In this document: positions 1-64,000 of the stretch, piece by piece | Position numbering within the stretch: the stretch's first letter is position 1 | Layout of the letters: each line of letters starts with the position of its first letter | From: Branchinecta lynchi | Taxonomy: Eukaryota > Arthropoda > Branchiopoda > Anostraca > Branchinectidae | Length of the DNA: 64,000 bases | Direction of reading: 5' to 3' | Assembly (NCBI GenBank): GCA_023053575.1 | Contig: JAKZAP010000018.1 | Span: 14,102,202-14,166,201 of the forward strand | Program-made: the position numbers and the translations under genes | The notes under the pieces: generated by a model | What the model was told of the DNA's origin: nothing | Databases searched by the model: none | Seen by the model: the letters and a program-made list of their open reading frames with translations, nothing else

Positions 1-80
1 TAAAAATGATTATTTTTATATGTTTCGGGGGGGGGGGCGGGGTTCAACCCCCTACCCCCCCCCCCCTGGATATGGCCTTG
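1..80 (-). mobile_element. hAT-like MITE (family H1), cut by window start
   Basis: This is the end of an element whose complete copy lies at 8633-8799. It shows a poly-G/poly-C stretch and the terminal sequence CTGGATATGGCCTTG at 66-80, the inverse of the CAAGGCCGTATCCAGG terminus of the full copy. The other end lies outside the window, so the target duplication cannot be checked. Confidence 0.65.
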
Positions 81-85
81 AACTT

Positions 86-365
86 TTAGTTACTATTTCC
101 GTTCCAACTCACCAAAAGTTACTACGCTGACCGTTCCAACCTTCTCGAAATAGTAACCAATAGTAACTATTTGCTTACCACGCTCGGGAGCGTAGTAAGC
201 GTAGTAAGCGTAGCAACTATGGATCTATGCAACGTGATTGGTCGGAATCGCCCGTGGCATGATATTCTGCTGGGAAATAGAAAAGTCGTTCCAGCCTTGA
301 CGGCAAAAAGTCAGAATTCTTGACGTCATGAGTAGTAACTACGGTAAGCAGGATGGAACATGCTC
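86..365. mobile_element. PIF/Harbinger-like MITE (family P), one end truncated
   Basis: The sequence matches the complete family-P copy at 1919-2223, including the TAGTTACTA-rich interior and the right terminus GGATGGAACATGCTC. The left inverted repeat is missing where it abuts the hAT-like element. It has no coding capacity. Confidence 0.7.
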
Positions 366-433
366 TTGGTCGCCGCTAGAAAGTTGACCGTTGAAATTGA
401 TTGGAAAACGTGGAAAGGCGCGTTCTATGTTAT

Positions 434-608
434 ATTTAAATAATGCATAAAACGGATATGTAAGATACGATGCTTTGGCAGAGACATTTCGGCCCTTTTT
501 GACAAGGGTCCCTCGTCAAGCTATCGCCGCCAAAGCATCGTAGCTGACATGTCCGTTTTATGCATTATTTGAATATATGTTTCAAAGTCACCTTGGGCCC
601 AAGGAATA
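434..608 (-). mobile_element. Palindromic retroposon (family S), copy 1
   Basis: The element is flanked by a perfect 12-bp duplication GTTCTATGTTAT (422-433 and 609-620). So long a duplication suits target-primed retroposition better than a cut-and-paste DNA transposon. Read on the minus strand it has a head (TATTCCTTGGGCCCAAGG), a ~42-nt arm, a loop with GAGGGACCCTTGTCAAAAAG, and a complementary arm. The arms differ at about 4 of 42 positions. Copy 2 at 10492-10716 has the same order of parts but different arm sequences. No ORF. Confidence 0.75.
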
Positions 609-647
609 GTTCTATGTTATTTTTATTAACAAACGTAAATCATATCA

Positions 648-694
648 TGCTCTGCTTACAAGGCAGTCACTCTACCACTGAGCTACCGAGGGGC
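648..694 (-). tRNA. tRNA-Thr(UGU)-like 5' half, not a complete gene
   Basis: On the minus strand the sequence begins GCCCCTC and continues with a canonical D arm and A box (TAGCTCAGTGGTAGAG). An anticodon arm follows whose seven-base loop CTTGTAA contains TGT (Thr). Four of the five anticodon-stem pairs form. Nothing resembling a T arm or B box (GGTTCGAAnCC) or a complementary 3' acceptor strand follows, so it is a fragment or the head of a tRNA-derived SINE. It is unlikely to give a functional tRNA. Confidence 0.6.
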
Positions 695-974
695 TTCTGA
701 ACAGAGTTCGCAAACCACTACAATAGTCTGGTAGAAGCCGGCCATAGGAACAGTGATCGCGCCCGAAGGCAAATTCATCTAACCAGTTCTCATCCCCATG
801 TCACGGAAATTAATAATATAGATGGCGCTTTACACAAGGGACTTGTACCGTGACCAATACCATAAACAGTTTTTCGAATATAATTTAGAAGTTTAGGACT
901 CCCTTGTCGGTGTCGGAGCCACGTAGACAAACCAGGACCCACAAGACGGGGTCTCATGGTATAGGTATTTTTTA

Positions 975-1088
975 TAGGTATATGGCATTTTTTATAGGCT
1001 TTAATCTCTGATCTATGTCTTTTTCGAACTTTTTGGTCCGACCCGCTCGCACCCCCCCCCCCCAAATCAATTCCTGGATACGGACCTG
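975..1088 (+). mobile_element. hAT-like MITE (family H1), degenerate copy
   Basis: The right end shows the family-H1 pattern: a TTTTTATAGG motif, a CCGACC motif, a C-run and the terminus CTGGATACGGACCTG at 1074-1088. The left end is uncertain; CAGGACCC at 933 is a candidate. No matching 8-bp flanks could be found. Confidence 0.5.
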
Positions 1089-1230
1089 GTTTGATGTTAA
1101 TGTGATACTTCCGCAAGACGTTTCCAGAGTGTCTGCTTGTTGTTTTCTCTTTATTATGTTTAAAATTGTTGCGCTTATTGCCGGAGACGCTTTTCAGATA
1201 CTCTGTCACTGATTCAGACACCTAGGGTAA

Positions 1231-1711
1231 ATGTATTTACATTGGCCCTGTTGTCACTCTTCCCCATTCTTCTGGCAGAGGCCACTTTCTGGCGTGCTGA
1301 CGTATACTGCTAAAATGTGCACTGCACAATGTCATAAAGCTTTGGGAAAATTGTACAGCACCTTCTGCGCTCCTTTTATACTATTTCGTTCTGGTGTCAC
1401 TCATGTTCTGCGAAAGAAGGAGATCAAAAAGATGAGATCATGTTATTTTAAATATGCAAAGCACCTGCTCCACTTGTCGAAATTATGGCATAACCATACA
1501 TTGACGGAGAAGTTCAAAATTCAAGATGCAAGCGTTACCCTTTTGGATGTTTCTTCGTCGCTATATAAAATCATTGACAACAGAGCCCAACCAGCGCACG
1601 ACCTTCTACACTGCTTCCTGGCCGAAAATTGAAAATTAGTGTCTTTATGTCTTTTATTTACTCCGCTTTTCCGAAATGGCGGGTTAGAAATAAATTACTT
1701 ACTTACTTACT
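1231..1711 (+). mobile_element. LINE 3' end: RT C-terminus with TTAC tail
   Basis: An open stretch of about 133 codons resembles the C-terminal region of non-LTR retrotransposon polyproteins, with KKEIKKMRSCYFKYAKHLL and, near the end, a short NRAQPAHDLL motif. It ends at 1632, then a short 3' UTR leads to AATAAATTAC and a (TTAC)n tail at about 1690-1711. The same 3' end recurs on the minus strand at 61496-61800. RT core motifs are absent, so this is a 5'-truncated dead copy. The exact 5' boundary is unclear. Confidence 0.7.
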
Positions 1712-1918
1712 ATAGTAAACAATACTTTGAAGACAATTTTTTTTTACACAGGCTTAATCATTATCAGTAATAGTAATTATTGATATTTAATATTCATGTT
1801 TAATTATTGATATTTCTGCTTAAAATCAACTTCAATCCCTATTTCCTGACACCTGTAACTTTTCCTTCCACAAAAGTGTAACAATATGACAAAACTGCGA
1901 ATACGTTCACTTCTTTCA

Positions 1919-2223
1919 GAGCGTGTTCCACCCTTGTAATAATAGTTACTATTAGTTACTATTTCCGTTCCATCCTCACGAAAAGTTACTACGCTGACCG
2001 TTCCAACCTTGTCGGAATAGTAACTAATAATTACTATTTGCTTACCATGCTCGGGAGCGTAGTAAGCGTAGTAACTACGCATCTCTGCAACGTGATTGGT
2101 CGGATTTGCCCCTGGCGTGAGATTCTGCTGGAAAATAGAAAAATCGTTCCAGCCTTGACAGCAAAAAAACAGAATTCTTGACGTCATGCGTAGTAACTAC
2201 GGTAAGCAGGATGGAACACGCTC
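1919..2223. mobile_element. PIF/Harbinger-like MITE (family P), complete
   Basis: This 305-bp element starts with GAGCGTGTTCCACCC and ends with GGATGGAACACGCTC, forming terminal inverted repeats. It is flanked by a 3-bp duplication TCA (1916-1918 and 2224-2226). The interior is rich in TAGTTACTA and its inverse, so much of it can fold on itself. A 3-bp TSD fits PIF/Harbinger, but that assignment is inferred. Confidence 0.85.
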
Positions 2224-3157
2224 TCAGTTGTTTACTGCAGCGTCTCTCCGATAGACCGACAGAAAAGAGATCGGTAAAAAGTGGAAGCGGACTGACGATT
2301 TAGTGTATAGAATTTCAGGTATAAATTGAAGTTTAACAGATAGGACAGTCTAGTTACCCATCACTTATTCACTTAAAGAGGCTTGAAAACCAGATGAAGA
2401 TGCGTTACTTCGTTGCTCCGCTATTAATGAACAGTGGATTTTACCTCTATGCGCTTGTACCTACCTGTGTTCTATGTTTGACGAAAACGATGTACGAAAA
2501 TTAAGTGTTCACCAAGCTGAAAACTAGCCACTGAAAAGCAGCTGATCAAGAAAAAAACCTGAAAATCACGGTTTTCTATTTCGTTTGAGATTCAAATTTT
2601 CCAAGTCATGGTAAGAGTTTGTGTCGTGAGGACGGCCGTATATTTTCTTAACGTCGTACTAGAGCAAATAGTGAAATAGAAAAAAAAAATTCCCTTAGCA
2701 GAATCGAGTAAAGCATTGTGTAAATAAGTTGCCCTTTCAGTTAAACTTTAAATGTTTTCAGTTGCGGGGTGTGAAAAAAAAGGATTTGTAAAATCCCTTT
2801 AACGCAATCTCAATAAATTGGTGTACTCAATATGAAACGAAAATAAGTTGGCTTTTCAGTTAAACTTTAAATGTTTTCAGTTGCGGGGTGTGAAAGTTAA
2901 GTATTTAGTTGATAGGTTAAACAGTTCTAACAGATAAACCAGAATATTCCGAGTAATCTCACTTTGCTTTGAATGTTTCGTTAATATGATTCGTCAAATG
3001 TTCTATCGTTGACTACCTTTGCCCGCCTTAGCCAGTACAAGCAAGGTACAAGGTACTATGTTCTTATAGAGTAGCCAAGTGCTCAGGGAAGTGCTCAAGT
3101 GTTACATGGTATGCGTGTCTTGAAAACGGTGCGCACACCCCTCCGTCAACAGCCCAC
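2224..3157. other. Unique AT-rich stretch with a 50-bp direct duplication
   Basis: No gene is recognised. A ~50-bp segment (TTTCAGTTAAACTTTAAATG ending in GCGGGGTGTGAAA) occurs at about 2736-2786 and again at about 2852-2896. A motif around 2340-2385 (CCCATCACTTATTCACTTAA) recurs in inverse form near 22500 and 40940, which marks a dispersed repeat. Confidence 0.5.
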
Positions 3158-3203
3158 TCAGAGAGACGATTGTTGATTTATTTTTGTAAAATTCAAATTA
3201 GTA

Positions 3204-3506
3204 TTAATATGGACGATAACCACAAAATCGCTTTGCCAACAAAATCTCTGCTTGCGAAGTGGTGTTGAGTCCTCGGAAGTCCTGATGGAAGTTGTACCTT
3301 GAATCTCGATCTTCGCGAAAGACATCGATCGAGAGCTGAAGCCAGGAAGGATCCCACCTCTTCCCATGACGGCGGAAACATCCGATGGGTTCGAAAGCTT
3401 CTTTGAGGGTACCCAGCCACGTTTTACGTTGGCCTCCGTTGTTTCTTCCGGCCGAGCAATGGGGTGGTGAGCAAAGCTTCAGTGTTCTCTTCTCCTCACA
3501 TGTCAC
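3204..3506 (-). pseudogene. LINE reverse-transcriptase C-terminal fragment
   Basis: The minus-strand frame contains GQRKTWLGTLKE, then EPIG, KRWDPSWLQLSIDV and a degenerate RED-RDSR segment. This order is typical of the C-terminal end of some non-LTR retrotransposon polyproteins (RKTW…LE…W..LS.D.AQDR.AW). No RT palm motifs precede it, so it is an isolated fragment. The family was recognised from motif memory and not by alignment. Confidence 0.5.
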
Positions 3507-6050
3507 GACAGAAGTCTTCTGGATACTCGGAAGTATGAATCAAGGCAACATGGTTTTAGTAAAGTTCTGGAGGCAAAACCCTAGTCGACAGTACCGGAAA
3601 AGGTAGCTTTGGTGGGCGAACCGATTGACCACAAGGGGACCCTCTTAATGACTCGAAAATTCTTTGCTGGGTAGCGTGCCGCGGCTCATTGTCAACGACA
3701 AGCCGACAACCAGTAAAGACACAATAGCAGAGTTGCCGATGCCTTTGTACCCCGTGTTTGACGATGAAAAGAAGCAATGATGGATAAAGTGACCGCTTGG
3801 TTTCGGGCCCTTTCGCCGGAACCCTGGAATAGAACTCGGCTGATGAAGAATAATCGGCGGTTTGCAGAGCAGATGACCCCCCTTGTAAGGTGTGAAAAGG
3901 AAGTCATTCCGTCAAAAAGAGCCGACATGTTTTATGTCAAGCCTGCGCCGCTCGGACCTGTGATTTACTGCACAACACTGATGCAACGTTACTCAGCTCC
4001 AAACTTGTTGCTCTTGGCAATTCCTTGATTTCGTTCTTTGAAGTGGCTTATGAGCTGAACCTGGAAGGTCTGTAATTACGTCACAGTAGAGACTTGCTTC
4101 TTTGAACATTCTTATCCAAAGTTTCGGCCTTTGGTTTTGTTTGTAGCCCCTATGACAGTCAAATGGGAATGATAAATTAAGAAATTATCAGTTAAGAGCC
4201 CTGCAACACCGTTCTTCTCGCAAATGAAATAAATATCGGACGGCTGTGAAAGTAATGCAAAACACCGGAAGCCGTGTAACCTGGCGGAGAAAGGGTGCAG
4301 GATTAACTTAGCAACAAGAGCAACAGATTCTGCTCAGTACTGTGCATGAACATTCGCTAAGTTTGATTTCTAAGTTTGGTGGTGATGTTCAAAGTTAGGA
4401 CGTTCAATCAAATAAGCATACCTCTACTTATAGTGCCAGTAAGAGCACACGATCAGGATTTTCCGGCCGGATTTCCTGCACTTTCATCACCAAGCTGGAA
4501 TTGATGACGGTGGCCAAATTCCGGGCAGGAGTTCCAGACCGGGAGCGCCCAACCATGATCGTGTGTTCGCACTACTGTACCTAGTTGGGTTAAGTTGATC
4601 CAAATATGTCGTACCAAGTCTGCTGTTGGTAATCCGCTTAAGCTACGTAAAAAGGTGAGTCGATGCGAAAGGTTAATTACACCAGTATGAATGCATGTAC
4701 AAAGTAGAACTGACACGCTGGCCTATGTCATTTATTTTATCTCGCGTAACCGGATCTGTCACAGTCCGGCCTAGTGTCGATTCTTTTTTCGCAGTTTTAC
4801 GTGCTTTTGCAATGAAACAAAGTTTAGTCTTCCCATGTTATTTTTTTTTTCACAGTCCAGTCCTGTCACTCATGTTGTTCGCTATCAGTTACAGTTATTA
4901 AAAATCTTTCAAGAGCAATTTTCACGAACTGATTTTTCTTGGCGGACATTCTTTCCTCTTTTGGCAACTCCTGGGCCAGCCAGTCAACTGGCTTCTCGTG
5001 TTTCATTCATTCAAGTTTGTCTGGACCTTCAATAACGCAGCTGAATCGAAACTGGTAGATTTTCCTCTCAATCTCCTATGATTTTCGAGTTCTTGCAAGC
5101 AGCACGATAGTGTGAATTGTCACTCTGTTTTGTTTTTGTCACTCGTGTCCTGCGTAGGACATAAAAATAACTCTATTTCAGAAAATGACCAAATGTGTCC
5201 TTTTTGCAGCAGGGATTCCGGCCAGAAGTAACTATTTCAAGTTTTTTTTCGTGAAAGTAAAATTAGATGTGTCATTTTTACAGAGACGATTCCGACCAAA
5301 AGTGTACATTTCATGAAGATAAATTTCACTCCCAATTCACTCTCTGTTTTGTGCCAAAAGACACTCTTTAAATATTTTTGATGTGGCAACCCTGCTTGCA
5401 AGGACCCTTAGTAAGTTATCCATAGTTTAGTTATTGACAAAGGTTTGGATGCCCTACCATTGGAAGGCCTTTTAAAAAGACTATGAACAATAAATCCTAT
5501 GCATTAACGACTTTGAATAATACATCGTATGCCTTAAAGACTATGAACAATGCATTGTATGCCTTGGTGACAAGTCAATTGTAACGATCATGTGAAAAAT
5601 CTCACAGGTTACAACACTGCTCATTTATGCAGAAGAAAACTCTCTCCATCCATCAGCTCCTTCATAGACTTTGCCTTCGATATTTTCTTTCTGTCCCTAC
5701 CGATCCATTACGAATCATGACACCAGAAGCGTAAGAAATTCGGTATTTCCACCAACCCAGCGAAACGCCTCTGCTCGGTGTATAGCCGGCAGAATTCGAA
5801 TCGGCCTAAAGTAAGCGTGAAGCCACGGTTAATCCGTATCCATCATTAAAGTAAAATAGGGTCAGATATGTGATACAGTGAGGCAAATGCAATTTCAGAA
5901 GCGTGGAATGACGTTTGGCTAAATTTGTGTTGACGGATGAGTCTTTCATTGTCACAAAAACAGCTGTCACGAGGAAGTAAGTATCACTGCTGCTTCGTGT
6001 GCTGAGTGTGGGGATAGTCTTCTAAAAGAGGAAAGGTGCAACACGGGGAA
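3507..6050. other. Mostly unique sequence, no convincing gene
   Basis: Several short open frames overlap on both strands here without recognisable domains. Two loose copies of an ~85-bp segment (ATTCCGGCCAGAAGT / ATTCCGACCAAAAGT) lie at about 5165-5310. Three or four ~37-bp units (GACTATGAACAATAAAT…CTATGC) lie at about 5480-5570. Nothing else could be supported. Confidence 0.4.
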
Positions 6051-6059
6051 AGTTGTCAA

Positions 6060-6990
6060 AAGCAGGAATGTTTGCTGTTTTTGTTTCAAGCAAAATATTT
6101 GTAATCAGCTAATGTGACAGGCGATTATGGGGTAAGAACATGATGGTGAAAACCATTTTTTCGCCGGACAAGTAGTTCGCCCGGAATCCGGCCAAAACCG
6201 GAATGTATGTTGAAAGTAAAAGTTTCATTTGAAGTTGATTGGATGTTCGATAAAGGGGTAAGAAGGCGTGCTGAACACGATGGTGAAAACCATTTTTTTT
6301 GCCGGAAAAGTAGATAGCCCGGAATCCGGCCAAAACCGGAAAGTCTGTTAAAAGAAAAAGTTTGATTTGAAGTTGATTAAATGTTCGATTTATGGGTAGG
6401 AAGACATGCTGAACATGATGGTGAAAACCATTTTCTCACCGGGCAAGTAATTCGCCCGGAATCCGGCCCAAATCGGAAAATTGTTAAAAGCTAAAGTTTT
6501 ATTTTTAGTTGATTAGATATCCGATTTAGGGATAAGAAGAGATGCTGAATCCGTGTGTGACAATCATTTTGTGCCCGGACCATATAGTTCGCCCGGAATC
6601 CGGCTGTAACCGGAAATTTTTCTATAAGTTAAATTTTAATTTGAAGTTGATTAGATGTTTGATATAGGGGAAAAAAGATACACTGAGTTCAATTTTTAGC
6701 TTTCTTTTTTTGCTGGACAGGTAGTTCCGGAATTCGGCCGAAACCAGGAAATTGGCAGAAGTAAGGCAGGAAGTTTTCGTCAAAACAGATATGACATATA
6801 GACAGACACATGATGAATCCATATCTGAACTTGGTTTTGTCAGGTCATTAGCTTTTTGGCCTTAATCTGTTTCTGAATTTTAATAGTAAAAATGTTCAAG
6901 AAGTCTCGCGAAGTCTGGACCTGGCGAAGACAAGACCCAATTGTCTGGGTCAAATATTGAATTTTTGGGATCCCATCGAAAACTTTGGTC
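6060..6990 (+). repeat. Family Z array element, copy 1 (137-bp units)
   Basis: The phrase CCGGAATCCGGCC recurs at 6181, 6319, 6456 and 6593, giving a period of 137-138 bp, with a degenerate fifth unit near 6730. The array ends with a segment containing TTTTTGGGATCCCATCG (about 6961-6977). That segment also closes the copy at 24478-25617 and a fragment near 47043. It is a dispersed element with an internal tandem array and a fixed 3' end, not a plain satellite. Confidence 0.75.
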
Positions 6991-7021
6991 TTGTTTAATT
7001 AGACGTGTGGAAAAGGAGACT

Positions 7022-7274
7022 CTCAGAAGCTATCTAATACAGGGATGCGCAGTTTAAACAGACAATGCTTTGAATATTATCTGCTAGTTTTGCAGAATAT
7101 TTCCGTAATAACTTGTTTGTTGAAAGTAACGCTGGAAACCATGTTAGTGTTATTCTGCAAAAAGTAGTGCTGGCAGACTCAATAGACAATTTTTCTGTAT
7201 CATTGACAGATTATGTGTTGTCTGTTATCAGTTAAACTTGCGCATCCTTGTGTTAGATGTTACGAAACTTGTGA
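7022..7274. mobile_element. Inverted-repeat MITE (family T), copy 1
   Basis: The left end (CTCAGAAGCTATCTAATACA, then GGGATGCGC) is an imperfect inverse of the right end (GCGCATCCTTGTGTTAGATG, then TTACGAAACTTGTGACGG). The better-preserved copy at 28018-28371 has the same ends. No ORF, and no clear target duplication. Confidence 0.6.
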
Positions 7275-7303
7275 CGGTGGATTCGACTATCCTTCTTCTC
7301 ATT

Positions 7304-7610
7304 GAGCATGTTCCATCCTACTTACCGTAGTTACTACGCCATGACGTCACAAATTCTGGCTTTTTGCCGTCAAGGCTGGAACGATTTTTCTATTTTCCAG
7401 CAGGATCTCACGCCAGGGGCAAAATCCGACCAATCACGTTCCAGAGATGCGTAGTTACTACGCTTACCACGCTCCCGAGCATGGTAAGCAAATAGTAACT
7501 ATTAGTTACTATTCCGACAAGGTTGGAACGGTCAGCGTAGTAACTTTTCGTGAGGATGGAACGGAAATAGTAACTAATAGTAACCATTGTTACAAGGGTG
7601 GAACACGCTC
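7304..7610. mobile_element. PIF/Harbinger-like MITE (family P), complete
   Basis: This copy is inverted relative to 1919-2223. It begins GAGCATGTTCCATCC and ends GGTGGAACACGCTC. A 3-bp duplication ATT flanks it (7301-7303 and 7611-7613). The different TSD shows independent insertion and confirms the element edges. Confidence 0.85.
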
Positions 7611-7853
7611 ATTATGTCAGTCAAGAGTCAAAAGCTCGGGCTCAACATCCGGAAACGACGGAAGGACAGAGCTAGGTGGATTTGAGCAAAACCCGCTGGG
7701 CCCTTGTCGAAGAAAAGATTAAAGAACTTTGGATTATTCGACAAATAGGAGAGGAAAGAAATAAGGGAAAGGACTGATGTGTATGGTCCTACTCGACCGG
7801 TATTTGGATTAAAATAAATAAACAAACAATCCTGCAGATGCAGCGACTTGATC

Positions 7854-7965
7854 AAGTTCAAGTTCAAGTTTTTATTTTCAATATTCACAAATAAATAAAT
7901 AAAAAACAACACCTTCGCGCTGGAGAAAAAACCTATGACGGTTTGCATTCGCGCGAAAGTCCACA
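7854..7965 (-). mobile_element. LINE 3' end with (AACTTG)n tail
   Basis: On the minus strand a short 3' UTR with repeated AATA and TTTATTTATT motifs ends in a tail of AACTTG repeats (plus-strand CAAGTTCAAGTTCAAG at about 7855). Microsatellite tails are typical of several LINE clades here. The 5' extent is unclear. The adjoining 7620-7850 stretch may hold another A-rich LINE end (AAAATAAATAAACAAAC at about 7810). Confidence 0.5.
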
Positions 7966-8004
7966 TAACTACTTACCTATATAAAGAAAAAAAGAAAAAA
8001 TCCA

Positions 8005-8115
8005 GTCCCTCTCACTCATTAATACCGAACTCCCCCCTCCCCCATTCCCCGCCCCCCCAACCTCACCTTACCCCCTGCCCACCCTTACATCCCTATCCCA
8101 CCCTTCCTCCCCTAA
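8005..8115 (+). repeat. Pyrimidine-rich low-complexity tract
   Basis: About 110 bases are almost purely C and T with scattered A, including runs of C. No tandem unit and no coding signal. Confidence 0.8.
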
Positions 8116-8632
8116 GAATCGTCTTAAAAGAATCGTCTAACTCGACCATATTTTCGATTACCGCTGAATTCCGGTCGAATTGGGAGAAAAACAACTACAG
8201 TTAACCAAGAAGTTTTGTGTTTTATGACCGATTTCCGCTTTTCTCTGGATTCTGGCTGTACTATCCACGCCAGCGAAAACTGATTACATACCCTAATTCA
8301 ACGTTTTCTTTGAGCCTCGTCATTTTCGCATTCCTCGAAGTCAGTTCTGGTCCTTCAAAAAGGTGCGAAAATGGGTGACGGGCGCGTTTATTGAGGATCT
8401 GGGATTGATTGTCCTCTCTCTTTGTGGGACTATCCTTTGATGCGCCGACAAAATATCGATAGGACGAGATCTGCTGTCGAGGGGATGGGAGCAGAGAGTT
8501 AGACAGTAGTGAAGGTATGAGTCTGAACCATTTACATTTTGGATGTCTCCGGAGAATCTTCAACATAACCTGGCATCAGCAAGAATGAAACCAGGACTTA
8601 CTGGCCAGGCGATCATAACGGACGTTGTCAGA
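8116..8632. other. Unique stretch, no recognised gene
   Basis: A minus-strand open frame of 101 codons (8261-8566) has a plausible composition but no recognisable domain, splice context or repeat match. I cannot support a function. Confidence 0.35.
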
Positions 8633-8799
8633 CAAGGCCGTATCCAGGGGGGGGGGGTTGAAACCCCTCCCCCGAAACGCACAAAAATAGTCATTTTTAT
8701 AGGCTTTTCCCTGCCTGTGAGCTATGTGTTTATTGTACTTTTTCTTCCGACCAGCAGCCCCCCCCCCCCCCCCGAAATAAATTCCTGGATACGGGCCTG
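8633..8799. mobile_element. hAT-like MITE (family H1), complete, 8-bp TSD
   Basis: This is a 167-bp element with ends CAAGGCCGTATCCAGG and CCTGGATACGGGCCTG as imperfect inverted repeats. A perfect 8-bp duplication TTGTCAGA (8625-8632 and 8800-8807) flanks it. Its sub-terminal regions are G- and C-runs around TTTTTATAGG. The 8-bp TSD and CA…TG ends suit a non-autonomous hAT element. Related copies lie at 1-80, about 975-1088, 51639-51823 and 49985-49999. Confidence 0.85.
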
Positions 8800-9120
8800 T
8801 TGTCAGAACAAGGACACGTCCGAAAGAACAAGAAGATGGCCACGGCCCCGCATGGACGAATCCAGGTTGCCAAGCAAGATCATAAATTGGCAACCAAAAG
8901 GAAGACTTTGACTGGCAAACAGAGTGGGAAGATTGTCATGCCAGCAGCCCACCAGAGGGAAGACTGGTGCCTATTCGTGGATACCCTGGGAGCCTCTGAT
9001 GGTAGAGAAGGATTCACAGTCTCGGGTAGGGGCGTTGCTGTGAGGAGGAGGGGGGACTACCCCCCCCAAAGGTCTTGAGAAAGTACTTTCGTCGGGCGAA
9101 GCTTCAGAAATAATAGACTT

Positions 9121-9243
9121 TTGTTTATATACTCGATGACAATACCGTGGCCAAATCATTTTTTTTTCTCGAGCGTTGGTCGATTCGTCGGCACATCGAG
9201 TTCTTTCTATACACAAGAAATAAAATCCTGCAAACATTTGTTG
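9121..9243 (+). repeat. Left remnant of a ~95-bp minisatellite
   Basis: The stretch has the unit phrase GTCGGCACATCGAGTTCTTT, then CAAGAAATAAAATCCTGCAA and CATTTGTTG. It continues, after the 6-kb foldback insertion, in the array at 15213-16110. One more unit lies at 19920-20010. Confidence 0.7.
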
Positions 9244-10491
9244 CAGGGTGGGGAATGTGGTCCACCAGTCTCAGAAAATCAGTCTCAGAAAAATGGCGCC
9301 GGGAACCACCAGTCTCGGAAACGAGACCAACAGTCTCAAATTCAGACCAACAGTCTCATCTAATTTCCAATTTATTTAAAGTAAAAAAGTGTTTTCTTTG
9401 TTTTTCTCTGTCAGTCCCTTGAATTACGCGCTTGTGTCAGCACAACAGGTAGAGTGAAGCTTGGGCTTTCAATACATGTATTCATCTCTGCTATTGGCTT
9501 GGTACTTCTCAGTGAGTAGGGCTCTGAAAAAGCAAAAAAAAATATTTTTTTGTTTTCTGTGTTGTTTAATAGAATTCTGCTACTCTGCCAACTACAACAG
9601 GTAAAGTGAAGCCTGGGCTTTCAAACGATATATGATTCACTGTTACTGGATTACCAAGTGTCACATTGGGTGGCTCTGAAAAAACTGTTTTGGTAAACAA
9701 ATGTAATTTCTAGGCTGTCTATGAGATTTCTTGGAATTTTCTAACTTTGCGACCAGTTTTGGTAGATAGACATCCATGTATCCCTGATACTGGCTTAGTC
9801 AGTTTGTTGCTGGGTTCCTATGGTAAACTCATTAGCTGTTTTTTTTTAACTGCCCTGCTTGATATTTTTGAATGTTTTGTCGCCTCACTGTTCAGTTCAC
9901 GTGACTGACTGGTCCGGTATTAGTTTGTTCCATTCTTTTTCCATGCATTTTCCATGCTTAAAATACTATTCTGAGGCTGTCTCTACACAACTACAGTAAG
10001 CGGTCAAGTAACACTCAATGGAGCCTATTATCGCTCACCAGAGCTGCGTTTTATTGGCATTTCTAGTTGACTTAAGTTATTATTTTGCCGTTTTATTTGC
10101 TATTCTCAGTTGACTGATAGCGTTCAATTTATCCAATCTATTGAGATTGGCCACTTAAAGTTGACTTTGGGCGACCGACAACAAATGGTCATTCGTTCTA
10201 TGGATAACCGGTTAACCAACAGTAAGCTGTCAAGTATCGCTCAATGGAACATTTTATCGCTCACCAGAGCTGCGTTTGATTTGCATTTCCAGTTGACTGA
10301 TATAACCTTTTTGCTGTTTTATTTGCTATTCTCAGTTAGCATTCAGTTTATCCAGTTGACTTTTGAGGATCGAGATAAAATGGTAATTCATTCCATGGTT
10401 AACCGTTTAACCTACAGTAAGCAGTTAAGTATTGCTCAATGGAACCTATTATCACTCACCAGAGCTGCATTCTATTCGCATTTCCAGCTAA

Positions 10492-10716
10492 ATATTCTTT
10501 GAGCCCAAGCTGACTTTGAAACATTTATTCAAACAATGTTTACACGGATACGTCAGCTCTGATTTTTCATCAGCGATATTTCGTTACAGGTTTGTTTCCT
10601 TCCCCGAAGTTGAACAAGAAGATTGACAGCCTGACGAGGACCCTTGCCAAGAAGGGCCGAAATATCGCTGATGAAAAATCAGAGCTGACGTATCCGTGTA
10701 AACATTGTTTGAATAA
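10492..10716 (+). mobile_element. Palindromic retroposon (family S), copy 2
   Basis: A 12-bp duplication ATTTCCAGCTAA (480-491 and 717-728, add 10000) flanks this 225-bp insertion. The arms (ATTTATTCAAACAATGTTTA… and its inverse) pair essentially perfectly over about 58 nt. The loop carries CCTTCCCCGAAGTTGAACAA and then GACGAGGACCCTTGCCAAGA. The head (ATATTCTTTGAGCCCAAGC) matches copy 1. The opposite foldback arm holds empty sites near 12270 and 12835, so the insertion came after the foldback formed. Confidence 0.85.
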
Positions 10717-11559
10717 ATTTCCAGCTAACTTAAATCATCATTTTACTGTTTTATTTGCTGTTCTCAGTTGATTCATATTGTTCGATTTAGCTCTTGGCTT
10801 ATCCAATCTATTGAGACTGTTGACTGAAAGTTGACTTTTGACAAACGAGAACAAATGGTTATTTGTTCCATGGTTAACCGGTTAACCTACAGTAAGCTGT
10901 CAAGTAAACTCAATGGAACCTATTATCGCTCACCAGAACTGCGTTCGATTCGCCTTTCCAGTTGACTTAAATCATCATTTTTCCGTTTTATTTGCTATTC
11001 TCAGTTGACCGAAAGCGATTGATTTGTCCAGTCGGCATAAATTGTCGATTAAAAGCTGACTTTTGACAACCAAGAACGAATGGTCATTCATTCCATGGTT
11101 ACCCGGTTAAGCTACAGTAAGCGGTCAAGAGTAACGCTCAATGGAACTTATTATCGCTCACCAGAGATGGGTCCGATTTGCATTTCCAGTTGACTTAAAT
11201 CATCTTTTTGCTGTTTTATTTGCTATTCTCAGTTGACTGACAGCGTTCGATTTATCCAGTCAACTGAAATTTTCGATTAAAAGTTGACTTTTGACAACCG
11301 AGGACAAATGGTCATTTGTTCCATGGTTAACCGGTTAAGCTACAGTAAGCGGTCAAGTAATGCTCAATGGAACTTATTATCGCTCACCAGAGCTGGGTTC
11401 GATTTGCATTTCCAGTTGAATTAAATCATCTTTTTTGCTGTTTTATTTGCTATTATCAGTTGACTGATAGCATTCAACTTATCCAGTTGACTGAGATTGT
11501 CGACTAAAAGTTGACTTTTGACAACTGAGAACAAATGGTCATTCATTCCATGGTTAACC

Positions 11560-12960
11560 GAGAATATAAGCGTAGGTTGAGAAAAAGATTGCGGAATCCA
11601 ACCAACCGGTCACCTTTTACTGGTCATTTCAAATTGCGGCCATGAGGCCGACATTTTTTCATGTTCTAACAAATCTGGTGCTACAGAGTACGCTACCTAT
11701 CCAATGATGGTAAACAAAAATAAAAAATAAGCTTATTCTTAATGTTTTACACTGGCTATGGAAGTCCTAGCTAAAAGTGTTCAAGTTAACCTACATGAAC
11801 TAACGCACCCACTCTGGTAATTTTTGTTTTGTTGGTTTTGGTGATTCTTTTTTCACATACCATACGTTCTTTACTAGTCCTCCAGGAATATTCCTCTCAC
11901 TCTTTTTTTAATTGTTGAAGTACTATCTCCTCTGCAGATGTTGCTCTTGTTGTAGGAACATACTATTGTTTGTTATAGACATACTATTGTTTGTATGTTC
12001 AAGTACTATAGATTGGTGCACGTAAGAGGTCTCTTCATGAGACCCTCAAATTGAAGCTGCTTCGTATAGCATCATCAAGGAGACAAGCAAAGGGTAATTT
12101 TAGTAATTGTCTAAATGTTATAGAACATGATTAGGTCGCTTTGTCATATTGTTTTAGTGATGTTCCCTTACCTTCTTGAGTTTCCACACCCTTGCCAAGA
12201 GCTAAATCGAACAATATGAATCAACTGAGAACAGCAAATAACAGAGTAAAATGATGATTTAAGTTAGCTAGAAATGCGAATAGAATGCAGCTCTGGTGAG
12301 TGATAATAGGTTCCATTGAGCGATACTTGACTGCTTACTGTAGGTTAACCGGTTAACCATGGAATGGATTACCATTTTATCTTGATCGTCAAAAGTCAAC
12401 TTTTTGGTGATTCTTTTTTCACATACCATATGTTTTACTAGTCCTCCATGAATATTCCTCTCACTCTTTTTCTAATTGTTGAAGTACCATCTCCTCTACA
12501 GATGTTGCTCTTGTTATAGGAACATACTATTGTATGTTACAAACATACTATTGTTTGTAGGTTGAAGTACTATAGATTGGTCCACGTAAGAGGTCTCTTC
12601 ATGAGACCCTCAAATTGAAGCTGCTACGTACAGCATTGTCAAGGAGACAAGCAAAGGGTAATTTTAGTAATTGTCTAAATGTTATAGAACATGATTAGGT
12701 CGCTTTGTCATATTGTTTTAGTGGTGTTCCCTTACCTTCTTGAGTTTCCACACCCTTGCCAAGAGCTAAAACGAACAATATGAATCAACTGAGAACAGCA
12801 AATAACAGAGTAAAATGATGATTTAAGTTAGCTGGAAATGCGAATAGAATGCAGCTCTGGTGAGTGATAATAGGTTCCATTGAGCGATACTTGACTGCTT
12901 ACTGTAGGTTGACCGGTTAACCATGGAATGAATTACCATTTTATCTCTATCGGCAAAAGT
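11560..12960. repeat. Central spacer of the foldback, with a 565-bp tandem duplication
   Basis: The middle of the 6-kb element is not part of the mirror arms. A segment from about 11836 (GTGATTCTTTTTTCACATAC) to about 12400 is repeated from about 12403 to about 12960 with few differences. Each copy includes CTACTATTGTTTG motifs, a GTAAGAGGTCTCTTCATGAG phrase and one arm-type unit. No coding region. Confidence 0.65.
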
Positions 12961-15212
12961 CAACTTTTTGTCGACAACCTGAGTCTACTGGATAAATTGA
13001 ATGCTAACTGAGAATAGCAAATAAAACGGCAAAAAGATTATTTCAGTCAACTGGAAATGCAAATCAAACGCAGCTCTGGTGAGCGATAAAATGTTCCATT
13101 GAGCAATACTTGACCGCTTACTGTTGGTTAACCGGTGATCCATGGAACGAATCAGGAACGAATGACCATTTGTTGTCGGTCGTCCAAAGTCAACTTTTAG
13201 TGGACAATCTCAATAGATTGGATAAATTGAACGCTATCAGTCAACTGAGAATAGCAAATAAAACGGCAAATTAATAGCTTAAGTCAACTGGAAATGTGAA
13301 TCAAACGCAGCTCTGGTGAGCGATAATAGGTTCCATTGAGTGTTACTTGACCGCTTACTGTAGTTGTGTAGAGACAGCCCCAAAATAGTATTTTAAGCAC
13401 GGAAAATGCATGGAACGAACTAGTACCGGACCAGGCAGTCAGGTGAACTGAATAGTGAGACAACAAAAGATTCAACAGGGTCTAGCAGGTCAGTTAAAAA
13501 AAACACAGCTAGTGAGTATATCAAAGGACACCAGCAAGAAAGTGACTAAGCCAATATCAGAGATACACATATCTGTGGAAAGTCCATGCTTAAATCTACC
13601 AAAACTGGTTGTAAAGTTAGAAAATCCCAAGAAAGACAATCTGAGTCGACTGGATAAATTGAATGCTAACTGAGAATAGCAAATAAAACAGCAAAAAGAT
13701 TATTTCAGTCACCTGGAAATGCAAATCAAACGTAGCTCTGGTGAGCGATAAAGTGTTCCATTGACCGATACTTGACCAGTTACTGTTGGTTAACCGGTTA
13801 TCCATGGAACGAATGACCATTTGTTGTTGTCGTCCAAAGTCAACTTTTAGTGGACAATGTCAGTCGACTGGATAAATAGAACCTATCAGTCAACTGAGAA
13901 TAGGAAATAAAACTGCAAAATGACGATTTAAGTTAACTGGAAATGCAAATCAAATGCAGCTCTAGTGAGAGATAAAATGTTCAATTGAGAGATACTTGAC
14001 CGCTTACTTTAACCGGTTATCCATGGAACAAATGACCGTTTGTTCTCTGTTGTCAAAAGTCACCTTTAGTCGATAATGTCAGTCAACTGGATAAATTGAA
14101 CGCTATCAGTCAACTGAGAATAGCAAATGAAACAGCGAAATGATGATTTCAGTCGACTGGAAATGCGGATCGAACCCAGCTCTCGTGAGCGGTGATAGGT
14201 ACATTGAGCGTTACTTGACCGCTTACTGAAGCTTAACCGCTTAACCATGGAACGAATGACCATTTATTCTCGGTTGTCAAAAGTCAAATTTTAGTCCAAA
14301 ATCTCAGTCGACTGGATAAATCGAACGCTATCAGTCAATGCAAATCAAACGCAGCTCTGGTGAGTGATAATAGGTTCCATTGAGCGATACTTGACCGCTT
14401 ACTGTAGTTGTGTAGAGACAGCCTCAGAATAGTATTTTAAGCATGGAAAATGCATGGAAAAAGAATGGAACAAACTAATACTGGACCAGCCAGTCAGGTG
14501 AACTGAACAGTTAGGCGACAAAACATTCAACAGTATCAAGCAGGGCAGTTAAAAAAAACAGCTAATGAGTTTACCATAGGAACCCAGCAACAAACTGACT
14601 AAGCCAGTATCAGAGATACATGGATTTGTGGAAAACTCATGCTTAAATCTACCAAAACTGGTCGCAAAGTTAGAAAATTCCAAGAAATCGCATAGACAGC
14701 CTAGAAATTACATTTGTTTACCAAAACAGTTTTTTCAAAGCCACCCAATGTGACACTTGGTAATCCAGTAACAGTGAATCATATATCGTTTGAAAGCCCA
14801 GGCTTCACTTTACCTGTTGTAGTTGGCAGAGTAGCAGAATTCTATTAAACAACACAGAAAACAAAAAAAATAAATTTGTTTGCTTTTTCAGAGCCCTATT
14901 CACTGAGAAGTACCAAGCCAATAGCAGAGATGAATACATGTATTGAAAGCCCAAGCTTCACTCTACCTGTAGTGCTGACACAAGCGCGTAATTCAAGGGA
15001 CTGACAGAGAAAAACAAAGAAAACACTTTTTTACTTTAAGAAAATTGGAAATTAGATGAGACTGTTGGTCTGAATTTGAGACTGTTGGTCTCGTTTCCGA
15101 GACTGCTGGTTCCCGGCGCCATTTTTATGAGACAGGTGGTTCGAAACAGTGAGACTGGTGTGTTCGATTTTCAAAACGGCCGTGAGACTGGTGGACCACA
15201 TTCCCCACCCTG

Positions 15213-16110
15213 TGTTGGGCAAAACACAGACGGAATCGAATTCTGCATGCTTTGTGTAGGGCCTCGGTAAGTACGTTTAGTACCTGTAATGGTAACTGTA
15301 ATGGTAAGTACCATTACAGTTAATGAGTTACAATACTGGAATATATACAGTTATTACATAAAAGAAAATAAATCACTTGGAATTCACTCATGTTTGTTAA
15401 TTTTCTCAATAAAATATGGCACAAATGAATTCGAATACCGGTTAGTTCGACATCTAAATGGCACCAAGAGATTTTGGTGCCGCGTACGCCCTGTCGCCGG
15501 CATTCTGCAAGGCATATCGGGTTCTTTTTATACAGAAGGAATACAGAAGAAATAAAATGTGTATGCTTTTGTTGGGCGTCGTCGACTTGTCGGGTTCGTT
15601 TGTACGGAAAAAATAAAATCCTGCAAATATCTGTCGGGGCAAAACACAGAAGAAATCGAATTCTGCATGCTTTTTTTGGGCCTCGGTATTGCCATCGGCA
15701 CATCGGTTCTTTTTATACAGAAGAAATAAAATTTTATGTGCTTTAATTGGGTGTCGGTCGACAATGGGTTCGATTTATACGTAGAAAATCAAATTTTGCA
15801 AACTTCGTCGGGCACACCCAGGAAGTTCAAATCTCTTCGGTACAACAGGTTATTTTTACACGTCAGAAATCAACTTCTGTACAGTCCAGTCGGGCAAAGC
15901 ACAGAGAAATCAAATGCTGTGTGGTGTTATCGGGCGTCAGTATTCTCGTCGACACATCAAGTTCTTTTTACACGTAAGAAATCAAATTCTCTAAAAGTTC
16001 GTCGGGTGCATCCCGAAAGTTTTAAGTTTCGTCGGAACATCGGTTTCTGTTAGATGTAAGAAATACAGATCTTTACACTTTACAGTGTCGGGCAAAACGC
16101 AGAAGAAACT
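15213..16110 (+). repeat. Minisatellite of roughly 85-100-bp units
   Basis: Units repeat the order GTCGGGC…CGGCACATCGG TTCTTTTTATACAGAAGAAA, then TCAAATTCTGCA, from about 15226 to 16110. Units are quite divergent. The frames look partly open by chance because of the repeat; nothing recognisable is encoded. The array is the target of both the 6-kb foldback and the R1 element. Confidence 0.7.
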
Positions 16111-16120
16111 AGACCTACGT

Positions 16121-19100
16121 TGCCCGGGCAACGTGAAGTGTTGTGGCAACCTTTGTCCGGCTTCGCCGGCTAAAGTGTTGCGAGAGCAGCACTGGTTTTT
16201 TTTCTTCGCTGTCGGTTAAATGCTGAAATTGTCAACTTATCGAAGCTTTTAAAACGGTATGTTCTAAAAAGAATAATCACATAATCAAAAGCTGTTCTTT
16301 AGCGTTGTAAAACCAACAACAAAACAATATCGGAAGAAGGCTATCCGTAACGTTTCAGGATCAAAATACCATAGATGACACTATTAATTATTACAAAACT
16401 ACCTTATTGTTTTACATTACCGTATCGTTTGTACCCGTTGCGTAAACAGTTAATCCTAGGTTATAGCGATAGACCATCGACACAAACTTTCTTACTGTCA
16501 TATTTACAGAAATCGAATACAATGTGCACCAATTTTCAAAAATTTCTATTCCCTCGTGAACCGATCTTACTTACAAGTCCGTCTCCCGTGATTGACATCA
16601 AATTCACCGGAAACAAATAATGGATACACCAGCTATCAAAAGTTGCAAACCCCTCATCGCTGAAGATGATTATAGCATAAAAGCCGATTATTACTTACAA
16701 GTCCCATGCATGTCTTACAATTGGGAACACAATTGTTCTTACCATCGAATACACCTGAGACAAATAACAGGTATACCAACTAGCAAAAGCTGCAAACTCC
16801 TCGTTGCCGAAGATGATTATGAGCTAACAGTCGACTGTTGCTTACAAGTCCCTTACATGTCTCACAACTGGTATCGCCTATTTTTGGTTTCAGTGTGTAC
16901 CTTACTTCTGAAGTTGTCAACCCCTTGAAACTTTCAAACTGGTTTATCTCATGAAGGATTTTTGTTCAAAAAAATGGATGGCATATATTTTGATCAGCTC
17001 TTCAAGGGCTATCGATTGCCCTAACCGCAACAAAAGCATATCGGAAAAAGGGACTAAATTGACTTTGCAGTCAGTTGAACTTTATCCTTTTCAATCGTAG
17101 ACATCGTGACGGATGAAAACTTGGAATAATATCCTATATAATCTAGTTGGTATTATAAAGCTATCCGTAACTTTTTAGGATTAAAATACCATAGATGACA
17201 CTATTAATTATTACGAAACTACCTTGTTTTACATTACAGTATCGTTTGTACCCGTTGCGTTAACAGTAAATCCTAGGTTACAGCGATAGACCAACGATAC
17301 AAACTTTCTTACCGTCAGATTTATATAAATCGAATACAATGTGCAACAATTTGCACAAATTTCTAGCCCCTCGTGCACCGATTCTACTGACAAGTCCCTT
17401 TCCCGTGATAGACATCAAGTTCACCGGATAAAAATAATGGGTACACCGACTAGCAAAAGTTGCAAACCCCTCATCGCTGAAGATTTGTGTAGCATAACAG
17501 CCGATTATTACTTACAAGTCCCTTGCATGTTTTACATTTGGGAACCAAATTGTTCATCAAATGACAGGTACGCCAACTAGCGAGAGCTGCAAACCCCTCA
17601 TTGCCGAAGATGATTATGAGCTAACAGTCGCCTGTCGTGTACAAGTCCCCTAAATGTCTCACAACTGGTATCGCCTATTTTTGGTTTCAGTGTGTACCTT
17701 ACTACTGAAGTTGTCAACCCCTTGAAACTTTCAAACTGGTGTATCTCATAAAGGAATTTTTTTACAAAAAAATGGATGTCATATACTTTGATCAGCTCAT
17801 CAGCGGCTATCGATTGCCGTCGAAGTTGAACTTTATCCTTTTCAATCGTAGATATCGTGACGGATGAAAACTTGGAACAATATCTTATATAATCTAGTTG
17901 ATATTATAAAGCTATCCGTAACTTTTCAGGATTAAAATACCATAGATGACACTATTAATTATTACAAAATTACCTTATTGTTTTACATTACCGTATCGTT
18001 TGTACCCGTTGCGTAAACAGTTAATCCTAGGTTATAGCGATAGACCATCGATACAAACTTTCTTACTGTCATATTTACAGAAATCGAATACAATGTGCAC
18101 CAATTTTCAAAAATTTCTAGCCCCTCGTGAACCGATTCTTACTTACAAGTCCGTCTCCCGTGATTGACATCAAATTCACCGGAAACAAATAATGGATATA
18201 CCAGCTATCAAAAGTTGCAAGCCCCTCATCGCTGACGATGATTATAGCATAAGCTTTTTAAATGGGATGTTCTAAAAAAATTAATCATATGATCAAAAGG
18301 TATTCTTCAGCGTTGTAAAAACAACAACAAAATAATATAGGAAGAAGGGACTAAATTAACTTTGCAGTAAGTTGTACTTTATCCTTTTCAATCGTAGACA
18401 TCGTGACGGATGAAAACTTGGAACAATATCTTATATAATCTAGTTGGTAATAGAAAGCTATCCGTAACTTTTCAGGATTAAAATACCATAGATGACACTA
18501 TTAATTATGATGAAACTACCTCATTGCTTTACATTTTCGTTTGTATCCGTTGTGTAAACAGTTAATCCTCGGTTACATTGATAGACCATCGACACAAACT
18601 TTCTTACCGTCAGATTTATAGAAATAGAATACAATGTGCACCCATTTGCAAAAATTCCTAGCCCCTCGTGAACCGATTCCTACTTACAAGTCCCTCTCCC
18701 GTGATATACATTAAGTTAACCGGAAACAAATAATGGGTACACCAGCTAGCAAAAGCTGCAAACCCATCATCGCAGAAGATAATTGTAGCATAACAGCCGA
18801 TTAGTACTTACAAGTCCCTTGCATATCTTACCATTGGGAACCAAATTGTTCTTACCATCGAATTCACCGGAAACAAATAACAGGTATACCAACTAGCAAA
18901 AGCTGCAAACCCCTCATTACCGAAGATGATTATGGGCTAACAGTCGACTGTTGCTTAAAAGTCCCCTATATGTATCATAACTGGTATCGCCTATTTTTGG
19001 TTTCAATGTACCTTACTATGAAGTTGTCAACCCCTTTGAAATTTTCAAACTGGTGTATCTCATGAAGGAATTTTTGTACCAAAAAATGGATGACATATAC

Positions 19101-19912
19101 TTTGATCAGCTCATCAATGGCTATCGATTGCCGTCGAATAAAAAATTCTACCTGTCTTAGTTCAAAAGTTGACTTTTTTGCCCTAGGCCAACTTTCTAAC
19201 GTCACGACTTAGAAAGGAGCAAAGGATAAGCTCTAGTTTCTTTAGCAATGAGAGAACTTTTAAAGTTTAAGAGGCACATCTGATACCGTTACTCTACCAC
19301 AAACCAAAGTGCAAAAAAAAAAATTATAAACTCAGCTGAAATCGTCGCAGACATGGACAGAAACAATAGATGGCAGCACTTTCGGACCCGTGGGATAAAG
19401 CCACTTTTTTGACTCTGTAGATTTTTCTATTTATCACTCAAAGAAGATATGTTGGCTGTGGGGCCGGGTAACTGCCGCATATATTTAACACTTATAGATT
19501 TTAGTCCATCTTCAATTTGAAACTGGTGCCTGCCTGCTTGCGTGCTAGAACGGAGCTTTCCACTCGAAAGCGGAAACATCTTTTGATGAAACGAAAGGTT
19601 CGCTACACAACTTCAAATAGTCCTCTCTGACATAGGCTATACAACTCCACTTCACTTCGCAAACCGTAGGCTCTGGCTCGAGGACAAGCAAAAACCATCC
19701 TTATTGGCCCCAGGCAAGAGTTCTACGGAGCTTTCCAAAATGTAATGTCATTTCATCAATCCGGCCTAAGGTCCACACTTTCCGTAAAAACCGCACAGGT
19801 TAGACCCTTCTCAGGTACTAGGAATAAAATGAAATCGGAGTCATAGGAAAAAAAAAAAAAAAAAAAAAAAATGAGGACAAAACCAAAGTGTTGCTCTCGC
19901 AACACAATTGAA
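16121..19912. repeat. Family R array element, copy 1
   Basis: A long block built from repeated modules. The phrase CCATAGATGACACTATTAAT lies near 16369, 17189, 17940 and 18486 (spacings 820, 751, 546). A second module carries AGCAAAAGCTGCAAACCCCT and GAAGATGATTATGAGCTAAC. The block begins with GAGAGCAGCAC-type sequence (about 16175) and ends at the hairpin GTGTTGCTCTCGCAACAC (19890-19907). A shorter copy with the same end lies at 45383-46960. No transposase or RT seen. Confidence 0.7.
19843..19870 (+). repeat. Poly-A tract
   Basis: An uninterrupted A-run of over 20 bases lies just before the hairpin that closes family R copy 1. In copy R2 (46900-46920) the A-run is shorter. Confidence 0.8.
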
Positions 19913-19917
19913 TTATA

Positions 19918-20010
19918 AATGCCTTTGTCGGGCTTCGGTATTCTTTCGACACATCGGATTCTTTTTCGTATGTAAGAAATCAACTTTTGCAAACATTTGT
20001 TGGGCGCAGG
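19918..20010 (+). repeat. Right remnant monomer of the ~95-bp minisatellite
   Basis: A single unit (GTCGGGCTTCGGTATTCTTT … GCAAACATTTGTTGGGC) matches the arrays at 9121-9243 and 15213-16110. It gives the intact target sequence CATTTGTTGGGC that the 6-kb foldback interrupts. Confidence 0.7.
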
Positions 20011-20029
20011 TTTTTACGAAAAAAAAATC

Positions 20030-20940
20030 GCATGAGGCGCTAGTTGTTATTTCAACTTCTTCTGGGTATAGTCGCTGAAAGCTTCGCTCTTTAGCTAAAG
20101 TTGAAACGAAAAGGCAAATATGTAAATTTAAATATACGAATTTATACTAAAGGATCAATCTCAACTGATGCATAAAAATTAGTTTTACACAAAATTTCGC
20201 CTGCAGCCCATTTTGAAGTATTCTCTATTTGGAAGATGGGTGTTACATTTAATTGGCGTTTTAGGATTTACATTCTTGGAGGTTGAAAGACGTTAAAAGC
20301 TAGAACTTGTATGGAAGATATAGCAAAATGTTTCCTGAAGAAAGGCGGATCAAACAAATGTAGCCGGCGTCGCGTACTTTAACTTGTTCTGGGTACAGTC
20401 GTTAGAAGCTCCGCTTTTCAGCGAAAGATGAAATGAAAAGCCGAATATGTGAACTTTAGTAGATGAAATTACATTACAGGAATAACCTCAAATGATGCAT
20501 TACAGTTAGCTGTACACGAAGTTTCGCCTGCGGCGCATTTGGTAGTATTCTCCATCTGGAAGATCGGTGTTTTATTTTGCTGTCGTTTTAGGATTGACAT
20601 TCTTGGGGGTTTGGAACACGTTACAAGCTAGAACTTGTATGGTAGGTACAAAAAAACATTTCAGAAAAATAAGCAGAATTAAAAAAATTCGCATCCGGCG
20701 CTTACTTGAACTTTTTCTGGGTACATTCGCTGGAAGCTTCGCTTTTCAGCGAAAGCTGAAATGAAAAGCCGAATATGTGAACTTTAATATACAAATTTAC
20801 ATTTAAGGAAACTGTAACTGAATCATTACAGTTAGTTTTACACCGGTTCTGTTCTATGCTGGTTGGAAATGTACGCCGTTGCCGCGACTCATTTTTTAGT
20901 CCGTCGACATGAATCAGACGCTCCCCCCCCCACCCCAAAG
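20030..20940 (+). repeat. Tandem repeat, about 330-bp unit, three copies
   Basis: The phrase TTCTGGGTA, then GTCGCT, GAAGCTTCGC and TTTTCAGC recurs near 20058, 20386 and 20716, with further matches (GTTTTACAC…TTTCGCCTGC) inside each unit. The third unit is cut short near 20880. It is followed by a C-run and GACGCTCCCCC. Confidence 0.75.
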
Positions 20941-21490
20941 ATAAAAAACTAGTGGCGCTCCTGGTCTTAGGATGTATGGATGTTTCCTGAAGTGGATGTA
21001 GAGTCTGGATAGCTCAAAATGTCCCCTAGCACAATGCCCCCCAAAAAGGATCCATGACAAAACGTCCCTATGGCAAAACTTCCCTATGACTAAACGTCAT
21101 CATGGTACCTTAACCCAGTGCTGTCAGGCCCACTGAATAAAGACTTGGTGGACGAGGAGGGACCGGGCGCTGCTACAAAGTGTCAATACGATTTACGTTA
21201 TTTCTGAATAATCTTGGCTGGTTCTCAGATTTAGAAACGGAAAGAAGCAGAAAGAAACGGTACAGTATCATTCCCCTCAGTCAGGAGTTTGGTAACTTTA
21301 AACGAGGTGCTCAATTCCGACAGATAAACAAAAGCACACTTTCTGCTGATAGCTCGGTGTAGAATATTTCCATCATGACTTAGCAAATTTATTTTTTTTC
21401 GTTAAATATAATGTTGCAAACCATGTTTAATTTCATGTTTTACAGAAACGCAGCACTTAAAGGTTTGTACCACAATTCTACTGCAACATA

Positions 21491-21649
21491 CACTGTACAA
21501 AGTTTCTCTGAATACAGATGCAGTATTTGCTACTGGGATTAATCTTATCTCTATTGGAATAAAATTAATCCGAATTAGGGATAATCTTATCTCAATAAAG
21601 ACAAGATTAATCCCAGTAGCAAATACTGCAAGATTGTTTTTGTACAGTG
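21491..21649. mobile_element. Tc1/mariner-like MITE with TA duplication
   Basis: The 159-bp element has ends CACTGTACAAA and TTTGTACAGTG, with TA on both outer sides (21489-21490 and 21650-21651). Internally, GCAGTATTTGCTACTGGGAT at about 21515 is repeated in inverse near 21610, so most of the element folds on itself. TA flanks plus this size point to a Tc1/mariner MITE; no coding. Confidence 0.75.
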
Positions 21650-22495
21650 TACACTGAATTCTTTTGACTCTGCTAAGGGATCTTTTGATTTTTAGCAGAC
21701 TTTGCATTTACGAACAATCGACTCTTGCGGCCGCGGTAGGCGATTTTCCGTTTTCACCATTTTTTGTGTCATCCATAACCCATGAACCATGACTGGTATC
21801 AAGTTGGAACTTGGTGTACTTATGAGCATTTGCCTCTAGTTGTGCCTTTTGAGGGTCCCCCCCCCCACACCCGGCTCAGGGGTAGCTGGGCACAGATTGC
21901 CCAGTGTTCAATGTTTGTAACATAGCCACATCTGGAGATAGGGTAATAAAATGCCTTGTATTTATGGTTCCTAGGGTCGGGAAGATACTTTTGGAGTTGC
22001 ACCTCCCCCACCCCTCCCATTGATGGACAACTGGGACCAGTTTGCCCATGAGTTCAGTTCTCGAACCGTGACAAGTACCAAATTTATACAAGATATGACA
22101 AACGTTTTACTTTTACACTCCACGTTTGAGCGCTTGCGTACTTGTTCCATCTTGGGCTTTAATAGTGATGTTCAGAATATGCATTGCTGGTCCGAGAAGG
22201 CAAATTTCATCCCGACGTGAAGAAATTAAATTTCAACGCGAGCGTGCATTTCAGTGGCTAATGAAGCGAAACTCAGAAAATGTTAAGTTCCAGATTGTAA
22301 GGTCACATCTGAAGAATGCCCGCTATTCCTTGTGACCCAAAAAAGATTAATTTTTCGGCAATCGCTTACCGTTGTAGTACATAACTATTCCAAGCACAGA
22401 GGTAGAAGCACAGAGAGGTACCACAAATCCGCAAGAACAAAGTCATTCGATGAAAATTGACTAAAGGAATAGCAGAGCAACGAACTAACGCATTT
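21650..22495. other. Unique stretch with part of dispersed repeat Q
   Basis: No gene is recognised. From about 22165 to 22500 the sequence resembles 35830-36090: GAATATGCATT, CAGTGGCTAATG-AG, TTTTTCGGCAATCG and a final TTTCATCGGG phrase. This marks two diverged copies of a dispersed repeat. Confidence 0.45.
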
Positions 22496-22499
22496 TCAT

Positions 22500-22745
22500 C
22501 GGGTATTCGAGCCTATTTAAGTGAACAAGTGATGGGAACTACAACTAGCTAGAATATCGTATCTCGGTCATCTTATCCAAAACTTTAACGGTTTTTGTTC
22601 ATATTTGATCTTGGCAAGGGTCCTCTTCAGGCTCAAAACCGCTCAAGTTGGAAAAACGAACTTGTGGGAAACACAACAACCGTTTTGCACCATCAAATAT
22701 GATTCGCAGTCAGCTTGGGCTGAAGGAATATTTAGTTTTTGTTCC
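22500..22745 (-). mobile_element. Family S-related retroposon, diverged copy
   Basis: On the minus strand it has the family head (ATATTCCTTCAGCCCAAGCT) and the loop core (GAAGAGGACCCTTGCCAAGA). Short complementary pieces (CATATTTGAT/ATCAAATATG and AACGGTT/AACCGTT) are present, but their order does not give one continuous stem. Ends and target duplication were not resolved. Confidence 0.45.
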
Positions 22746-23230
22746 TTTAAGTTTACGTTGTACTTTGATTTTGATTAAATCTGAATTAAAATTGAAAATC
22801 GACTGGCCTTTGCTTCTCCTCCTTTTCTCGCCATTTCGTTCAACTCCTTTAAACAAAAGAATGCTGCTAGCTTCATATTATATTTTCCCCGACAGCCAGT
22901 TGAACTATAAGTAGTAAGTAGCCCTGATACGCTGCTTGTCTAGGAACATGTTGTCTAATCAAGGAATCAAACTACTGTTAGGTAAAGTTTGGCACACAAT
23001 GCCGATTGCCGATTCTAAAAACCAACCTCCGTTGACAAGGAACCTCTCACTACCGGATGAGATCCAGATTGCCCAAATTGTGACAAATGCTATTCAGACG
23101 GATCTCCCCCTTCATTGAAAGGCCCACTTCAATCAAAGCCACAAATCAAAATTGCCTCGTCAGCTAACCCTTCACAACAACAACAGTAGCCGAGGACCTC
23201 CCGGCCTAACGATGGTTCTTCAACAGCCCA
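22746..23230. other. Unique stretch with weak coding-like frames
   Basis: A plus-strand frame (22936-23118) and its frameshifted continuation (PSLKGPLQSKPQIKIASSA, near 23110-23165) look composition-wise like coding sequence. No domain is recognised and no splice model could be supported. Confidence 0.3.
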
Positions 23231-23473
23231 TTATTCACACCATATCAATGATAGTCCTGGGTGGTTTCGTAACCCCCTGACGCTCGCCACGGCGCATCCC
23301 ATGGTGAGGGCGACCACAGGCGTCAAAAATCCCTGCTGTGATTCTTTCATAAAGTTCGGAACTGTGTAGACACACAATGTCTTTGTTCTGGCCTTTGAAA
23401 TTCTAAGTGGTGGAGCAGATGACAGTCCGACCTTTGTGGGAGCGGATTGCAGTTGTCCAGAAAACTTCTGCAC
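23231..23473 (-). CDS. Unidentified ORF, possible terminal exon
   Basis: A minus-strand frame of 80 codons ends with a stop at 23231-23233. It has varied composition (KARTKTLCVYTVPNF, then KESQQGFLTPVVALTMG). Just upstream on that strand is AATAAGATCACAG, a possible splice acceptor with a poor pyrimidine tract. No domain is recognised and no partner exon was found. It could be a host exon, a transposon remnant or chance. Confidence 0.3.
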   Translation of the reverse strand: MQKFSGQLQSAPTKVGLSSAPPLRISKARTKTLCVYTVPNFMKESQQGFLTPVVALTMGCAVASVRGLRNHPGLSLIWCE

Positions 23474-23860
23474 TGTGATCTTATTTCAGCTTGCTCATAA
23501 ATATGTTTCGTCAAACTTGAAGAAGTTAGATCAGCATGGTTAAGTTTTCTCTAACGGGGGATTACCTCGTCTGATTTGTTGGGATCATACCCGTTTGTTG
23601 ATTGGTTTCTTGTGGGGGGTGGGTCGATACAAAGTATGTCAAAATGTCATAATATCATAGAATAAATAAGTTCGAGACACGCGAGTGCGTTTCACCGTCA
23701 TCCGTTTTTCAGAATGGAAATTCTTCCTACAGCTCAATAACATAGGGTTTTACTTACAGCACAGGGTAACAGAAGGTTCGTAGCTGAACCGCTTGCTCTT
23801 TGTTTTCTTTTCGGTGAGAGGTTTTATAGAGAAGTATGCTGAAACGTGACAGTTTCATAT

Positions 23861-24376
23861 GGGATCGACTAAAAACGGGAACTGAACGGAACGATACGGT
23901 GGAGGAGGAACGCGTAATACAAACAGGAACGCGTACTAAAAACGGGAAATACGTACTCAAATCTCGAACACTGCACCAGGAGGAACACTACTAAAAGCAG
24001 GAACGCTGCACCGTCCTTCCTTTTCTAGTAGTTTGGTTTCGTAGTACTCAAACCGGGAACGACAGGACCCCTGTTGTAAGTGCTAAAGAACAGGGGTCCT
24101 GTCGTTCCCGTTTTAGTACTTGTTCCTCCTGCAACAAGGGCGCTGTATGCTAGCGGCTAAGCGAAGAAACACGACTACTAGAACAGGGATCGTGCAACGG
24201 AATGAAAGAACAGGAGCCCTGCCCCTCGTGCGAATGTGCACTGGAACGACCTGGAACTCCTACCAAAAACTGCTAAAAAAAAAGGAAGGACGGTGCAGTA
24301 TTCCCCCTTTTAGTAGTGTTCCTTATGGTGCAGTGTTCCAGACTTTAGTGCATTGTTCCCGTTTTTAGTCGATCCC
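23861..24376. mobile_element. Foldback MITE (family G), 9-bp TSD, copy 1
   Basis: The 516-bp element has inverted ends GGGATCGACTAAAAACGGGA and TCCCGTTTTTAGTCGATCCC. The 9-bp flanks are GTTTCATAT (23852-23860) and GTTTCATGT (24377-24385), one mismatch. The interior holds many short inverse pairs; for example ACAGGACCCCTGTT at about 24062 faces AACAGGGGTCCTGT at about 24091. No ORF. A 9-bp TSD suits Mutator-like or FB-like elements. Confidence 0.8.
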
Positions 24377-24477
24377 GTTTCATGTAACAGGTAGCCTATA
24401 GACATATGTGATCCTCTTGATATCTTTTGGTGAAATTGGCTATTTTGTTGAAAACCAGCCATTGAGAAATATTTTCT

Positions 24478-25617
24478 CTTGTTTTTGGGATCCCAAAACG
24501 TAAGTGGAGGGATACCTATGACATCGCAAAAGTTGTCCGTCCGTCCGTCTGTAAGCACGATAACTCTCGAAGGGAATGAGATATTTTGATGAAACTTGGT
24601 GTGAGGGTTTGTTGGGTCGTCGGACCAGTCAAGTTCGTAGATGGGCTTTGTAGCTCTACATTTAGGGGTGGGGGAGGGGATTCAGATTAAGGGACAAACA
24701 AAATATTTTGAAACAGCTAATGTGATAGTCGATTATGGGGTAAGAAAACATGCTGAACACGATGGTGAAAACTATTTTGTCATCGGACAAGTATTTCGCC
24801 CGGAATCCGGCCCAAACCGGAAAGTTTGTTGAAAGTAAAAGTTTTATTTGAAGTTGATTAGATGTTCGATTTAGAGGTAGGAAGACATGCTGAAGACGAT
24901 GGTGAAAACTATTTTCTCGACGGACAAGTATTTCGACCGGAATCCGGCCAAAACCGGAAAGTTTGTCAAAATTAAAAGTTTTATTTGGAGTTGATTAGAT
25001 GTTCGATTTAGGTCAAGAAGACATGCTGAACACTTATCTGAAAACAATTTTCTACCCGGACATGTAGTTCGTCCGGAATCCGGCCAAAACCGGAAATCTG
25101 TTGGAAGTCAAAGTTTTATTTCTAGTAGATTAGGTAAGCGATTTAGGGGTAAGAAGAGATGCTGAGTCCCTGTATGACAATCATATTTTACCCGGACATA
25201 TAGTTCGACCGGAATCCGGCTGGAATCGGAAAATTTGTTATAAGCTAAATTTCTATTTGAAGTTGATTAGATGTTCATTACTGGGGAAAGAAGATACCCT
25301 GATTTCGTCTTTGAGCTTTCTTTTTTCGCCGGACAAGTAGTTCTGGAGTTCGGCCGGAACCGGGAAATTGGCAGAAGTGGCAGAAAGTTTTCGTCAAAAC
25401 AGATATGACTTATAGGGGTAAACACACATGCTGAATCCAAATCTGAACTTGGTTTTCTCAGGTGATTAGCTATTTGGCCTTAATCTGTTTCTGAATTTTA
25501 ATTGTAAAAATGTTCAAGGAGTCTGGCGAAGACTGGATCTGGCTAAGACAAGACCCAGTTGTCTGGATCAGATATTGAATTTTTGGGATCCCATCGAAAC
25601 CTTTGGTCTTGTTATGA
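24478..25617 (+). repeat. Family Z array element, copy 2
   Basis: It opens near a 16-bp palindrome TTTTGGGATCCCAAAA (24483-24498). A GTCCGTCCGTCCGTCTG stretch and ATTTTGATGAAACTTGGTG follow. It then runs 137-bp units (CCGGAATCCGG at 24800, 24937, 25073, 25209). It closes with TTTTTGGGATCCCATCG near 25580. The array matches copy 1 at 6060-6990. No protein is encoded. Confidence 0.75.
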
Positions 25618-25982
25618 TTGTCAGAGCTCTTAAGGCGATTTTCCGCTGCAAAATTGTAGGCCATACACTTCGCCAAGACTTGAAAAAAGTGACACACACT
25701 AGAATAGCAATGATACTAGCACCACTAGCGACCGAGAATGTCCCCTCTGATTCTGATTCAGTCGTGCAACAGCGCTGTCTGCAATAACTCCATATTCTGG
25801 ACACAGCACAAAAAGATAAAATCTCCCCTGTTTCCTAAATGTACATGCTGCAACCGTAGTGGGCGGCGCTACGAGTATGGCCCGTTTGCGAAGCATGGAA
25901 ATCGTAGGTCTTGGTGCTACTCCGTAATGTCATCTTGATTTGCTTCCGAGTGTTTGTCGTGGAAACAGGGACTGACCACATA

Positions 25983-26074
25983 GAGCGTGTTCCACCCTTC
26001 TAACAATAGTTACTAATAGTTAATATTTCGTTCCATCCTCACGAAAGTTGCTACGCTGACCGTTCCAACCTTCT
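25983..26074. mobile_element. PIF/Harbinger-like MITE (family P), truncated
   Basis: The left terminus GAGCGTGTTCCACCC and about 90 bp match 1919-2010. The copy stops abruptly after CCGTTCCAACCTTCTCG, so the right inverted repeat is lost. Confidence 0.75.
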
Positions 26075-26500
26075 CGATTTTGGTCGATTTTTGGTCTTGG
26101 GCCACCCACCTTTATATTTACCATTTTGTGCCAAAAGGATTCACAGATTACGTCAATATGCTTTATGTTAGTTTTACTTTTTAGACTTTATTTTGCTGTC
26201 AAATTTCGATACCTCAACAAACTTTCGATAATCACCTCCATCAACGTTTGTCGGATTCTATCCACAAAGCAAGCCACACAGCACACACATCTTGTTGTTC
26301 GCGGAAGCACAGTTGTGGGCCACACAAACGAAAGTAGAAACACTTTTGAGCCAAAAACACTGTGTGGGATTGCAAAAAAACGCCCATCACTTGTTTTCAG
26401 TTTCATTCCGAATTCCGACAGTATTGCTACTGGCGAAAGAAAACACCTCACTTCACAAAGTGGAAATTCATAGCCTCCAGACTAATCAACCTTCTTCCGA
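26075..26500. other. Unique stretch, no recognised gene
   Basis: Overlapping frames on both strands (26126-26473 plus, 26188-26451 minus) are mirror images of one another in extent. Neither has a recognisable domain. Confidence 0.35.
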
Positions 26501-26559
26501 AATCAAAGGATTAAAATGTTAGTATTTTTCTAACATTTACACTTTGCAGTATTGTTTCT

Positions 26560-26695
26560 TCCAGCTGCCTGAAGAGCCTAAAGAGAACCCTTGCCAAGAA
26601 GAGCCGTAATTTCGCTGAAGCATATCTTACCTGACTTTTCCGTTTTTGAGTTATTTTATCTTTGATTCCCTGTCAGCTTGGGCTGAAGAACTATT
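26560..26695 (+). mobile_element. Family S-related fragment
   Basis: The core GAGAACCCTTGCCAAGAAGA followed by TTTCGCTGAAGC matches the family-S loop. The head appears in inverse at the 3' side (GTCAGCTTGGGCTGAAGAAC). No clean stem or target duplication was found, so this is a rearranged relic. Confidence 0.4.
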
Positions 26696-26739
26696 TATGT
26701 CCACAATGATGTACAATTCCAACCGACCAGAGATAAGAA

Positions 26740-27745
26740 CAAAAGCTACGAGCTCATACTACTCCTCTTGTGAGGAGTAGGTGGTACAAGAAATTAGACG
26801 AGAACGTTGCAAAATACCCCATTCAACCCCCTAGGATCGTCCTAGAGATAGAATATCTGGTTTCACTCGAGTCCGAGCATTTCCGGCATCGCCTTGGATC
26901 ATCTAGGGCAAATGATTTGTCTACTTCTCAACCCCCCCCCCCCCCGTACTGCGGCCGAATCTGGTTCGAGACGTAAATAAATAAATATAAAGCATCTTCG
27001 CAACTCCCTATCAAGTTTCACTCGAGTCTATGCATTTTTCGGGAATCTCCGGTACCGTGCTCAGATCCGGTCCAGACCCAAAAAATATGTCATCTAGAGC
27101 ATATGTTCTCTCTACTTTCCAAGTATCCTTCAAATCACTCCAATCGTTTGACCCCTATGCGCGCCAAACTATTTCCCGGACTCCCCCTGCAATTCCCCTA
27201 CTGTAGCCGAATACGACTATATAGGACACATGCAGTTGGCGTCTCTGAGATTGTCTCTTCTCGTCTTTCAAGTTTGACTCGAATCAGAGTATATTTGCAA
27301 TTTCCGTTAACCGCTTCATCCTGCTCCTATCGTGGACGGGTCCGGTCCGGACGCCAAATAACAAACTAGGCCGCATAAACTTGGTACTGTCCAACTTGCA
27401 TCCAATTCGGCCCATTCGTTTGCTTTTGTGCATATCACAAGGTTTCCGGACCTCCCCCCCCCCAACTCCCCCAACCATTGCCGCATGTGGTTCCAACAAA
27501 GGTTCCGCATATCTAGATCACTAGTTCTTACCCCCATAAAGTTTCACTCGAATCGGAATACCCGTTGGCAACCTACGGAAGTCAGTTATTTCCGAATTCC
27601 CCTCCCCTTAACTTCCCCACAAATGGTCGATCCAGGAACGATAGAGTTCTAGGGCATTGTGTCAGGTCAAGTCAGTAATATGCCTGCCAAGTTTCATCGT
27701 CCTTAGCACATCTGGAAGTTTTCTAACTCGCGATCACCGGAATCC
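26740..27745 (+). repeat. Family X element, degenerate copy (X0)
   Basis: It begins with AAAAGCTACGAGCTCATACT, like the other X copies. It contains several CAAGTTTC-type and CCCCC-rich unit fragments and ends in ATATGCCTGCCAAGTTTCAT and CATCTGGAAGTTTTCTAAC. Units are highly diverged. Confidence 0.55.
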
Positions 27746-28017
27746 CCTCCGACCCCCCCCCCTTTCTTAGGTGCCAGAATGTTATTGTTTTTCCAGCCAA
27801 AAGTCACAGGTTCGTTCAGAAAAGTGACAACACTGAAGTTTTTATTAATGGACTGTTTAATCAGAGCTACATCAAGGAAAAATACTGTGTTTGCTCAATA
27901 GCTGCCTTTTGGAGAGTAGAGGAAATAAGCTGAAGTAAGCTGGAAGTAATGTTGTTTAAGTTATATTTTCATTAGGAATGTGATTGTAACAAGGTATGTC
28001 CCGGGTGGTCGGCTATG

Positions 28018-28371
28018 CTGTCAGAAGTTTCATAACAGATAACACTGGGATGCGCGGTTTCAACAGATAATGCGTAACAGATAACACTTGGGGTGTTATC
28101 TGTTGTGTTTGAAAAAGTTATGCATTAATTGATATGCCTAACAAGCTTTTTTTTAGGAAGAGCCAAAAAAGCATCTACTGACTTTATTCTTTATCGTCAT
28201 GAGGTCTGAAAACTCAGCAGATACTTTTTGGCGGTTTTTCGGTTCTTCCTGATGGTAACGCTTATTATGCGTAATATTTTGAAACACAACAGATAGCATC
28301 CGAAGTGTTATCTGTTATGCATCTGTTGAAACCTCGCATCCTTGTGTTACATGTTATGAAACTACTGACAG
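28018..28371. mobile_element. Inverted-repeat MITE (family T), copy 2
   Basis: The left end (CTGTCAGAAGTTTCATAACA, then GATAACACTGGGATGCGCG) is inversely repeated at the right end (CGCATCCTTGTGTTACATG, then TTATGAAACTACTGACAG). Internally an AGGAAGAGCCAAAAAAGC segment at about 28156 faces its inverse near 28235. There is no ORF. Target duplication unclear. Confidence 0.7.
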
Positions 28372-28883
28372 TGTAGGAAAGCAACATTTTCTTTCAGTTT
28401 TGAACACTTTTTCTCTAATGTTTTTCAGAATTTTGTATAGATTGTTTTTTTTTGTTTTTCTTTCCGAAAGTGACGCCTTTTCTTTCTTTTTTGGATGCCA
28501 GGTTCTACCTTTCAGTACTTGAGGAAAAGTGTTCGAGGAACGTCTGCGGAGGCTGATACGGCTTCGTATCGTCCTCTCTGGAGGCTGATACGAAATCGTG
28601 TCAACCTCTACAAAACTCATTGTCCTGATATAACTACCCGTGGGACATAGGAAGATATACACTACATACCTCTTCGAGAAAAGTTATACATGAAAACGTA
28701 ACGTTACCAAAAAATTGTGTTCTGAGCCTTTACACCTAACGTTGTAAACCAGACAACTTAACATGGCGTGCAACTTTACTTTTGGCGAAACAAAATTTAA
28801 CTGAAAAGTTAAAGTTTAACTGAAAAGCCTGCTTATTTTTTTTTTATGTTGAACAGCACACTTAATTATTTTGACTCTGAGAT
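28372..28883. other. Unique stretch, no recognised gene
   Basis: The phrase GGAGGCTGATACG occurs twice within 30 bp near 28548-28590. Other open frames here are lysine-rich and composition-driven. Nothing further supported. Confidence 0.35.
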
Positions 28884-29020
28884 TAGATTAGATTAGATTA
28901 TATATGGGGTTTATTGGAAAACATACTAAGAACTACAAAACCCTCCAGAAGTTTACACTTGTTAAGAGGTTTAACAAACCCCCTTTGACAGATTAACCTA
29001 CATAACACTATAATAGAGAA
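28884..29020 (-). mobile_element. LINE 3' end with (TAATC)n tail
   Basis: On the minus strand a 3' UTR with the signal AATAAA (plus-strand TTTATT near 28910) leads to a tail of TAATC repeats (28882-28900). A tail of the same type closes the LINE fragment at 50986-51238. Confidence 0.6.
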
Positions 29021-31003
29021 AGAAATAAGAAACAAGAGCTACGAGCTCATATGGCACTTGTTACGAGTAGGCACGGCTCGGTTATGTCAATGATATATCT
29101 AGTGTTTGCTAGGTGTCTTCCCACCAAGTTTCATCTCGATCCCTCCACTCATAGCGTTTTCCAATATTTCCAGTTCTCCCCTCGAGCTCCCCCCAAAAGT
29201 CACCGGATCCGGTCCGGATTTTAAGTGGGTCGTCTGAGGCATGAGGTCTTTCCAAATATCAAGTTTCATCGAGATCCGGTCCCCCGTTCAAAAGTTATAA
29301 ATACCTAAAGATTCCGGATTCCCCCTCCCTCCACTCCCCCGACAGTGCCCGAATCGGCTCGGTCACGTCAATGATGTATCTAGTGTTTGCTAGGTGTCTT
29401 CCCACAAATTTCATCTCGACCCCTCCACTCGTAGCGTTTCCCAAGATTTCCGGTTGCCCCATCCAGCTCCCCCAAAAGTCACCGGATCCGGTCCAGATTT
29501 TAAGTGGGTCGTCTGAGGTGTGAGGCCTTTCCAAATATCAAGTTCCATCGAGATCCGATCACCCGTTCAAAAGTTATAAATACCTCAAGATTCCGGATTC
29601 CCCCTCCCTCCACTCCCCCCACAGTGCCCGAATTGGCTCGGTTATGTCAATGATGTATCTAGTGTTTGCTAGGTGTCTTCACACCAAGTTTCATCTCGAT
29701 CCCTCCACTCATAGCGTTTCCCAAGATTTCCGGTTGCCCCCTCCAGCTCCCCCCAAAAGTCACCGGATCCGGTCCGTATTTTAAGTGGGTCGTCTGAGGC
29801 ATGAGGCCGTTCCAAATATCAAGTTTCATCGAGATCCGGTCACCCGTTCAAAAGTTATAAATACCTCAAGATTCCGGATTCCCCCTCCCTCCACTCCCCC
29901 GACAGTGCCCGAATCGGCTCGGTCATGTCAATGATGTATCTAGTGTTTGCTAGGTGTCTTCCCACCAAGTTTCATCTCGATCCCTCCACTCATAGCGTTT
30001 CCCAAGATTTCCGGTTGCCCCCTCCAGCTCCCCCCAAAAGTCACCGGATCCGGTCTGGATTTTAAGTAGGTCGTCTGAGGCATGAGGTCTTTCCAAATAT
30101 CAAGTTCCATCGAGATCCGATCACCCGTTCAAAAGTTATAAATACCTCAAGATTCCGGATTCCCCCTCCCTCCACTCCCCCTACAGTGCCCGAATCGGCT
30201 CGGTTATGGCAATGATGTATCTAGTGTTTGCTAGGTGTCTTCCCACCAAGTTTCATCTCGATCCCTAGACTCATAGCGTTTCCCAAGATTTCCGGTTGCC
30301 CCCTCCAGCTCCCCCCAAAAGTCACCGGATCCGGTCCGGATTTTAAGTAGGTCGTCTGAGGCATGAGGTCTTTCCAAATATCAAGTTCCATCGAGATCCG
30401 ATCACCCGTTCAAAAGTTATAAATACCTCAAGATTCCGGATTCCCCCTCCCTCCACTCCCCCCACAGTGCCCGAATCGGATCGGTTATGTCAATGATGTA
30501 TCTAGTGTTTGCTAGGTGTCTTCCCACCAAGTTTCATCTCGATCCCTCCACTCATAGCGTTTCCCAAGATTTCCGGTTGCCGCCTCCAGCTCCCCCCAAA
30601 AGTCACCGGATCCGGTCCGGATTTTAAGTGGGTCGTCTGAGGCATGAGGTCGTTCCAAATACCAAGTTTCATCGAGATCCGATCACCCGTTCAAAAGTTA
30701 AAAATACCTCAAGATTCCGGATTCCCCCTCCCTCCACTCCCCCCACGGTGCTCGGATCGGGGAAGTGACTATTTCCAACTTAATCATTTGGGGTCCCTGA
30801 TATGCCTGCCAAGTTTTATCGTCCTAGCTTATCTGGAAGTGCCCGAACTAGCAAAACCTGGACAGACCGACAGACCGACAGACCGACAGACCGACAGACC
30901 GACAGACCGACAGACCGACAGACCAACAGACCGACAGACCGACGGACGGACAGAAATTGCGATCGCTATATGGCACTTGGCCGAAGGGCAAGTGCCATAA
31001 AAA
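29021..31003 (+). repeat. Family X element, copy X1, with six 281-bp units
   Basis: It starts with AACAAGAGCTACGAGCTCAT followed by ATGGCACTTG. The phrase CACCGGATCC lies at 29201, 29480, 29761, 30042, 30323 and 30604, so the units are 279-281 bp and nearly identical. After the array come a (CAGACCGA)n microsatellite and a terminal hairpin GGCACTTG-GCCGAAGGG-CAAGTGCC (about 30972-30997). Other copies: X0, 38257-40135, 42963-49801 (split) and 62800-63211. No coding capacity. Confidence 0.85.
30863..30953 (+). repeat. (CAGACCGA)n microsatellite
   Basis: About eleven 8-bp units with few interruptions lie between the X1 array and its terminal hairpin. The same place in other X copies holds only CTGTCCGTCCGTCGGTCTG-type remnants, so the run expanded locally. 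Confidence 0.85.
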
Positions 31004-31209
31004 GAGAGGAAGAGAAAAGAAAAAAAAATAAACAAAATTGTGCACTTACTCGTTTCCTGGTCAAACACCCAACAGCAAAATAACTATACACTCCAAAATC
31101 CCGTCTCCAAAAATAAACAAAACCAAACAATTCAATAATTATAAATGGATAAATAAACATAACGGAATTTGGGCCCACCTGAGAACGACTCAAATCAATA
31201 TAACAACAA

Positions 31210-32187
31210 TTAAAACTCATATTGGTGGAGACAAAGGGTTTTAAGATCTCGACGGAACTCACACAGATTCTCTGACCTTCTTAATGATTCTGTCAATTTA
31301 TTCCAGACAACCGGCCCAGCATGACGTAGTGAAAATAGTGACCTTGTGCTAAAAACCTGTGGCATTCGTATGTCACTAGCATTACGCGTTGGATAGTTAT
31401 GTACCGCACCTCCAGAAATAAACATATTCAAGAAACGATTGGCAACCTGGTTCGAAAAATACTTAAACATAAATAATGCACGGTAAAATTTTCCAAGCCC
31501 TGACAAAGGAATAATATTTAACTGCACATATCGTGATCTTACCGACGTTCTATTTCTATCCCCGGACAACACGCGTAGTGCCATATTTTGCATCACAGGT
31601 AACTGTTGCAAATGAACAGAGGAAGTACTGGACCAAACACTCACGAAATACACCAAGTAAGGGTGAACTAAAGAGAAATATATTAATCTCATCACTGAAT
31701 TGGGAAACATATTTTTTAGCTTTCTCATCATTCCAGCATTTCTAGCTATCTTACTTCTTATAAACGAAATATGGTCTTTAAGACTAAGCCATTCATCCAA
31801 AACAACTCCGAGATATCGTATAGTATTAGTACGCTTAATAACATAGCTATCCATTTGTACATCTACAATCCAAGGGTAAAAGTTAGAAGATCTACCATAC
31901 AGAACAAAACCTGATTTACTATGAATTAACAAAAGTTTATTTACTCTCATCCACTTATCTATACATACCATACCCTTTTTCATTGTTGCTGTTAAATCGG
32001 CTGCAGTCTTAGCTGCCACGGTAAAATGAGTATCATCAGCAAAACTAGGGATAATCACCTTACAATTAGGAAGTGAACCATGTCCAGTATCTATCAGATC
32101 CAAAATAGAAAACCGTAAATCATTAAAGCGGGCCACAAAAAATGGTATTTCCACCACATACACAAGGCTAACCATCCCTACTGTCAC
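31210..32187 (-). pseudogene. LINE RT, palm motif to C-terminus
   Basis: This 325-codon open frame holds the RT catalytic box FADDT (residues about 49-53), then IRYLGVVLDEWLSLKDHI and the C-terminal region with YPTRNASDIRMPQV and WNKLTESLR. Only the part from about NDLRF (residue 22) on is LINE-like. The first ~20 residues come from the unrelated segment spliced into this copy. The frame is open to its stop, just before the 3' UTR, so this half decayed less than the rest. Confidence 0.8.
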
Positions 32188-32650
32188 TATGAATGTTTAA
32201 AACCACTAAAAACACCGTAAAACAATGAGCAAATTAAAAAAACCCACCAAATTTCCTAGGTTTGAAATAACTCTGTCTGTACTAAATCTCAGCCGATTAT
32301 CCCGGACAGCTGTTATGGCACGTAGGGAGCCAAGGGTCAAAATAATAATTTTTATCTAATGCTCCAACTGTTTATTACAAAAACAAATAAATTAAAAAAC
32401 CAAGACCAGTGTGGTACCTCTGAAGACATACAAAAATTATCAATTAGGTCTTATAATTCTTTGCTAATCAATCCTGGAAAATCTCGTCATCTAGAAAAGA
32501 AGACTTTCGGCGTAGGTTTTTTCTAAAACCGAAACAGCAACCCGGCAATCGCCATCAATTCAAAATAATCCTGTGGCATGCGATAACTAAGAAAAGGTAA
32601 ACGGAATGTTTGGATTAGGACTTTAATATACCAAAACAGAAGTGGACCTT
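32130..32650. other. Foreign segment inside the LINE RT
   Basis: The RT frame breaks after GVLQGS (near 32655) and resumes at NDLRF (near 32120). In an intact RT these are separated by only about 12 residues. The ~500 bp between are AT-rich and not RT-like. No inverted ends or target duplication were found. It may be a diverged insertion or a replacement by recombination. Confidence 0.55.
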
Positions 32651-32945
32651 AAACAGAGCCCTGCAGAACACCACACTCAACTACTCTATCACTAGACTTA
32701 ATATTACCAATTTCTACGTGATGGGTCCTACCACTCAAAAAAGATTCAGATAATGTCAGCGTCTTTTCTTGAATACCACAATGTTTTAGCTTCCGAATTA
32801 AAATTCCATGGTCAACTGTATCGAACGCTTTTACAATATTAAGAGATATAGACGCCACTTTCAAACCCTGGTCCAAAGCATCATACACAAATGTTGTCAA
32901 TAATAGTACTGCATGTTCTGTTCACATTCCTTTACGAAGACCGAA
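32649..32945 (-). pseudogene. LINE RT, fingers/palm segment with altered catalytic site
   Basis: Minus-strand translation reads NEFGLRKGM, a stop, then TTFVYDALDQGLKVAS and LNIVKAFDTVDHGIL. It ends with VECGVLQGS. The first catalytic aspartate of RT, normally in a (F)LD-VKAFD context, is N here (LNIVKAFD). GVPQGS has become GVLQGS. With the internal stop, the segment is non-functional. Confidence 0.8.
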
Positions 32946-32946
32946 C

Positions 32947-33801
32947 TCATTTGGATGAAAAAAAGCACCTATTCTCCAAAAACTCAGATGCCCTAACGTT
33001 TATAAGTTTTTCAACTAGTCTAGATATAATAGAAATGAGGGATATCGGTCGATAATCATTCACATTTTTTCTGTCACCCCCCTTAAATAACGGCATTACT
33101 CTAGCGCTTTTAAGGCATTCCGGATATATACCACTTTTAAAACACAGATTTATTAAATTCAAAAGTTGGTACGCAATTACAGGAAAAATTGACATAAAAA
33201 CTTTAGTTGAAATTAAATCTGCCCCCGAAGCACTATTTCGCATATTTTTCACGACATCACACAATTCTTGTACAGTAACCGGTCGCAAATGCATAGAAAC
33301 GTCACTAGTATCTGGCAAAAACTGAGTAAAATCACAATCACCTGGATGCTGTTCAACTGATGATGCTAACCTTTCCCCTACACTCGAAAAATGCTCACAC
33401 ATACGCTCACTAGTTTGCTGAATATTTTCACCATCTACAATACTACAAAGGACTTCAGGCTTTTTCGGCTTAATCACAGATTTTATCATGTTCCAAGTCT
33501 TTCCTGGGTTACCTTCCGCCATTTTAAAACGATCACTAAGGTAATCAAATTTCGCTTTACGGAGTATACTATTCAGCTTATTATTATAAACTGTATAAAT
33601 ACCTACATCATTATTATCATTACTTAACACTGACTTTTTGTACAACTGTTGTCGCCTAGCTAAAGAAACTAGAATACTCTTCGTAACCCGAGGCTTCTTC
33701 GGCGAGTCAAAATAATTCCGCTTCTTCTTTATCTGGGAATATGTAACTACAGCATCCTTAATCATCGAGTACCAAAGTGTAAACTTATCGTTCACATCCA
33801 A
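32947..33801 (-). pseudogene. LINE linker and RT N-terminal region
   Basis: An open frame of 284 codons. It contains GNPGKTWNMIKSVI in the linker between endonuclease and RT, the SASGADLIS block, then ARVMPLFKGGDRKNVNDYRP, which matches the RT motif normally written as P.FK.GD…NYRPIS. It is out of frame with the endonuclease part (frameshift around 33801-33835) and ends at a stop just before NEFGLRKG. Confidence 0.8.
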
Positions 33802-33820
33802 ATCTGTACTTTCTAAAAAC

Positions 33821-34719
33821 TCATAATTTTTCGCTTAAAGTTCTTTCTTTAATTTCAATACATTTATAACGCTCGGCTCCTTTTTCAATCTCTGACCTAG
33901 ACCGGTTCAATAAAGACGGAACGGACACTAACAAACCAAAATGATCAGAAACATCGTTCACTATAACGTCACTACTGTACCCAGTATTTAAAAATATATT
34001 ATCAATAAGTGTCGCTGAATCATTTTTTACCCTTGTACATAGATTAACAGAAGGCTGAAGCCCGTAACCATGTTCTCTGACTTTAAAATTACTATTTACT
34101 GTTCGTAGATCCAGATTAAAATCACCGCAAATAAAACAGGGCGTAGTGGAAATAGGTAACTTATCCAATTGCTCTTCTAAAAGTAAACCATTCTCATCTA
34201 TATTACAAGATGGGGGTCTATACACAACAACTATGAATCCTCTAAAATTCGGGAACTGCAATTCTATAACCATACTTTCAAACACCATTTCACGATTAAC
34301 TCTGATATATCTCTAATTTTTACCTCAAAATCGTTACGCACATATATTGCCAAACCACCATGTTGATGCATTTCTCTATTCGCTACATACAGCTTGTAAT
34401 TACAAATCTCAAGCAAAGATGAATTGTGGTTACGCAACCACGTCTCCGTTAGAGCTACGACATGTGGTGCTGACTGCAAACATAATTCGTTTAAAAACTG
34501 GTACGAACTACTAATACCTTGGCAATTTAAATGAAAAATATTCAACGCACTTTGACATTTGTTTATACTCAAATCACACAGAAACTTATATCGTGAATCG
34601 GGGTTTTCAACAGGTTCACCAGCGTCAAAATCTCTAGGCAATACTCCACCCCCAAAATCATGTAACTTCATCGGATCGTTCTCAAGAAAACCCAGCCGTT
34701 CCGTACTCAAACTAACCAT
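33821..34719 (-). pseudogene. LINE AP-type endonuclease, frameshifted
   Basis: Two overlapping frames together make the domain. Frame one (34719-34264) has HLNCQGI (residues 63-69), the catalytic-glutamate box TETWL (91-95) and GGLAIYVRND (121-130). Frame two (34288-33821) has VYRPP (22-26), GDFNLDL (55-61) and SDHFGLL (114-120). These match the exonuclease-endonuclease-phosphatase fold that nicks target DNA in non-LTR retrotransposition. One frameshift near 34270 separates the halves. Confidence 0.85.
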
Positions 34720-35029
34720 TCAATGTAATTAACTCATGAAAATGGATACGGGGGGAGTGGAATGCAAATGAAACAATCTTACCATACTGTGGGTGACATG
34801 ACCAAGAACCGAGAAAAACCAGACGAACAATCTCTATAAAAAGAAAAAATATAAGTAAACAAGAAACAAGAAACATAACACACAAAAAACCACCGAAACC
34901 TCGGGGCAAACAAAATAGCAGAAAAAGTAAATAAGATGAATGCTTCATAACAAAAATAATACGCTATAACCGCTTATAATTTGTTTTACTCTAACTTTAT
35001 ACTACATACACGTATCAACCAACATCCGA

Positions 35030-35830
35030 TCAGAAAAGATCCATATTACTACACGAGACACTTCGGTTCTCAATTTCTCCACCTCTTCTACCACGATCAC
35101 CTCTTCCCCCTGCCTGACTACGCTGAATCACATTATCATTGCGCAATGCAGCCAACTCCGGAATAAAATCACCAGGGGAGTACTTCACTCTTGACCAGTT
35201 CTGACGATCAAAAAAGATAAACGGTGGAACCGATTTTGACACCCAAGCAGAAATTCCAATCTCACTTAGCTTAGCTTTCTTATCGTACAGCCTTTTCCTA
35301 GCTTCACGAACCGAAGGAGGGGCGTCATCACTAATATAAATATTTTTCTGATTTCTCAGAGATTTTCCTTTCACATTTTTGCTTGTCTTTAACAGATCAG
35401 TTTTCCGTTATCTCGAAAATACATTAACTTTGAAAAATTTCTGATCTGTCATATTCTGTAAAACGGCAAACTTGGGAACTTCACGCACTTCAAGGCCCGA
35501 CAAACAGACTTTCTTGATAGCTTCACTAGCATCCTCCAAATTGTCACAGGGTATGTTCGACACTCAGCTTTTGGGACAATACGGCATTGCATTCCTTCAG
35601 CGCAACTGCCTCACTCGTTTCAACATTTATCTGATTTTTTTAGATAATCAGTTTCGGCTTCAACTGAGGCTACACGGGCTTGCACTTCCTTAACTGCAGT
35701 GCGAGACTCACCCTGGGCATTTTAAACCGTAATAACCCTCTGCTCCAGAGATTTAATGCGACCATCGATAGAATCTAGTCTGTTGCGAAGGGATTTTTTT
35801 TTTTTTTTTACTTGGGCTCTAGTGCTGAGG
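35030..35830 (-). pseudogene. LINE ORF1-like protein, broken
   Basis: The C-terminal part (35374-35030) reads DDAPPSVREARKRLYDKKAK followed by SVPPFIFFDRQNW. This resembles the end of ORF1 proteins of jockey/CR1-type LINEs. Upstream (35800-35400) the minus strand shows heptad-rich pieces such as RLDSIDGRIKSLEQRV and TAVKEVQARVASVEAE, interrupted by stops. A coiled coil followed by a basic tail is the usual ORF1 layout. A T-run at about 35797-35811 lies at the 5' edge. Confidence 0.65.
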
Positions 35831-36073
35831 TTTAGAATATGCATTCCCCCCCCCCCATACGTGGAGAAATAAAGCTTGCGTTTCAGCGGCTAATGCAGTG
35901 AAGCTTAGTAAATGTCCAGATCCAAATTGCAAAGTGATTTCTGCAGGAAGCTCGCTGTTCCGTGTGACGCGAAAATGGTATGTTTTTCGGCAATCGTTGA
36001 CCGTTAAAGTTGCGAAATGCCTAAGCACAGCGTTTCAAGTCCAAGTCGATTATATGAACAGCGAATTTCATCG
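35831..36073. repeat. Dispersed repeat Q, second copy
   Basis: The stretch parallels 22165-22500, with GAATATGCATT, CAGCGGCTAATGCAGTGAAG, TTTTTCGGCAATCG and TTTCATCGGGGGATCC. Function unknown. Confidence 0.45.
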
Positions 36074-36493
36074 GGGGATCCTTGATACGCAATGATATAA
36101 ATGAATAAATATTACGAAACTCTACTGTGTAAGAAAATTAAATGTTGGTCAAAATTTGTCCAGCTGCTTCCCGATTTTCCTCGAACACTTCTCCTCCGAA
36201 TGGCCCCCGTTCTTGTCCACGATCCCATCAGTTTAGTCCTTGTTTGTACAGAGCTTCCCTGTACACGACTTTTGTCTTTTGGTTTCTTTCTTCTTCTTCT
36301 TCTGCACGCATGACTTCGGTGTTACTCATTTATTAAAATAACGTAGTAAAATACTTCTGGCATCCAGGAAATCACTATATGAAGCTACCACAAGTAAAAC
36401 AAATACGGGAACGAAATATCGAATATACAAGAACGCAGGGTGCTAGGGTGGTGTTGCTAAAACTAAACAGATCCATTTGTTTTGCAAATGATT

Positions 36494-36637
36494 TTATGAG
36501 TATGAGGATGAAGTAATGGCCTTCCTCGCACAGCTTCGCTTGACAAGTCGGTCGAAACATTTTCGAAATTCTAGGTTCTTCCATCCATATATTATAGGGT
36601 TTATTGCCGATTTCCCCAGATACAGAACGACCGTTAT
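36494..36637 (-). CDS. GPCR terminal exon with TM7 (copy A)
   Basis: Minus-strand exon of 48 codons including the stop. It begins ITVVLYLGKSAINPIIYGW and has the intact rhodopsin-family NPxxY motif (NPIIY, residues 13-17). A helix-8-like segment (KNLEFRKCFDRLVKR, with a nearby Cys that could be palmitoylated) follows. It starts directly after a good acceptor, TTAATTTCTTTTCGCAG, in phase 0 and stops at TAA. It is identical base for base to copy B at 41351-41494. TM1-TM6 are not adjacent. The nearest same-strand partner is the TM6 exon at 56013-56123, and the phases are compatible. Confidence 0.8.
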   Translation of the reverse strand: MTVVLYLGKSAINPIIYGWKNLEFRKCFDRLVKRSCARKAITSSSYS

Positions 36638-36676
36638 CTGCGAAAAGAAATTAAGTTAGGGAACTGAAGTTACTCA

Positions 36677-36953
36677 GAGCGTGTTCTACGCTTCTAACAA
36701 CAGTAACTAGTTAAACTAGTGGTACTATTTTCTTTCCAACCTCGTGAGAAGTTACTGTGCTGACCGTTCTAACCTTGTCGAAATAGTAACTAATAGTGAC
36801 TATTTGCTTACCACGCTCGGGAGCGTAGTAGTTACGGATCTCTGTAACGTGATTGGCCGGATTAGACCGTGGCACGATCTTTTGCTGAAATAGGAAAAGT
36901 GTGTTCCTGCCTTGACGCCAAGAAGCCAGGATTCATTATGTCGGAACACGCCT
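36677..36953. mobile_element. PIF/Harbinger-like MITE (family P), in duplication unit A
   Basis: It begins GAGCGTGTTCTACGC and ends with a mutated terminus GGAACACGCCT. TCA flanks both sides (36674-36676 and 36954-36956). The same insertion with the same TSD lies in unit B (41534-41817), so it was present before the segmental duplication. Confidence 0.8.
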
Positions 36954-37191
36954 TCAGTTACAGGCGTAGAAGAATGAAGAATGACATAGCGGGCTCCGTA
37001 GCCTCGTAAGTATTGTTTTTTTTTCATGTGTTTTTGTTTTATTTTTCAAACGATCCTTGGGCTTGGAATATACATTTATTATTATTATTATTATAGTAAT
37101 CGTCGCGTTTGTCCTTCTGTCTGTCCAACTTTTCTGATACTCAACATCACCTAAAATGATTAACCATGGCACGCGCATTAAGGACCTGATT

Positions 37192-37377
37192 CAATAATCA
37201 ACTTAGGGGAAGGAAACAAACCTGTAATAATGTAATGTTTATTAGAGGTTTATTTCCTTCCCCGAAGTTGAACCAGAGCATTGACAGCCTGACGAGGACC
37301 CTTGCTAAGAAGGGCCGAAATATCGCTGTCGAAGAATCGTAGCTGACGTATCCGTTGTAAACATTGTTTGAATAAAT
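37192..37377 (+). mobile_element. Family S retroposon, 5'-altered copy, in unit A only
   Basis: Unit B reads straight through at the equivalent place (CAATAATCTAGGAAACC near 42050), so this ~185-bp insertion postdates the duplication. It has the family core (GACGAGGACCCTTGCTAAGA) and the 3' arm ending ACATTGTTTGAATAAA. The normal head and 5' arm are missing. Instead an inner segment is folded back: AACTTAGGGGAAGGAAACAA at 37200 is the near-inverse of TTTCCTTCCCCGAAGTT at about 37253-37269. Confidence 0.75.
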
Positions 37378-37495
37378 CTAGGAAACCTTACTTTCCCCGA
37401 CTTTCTTCTGGAGTGCGAGCACAGAGGAGATCTTCGCCGGCCGTCTTTCAATATCCGTTCCTCAAACAGTATTGGCTCTTCAAGTCCAGGATCTA

Positions 37496-37740
37496 TCACA
37501 ATCCTGACCTTGGCTTTGTTCTCGTAAAATAGTGTTGACGAGTATCTTCAACTTCATCATCCTGCAATTCCCGGTGCTGAAGCGTATCTTTGTTCTGGCA
37601 ACCCAACATTTTGCATAATAAGATTATCGTTTCGAGTGTTCGGCTAATGATTATCGTTTTCTGCTTTCTTGTGAAATTCCTCAAGCTCCTCATTCAACAG
37701 TTCCCAATGCTCAGACTGCAATGTATCTTGCTTCACCAAC
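37496..37740 (-). other. Two exon-like frames sharing a K-DTLQ motif
   Basis: Two minus-strand frames each follow an AG and end in a stop. The first is 37740-37643 (VKQDTLQSEHWELLNEELEE …). The second is 37594-37496 (NKDTLQHRELQDDEVEDTRQ …), whose preceding TGGGTTGCCAG is a fair acceptor. They look like a duplicated acidic, helix-prone terminal exon. In unit B (near 42190-42430) the second has an in-frame stop. No domain is recognised. Confidence 0.3.
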
Positions 37741-38256
37741 TACATATCTTTGTCATTGGTAAGAGGTTTTCGCTGGGATTTGTCCTCGTAAAAGTAGGCA
37801 AACTGATAAAGCCAGACTCACTAACGATCATTCTCAAAGGAGCACTGAAAAACCCTAATTATCGGGTGATGTCCTCCTCTTCTGAGGACATCTATGTTTT
37901 ATTGATGCATTAAATGTGCGTTACGACTTTCTTGCCGACAGCCAGTTATATTTTTGCTGGGCTAGAACCGGGGCCAAAATGTTGGTCAAGGATTTTGGAA
38001 ACCATTCCGCTCTCGATTCCGCTAACATCAGAAATGTCATGGTCGATTTAAAGGCCACCGCGAAGAGGTAGGGAGAGTACTGCAAGGGAGATCCATAATT
38101 TTAAGAGGGCTAGCTTTATGGTGCCGATGGATGACCAGGTTTTTTCGGCTATATCTTCTGCACCTGCATCATTCAACAAGACGAAAAGTCTCAACTTTTC
38201 CGTATGGAACTAGTGATGACGCGGAAAACGCGCCCTCTCCTGATAGTCTGCCCGCA

Positions 38257-40135
38257 GCACTTGCCCTTCGGCCAAGTGCCATATAGCGATCGCAATTTCT
38301 GTCCGTCCGTCGGTCTGTCCAGGTTTTGCTAGTTCGGGCACTTCCACATAAGCTAGGACGATGAAACTTGGCTGGCATATCAGGACCCCAAAAGATTAAG
38401 TTGGAAATAGTCACTTCCCCGATCCGAGCATCGTGGGGGGAGTAGGGGGAGGGGGAATCCGGAATATAGAGGTATTTATAACTTCTGAACAGGTGATTAG
38501 ATCGTAATGAAACTTGATATTTGGAAGAACCCCGTGTCTCAGATGACCCAATTTAAATCCGAACCGGATCCGGTGACTTGGGGGGAGCTGGAGGGGAGGA
38601 ACCGGAAATCTTGGAAAACGCTTAGAATGAGGGATCGGGATGAAACTTGGTGGGAAGAACAAGCACAAGTCCTAGACACGTCGTTGACATAACCGGACAG
38701 ATTCGGGCACTGTGGGGGGGTCGAGGAAGGGGGGGGCCGGAATTTCGGTGATTCTGCTATTTCGGTACTTCCAGATGTGCTAAGACGGCGAAACTTGGAA
38801 GACCTGTCAGGGACCCGAACGGATTGACTTGGTAATAGTCGTTTCCTGGATCCAACCATCGTGGGGGGATTGGAGGGATGGGGAGCCCGGGATCTGGTGG
38901 TATGCATAACTTTTGATCGGGTGATCGGAATTGAATGAAACTAGGCAAGTGGAAAGAACTATCGTCTCAGGTGTTCCATGTCAAGTCTTGGACGAATCAG
39001 ATATTTGTGGGGGGGGGGATTGAAGGGTGGACCGGAAATCTCGTGAAACGCTTAGAGTTAAGGGATTGGGATGGAACTCGTTGAGAAGAACAAGCATTAG
39101 CCTTAGATACGTAATTGACAGAACCAGATCGTATCGGGGCTCTGTGGGGGGAGTTGGAGGGTGTTTCCCGGAATTCCGGTGATCGCCAGTTACGATAGTT
39201 CCAGCTATTCTAAGAACAATGAAACTTTTCAGGCCTATTAATGACTTAAGGACCCGACATAATGCCCTAGGAAAACTTGTGTTCCTGGATCCGACCTTCT
39301 GTGACGAGTAGAGGGAAGGGGAATCCGGAAATCACTGGCTTCTGTAAGTTGAGAACGGGTGTCCGAACCACATGCTGTAAGTCCGAACCACATGCGGGCA
39401 GGTTTAGGAGAGTTGAACGAGGGGGGGGGGGGGGTACAGAATGGGATGCAAGTTGGACAGAATGCGGCCTTGATTTGTTATTTGGTGTCTGGATCGGATA
39501 TGGTCACGGTAGGGGAGGGGTGTGAAGTGGGAACCGGAAATTTGCGGATAGGCTATGTCAGAGATGGGACTTTATGTTTCCGATCGTATTCAGCCACTGT
39601 GGGGGGAGCTGGAAGGGGATTCCCGGAAACGTTTAGGCTCGCATAGGGGTCAAACAAGTGGAGCGATTTTAGTGAAACCTGGAACATAGAGAGCTCACAT
39701 GCCCTAGATGACATATTTTAGGGTCCGAACTTGTTCCGACCACGCTGGGGGAGGGGGTTGGGAAAATTACGGGAAGTTCCCAAAAAACGCTCAGATTTGA
39801 GTGAAACTTGATAGGTGCTAAGAGAGAATGCTTCAGAAGATCCATTTAGTAGTTGGAAGTCCGAACCAGATTCGGGCTCGGTAAGGGACGTTGGAGGGGG
39901 GTACTGGAAACTGTGTGGCATGTGTAGGGACCAAACGAATTGACCTTTAGGGTTGAAACTTAGAAGGTAGAAAAGTCATATGACCTCGGTGATCCGAGGC
40001 GACGGAAATGGTCAGACTTTAGTAAAACTAGATATCCTATTTCTAGGGCCGAACCGCATTTTTAGATGGCGGGGTATTTTTTAAGTACCACCTACTCGTA
40101 TCAAGTGCCATATGAGCTCGTAGCTCTTGTTTTTT
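38257..40135 (-). repeat. Family X element, copy X2 (reverse orientation)
   Basis: Reading from the right, it starts with the AAGAGCTACGAGCTCATATG phrase (near 40130) and ends with the hairpin GGCACTTG-GCCGAAGGG-CAAGTGC (near 38257). Between are diverged 250-300-bp units with GATGAAACTTGG and G-run motifs. Unlike X1 the units are not homogenised. Confidence 0.7.
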
Positions 40136-40600
40136 TTATGTCTGGGGTAGGCTTCGGTTGATCTCGGAAGATTTGTAAGCTGTGCTGTCAGTCTGAAGGC
40201 TAAAAGAAGAAACGTCAGTGACGAGGTATTAGACTAACTTTGAAGTCGCTAGTAAGGCCATAGGCGTGCTAAGATCTGACCTACGAGGTATGACATGTTC
40301 GTTACCTGAATGGTAACTTTAGAAAGTAAAAAGACGCACTGCAGGCTTCAGACTTACTGGAATCCGTTTATTTCAGTTCTTTGGCATATTCACCAAACAA
40401 AACAGATATGGTTCAGTTTTCGCAATTGTGAACGTCACAATTGAAAAATGTTATTGGCGTCAGAAGTATTGGTCCGTATCGTCAGTATAGTAATAAGATA
40501 AGAAGTTAATTTAATTCATATTGTTTTTTAGCTTCTAATTGTGCTATGATTGTAGCCTACTCTGTATCCTTCCAGGCTAAAAAATTATGTCCTATATTCG

Positions 40601-41063
40601 CGGAGTAACGAATTTCATCGGGTCTTCAAGCTTATTCAAGTGAGTTATTCAGTTTCCTTGGGTATGAATCGGTTCTGGATTTCCACGAGGTTTAATTGTC
40701 TTCTACTTATCTATAATATTGAAGTTTTTTTCTTTATATAGTCGTTTATGTATAGTGTTGCATTTATTTGTTTCCCTTTTCTTTTTGTTTCCAATATAAT
40801 TATGCTAAGTGATTAAATTATTGAGTCCTGCCACAAACAAATCTGTATCGATTTTCACGTTGCAGGTCTGTTATCATATTGAAATTTTTGTTTGGTAAAA
40901 TTTCATTATATGTTAATTTGTAAAAAAAAAGAAAAAAGTAAGTGATGGGTAACCGGACTGTCGTATTTCAGCCATTTTCGGTCATAGTTTAAAGGCCGTA
41001 AAGGAAATATTCAGCAACGTCAACAGTTAGTGTGTATTCTCGAATCTGTTGGAATTGCGCATC
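40601..41063. other. Junction segment between duplication units
   Basis: AT-rich sequence with no recognised gene. It contains a TTTCATCGGGTCTTCAAGC phrase and an AGTGATGGGTAACCGGACTG phrase related to dispersed sequences near 2340 and 22500. Confidence 0.35.
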
Positions 41064-41350
41064 CTTGATACACAATCATACAAATGAATAAATATTACAA
41101 ACTCTTTACTGTGTAAGAAAATTAAATGTTGGAAAAAATTTGTCGAGCTGCTTCCCGATTTTCCTCGAACCCTTCTCCTACGAATGGCCCCCGTTCTTGT
41201 CCACGATCCCATCAGTTTAGTCCTTGTTTGTACATAACTTCCCTGTACACGACTTTTGTCCAGGAAATCACTATATAAAGCTACCACAAGTAAAACAAAT
41301 ATTGGTGATGTTGCTAAAACTAAACAGATCCATTTGTTTCGCAAATGATT

Positions 41351-41494
41351 TTATGAGTATGAGGATGAAGTAATGGCCTTCCTCGCACAGCTTCGCTTGA
41401 CAAGTCGGTCGAAACATTTTCGAAATTCTAGGTTCTTCCATCCATATATTATAGGGTTTATTGCCGATTTCCCCAGATACAGAACGACCGTTAT
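41351..41494 (-). CDS. GPCR terminal exon with TM7 (copy B)
   Basis: The 144-bp exon and its acceptor are identical to copy A, including NPIIY and the stop codon. Sequence on both sides differs from copy A by substitutions and indels; for example, the nearby MITE and the 3' region both have missing blocks. Identity confined to the exon suggests constraint or local gene conversion. It may be used as an alternative terminal exon of the upstream GPCR gene or belong to a decayed paralogue. No other exon of a separate gene was found in unit B. Confidence 0.8.
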   Translation of the reverse strand: MTVVLYLGKSAINPIIYGWKNLEFRKCFDRLVKRSCARKAITSSSYS

Positions 41495-41533
41495 CTGCGA
41501 AAAGAAATTAAGTTAGGGAACTGAAGTTACTCA

Positions 41534-41817
41534 AAGCGTGTTCTACTCTTCTAACAACAGTAACTAGTAATACAATTTTCTTTCCAACATCGTGAGAAGT
41601 CACTGCGCTGACCGTTCTAACCTTGTCGAAATAGTAGCTATTTGCTTACCACGCTCGGGAGCGTAGTAATCACGGATCTCTGTAACGTGATTGGCCGATT
41701 TGACCGTGGCACGATCTTTTGCTGAAATAGGAAAAGTGCGTTCTAGCCGTGACGCCAAGAAGCCAGGATTTATTACGTCATGCGTACTAACTACAGTAAG
41801 TAGGGTGGAACACGCCT
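41534..41817. mobile_element. PIF/Harbinger-like MITE (family P), in duplication unit B
   Basis: Same element and same TCA flanks (41531-41533 and 41818-41820) as in unit A. Its first base is mutated to A and it has several internal indels. Confidence 0.8.
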
Positions 41818-42962
41818 TCAGTTACAGGCGTAGAATAATTAAGAATGACATAGCGGGCTCCGTAGCTTCGTAAGTATTGTTTTTTTGTATGTGTTTTGGT
41901 TTTATTTTTCAAATGACCCTTGGGCTTGGAGTTACATTTATTATTATTATTATAGTAATCGTCACATTTGTCCTTCTGTCTGTCCAACTTTTCTGATATT
42001 CCACATAACCTAAAATGATTAACCATGGCACGCGCATTAAGGACCCGACTCAATAATCTAGGAAACCTTACTTTCCCCGACTTGCTTCTGGAGTGCGAGC
42101 ACAGAGGAGATCTTCGACGACCGTCTTTCAATATCCGTTCCTCAAACAGATATTGGCTCTTCAAGTCCAGCATCTGTCACAATCCTGACCTTGGCTTTTT
42201 TCTCGTAAAATAGTGTTGACGAGTATCTTCAAGTTCATCATCCTACAGTTCCCGGTGCTGAAGCGTATCTTTGTTCTGGCAACCCAACATCTTACATAAT
42301 AACATTATCGTTTCGAGTGTTCGGCTAATGATTATCGTTTTCTGCTTTCTTGTGAAATTCCTCAAGCTCCTCATTCAACAGTTCCCAATGCTCAGACTGC
42401 AATGTATCTTGCTTCACCAACTACATATCTTTGTCACTGGTAAGAGGTTTTCGCTGGGATTTGTCCTCGTAAAAGTAGGCAAACTGATAAAGCCAGACTC
42501 ACTAACGATCATTCTCAAAGGAGCACTGAAAAACCCTAATTATCGGGTGATGTCCTCCTCTTCTGAGGACCTCTATGTTTTATTGATGCATTAAATGTGC
42601 GTTACGACTTTCTTGCCGACAGCCAGTTATATTTTTGCTGGGCTAGAACCGGGGCCAAAATGTTGGTCAAGGATTTTGGAAACCATTCCGCTCTCGATTC
42701 CGCTAACATCAGAAATTTCATGGTCGATTTAAAGGCCACCGCGAAGAGGTAGGGAGAGTACTGCAAGGGAGATCCATAATTTTAAGAGGGCTAGCTTTAT
42801 GGTGCCGATGGATGACCAGGTTTTTCTGGCTATATCTTCTGCACCTGCATCATTCAACAAGATGAAAAGTCTCAACTTTTCCGTATGGAACTAGTGATGA
42901 CGCTGAAAACGCGCCCTCTCACTTATAGTCTGCCCACAGCTCAAGTTTGTACGGGCAGGTTT

Positions 42963-44214
42963 TTATGGCACTTGCCCTCCGGCCAAGTGCCATATAGCGA
43001 TCAAAATTTCTGTCCGTCCGTCGGTCGGTCTGTCTGTACAGGTTTTTCTAGTTTGGGCACTTCCACATAAGCTAGGACGATGAATCTTGGCTGGCATGTC
43101 AGGACCCCAAAAGATTAAGTTGGAAATAGTCACTTCGCCGATCCGAGCATCGTGGGGGGAGTAGGGGGAGGGGTAATCCGGAATATAGAGGTATTTATAA
43201 CTTTTGAACGGGTGATTGGATCGTAATGAAACTTGATATTTGGAAGGACTCCGTGTCTCAGATGACCCCATTTAAATCCGAACCGGATCCGGTGACTTGG
43301 GGGGAGCTGGAGGGGAGGAACCGGAAATCTTGGGAAACGCTTAGAATGAGGGATCGGGATAAAACTTGGTGGGGAGAACAAGTACAAGTCCTAGACACGT
43401 CGTTGACATAACCGGACCAGATTCGGGCACTGTGGGGGGTCGAAGGGGGGGGGGGGTCCGGAATTTCGGTGATCCTGCTATTTCGGTACTTCTAGATGTG
43501 CTAAGACGACGAAACTTGGAAGACCTGTCAGGGACCGGAACGGATTGACTTGGTAATAGTCGTTTCCTGGATCCAAGCACCGTGGGGGGACTGGAGGGAT
43601 GGGGAGCCCGGAATCTGGTGGTATGCATAACTTTTGATCGGGTGATCGGAATTGAATGAAACTAGGCAAGTAGAAAGAACTATCGTCTCAGGTGTTCCAT
43701 GTCAAGCCTTGGACGAATCAGATCTTTGTGGGGGGGGGGTTGAAGGGTGGACCGGAAATCTCGTGAAACGCTTAGAGTTAAGGGATTGGGATAGAACTCG
43801 TTGAGAAGAACAAGCATTAGCCTTAGATACGTAATTGACAGAACCAGATCGTATCGGAGTTCTGTGGAGTTGGAGGGTGTTTCCCGGAATTCCGGTGATC
43901 GCCAGTTACGATGACTTTGCAGGCCTATTAATGACTTAAGGACCCGACATAATGCCCTAGGAAAACTTGTGTTCCTGGATCCGACCTTCTGTGACGAGTT
44001 GAGGGAAGGGGAATCCGGAAATCACTGGCTTCTGTAAGTTGAGAACGGGTGGTCCGATTCGAGTGAGATTTTATGGGTGATAAGAACTGATGACCTAGAC
44101 AAGCAAAACATGCGTCCGAACCACATGCGGGCACGTTTAGGAGAGTTGGACGAGGGGGGGGGGTACAGAATGGGATGCAAGTTGGACAGAATGCGGCCTT
44201 GATTGGTTATTTGG
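42963..44214 (-). repeat. Family X element, copy X3, 3' part
   Basis: The reversed X element of unit B starts at the hairpin near 42963 and runs parallel to X2 until GTTATTTGG (44206-44214), where the 4.9-kb insertion begins. Confidence 0.75.
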
Positions 44215-44218
44215 GGTG

Positions 44219-44780
44219 CGCGCCCCTACATAGACACGACGCTACGTAGACACGTCAGTAAGTGGACAAAATCCGACACTACATGGACAAATTTCCCGAC
44301 ACTACGTGGACAAAAAAAAACCGACACTACGTGGACACGACGGTACATCGAACGACGCTACGTAGACACGACGGTACATCGAACGACACTACGTAGACAC
44401 GACAGTACGTCGAACGACACTACTTAGACACGACGGTACGTCGAACGACACTACGTGGACACGTCACTACGAGGACAAAATCCGACACTACGTCGAAAAT
44501 CAAAAAGTGTCTACGTAGTGTCGGTACCTGTACCGTCGTGTCTATGTAGTGTCGGTACTTGTACTGTCGTGTCCATGTAGTGTCGGTACCTGTACCGTCG
44601 TGTCCATGTAGTGTCGGTCTTCGTACCGTCGTGTCTCTGTAGTGACGTGTCCATGTACTGACGCTTTTTTCGTTTCGATGTAGTGTCGTGTCCATGTACT
44701 GACGCTTTTTTCGTTTCGATGTAGTGTCGTGTCTTCGTAGTGTCGCCTGTGTGTTTTGTCTCTGTAGTGTCGCCAGTCTG
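44219..44780. repeat. Left foldback array of the composite element
   Basis: Forward units (GACACTACGTAGACACGACG, with GTAC and TCGAA spacers) run to about 44500. Inverse units (TGTCTACGTAGTGTCGGTAC) follow to about 44740. The middle can form a long imperfect hairpin. It is nearly identical over about 350 bp, and in direct orientation, to the right array. Confidence 0.85.
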
Positions 44781-44789
44781 TTAAAATTC

Positions 44790-45382
44790 TCCAGCGTTCT
44801 ATTTTAAGGAATATAGGATGTCTTGCTAGCTAGCTTCACTTTTGTTTCTTGGTTTGAGTCCGCCCATGTTTGTAGTCATGTTCGGCGCCCGGACAGAAGA
44901 TGGTGCTATGGGTTTGCGGAAGCCGTTTTATATATAATGGAAAGCTTGACGGTGGGAATCGGATTGCATGTCTCTGAGCTTGAGCATGCGCGGGTTAGTA
45001 GTTTGGGGTTGGGAAGATATGATAGGATGGTTGAAATTCTGACCAGACTTACGATTCACCAGCAACATTTCTTCCCCTAGGCTAGCTTAGGGATTCCGCA
45101 TGCGACCATATCCAGTCGGTTTTTCTTGAAATCAGTCGATTTTTTCAAAACTTTCGTTTTCTCCGGCAAAAATAGTCGGTAAAAATGACCGCCATTTGGT
45201 AAAAACCTTGCCCCCCCCCCCAACAAAAAATAAAATCTTTTGGCTAGTAACGCCTCTGATCCTGAATATCGTCAAGTGAACTGTAAATCACAGTCTGCTG
45301 ATTGTCCCCAGAGTCACCAAGGGTCACATCCCCAAGGACTTATAATCCTCATCAGTCAACACAATGAAAATACGCACCAATA
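44790..45382. other. Interior unique sequence of the composite element
   Basis: An open frame of 85 codons (44823-45080, plus) shows no recognised domain. A C-run lies at about 45211. Phrases near 45281-45345 (CACAGTCTGCTG, TTATAATCCTCATC) recur near 48000-48035. Confidence 0.4.
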
Positions 45383-46960
45383 TGCTTTTAAAACGGGATG
45401 TTCTAAAAAAGATAATCACATGATCAAAAGCTATTCTTCAGCGTGTTAAAAACAACAACAAAATAATATCGGAAGAAGGGACTAAATTGACTTTGCAGTC
45501 AGTTGAACTTTATCCTTTTCAATCGTAGACATCGTGACGGATGAAAACTTTGAACAATATCTTATATAATGTAGTTGGTATTAGAAAGCTATGCGTAACT
45601 TTCCAGGATTAAAATACCATAGATGACACTAAAAATTACTATGAAACTACCTCATTGTTTTACATTTTCATTTGTATCCGTCGCGTAAACAGTTAATCCT
45701 AAGTTAGAGCGATAGACCATCGACACAAACTTTCTTACCATCAGATTTATAGAAATCGAATACAACGTGCACCCATTTGCAAAAATTTCTAGACCCTCGT
45801 GAACCGATTCCTACTTACAAGTCCCTCTTACGTGATGGACATCAAGTTCACAGAAAACAAATAATGGGTAGACCAGCTAGCAAGAGCTGCAAAGCCCTCA
45901 TCGATGAAGATGATTGTAGCATAACAGCCGATCATTACTTACAAGTCCTTTGCAGTTTGCATATCTTACCACTGGGAACCAAATTGTTCTTACCATCGAA
46001 TACACCGGAAACAAATAACAGTTACACCAACTAGCAAAAGGTGCAAACCCCTCATTGCCGAAGATGATTATGAGCTAACAGTAGACTGTTTGCTTAGAAG
46101 TCCCCTACATGTCTCACAACTGGTATCGCCTATTTTTGGTTTCAGTGTGTACCTTAATACTGAAGTTGTCAACCCCTTGAAATTTTCAAACTGGTGTATC
46201 TCATGAAGGAATTTTTGTACTAAGAAATGGATGACATATACTTTGATCAACTCATCCACGGCTATCGATTGCCGTCGAAATTTTTTTCTACCTGTCTTAG
46301 TTCAAAAGTTGGCCAACTTTCTAACGTCACCACTTAGAAAGGAGCAAAGGATAAGCTCTAGTTTCTTTAGCAATGAGATAACTTTTAAAGTTTAAGAGGC
46401 ATGTCTGATACCATTTCTCTACCGCAAACCCAAATGCAAAAAAAAACACGAAACAATAGATGGCAGTAAATTTTTTTTTTTTTGTAAATTTTTTCTATTT
46501 ATCACTCAAAGAAGATATGTTGGCTGTGGGGCCGGGGAAATGCCGCATATATTTAACACTTATAGATTTTAGTCCATCTTCAATTTGAAACTGGTGCCTG
46601 CTTGCTTGCGTGCTAGAACGGAGCTTTCCACTCGAAAGCAGTAACATGGTTTGATGAAACGAAAGGTTCGCTACACAACTTCAGATAGTCCTCTCTGACA
46701 TGGGCTATATAACTCCACTTCACTTCGCACACCGTAGGCTCTGGCTCGAGGACAAGCAAAAACCATCCTCATTGGCCCCAGGCAAGAGTTCTGAGCTTTC
46801 CAAATTGTAATGTCATATTCATCAATCCGGCCTAACACTTTCCGTAAAATCCGCACAGGTTAGACCCTTACCAGTTACTAGGAATAAAATGAAATCGGCG
46901 GCATAGGAAACAAAAAAAAACACCTTAGGACAAAATCAAAGTGTTGCTCTCGCAACACAA
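45383..46960. repeat. Family R array element, copy 2
   Basis: It matches modules of copy 1 (16121-19912): GCTTTTAAAACGGGATGTTC at the left, AAAATACCATAGATGACAC near 45612, and the closing hairpin GTGTTGCTCTCGCAACAC at about 46941-46958. It has about one set of modules instead of four. Confidence 0.7.
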
Positions 46961-48640
46961 AAATGTAAATAGGTAAAATTAAAAGAATGAAGTTTCCCGG
47001 ATAGGCTTATCTACAAGACACAGTTGTGTGGATCAAATATTAAATTTTTGGGATCCCATCGTAACCTTGGTCTTGTTCTTTTTACCGTTAATTACGCGCG
47101 TATATCTTTGAATTCCGCCAGGGGATCTAGCAGATGGGCTGACGGCAAGAATTTACAGATTCACTCCCACAAGAGAGGCCGGATTGACCTCCAAAGAGGC
47201 ATAATTAGAACCCCACCAAGTTTTGTTGACGTTTCTGTTTGGAAGTTTTGATTGGTCTGAACTGGATTATCCTGAATATCGTCAAGTTATAGCTTGTTAC
47301 ACGGGGCCGAAACAGCGGCCAATTCTCGATTATCGGCTGATTTACGCTCGTACTTACCGGTTGAAAAAAACAAACAGCGGTCGATCTTCCAAATAGGTGC
47401 GTATTATTGAGATAAGGTGAATTCTCGGAATGCGACCTTTGATGTCTCAAGGGATAGTATACAAACCGTATTTAGGGGAATTAGGTCAAACTTGGTGAGT
47501 GTTAGGTCAATCCAGTTCAAATTCTGTCAGACCGATGTTGAACATAGCATGGTTTTTCATCCAAGGATTACTAAACGATTACGAAAAAGGTGCATCAGCG
47601 GATGTTCTGTTTATGCTTGATTTTCCCATTCAGCCGTCACTAAAAAGTGACTGAACAATAATAAAAGTTGCACTCTGTTTTCGTATTATTTATTTTATAG
47701 ATAATTATCCCTTATGTTCTCATATAAACATGAAAACATTTAAATTAATTTTATTTGCTTTATGAGTTAAAAGTCGCCTGAAATCTGTCAACTGTATTTG
47801 GCTGTGACACACCCTCGGACACACCCACAAGATGTTTTGTGTTAATTTCATACATTTTGTTACAAACAAAGAGAATATTCGAAATTTTGGAAGTTTTGCA
47901 GTTTTGCAACAGTTGATACGTCGTATTGAGCAGGTCAGCCGCTGTTTACGCGTTTATTTCGGTCCCGTGTGAACAAGCTTTTAGATTGAAAACCCTAAAT
48001 TACAGTCTGCTGGTCATCCGAAAGGGTTTATAATCCTCATCGATCGTGAAACCCGTGAAAATGACGAAAACCCGATGAAAAACCGAGATGAAAATCCGCA
48101 CGTGGCTGAGTTTGGATTATTTTTTAACCGCTAATTACACGCGTATCATCTTTGAATTCCGCCAGCGCTCCTAGCAGATAGGCTGCTGGCAAGAGCTTAC
48201 AGACTCGCTCCCCCCACAGAGGCCGGATTGGGTTCGGACTCCTAAAGAGACACAACTAGAATCCTAGCTCTTAGTTCCAACCAAGTTTGGTTTGGACCCG
48301 ACCATCCTTTCGGGTCTATTTGCTGATCATTGAATTCTGGAAAGCCTCCGCCCTCCCCTAACCTATGGGTCGGATCGCAACCGGACTTTCTGTCTATTTC
48401 AGGTCCTAAGCTTTCTTATGAGTGCCCGAAATCGAGATCCCGCAGACGCACAAACCAAAGCCAAATTTAGCAGATAGCAGAGACAAGGTTGGGGTGTCAT
48501 CTAGCGACTTTAGATCAAGTGTTGGCGTACGCAAAGGGGAGCAGGCAGAAACTTTATTGTTATTTTGAACTTAAACATGTAAAAAAAAAAAAATCCTGGA
48601 CAATATCCTAAGCTGGAATTTCGACATGGAAGAGACACAA
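46961..48640. other. Interior of composite element with a 150-bp direct duplication
   Basis: A family-Z end fragment (TTTTTGGGATCCCATCG, about 47043-47060) lies at the left. A segment with TTTGAATTCCGCCAG and AGAGGCCGGATTG occurs at about 47086-47235 and again at about 48121-48265. No recognised gene. Confidence 0.5.
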
Positions 48641-48649
48641 ATTTCCGAC

Positions 48650-49145
48650 ACTACAGGGACACGACTCTACATGGACACGTCAGAACGAAGAAAAACAAAG
48701 GCCCGACACTACGAAGACACGTCACTACGTCGAAAACGAAAAGGCGTCACTACATAGACACGACGGTATGTCGAACGACGCTACGTGGACACGACGGTAC
48801 ATCGAACGACACTACGTAGACACGACGGTACATCGAACGACACTACGTAGACACGACGGTACGTCGAACGACACTACGTGGACACGTCACTATGAGGACA
48901 AAATCCGACACTACGTCGAAAATCAAAAAGTGTCTACGTAGTGTCGGTACCTGTACCGTCGTGTCTATGTAGTGTCGGTACTTGTACCGTCGTGTCCATG
49001 TAGTGTCGGTACCTGTACCGTCGTGTCCATGTAGTGTCGGTCTTCGTACCGTCGTGTCTCTGTAGTGACGTGTCCATGTACTGACGCTTTTTTCGTTTCG
49101 ATGTAGTGTCGTGTCTTCGTAGTGTCGTGTCTACGTAGAGACATC
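48650..49145. repeat. Right foldback array of the composite element
   Basis: Same structure as the left array: forward units to about 48925, then inverse units to 49140. It ends CTACGTAGAGACATCATCCC at the TSD. Confidence 0.85.
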
Positions 49146-49150
49146 ATCCC

Positions 49151-49801
49151 GTTATTTGGTGTCTGGATCGGATCTGGTCACGGTGGGGGAGGGGTGTGAA
49201 GTGGGAACCGGAAATTTGCGGATAGGCTATGTTAGAGATGGGACTTTATGTTTCCGATCGTATTCAGCCACAGTGGGGGGAGCTGGAAGGGGATTCCCGG
49301 AAACGTTTCGGCTCGCATAGGGGTCAAACAAGTGGAGCGATTTTAGTTAAACCTGGAATGTAGAGAGCTCACATGCCCTAGATGACATATTTTAGGGTCC
49401 GAACTTGGTCTGACCACGCTGGGGGAGGGGGGGTGGGGAAGGAAGTTCCCAAAAAACCCTCAGATTTGAGTGAAACTTGATAGGTGCTAAGAGAGAATGC
49501 TTCAGATGATCCACTTAGTAGTTCGAAGTCCGAACCAGATTCGGACTCGGTAGGGGACGTTGGAGGGGGGTACTGGAAACTGTGTGGCATGTGTAGGGAC
49601 CAAACGAATAGATCTTTAGGGTTGAAACTTTGAAGGTAGAAAAGTCATATGACCTCGGTGATCCGAGGCGACGGAAATGGTCAGACTTTAGTAAAACTAG
49701 ATATCCTATTTCTAGGGCCGAACCGCATTTTTAGATGGCGGGGCATTTTTTAGGTACCACCTACTCGTATCAAGTGCCATATGAGCTCGTAGCTCTTGTT
49801 T
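49151..49801 (-). repeat. Family X element, copy X3, 5' part
   Basis: X3 resumes exactly at the second GTTATTTGG and runs parallel to 39478-40135 of X2. It ends in the ATGAGCTCGTAGCTCTTG phrase near 49782-49800. Confidence 0.75.
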
Positions 49802-50917
49802 TTTTATGTCTGGGGTAGGCTTTGGTTGATCTCGGAAGATTTGTAAGCTGTGCTGTCAGTCTGAAGGCTAAAAGAAGAAACGTCAGTGACGAGGTACTAG
49901 ACTAACTTTGAAGTCGCTAGTTAGGCCATAGGCGTGCTAAGATCTGACCTACGAGGTATGACATGTTCATTACCTGAATGGTAACTGGATACGGGCCTGA
50001 TAGCGACGTATTAGGTAATTTTCTGACCAGCAGATGCTGCATATGGTTGCACTGCTGGCTTCAGACTTACTGGAATCCGCTTATTTCAGTTCTTTGGCAT
50101 ATTCACCAAACAAAACAGATATGGTTCAGTTTCCGCAATTGTGAACGTCACAATTGAAAAATGTTATTGGCGTCAGAAGTATTGGTCCGTATCTTCAGTA
50201 TAGTAATAAGATAAGAAGTTAATTTAATTCATATTGTTTTTTAGCTTCTAATTGTGCTATGATTGTAGCCTACTCTGTATCCTTCCAGGCTAAGAAATTA
50301 TGTCCTATATTTTTACATGGCTTCGGCATGCTATTGGTTCTCTTCCTATTCTCCCGCCAAAAAGACAATATCTGTAATCTTAATGAAACTTAGCCGAGGT
50401 ACAGCAGAAGCTTTCGGCTTCAACTCCTTCTTTATATTTGTCGAATATAGCAAGTTGGAGGATGGCAGGCAGCAAAAAACGCTGTCTAAAATGCCCTAAT
50501 TGCCCAGGAATCGGCTGACTTCTAATTTATATCGTATTTGGAGGACGGTGATATGACACCAAGATACTTTGATCCGCCCATTGTAGTTTAACTTCATCTT
50601 AACTTCGCTCTACCTTGTACAGATTATTAACTCGCCCTGTTTAATGACAAGAAAATTGGTTTTGGATTTCGCATCCTTAGAAACCAAGTTGCTTATTTTT
50701 TCAAGAATATCGTTTTCCATAGAATTGGCAATCAAGAAAGTATAGAGTGTCGAATTTCGTAATAGAAGTCACTTCTGTATTTGATGGCGCAACACGGATA
50801 AATCCGCTTGGATTCGTTCCAACAAAATTTCGGCCTTACTTGGCAAGGGTCGAGAGACAAACGCTACCTTCAACCGAGGGGTCGACGACTCTCCCGGAAT
50901 GGTGTACACGTCTCGAA

Positions 50918-51310
50918 GGAATAATCCGGAATGGTCAGGAATAGTCAGGAATAATCCGGAATGGTCAAGAATAATCCGGAACGGATTCTATTAGATTAGA
51001 TTAAATTTTATTAGGTGGCAGACTTCTCTATTCTACATAATGCGGTGACGCTATTTTTATATTACTCTACATGCCATTCATACACGGTTCATACATATAC
51101 AACAAACATTCTGCTTACAAAAAACACTCACGCATCATTACTATCCTTTTGCGAGGAAAAATCTCTTCACTGTAGCCATGAAGGAAGCCAGATGACTCGA
51201 ATTTCTAACTTCAACTGGAATTATATCCCATACAGAGGGTTAGGAATAATCCGGAACAGTTAGGAATAATCCGGAATGGTTAGGAATAATCCGGAATGGT
51301 CAGGATTTTT
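50918..51310 (+). repeat. 20-bp minisatellite split by a LINE
   Basis: Units of GGAATAATCCGGAATGGTCA lie at 50918-50985 and again at 51243-51303. The LINE 3' end at 50986-51238 lies between the two halves. Confidence 0.75.
50986..51238 (-). mobile_element. LINE 3' end: C-terminal coding piece and (TAATC)n tail
   Basis: On the minus strand, from about 51233 to the stop at 51141, the frame reads DIIPVEVRNSSHLASFMATV followed by KRFFLAKG. This is the usual closing motif of LINE polyproteins (WN.LP..IR…S…FK..L). A 3' UTR and a TAATC-type tail follow, as at 28884-29020. Confidence 0.7.
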
Positions 51311-51403
51311 AGGTTATTGCGGAATGGTGTACATAAAAAGTTAGAGTCGTTGACCCCTCGCCTTCAACTTAACGAGTACTTCAGACGCTTTTATTCCATA
51401 ATT

Positions 51404-51529
51404 TTAAACAGTGTTCTTTTTCCTTCTGCCAGGTAAGATTTTCTTCATACATTCCTTCAGTTCTGTATCGTGCCAAGCATATATCATTGGATCTGAAGCA
51501 CATTTGGAAAAGTACAACGTGTTTACGAT
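51404..51529 (-). CDS. GPCR terminal exon with TM7 (copy C)
   Basis: Minus-strand exon of 42 codons with stop. It starts right after the acceptor CCTATTTCCAG in phase 0 and reads IVNTLYFSKCASDPMIYAW, with the TM7 motif as DPxxY (DPMIY, residues 13-17). HDTELKECMKKIL (helix 8) and a basic tail GRRKKNTV follow. A polyadenylation signal AATAAA (51390-51395, minus) lies about 9 bp after the stop, so the 3' UTR is very short. The TM6 exon at 56013-56123 ends in phase 0 on the same strand and joins in frame. DPxxY is a known variant of NPxxY in rhodopsin-like receptors. Ligand class cannot be told. Confidence 0.85.
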   Translation of the reverse strand: MVNTLYFSKCASDPMIYAWHDTELKECMKKILPGRRKKNTV

Positions 51530-51638
51530 CTGGAAATAGGATAACGATAAAAGTGGTCAGTAAATTAAAATGAAAGGTATTAAAACACTAGTTGTTTGGC
51601 ATACATGGAACGTAATTTAGCCCTGGTTATTTCGTAGA

Positions 51639-51823
51639 CAGGGCCGTATCCAGGGGACGGGCGGGCTAGGGGGTTCAATCCCCCCCCCCCCCGAAACATA
51701 AACAAATAATATTTTTTTTTTATAGGCTATATTTATTTTTTTCTATATTTATATAAAAAAAAAATTACTTTTCGGTCCGACCTGTAGGCAACGTTCCCCA
51801 AATAAATTTCCGGATACTGACGT
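51639..51823. mobile_element. hAT-like MITE (family H1), in a GPCR intron
   Basis: It begins CAGGGCCGTATCCAGG. C-runs and TTTTTATAGG follow, and it ends in a degraded terminus (CCGGATACTGACGTG). The 8-bp flanks TTCGTAGA and ATCGTAGG agree at 6 positions. Confidence 0.65.
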
Positions 51824-53125
51824 GATCGTAGGCTACAAATTTAGATGTAGAATGTGTGACGCAAAACAGGAGATAATTCGGGAATGAGATCCCAGAATGG
51901 GGGGGGGGGGCGTGAAATCCAAATAGATTGGTAGTGCGGAGTCTTAGAGGAGAGATTGAAGTTATGTTTGTTGCTTAGGTTACAACGCTTAGATTGGATC
52001 GTTCCACGCGGTTATAAAACATATGCCCGTGCCGTCTGAGATATCCGCGGAATGTGAGACGCAAGCAGAAGATAATTTGGGAATGAAATCAATAGTACTG
52101 GTGACAAAGCCTGAGAGGATAAATCTATGTCGTTTGTGTATCGCTTCGTGTTGTTTTGTTTTGTTTAAGTGTTATTTTTCTACTTCGGCATTCTGAATGG
52201 ATGAATGGATTTATTCATTCATTTCAGCGTTTTAGCGCCTATTCGGGTATGTCTTTGTTTTACGAACTAAAACGTAAAGCAGTTTGGCTGCTAAAAACTC
52301 GTATTTTGACGTATGACCTGCTCCAAATTTGCTCCACTCAATTTTTCAACATTCTTTTGTTGAAAAAAATGGAGTTATGAAATGAGAGTGATGAACTTGT
52401 GGATCGTTGATTTTCATTTTAGTATGTATGATAACGGGCAGCGAATATACATAAGAACAAATAATCTAATAGAACCTCCGTCTTTGGTCTCATGCAGCGA
52501 CTACGGATATCCTGATAAATTGAGCGGAACTAGAGGTACGTGCTTTGAGCTGATATCCGTCTACCTACCTCGTCGCCGCTGCGCATACCAGATAAAGGAT
52601 GCTTGCAGGGGTGGAGAGACCAGTCTGCAGCGAGTTAGACGTGACGTGACAATGGTAGACAACCAATCAGCTATGAAGGACGACTGAGACGGTGTTCGTA
52701 TTCTTCTGCGGAGTTGTACTGCGATATAGCTGTTTGTAGAGGTAAACAATTATGATGTTCTGCGTATCTCCTCCTCCGCTCGTTTTCATCGGGTATCAGA
52801 ATATATTTGACTCCTCATGGACGTATTACTGAGGTAGGGAGATGAATAACCTTTAGATTATTGGTTCTTGGTATACACTAATGGGTATCTGTGTGTTTTT
52901 CCGTATGTGTATGGCTATGGCTGAAGTAGATACATAAATTGCGTGCTAGCTGTGATCGAAGAAGAAAAGATAAATTGATAGGAAACTCAGACAAAGAGGT
53001 AAGTCATTAGTTAGCTGGAATAACGCCGACAGTCCCCATCCTAGGGTTATTGTTTTCGGATGATCAGTCCCAGATAGGTGGAAACAGACGTCCTGGCATT
53101 TTTCTGGGCTTGTCTGTCAACGTGT
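51824..53125. other. GPCR intron sequence, no recognised element
   Basis: Low-scoring open frames (for example 52382-52687, plus) lack domains. A short perfect-looking hairpin GGATGAATGGATTTATTCATTC sits near 52197, here quoted by its parts GAATGGA and TTCATTC. It is probably part of a LINE tail. Confidence 0.35.
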
Positions 53126-53129
53126 GTTT

Positions 53130-54850
53130 CGAAATCAGAATCAGAATCCTTTTACTTTTCCCAATATTCGTTACAATAGCCTGGGATGTCAAAAAGTTAA
53201 ATAGAAGCACGAAATAAACACATTAAAATCACTTTTGGTTTATTTTCATTGTTTTCGCTTCCAGGTTGTGATGCTTAACAAATATGGCGCAAATGATCTG
53301 CTGTACGGGTTGCTGTGGTTGATCGGTGGTTTCTGGAGAAGTGGGTCGCAGCGTTTTAATTTCAGTTTTAATTTCTCGGCCCGACGTGTGTTGCCGCTAG
53401 GAGTCGAAGCGGAGGCCGGTAGAATGTCTCGATGTACCTCAGATCTGAGGCATTACCAAATGACATGGTGAGATGGTGGCGTCGCTCCATGAGGGTTGAG
53501 ATTTGCAGTTGTTTGGTAATGTCCTCGTATGACACATATATCTGCCCAAGTATGATTTTGCAGGCTAGTTTCTGCAGAGACTCCAGTCTCGAGCTCTGGT
53601 CCTGTGACAGCATGGGGTGCTATACGTGACAGGCATATTCAGTAACTGGTCTGATGTATGTTATATACGTAGTTAGTATTGCGTCCTTAGTGAAGGCGAA
53701 CCTTCTTAACTTCGCAAAAATCTCAGCAGGTTTGACGTCTTCGAGACTATCTTTGACAAATGCGTTTCCCTACTGAGATCGTCGTCAAGATGGAGTCCAA
53801 GGATTTTGATAGTTGTGCTGGATCCTAGGACCTGGTCGGGAGGCGGGTTCTTCTGTTTCAGAAAACTGAACCTTATGAGGGTACTTTTTTCTGAGCTTTC
53901 TGTCAATTTAAGTTTTTCAGCCTCGTTACAAAGGGTGTCAAATGCTTCTCTGACAGGGCATTTGTCAGGTACGTCATTTATCGACCTCAGTATGGGAAAA
54001 GTTAAGTGGTCGGCAAACTTGAGCCTTTCTATGATCTTGATGATTAAGGATTTGATCACAATCGTGAAGCAGGAAGTCCCAAGTTTGCCACCTTGAGGGA
54101 CTCCACAAGTAATCGGTAGGAAGTCAGATACTTCGCCATTCTCCAGTTTTGCACACTGGACTCTTTGAGCGTGTTCCATCCTACTTACCGTAGTTACTAC
54201 GCATGACGACACGAATTCTGGCTTTTCGCCGTCAAGACTGGAACGATTTTTCTATTTTCCAGCAGGATCTCACGCCAGGGGCGAATCCGACCAATCACGT
54301 TAAAGATATGCGTAGTTACTACGCTTACTACGGTCCCGAGCATGGTAAGCAAATAGTAACTATTAGTTACTATTCCGACAAGGTTGGAACGGTCAGCGTA
54401 GTAACTTTCGTGAGGATGGAACGGAAATAGTAACTATTAGTAACTATTGTTAAAAGGGTGGAACACGCTCTTTGTGATAGGTAACTAGCGACTAACCTAA
54501 GGACGATTTTCCTGGCACCCATTATCTCTGCTTCTCTAAGTGAGATAGTCGAAAGCCTTGACGAAGTCTCCTATCAAGCAATCGATGAAGCTACCAGGTA
54601 GCTCGAGGCGTCTCAGAATCATATCCAGGTGTCTTACCAGGTAATGCACCGTGCTATACCCTGGTCGGAAGCCGAACTGCCTGTCATCGAGATTTTTGCC
54701 GATGTCGGCCAACAGCCAACGTAGAATGAAGGCTTCGAGTATTTCGGCAAAAGCAGATGTTCAAGATGGGGCGGAGATCTTTAAGGCCATTCGGTTGGGA
54801 TTTCTCGGTATAGGTGTCACCACCTATGGTTTCTGTAGCGGTGGTGCTCA
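53130..54850 (-). mobile_element. LINE RT fragment, interrupted by a MITE
   Basis: On the minus strand from 54850: ADIGKNLDDRQFGFRPGYST, then GDFVKAFDYLT and a stop, then the MITE (54167-54470), then CAKLENGEVSDFLP with GVPQGGKLG. KFADHLTF follows where the RT catalytic box FADD is expected. The C-terminal RLESLQKLACKIIL region lies at about 53590-53370. The 3' end is a (GATTCT)n tail at 53130-53150. FADH in place of FADD, stops and frameshifts mark a dead copy. It lies inside the 4.5-kb GPCR intron. Confidence 0.8.
54167..54470. mobile_element. PIF/Harbinger-like MITE (family P), inside a LINE
   Basis: Inverted ends GAGCGTGTTCCATCC and GGTGGAACACGCTC, with the 3-bp duplication TTT (54164-54166 and 54471-54473). 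Removing it joins the RT segments on either side. Confidence 0.85.
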
Positions 54851-55402
54851 TTTCTGTAAAATCATAAGTGCCGTGGTTTTTGTGTATTAATTGTACATTT
54901 TTTTTCAATACATACGTATTGTTTCCTTATGGAATTGTGAAAAGGGGGAAGATTATTTCGATTCTTTTCGATGGCCTATGTTACCTAGATGGAACACTCA
55001 GCAGAACATTAGGCAGAATATAGAACAACACTAATTTCGAACATTTTTGTTATTTTCTGGAACATTTTCGTTACAATAGAGAAACAATTCGGGGGGGGGG
55101 CGATGAAAGGGATTACCAGCATAACCCGCGGGTAGTTCCTGGTTTAGTTCTTTGTTTCTACTGTTTGATTTGTGTTTGAAGAACTAGGTTTTTATTTTTC
55201 TTGGCATATGAAGAACTTGATACTTCTGGACTAGAGAAAGAAACATGAAACTGAAAGCCCTCGAAAACATCCATAAATCACGACTGAGGGTGTTCCATTT
55301 GAAACAGACTTACTCGTCTCAGGCTATTTGAAAGTCAATGGTCCGCGTCAAACTGCAATCGATAAAATAGGTTGGAGCTGTCGGTGACCGAAGCCGGGGA
55401 TT

Positions 55403-55738
55403 ATGTTGTCCTCGGTTCCCCAATGTTTTTTTTCTACGCTCGCGATTGTCCATAATTTAACTCGTTCTGTTCCAGTACTAGAATCGATGAATTATTCAGA
55501 AATGACTTGTTCAGATGAAGCTCCCATTGCATTTGCTAAGCTCCAGCAGGTTCACAAAAGATTATTTTGCCAAATATTTGGCAAAATAATCTCCGTATCA
55601 TGGCAGTCTCATTTGTTTGAATTGGCGATTTTTCTTCTCCTTATTCTGTTGTGTTTAGTTTTCTCAGTTACTTTTCATTTACTTTATCCTTTACTCCAAA
55701 ACCTTCGCGTATTCAGTGTGTGGTTAGGAAGAAAATAA
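55403..55738 (+). CDS. Unidentified ORF with a hydrophobic C-terminal segment
   Basis: A 111-codon plus-strand frame. Residues about 87-107 (LFELAIFLLLILLCLVFSVT) would span a membrane. The frame contains a perfect 34-bp palindrome (55559-55592), which makes part of the peptide an artefact of self-complementarity. It lies antisense within the GPCR intron. No homologous domain is recognised. It could be chance. Confidence 0.2.
   Translation: MLSSVPQCFFSTLAIVHNLTRSVPVLESMNYSEMTCSDEAPIAFAKLQQVHKRLFCQIFGKIISVSWQSHLFELAIFLLLILLCLVFSVTFHLLYPLLQNLRVFSVWLGRK
55559..55592. repeat. Perfect 34-bp palindrome
   Basis: AGATTATTTTGCCAAAT followed immediately by its exact inverse, with no spacer. It matches no terminal inverted repeat noted elsewhere in the window. 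Confidence 0.9.
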
Positions 55739-56012
55739 ATTATTATTATAGTTAGAAGTTATTTACACTATCTTTCGAATTTTGCAAACTGCCTTCTCTG
55801 GAGCTTACCGCGAACACCTCACTCGTAGACAAAACGGTGTTGTACTAGAGAGCAATTTCTATATCTCGTGCCTCGTGACTATCAGTCGCTTACGACTGGA
55901 CAGCCCTGTTCTCTAAGATCTGACTGTTTCGCATGGTGGTTTCAGAAAGTGGAGCGAATTGTTCTGGAAAGAAATCCACGACGTGAGTAGAAAGTGATCT
56001 TGGACAAGTTAC

Positions 56013-56123
56013 CTTTTTCGCTTCCGAGAGTTCTATTTGGGAAGAATCGGGCATGACGTATCTCAACATGATGACGATCAGGTATGGCACGTGGCAGCAG
56101 AGTGTTACCCCCAGAATCGTAAC
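56013..56123 (-). CDS. GPCR internal exon with TM6
   Basis: Minus-strand exon of exactly 37 codons (111 bp). It lies between acceptor CGTTTTCCTTCATTTAAG and donor GTAACT, both borders in phase 0. It reads VTILGVTLCCHVPYLIVIML, which is TM6 with a C-x-x-P-Y version of the CWxP motif (CCHVPY, residues 9-14). The extracellular loop RYVMPDSSQIELSEAKK follows. It joins in frame to any of the TM7 exons (51404-51529, 41351-41494, 36494-36637). A small upstream exon (57709-57739) fits ICL3. The loss of the usual W in CWxP marks a divergent receptor. Confidence 0.8.
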
Positions 56124-56171
56124 CTTAAATGAAGGAAAACGTAAATCAGCAGGAGAACACTATCTTTCTGC

Positions 56172-56420
56172 GGGATCGACTAGAAAGAAGCGTGGCACGG
56201 CATAATGTAGGAGGCACGAGTACTAAAAAGAGGCGCGAAACCAAAAGGGTCCTTTCAGTCTTCAAAGTGAAGGGTGAGAACAATCTTTTAACTTTTTTTT
56301 TCTTTTAGGCTCTGGAGTTGCGAACTCTCACTTACTTGTCTACTTCTAGTACTTGCTAATCTATTCTTATTACTCGTGACTCCTGCGCCATGTCATACGT
56401 GCCTCTTTTTAGTCGATCCC
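56172..56420. mobile_element. Foldback MITE (family G), 9-bp TSD, copy 2
   Basis: Inverted ends GGGATCGACTA and TAGTCGATCCC, with a perfect 9-bp duplication TCTTTCTGC (56163-56171 and 56421-56429). At 249 bp it is half the size of the copy at 23861-24376. It lies in the GPCR intron upstream of the TM6 exon. Confidence 0.85.
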
Positions 56421-56466
56421 TCTTTCTGCTGGTGCATTTGGACCAGTTCTATCAAGCAAAGGGATT

Positions 56467-56660
56467 ATATGAATGAATGAATTTATTGCACGAAAAAACC
56501 CTTGGGGTCATGGCAACAAAACAAGAAAAAACACAACAAACTACAAAAATCGCTCTCTATGGGACAAACCAACGCGTGCATTCCCTGGGGCTAATTTTAT
56601 GATTTTTCATAAAAGAAACCCCACCAAGTCAGTTCAGTTCATTTTATTTTTGAAATACAA
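56467..56660 (-). mobile_element. LINE 3' end with (ATTC)n tail
   Basis: On the minus strand the sequence ends AATAAATTCATTCATTCATA, a poly(A)-signal-like AATAAA merging into ATTC repeats. Upstream is a 3' UTR-like region without recognisable coding. The 5' limit is a guess. Confidence 0.5.
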
Positions 56661-57708
56661 AGGAAATAAGCTCGTTAGGTAGGGGTGAATACCGAAAGTA
56701 AACGACAATCAAATGAGTACTTAAGTATCAAAACAAAACAAAAACGTTTATTAAGCCCAGCGCGAACTTTCTGGTCATAATGATGACACTTTTCAAACCT
56801 CGATTCTGGAAAATTCCAGAACGGCCAATGTGGTCTTATATTATAGACGTCATCCATTTAATAGCCACAGCTGGATTGTCAGTGTCCAAATGGACACTCT
56901 ATCTCTTGGACGACACCCTTATCTATCGCCTTCTTTTTTGAGGAATCAGCTGTCAGGATACTTTGATAAGTTTACTGTCATTAGCGTTATTTGTTTCGTC
57001 TCTCGGTTGTATTGCCTCTATGTGCTCTATGGCACCTTTCAGACATCCGGAATCTGGGGTGTCGAACACCCCAACTTCCAGACGTTTTTGGCCTCGCTTC
57101 GCCTTTAGATTCGTCTCGACAAAAACGGCTGTCTGGCATCCGGAAAAAAATATCTGGAAGGTGAAGCCTGGCTTTTGGCAACAAAATTTTGTTTACACAG
57201 AATATCTTAGTATATCTTATTGTTATGTTTATCTTACGAGAGCATGTTACAGCGTTTTCGTTTTTGTCACGAATTAAAGAATATAATTTGAGTGTTTTTC
57301 ATGTATCTCTTGACAGGTTGGGCTGCGAATTAGTTCGCACTAAACTAAAGGTTGTCTAAAAGTGGGCGTATTTCGACAGTCTTTTAAAATGTCTCGCTCT
57401 CATACTTTCCGAAGTATGTCTCCTTTTCTTTTGCTTTACCCCCTTTTAACCACGGCGCACAGAGTTTTCAAACATTTTGCGCCGAACCCCGCTTTGTAGA
57501 GCTCGAGGCTGGACAGATTCAACAAGGGTCGACAATAAAATCGCAAATTTTGCGGGGCAAGTATAATTGTCATTTTGGAAAAACGGTATTTCTGAAACAT
57601 TTTATCATTAAAAGATCATTTCTGGTAAGACTTGAAGTAACATGGATTCTATTCATGTAAGAAACGAATGGAAAATCTTATCTAAACTTTTCTTATTTGT
57701 TCTCATAC
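56661..57708. other. GPCR intron / unique stretch
   Basis: Plus-strand frames at 56830-57277 contain hydrophobic runs but overlap one another and have no domain. Nothing on the minus strand looks like another TM exon. Confidence 0.3.
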
Positions 57709-57739
57709 CTTACTTTCTGGACTACGACGCCTCTTTTGT
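57709..57739 (-). CDS. Candidate GPCR microexon (third intracellular loop)
   Basis: A 31-bp minus-strand segment between TATGTTCCCAG (acceptor) and GTATGAG (donor). In the frame that joins the TM6 exon it reads QKRRRSPESK, after one base completing a preceding codon. A strongly basic stretch directly before TM6 is typical of rhodopsin-family third intracellular loops. The peptide and phase fit well, but the exon is very short, so chance cannot be excluded. The preceding exon would have to end with two bases of a codon; I did not find it. Confidence 0.45.
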
Positions 57740-59371
57740 CTGGGAACATAATGTTTTCCTTTTATAACGGATTCATGTCACCTAATCTGTATGCTCTTAC
57801 CTAACAAATTTAAACTATGCATTGACGACTATATGCGAATTTTAAAAGTTCAAATTAAGTTAAACACTTTAATTTATTTTGCATACCTCATTCGTAGGTG
57901 TGTACGACCTTCTTTCATATTTTGTATCTCTTTAATTTACTTTTCTCACCATTTGAATCAAAACGAGTCCCAATTTTAAAGTTGATTTGAACGTCATGAT
58001 GATTTAAAATATGTATCAAATGAGCTTGAACTATGTTTGTGCTCTGGATCTTTGTGTCTTATTTTGTCCCTTTAGGGCAAGCTGCTTTTTGGCATGGCCC
58101 ATTTGAAGTCTTCTTCTATATTTCTTTGTCCATTAACTCTCTTTCTGTGCGAAACCCTCTTAGGCTTGTGGCAGACAGCTTACTTATGGTAGCCCACCTG
58201 ACTACACTGTAAAGTAAAATACCCCTTTTTTTGTGAAATACGTTGCAAATGACACGGATTCCGTTTGCCCAGCTTTACTTTCTGAGCTTTAGAAAAGGCA
58301 TACATCGTTAGATCAGGTTGAAAGATAGTGGACTGTGGGGGTACTTGTAAGAAGTAAAGGCAACGTTATACATATAACGCTAGAAAAGGAAATTTATTTT
58401 CGTTCGATTTTGCAACTGGAAAACTCTTCAAACAAAAACGTTACCCTGGTCTCTTTTTCTCACGAACTTGCGTTGCCGAATTCTATTGGCTCTCCTCTGC
58501 TACGACATGGTCATGAAAGCTCAAAATAACTCCTTTTCGGTTTAATTGAAGGTCTATATCTTGAAAAAAATAAAAAATCTGCCCACTTCAACGTTTTTAC
58601 AAAAAGAGTTTCAGCTTGATGGCTAGTTTGTGACATTTTCTGTGAAACGTTTTTGTAAAAGAAACTGTTTTGAGAACTGTTTTAAGATCCGTTGAACAAA
58701 GTATAGGTTGCAAAAATGTTTCTGCAATAAATGTTTATGGACCTTGAACCCTGAGTTCGAACTTTTTGCGGAGGCTATGTATTCGTCAATTCAGTTTCAG
58801 AAAACCCTACAATCGGAAACTACAATCGGAAAATTATGTGTCTCGATCAGAGGCATTACCAGCCAAAATATTTCGGGGAAGGGGGGAAGGTAATTACCGA
58901 ATGGATGGTCGTTTTACCGACTGTTTTAGCAGAGATACCGACAGTTTTTAAGAATAATGCATGTTTTGACGAAAAATCGACTGTTTTGAAGATTGAAAAC
59001 TTTGTTTTTGTATTGACTGTATCCGTTTGACTATTTTCACAGATTGAATGGACAACCTCCCCCCCCCCCATTCGTGGTGCCCCTGTTCTCGATTCTTGTT
59101 CTTGTTATCGCTTTGCTTTTAGCCTTTACAACATCACTTTGATATCCATGTTTTATTGGGTTCTGGGGTAAATAGATAAAATTCATGAGGTAAAAGCCAA
59201 GAAAAGAGCGTAGCTTGGTCGACAACCAAGATCATTCAACAGGAAATAATTTATATATAATTTAGGGAAACATAAAAACCGTAAAAAACGGTCGAAGTGA
59301 CCAAACTTTTCCGAAAACAGAAAAGGGCATAAACGAAATAACTTAACACTGTGAGATACGGGACTCCCTAA
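57740..59371. other. Unique stretch, no supported gene
   Basis: A 59-codon plus-strand frame (about 58034-58213, MFVLWIFVSYFVPLGQ…) is hydrophobic and begins within AT-rich sequence. No domain is recognised. Earlier TM exons of the GPCR were sought here on the minus strand without success. Confidence 0.3.
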
Positions 59372-59801
59372 AGTGTGTTCTCGCCTTTCCCCGAGGACTC
59401 CTCGGGGAATCGAACGGAACGGCGAGAATAGAGGGAGTCACTCCACGCGGACTTCGCCTAGGAAAACAACGAGAACACGGAGAATGCTTCTAAAATGGAT
59501 TTTGTTAGAAAAAAAGAATGTGCAGTTGACGAAATTACTAGATCCACTTTATTTTGGGATGTATTTATTCTGATTCTTTTTAATTAATTTTACAATGCAC
59601 AAACAATTGACAACAACAACAACAACAAAAAATTGATTCCCCTCCGAATATGAAAGGGAGTCCTTTTTGACGATGGTGATGATAATCAGAGCATTCCCCG
59701 CCCGTGGGGACTCGGGAGAATAGTGAGAGTGGCTCCCCGGGACAAACAAAAACGCGGCTACTCCTTAAGCGGAGACCTCAAGGAACGTCGAGAACACGCC
59801 T
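59372..59801. mobile_element. PIF/Harbinger-like MITE, TAA duplication
   Basis: The ends AGTGTGTTCTCG and CGAGAACACGCCT are inverted repeats. TAA flanks both sides (59369-59371 and 59802-59804), matching the TWA target of PIF/Harbinger. Sub-terminal sequences hold CCCCGAGGACTCC and CCGTGGGGACTCGGG hairpin-like motifs. No transposase. Confidence 0.75.
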
Positions 59802-59804
59802 TAA

Positions 59805-60681
59805 GTGAAAGCGTTTGTGAACCTGCAATTGGCTGGAAAAGCTATCCTAACTTTTTTTTGATCGTATGATTACATTTTTCGCATAGGTGTTTGAAAAGAT
59901 ATTACAGCTTAAAGTCTTCAAACTCTTATTACAAAAGCGAATTATGCTTTATATTGGTTGGTTTTGCATAAAGCGTCATGGTCAATCAAAAGTAGAAAAG
60001 ACTAGTTTTTTCTTTAAAAAAGCAATTAACATCTTACTTTCACAACTCTGTTAGAAAAATATTATTGAACTAGTTGGCAACATTTCTACCATTAACAGGC
60101 TCATAATTGTCATTATACGCCGATAAGTATCTGTTAACTCGGGAATCTATATCAAAAGTCCTCTACCTCCCGCTGTTAAACTCATTTTGTTAGCTCCCTT
60201 CCATGAAAGAAAATTCCGTTTTCTTCTTGTTTGTCGTGCCATCTTTCAAACTGAAAAGTGCGTGAATTGTGACTCATCACTATGGAGGAGTCACATCATT
60301 ATATAAATTTGTTGAAAAGGACAAAGATGTTCTGGAGTTCTGCCAGAGTAAGTAATAATTTAATCTCTGTTTTTGTTTTCTTTGTTAGCCTGTCACAGAC
60401 CAACTGGATGCTCGTAAGCTTTTCTTGGTTAGCTTGTCTCAGACCAACTGAATGCTCATAAGCTACAATCCTATTTGCATAAGCTTAGTGAAGAAATGAT
60501 TTCTTAATTCACTTAATTAACGTCTTTTGATAATTCTGTGAATGATTTCTGAACTCTTTCTAATACCAATCTAATTTAATACCTTAAATTACCTTAAATT
60601 GCACTGGCCGGCGAATAAAGTTGGGTGAACATCCTGTAGAATCAGTTTTACTTTCACCTGACTAACTTACCTCACCAAACC
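59805..60681. other. AT-rich unique stretch
   Basis: A ~45-bp phrase (AGCCTGTCACAGACCAACTG … GCTCATAAGCT) is duplicated at about 60387-60425 and 60430-60465. No gene recognised. Confidence 0.4.
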
Positions 60682-61005
60682 CAGTCTACCACAAATCCCT
60701 GATTTTTGGATACCCTATGCCAAACGCTGGGTATATCTAGCATTTAGCATAGCCTATGCCTAACACTGGACACCCTATGCCAAACGCTGGATACCTGTTG
60801 GTAACCTAACCCTGACCTACCTCAATAGAAAGGAGTTCTAATTGGCTGATTTTTTAGCTTCATTCAAATCATCAATATTTTACTGGGTTACAGTATCCAG
60901 CACCTGGCATAGTGTATCCAGCGTTAGGCATAGGGTATGCCAAACGCTAGACATATCCGGCGTTTGGCATAGGGTATCCAAAAATCAGGGATTTGTGGTT
61001 GACTG
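60682..61005. mobile_element. hAT-like MITE (second family), 8-bp TSD
   Basis: A 324-bp element. The ends (CAGTCTACCACAAATCCCTG and CAGGGATTTGTGGTTGACTG) are part of ~45-bp inverted repeats that also include TGGATACCCTATGCCAAACG. The 8-bp duplication ACCAAACC (60674-60681 and 61006-61013) is perfect. Internal CCTATGCCAAACGCTGG copies occur several times. No coding. Confidence 0.85.
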
Positions 61006-61270
61006 ACCAAACCCAGCAAATCAGCATTAGAACTTAGCCTAGTCTGGTGAATGCTATGCTGTGTCACCTGAAAGGTTGAGGTGTAAATACTGTGGTTATA
61101 AATTCTACAGTGAGTTGTTTCTTGAGAAACATTAGGTGATAGATGTTTCGTTCATGTGGAGATTGATCGAGATACGCTTTTCTGCCTTTTTTTTTTGTCA
61201 GAAAAGATTTTGTATAGTAGTTTTGTAAGTCAAGTTTGGATGTCCAGATCCAGTTGGTTTATCCTTCTGA

Positions 61271-62489
61271 TACTGTGAATCCCCCATTGTCTTGTCCTGG
61301 TCTTGTCTTGGGGTTTTTAATCCTACTTCATCTTCTGACACTGCATCCCATCCTGAACCTTTACCTGTCCCTCAGCCTCCCATACCATCTCAATTCCCAA
61401 TTTTTGTTGTTGATGATACTGATATTGGAGAAAATGTTTGTTACTATTTTCCTGATGTGAGAGTTGAGTGGGAAGAAGCAAAGCTTTTCCTTAAGTAAGT
61501 AATTTATTTATGACCCACCATTTTGAAAAGGCAGAGTAAATGAAGAAAATAAACAAAACACATGAACACGCAGAAAAAAGATAGGTTACTTAATTTTTAA
61601 TCTTCGGTCAGGAAGCAGTGGACGACTTTGTGCGCTGGTTGGGCCCTGTTGTCCATATTTTTGAAAGCGATGAGGAATCATCCCAAAGGGTCACACTTGC
61701 ATCTGGAATTTTGAATTTCTCCGTCGACATAATTTCGTTTAGTGGAGCAGGTGCTTCGCATATTTAAAATAACATGATCTCATCTTTTTAATCTTCAGTA
61801 TTAAGCTTCAATATCTCCACACAGTCAGTAAGAAGGCTTCTGATGAAATTATTGCTGGAATTCAGAAACTTCAACCTTTATGTCAAGCACATTGTTCTGG
61901 TTCTGACCCAGAAGTTTATGTTTATGTTCGATTTGAGAGGCTGGACTCAAAGAATGAGAGAATTAGTTTTTACCATTGCAACCTACATCTACCAACAGTT
62001 TGACCATATTGCTTTACAAAAGAGTTTTTTCAAGTGGAAAGGAAGAAATAAGAGAATGCTGTGGGTACAGAGTATAATTACATGAAAATCTGTATGCTAT
62101 GATGGGAGATCCTGAAATATTATCCTGGTAGTTTCAAGGAAAGAAGTACAAGGTTTCAAATACTGTCAGTTATACTGATGCTCCTTCTAAAAAGAATTTG
62201 TGTTGTGCTGCGTTAAGTTGTGCTCTCTAATTTGTTGTTGATAAGTCTCAAGTTATCATTTCGCCTTATTCTGGCTCAGCATTCAAAGTGGACTAGATTC
62301 TGTTAGTCCTCAATTGTCTAAAAATCAACACTTATGTGTGTCTATAGACATACTTATAAGTCGGGTCTATAGGGTAATGGGTAACTTACATTTTCTATAC
62401 TACCTGCAGGGAGCAGATTCCAGATTTTCTACTCGTCAACCTGAGAGCTATTTTACTATGTCTGTCAGATGTGCTGATGGTGAGACATA
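61271..62489 (+). pseudogene. Unidentified coding relic split by a LINE
   Basis: The left part (61271-61495) reads PSQFPIFVVDDTDIGENVCY and YFPDVRVEWEEAKLFLK. After removal of the LINE at 61496-61800 and one TTAAG copy it continues in frame as LQYLHTVSKKASDEIIAGI, then DPEVYVYVRFERLDSKNE, up to a TGA at 62001. Beyond that, coding-like pieces (ILSW, GKKYKVSNTVSYTDAPS, DKSQVIISPYSGS) are separated by stops. A last piece (SRFSTRQPESYFTMSVRC, 62411-62489) follows CTATACTACCTGCAG. Family not recognised; host gene or transposon protein both possible. Confidence 0.5.
61496..61800 (-). mobile_element. 5'-truncated LINE 3' end in a reading frame
   Basis: This 305-bp insertion matches 1425-1700 in inverse, including the AAAAAGATGAGATCATGTTA phrase and the AATAAATTACTTAC tail. 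A 5-bp duplication TTAAG flanks it (61491-61495 and 61801-61805). Confidence 0.8.
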
Positions 62490-62799
62490 GGGGGAATAAT
62501 AGAAACTAGTCCGCTTGGAAGTGGAAGTACTTACTGTGATTGTTTTTCTTGTTGTTTTATTTGTGCCATGATTTTAACTCGATGTGATTTACCATGATTT
62601 GTTTCCCTTTCCAAAACCAATTTGACCTCAATCTTTATGCTTATAAGCTTACTGTCATTATTTTCTTGATGAATTATTTCGAAGATTACTGTGATTGTTT
62701 TCTTGATGCCTTATTTACGAGTTTCCGAAGCGTCCAAAGTTATATGTAATTATTAAAATCCATGGTTTCTTGAATAGCTCAGTTCTTATGTCACTTGCA

Positions 62800-63211
62800 G
62801 CTTTGCTCAAGTGCCATATACAGATCACTTTTCGGTCTGTTGGTCGATCGGTCTGTCGGTTCACTGTTCTCGAGTTAGGGTACTTCCAGAAAGTTAGGAC
62901 GATGAAACTTGGCAGGCATATAAGGGACCCAAACAAACTGACTTGGAAATAGTCCCGTCCCCAATCCGACCACCGAGGGGGGAATGGAGGGATGGAAAAT
63001 CCGGAATGTTGAGGCATCTATAACTTTCGAACGGGTTATAGGATCTTAATGAAACTTTACATTAACAATCTCTTGTCTCAGATCTGCCACTTCGAGTCCT
63101 GAACGGATCCGATGAATTTTGGGGGGGGGGGGAGTCGGAGGGGAGAACCGGAAATATTGTGACACGATTAGACTAGAGCGATTGGGATGAAACTTGGTGG
63201 GAAGAACAAGC
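62800..63211 (-). repeat. Family X element, truncated copy X4
   Basis: It has the CTCAAGTGCCATATA start, a GTCTGTTGGTCGATCGGTCTG remnant of the microsatellite, GACGATGAAACTTGGCAGGC and one further unit with a G-run. It stops at GAAGAACAAGCAC, where the RT open frame begins. Confidence 0.7.
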
Positions 63212-63213
63212 AC

Positions 63214-64000
63214 ATGAAGAAAGTTTGGAAGAGTATACATGGTCTTCTTGGTAAACGTCCAGCTTCTGAGGAAATTAAAACGCTAAATACTGATGCCGGC
63301 AGACTTGATGATCCCAAGAAAATCGCCGATTATCTTTGTAATTATTTTTCTTCAGAAGGGAAACGGCTGTGTGATGAAGCGCGTCTGAAAGCAAACCCAG
63401 TCCCACTGCCGACAGATAGAACACCTATGTCTGAATTTAATTTTTCGGCATGTTCTACTGATCAAATCAATACAATCATCAACAAAATGAAATCGAATTC
63501 TTGTGGTCTTGATGGAATAAGTTTAAAAATTGTAAAATCAGCGAAACAGTCCCTAATTCCTATACTTGTCCATTTAGTAAATGCATCTCTTGATAAAGGT
63601 ATTTTCCCGGAGAATCTAAAGCTGGCGCGGGTAATTCCTTTGCATAAATCTGGTAAAAAAGATGAAGCGAGTATCAAACGCCCCATTTCTATTCTTCCTT
63701 TTTTTTCTAAAGTTTATGAAAAAATAGTACATGCTCAACTTTCGAAACACATTGAAGATAATAAAATACTGCTGGACACTCAATTTGGGTTCCGTAAGGG
63801 TCTGTCGACGGACCTAGCTATGATTAAACTTGTAGACTGGATTAACGAAGCTTCTGAAAATGGATTGATTCCAGCTGCTATATTTTTGGACCTAAAAAAA
63901 GCATTCGATACTGTTGACCACAATGAACTTTTAAATTCTCTCCAGTCGATTGGAATAAGGGGCAAAACACTAGAGTGGTTTCGGTCGTACCTATCCGGTA
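63214..64000 (+). CDS. LINE reverse transcriptase, open to window end
   Basis: 262 codons without a stop from an ATG that lies at the junction with the X4 element; the true start was probably lost by 5' truncation. Motifs in order: SCGLDGISLKIV (about residues 94-105), LARVIPLHKSGKKDEASIK (about 136-154), DTQFGFRKGLSTDLA (189-203), and AIFLDLKKAFDTVDHNELL (223-241) with the first catalytic Asp intact. It ends in GKTLEWFRSYLSG. FADD would lie beyond the window. Type: jockey/CR1-like non-LTR RT, not the same family as the copy at 31030-35830. Confidence 0.85.
   Translation, partial: MKKVWKSIHGLLGKRPASEEIKTLNTDAGRLDDPKKIADYLCNYFSSEGKRLCDEARLKANPVPLPTDRTPMSEFNFSACSTDQINTIINKMKSNSCGLDGISLKIVKSAKQSLIPILVHLVNASLDKGIFPENLKLARVIPLHKSGKKDEASIKRPISILPFFSKVYEKIVHAQLSKHIEDNKILLDTQFGFRKGLSTDLAMIKLVDWINEASENGLIPAAIFLDLKKAFDTVDHNELLNSLQSIGIRGKTLEWFRSYLSG

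Follow-up and report, generated by a model that had tools for sequence, protein, structure and literature searches.

Candidate alternative terminal exons carrying TM7 in a class A receptor gene of Branchinecta lynchi

The locus described here raises the question of whether a single receptor body is completed by alternative last exons, each supplying its own TM7, helix 8, and tail, or whether these ends have another owner or no function at all. We analyzed a window of 64,000 nucleotides (the whole stretch of DNA presented above) together with 70 kb of flanking contig, 134 kb in total. Judging from the genomic sequence, the locus is probably a single class A receptor gene, read from the minus strand, whose common body is completed by alternative terminal exons. 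The original prediction of one body with several TM7 ends is thereby supported in part, the body having been found and being single in the 134 kb.

The receptor body and its candidate ends

The TM6 exon (exon 4) was confirmed in coordinates, strand, and phase, and the three predicted TM7 exons (C, B, and A) likewise proved to begin in phase 0 after good acceptors and to remain open to a stop (Table 1). A search of the flank for the TM1-TM5 exons recovered exons 1 to 3 and completed the receptor; these body exons lie upstream of the TM7 exons on the same strand, exons 1-4 coding for TM1-TM6. Spliced translations run open from ATG to stop for exons 1-4 with C (313 aa) and for exons 1-4 with either A or B (319 aa each), and the three terminal exons lie downstream of one shared body, in a phase compatible with it. 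Exons A and B match at 144/144 bases, and with 47 identical residues encoded by each, the three exons yield two proteins and not three; the three terminal exons originally noted stand, but the protein ends number only two. The intron preceding exon 4 is 14.7 kb long, which places the distances from exon 4 to B (14.5 kb) and to A (19.4 kb) within the scale of this gene.

Table 1. Coordinates of the predicted exons and of the duplication at the locus
Feature	Coordinates	Strand	Remarks
Exon 1 (TM1-4)	80785-80326 (extended coordinates)	-	flanking contig
Exon 2 (TM5)	73237-73113 (extended coordinates)	-	flanking contig
Exon 3 (TM5/ICL3)	70984-70865 (extended coordinates)	-	flanking contig
Exon 4 (TM6), last common exon	56123-56013	-	phase 0 at both ends; donor AAG/GTAACT
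Terminal exon C	51529-51404	-	TM7 with DPMIY, helix 8, short basic tail; 41 codons + stop
Terminal exon B	41494-41351	-	TM7 with NPIIY, helix 8, Ser-rich tail ITSSSYS; 47 codons + stop
Terminal exon A	36637-36494	-	same sequence as B
Duplication copy 1, with exon A	36078-40598		alignment of copies
Duplication copy 2, with exon B	41061-50311		split by 4936-base insertion at 44215-49150
Longest identical run	36484-36676 (copy 2: 41341-41533)	-	193 bases

On its sequence, the predicted receptor is a class A (rhodopsin-like) GPCR. Against Pfam 7tm_1 (PF00001; cut-off 30.5 bits), the body without TM7 scored 140.3 bits over profile positions 1-235, rising to 150.0 bits with C and 154.7 bits with A/B, both over positions 1-260, which is a full-length profile match. 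The short fragments TM6+C (24.1 bits, E 2.9e-5) and TM6+A (28.4 bits, E 1.4e-6) fell under the curated cut-off, and the TM7 exons taken singly retrieved no Pfam match. The class A signature residues (N1.50, D2.50, DRY, the Cys pair, P6.50, and (N/D)PxxY) are present in the spliced translation, where they lie in GNSLV (N1.50), LAVADLL (D2.50), TDRYIS (DRY), CLCRYF and PECDLY (the TM3/ECL2 Cys pair), HVPY (P6.50), and DPMIY/NPIIY. W6.48 and P5.50 are usual, though not universal, in class A; the body has H at 6.48 and, on our reading of the translation, T at 5.50, which is unusual for the class and was counted against the exon-choice reading.

Comparison with receptor subfamilies (adenosine, opioid, somatostatin, and aminergic) was made through solved-structure matches, the best of which did not agree on one ligand family: adenosine A2b (E 1.9e-25), delta opioid (1e-24), and somatostatin 1 (1.7e-24). 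No close paralogue was found among 37 receptor loci (one included twice), a minority of the 146 matches of a genome scan; the best reached 93.2 bits at 26% identity. Searches of a protein database returned no candidates with three shared words for an 84-aa TM6+A query, and 20 candidates, none at E <= 0.01, for an alignment of the two joined ends extended with X to the length of a receptor. A 328-aa frame from a reverse-transcriptase region gave 1523 candidates, none at E <= 1e-5, which suggests that the database contains few relatives of this genome and that little can be concluded from its null results. NCBIfam yielded no match, nor did Rfam at gathering thresholds.

The peptides of A and C share 34% identity over 32 aa (E ~2e-5 in a search within the window), while the best match to peptide A in the window outside A, B, and C reached only E 0.16. 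Both ends have the same structural start position and the same phase, with 38 residues from P6.50 to P7.50 in each. The K common to A and C is at position 7.45, counted from P7.50; in 12 other receptors of the genome this position is N (10) or S (2). An opsin-like reading of the TM7 Lys (GKSA) was dropped, since by this count it sits at 7.45 and not at 7.43. The tail of C has few Ser/Thr, whereas the A/B end has a Cys after helix 8 followed by the Ser/Thr cluster TSSSYS.

Splice sites were scored with a generic matrix. On the minus strand of the window, the acceptors of A and B rank 14th and that of C 38th among 3781, and the TM6 donor ranks 53rd among 3695. A score of 9.4 or more, a threshold chosen after the score of C (9.46) was known, is reached by 60 acceptors across 104 kb of the minus strand, and the only three of these that open a frame of 30-90 codons with (N/D)PxxY are those of C, B, and A. 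The intron falls at one common position in all three TM7 exons, 7.37 by our own count, in phase 0 at the start of TM7. In 9/9 other TM6/TM7 matches of the genome, a single uninterrupted frame carries both helices, indicating that an intron before TM7 is not general.

The tandem duplication carrying exons A and B

Exons A and B lie in two copies of a longer stretch, within a region that has many repeats and broken reverse transcriptases. The copies differ at 179 of 4161 aligned columns (4.3%), with 25 gap runs, and copy 2 alone is interrupted by an insertion of 4936 bases that shows a target duplication of 9 bases. Exon A/B is the most conserved part of the duplication: the 193-base identical run spans the exon, its acceptor, and 10 bases beyond the stop, and no change is found in 144 exon bases, compared with 48 in 751 flanking columns (6.4%; Fisher p 3.5e-4). 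Change is also absent from the silent sites (34.7; P of no change 0.10) and from 49 non-coding bases beside the exon (P 0.04). Part of this conservation could therefore reflect gene conversion or the youth of the stretch and not protein-level selection. Another stretch of the duplication, 37623-38144, has diverged almost as little as exon A/B; the single frame scanned there matched nothing in Pfam. Exon C has no copy for comparison that would show whether selection acts on it, which counts against the exon-choice reading.

From their sequence, A and B appear to be products of a recent tandem duplication, or else two haplotypes if the assembly is at fault, and the copy number of three is accordingly less secure than that of two. 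It is also conceivable, though we regard it as quite unlikely, that the assembly joined two haplotypes end to end and that A and B represent a single exon, in which case the terminal exons are C and A=B. The mismatch and gap runs around an identical exon would be plausible for alleles of a very diverse species, and the insertion in only one copy fits as well. However, both copies lie within one 21.9 Mb contig, and in the 134 kb we saw no other two neighbouring blocks of kilobase size resembling a pair of haplotypes placed end to end, the other long matches being dispersed repeats or short-period arrays. This possibility concerns copy number and is compatible with the exon-choice reading.

Ownership and use of the terminal exons

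In the 134 kb, exons 1-4 occur once each and TM7 exons three times. As the original prediction had stated for the surroundings of A and B, no second TM6 exon was found in the window and its 70 kb flank, where the next match to the TM6 peptide (E 0.057) is on the other strand; an overlooked second body nearby was dropped as a candidate after searching on both sides. A separate receptor gene owning A and B, named beforehand as the outcome that would overturn the idea, was looked for in the 134 kb and in the 7tm_1 scan of the contig, and no gene able to own either exon was found. That A and B come from a second receptor whose TM1-TM6 lie elsewhere on the strand, with two genes interleaved, is thus highly improbable, even though C and A/B are as different, at the identity given above, as the ends of two receptors may be. 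Besides the single body exons, the nearest other 7tm_1 matches on the contig lie 0.74 Mb upstream of exon 1 and 1.4 Mb beyond exon A, in a genome-wide scan that scored the best 147 of 263 candidates and that short exons can escape, and 0/10 frames matched Pfam when 10 of 40 hydrophobic minus-strand frames (36.6-64 kb) were scanned. When the whole genome was searched, no further exon resembling A/B scored above 30.5 bits, and A and B as translocated ends of another receptor were dropped on this ground; exon C itself reached only E 0.08 in that search, which distant relatives can escape.

It is unlikely, though not negligibly so, that only one type of TM7 is in use, either C with A/B as leftover duplicates, or A/B with C as a relic or unused intronic exon. 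The ends are indeed unequal, both in the profile scores above and in acceptor strength (24th for A/B and 59th for C in the larger set of 6071), and exon debris is to be expected in a region of this kind. Nevertheless, each of the three exons has an open frame, a TM7 signature, the matching phase, and a strong acceptor, and a relic should decay, whereas A and B have stayed identical between diverged flanks.

Under the exon-choice reading, exon 4 joined to C, with early polyadenylation there, would give the 313-aa form, in which DPMIY is followed by a short basic tail. Transcripts that skip C and end in B or A would encode one and the same 319-aa form with NPIIY and a Ser-rich tail, differing from each other in the 3' UTR only. 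An AATAAA starts 9 bases past the stop of C; it would make a very short 3' UTR, which counts against this reading. The TSSSYS cluster is a possible kinase/arrestin site, and exon choice would alter signalling and desensitisation while leaving the outer TM1-TM6 part unchanged. A more specific version is possible but doubtful: the switch, swapping TM7, helix 8, and tail only, may toggle the body between weak arrestin recruitment (the DPxxY end without a phosphorylation cluster) and strong recruitment (the NPxxY end with its Ser/Thr cluster), with activation altered at 7.49. The 7.37 intron, absent in the other receptors compared, would then have made TM7 a replaceable module, and the NPxxY exon, later duplicated in tandem and held unchanged through selection or conversion, would be used more often or gain its own 3' UTR.

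Known systems and meaning

Alternative last exons are already known in GPCRs, and the general principle is not new. Insect Octbeta3-type receptors have ends differing in TM7; our literature search found no passage confirming this, nor any description of alternative last exons that exchange TM7 alone, most subscription papers being outside its scope. The available passages on Drosophila OAMB (K3 and AS) describe one class A gene in which, as proposed here, alternative last exons replace a C-terminal end including TM7, one isoform coupling in cell lines to Ca2+ only and the other to Ca2+ and cAMP (PMC2650798). According to the same passages, OAMB isoforms diverge from the third cytoplasmic loop, so that TM6 changes too, whereas here TM6 is common; OAMB has transcript support while the present receptor is known from genomic sequence alone; and the extra duplication of one alternative exon is found here, unlike in OAMB as described there (PMC2650798). 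Honeybee AmOARbeta2, in the portion of the source available, has several alternative 3' ends, and two of its transcripts, X1A and X1B, specify one and the same receptor, the situation predicted for A and B; some isoforms change abundance under cold stress. What is described there is unique C-terminus sequences and a form without two membrane domains, not a TM7-only exchange (PMC9551396). The Aplysia tachykinin-related peptide receptor, as excerpted, likewise places alternative ends on one body, with phosphorylation-dependent or -independent desensitisation of the kind proposed here, but its TM7 is common and only the tail beyond varies (PMC11365428). Drosophila Gr39a, from a different receptor family, shares the use of tandem-duplicated, alternatively spliced exons in a seven-helix receptor gene, with gene conversion in some copies, and appears in the sections available as a mirror image, with alternative TM1-TM6 exons and one common TM7 end (PMC2204066). 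In rat histamine H3 receptor isoforms, splicing also replaces the sequence after TM6, but those isoforms have no TM7 and behave as dominant negatives, whereas each end here supplies TM7 (PMC11274711).

If transcripts confirm the exon choice, one gene would give two receptors with TM1-TM6 in common and a different signal-passing helix and tail. The locus would then be a natural experiment on TM7, helix 8, and the tail, in which D7.49 could be compared with N7.49, and a bare tail with a phosphorylatable one, on one body, and exon duplication would be a route to diverse signalling without duplication of the receptor gene.

The receptor gene and its terminal exons

The TM6 exon and three TM7 exons of the original prediction were confirmed as real, at the coordinates given, on re-reading the sequence, and a search of the flanking assembly for TM1-TM5 exons located the body exons upstream of the TM6 exon. 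The genome (575.7 Mb, 216 contigs), in which the window occupies C9:14102202-14166201, was scanned with Pfam 7tm_1, and profile positions 1-118 matched C9:14182525-14182872 on the minus strand, ~16 kb past the window end, on the upstream side of the TM6 exon. In the 134 kb examined (the window plus 40 kb of flank on the side of this match and 30 kb on the opposite side), the missing exons 1-3 were found in the flank beyond the window end on the match side.

Features of the receptor locus (extended coordinates above 64000 lie in the flanking contig)
Feature	Content	Position	Strand
Exon 1	ATG, TM1-TM4, end phase 1	80785-80326 (extended)	minus
Exon 2	ECL2, TM5	73237-73113 (extended)	minus
Exon 3	TM5 end, ICL3, TM6 start	70984-70865 (extended)	minus
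Exon 4	TM6	56123-56013	minus
Exon C	terminal exon	51529-51404	minus
Exon B	terminal exon	41494-41351	minus
Exon A	terminal exon	36637-36494	minus
Copy 1	duplication unit	36078-40598	
Copy 2	duplication unit	41061-50311	

Every intron has GT-AG borders; body introns 1-2, 2-3 and 3-4 measure 7088, 2128 and 14741 bases, and those from exon 4 to C, B and A 4483, 14518 and 19375 bases. With C the spliced frame runs uninterrupted from ATG to stop over 313 aa, and with either A or B over 319 aa. The body lacking TM7 scores 140.3 bits against 7tm_1, and adding C or A/B raises this to 150.0 or 154.7, so both kinds of end fill out the fold model. The solved structures nearest to it come from several class A families (adenosine A2b, E 1.9e-25; delta opioid, 1e-24; somatostatin 1, 1.7e-24). 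Exon 4 is compatible with all ends and the splice signals are strong, the exon 4 donor ranking 72nd of 5839 and the acceptors of A/B and C 24th and 59th of 6071 (104 kb, minus strand, generic matrix).

When the 134 kb were searched with the peptide of each exon, exons 1-4 turned up in one copy apiece and TM7 exons in three; further matches to exons 1, 3 and 4 reached E 0.87, 0.34 and 0.057 at best. Genome-wide, a TM6+A query returned 13 places at E <= 1, the best outside the receptor locus scoring 30.5 bits. At nine of these (L019-L027; two have weak E values of 0.04 and 0.08, and in one the tail contains a stop) TM7 and the TM6 side share a single unbroken frame, so an intron before TM7 is not usual for this genome. 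The proposal of one body with three TM7 ends holds for the body, which is present, single and joinable to each, while the protein ends number two. Joining of the body to C and to A/B in transcripts is predicted, with partial support from sequence.

Elsewhere, near-identical receptor copies lie ~125 kb apart at C6:5142674-5143477 and C6:5267500-5268744; the latter has in-frame stop codons, and the pair looks like a receptor gene and its decaying copy.

The A/B duplication and nearby repeats

Exons A and B form a recently duplicated pair. Aligning copies 1 and 2, which carry A and B respectively, gives 4161 columns, of which 179 (4.3%) are mismatches, and 25 gap runs. Their longest identical run, 193 bases (the second-longest is 145), comprises the exon, its acceptor and 10 bases 3' of the stop. 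Changes number 0/144 in the exon versus 48/751 in flanks within ~0.6 kb (Fisher p 3.5e-4); the run of 193 bases, picked after being seen, gives 2.3e-5. The chance of zero change is 0.10 for silent sites alone and 0.04 for the 49 adjoining non-coding bases. A second low-divergence stretch (37623-38144 / 42304-42825) has identical runs of 133, 133, 145 and 108 bases, and no coding signal was found there in the one frame tested. These figures and this stretch argue against a simple protein-constraint reading; selection, gene conversion or both can lie behind the 193-base run. Should the two copies instead be haplotypes assembled in tandem, the exon identity would mean conservation between alleles, and the gene would have two ends rather than three.

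Copy 2 contains a 4936-base insertion (44215-49150) with the 9-base repeat GTTATTTGG on both sides; copy 1 has this repeat once, with the empty site at 39477. With its 9-base target duplication and long inverted, minisatellite-rich ends, the insertion resembles a foldback or Mutator-like element, and its inner parts are similar to repeats at 16.2-19.9 kb. A minus-strand reverse-transcriptase element (31210-34719) is spread over several frames; Pfam endonuclease matches occur in two frames (PF03372, PF14529; both below cut-off) and in neither of two longer ones. A reverse-transcriptase fragment (53709-54251, minus strand; RVT_1 26.5 bits, cut-off 29.6) lies in the intron that separates exon 4 from C, and a tandem array (period near 281 bases, ~95% identity) at 29074-30760.

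Origin and possible use of the two ends

Exons A and C have in common their intron position and phase, a P6.50-to-P7.50 spacing of 38 residues, and Lys at 7.45. Among 12 other fetched receptors with readable TM7, 7.45 is Asn in 10, Ser in two and Lys in none; L001, L007, L021 and L023 gave no row in this tally, and L021 and L023 show Asn in a separate comparison. The agreement in intron site, phase, spacing and a Lys not seen in the other receptors read speaks for A and C as old copies of a single exon, though both could have arrived with paralogous genes.

An AATAAA starts 9 bases after the stop of C. We infer that C, the nearest end, would be taken when its acceptor and AATAAA are recognised, and that splicing would reach B or A when C is passed over. 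The C end carries DPMIY, lacks a Cys behind helix 8 and has a tail that terminates in GRRKKNTV; the A/B end carries NPIIY, has a Cys behind helix 8 and terminates in TSSSYS, which agrees with a Ser/Thr spacing of the arrestin code. End choice would be expected to alter coupling and desensitisation with TM1-TM6 unchanged. Since A and B encode the same protein, the choice between them could matter through the 3' UTR only.

The locus fits within a known kind of system. Honeybee AmOARbeta2 is described with multiple alternative 3' coding ends, two encoding the same protein and some shifted by cold stress (PMC9551396), Aplysia tachykinin-related receptors with tail-only differences and unlike desensitisation (PMC11365428), and rat H3 isoforms with altered post-TM6 sequence as dominant negatives that have lost TM7 (PMC11274711); Gr39a is arranged the opposite way round, many bodies sharing a single TM7 end (PMC2204066). 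Particular to the present locus are the predicted exchange of TM7, helix 8 and tail with TM6 retained, and the duplication of one end in identical form. The locus is an interesting, testable candidate case of an already known kind, alternative receptor ends.
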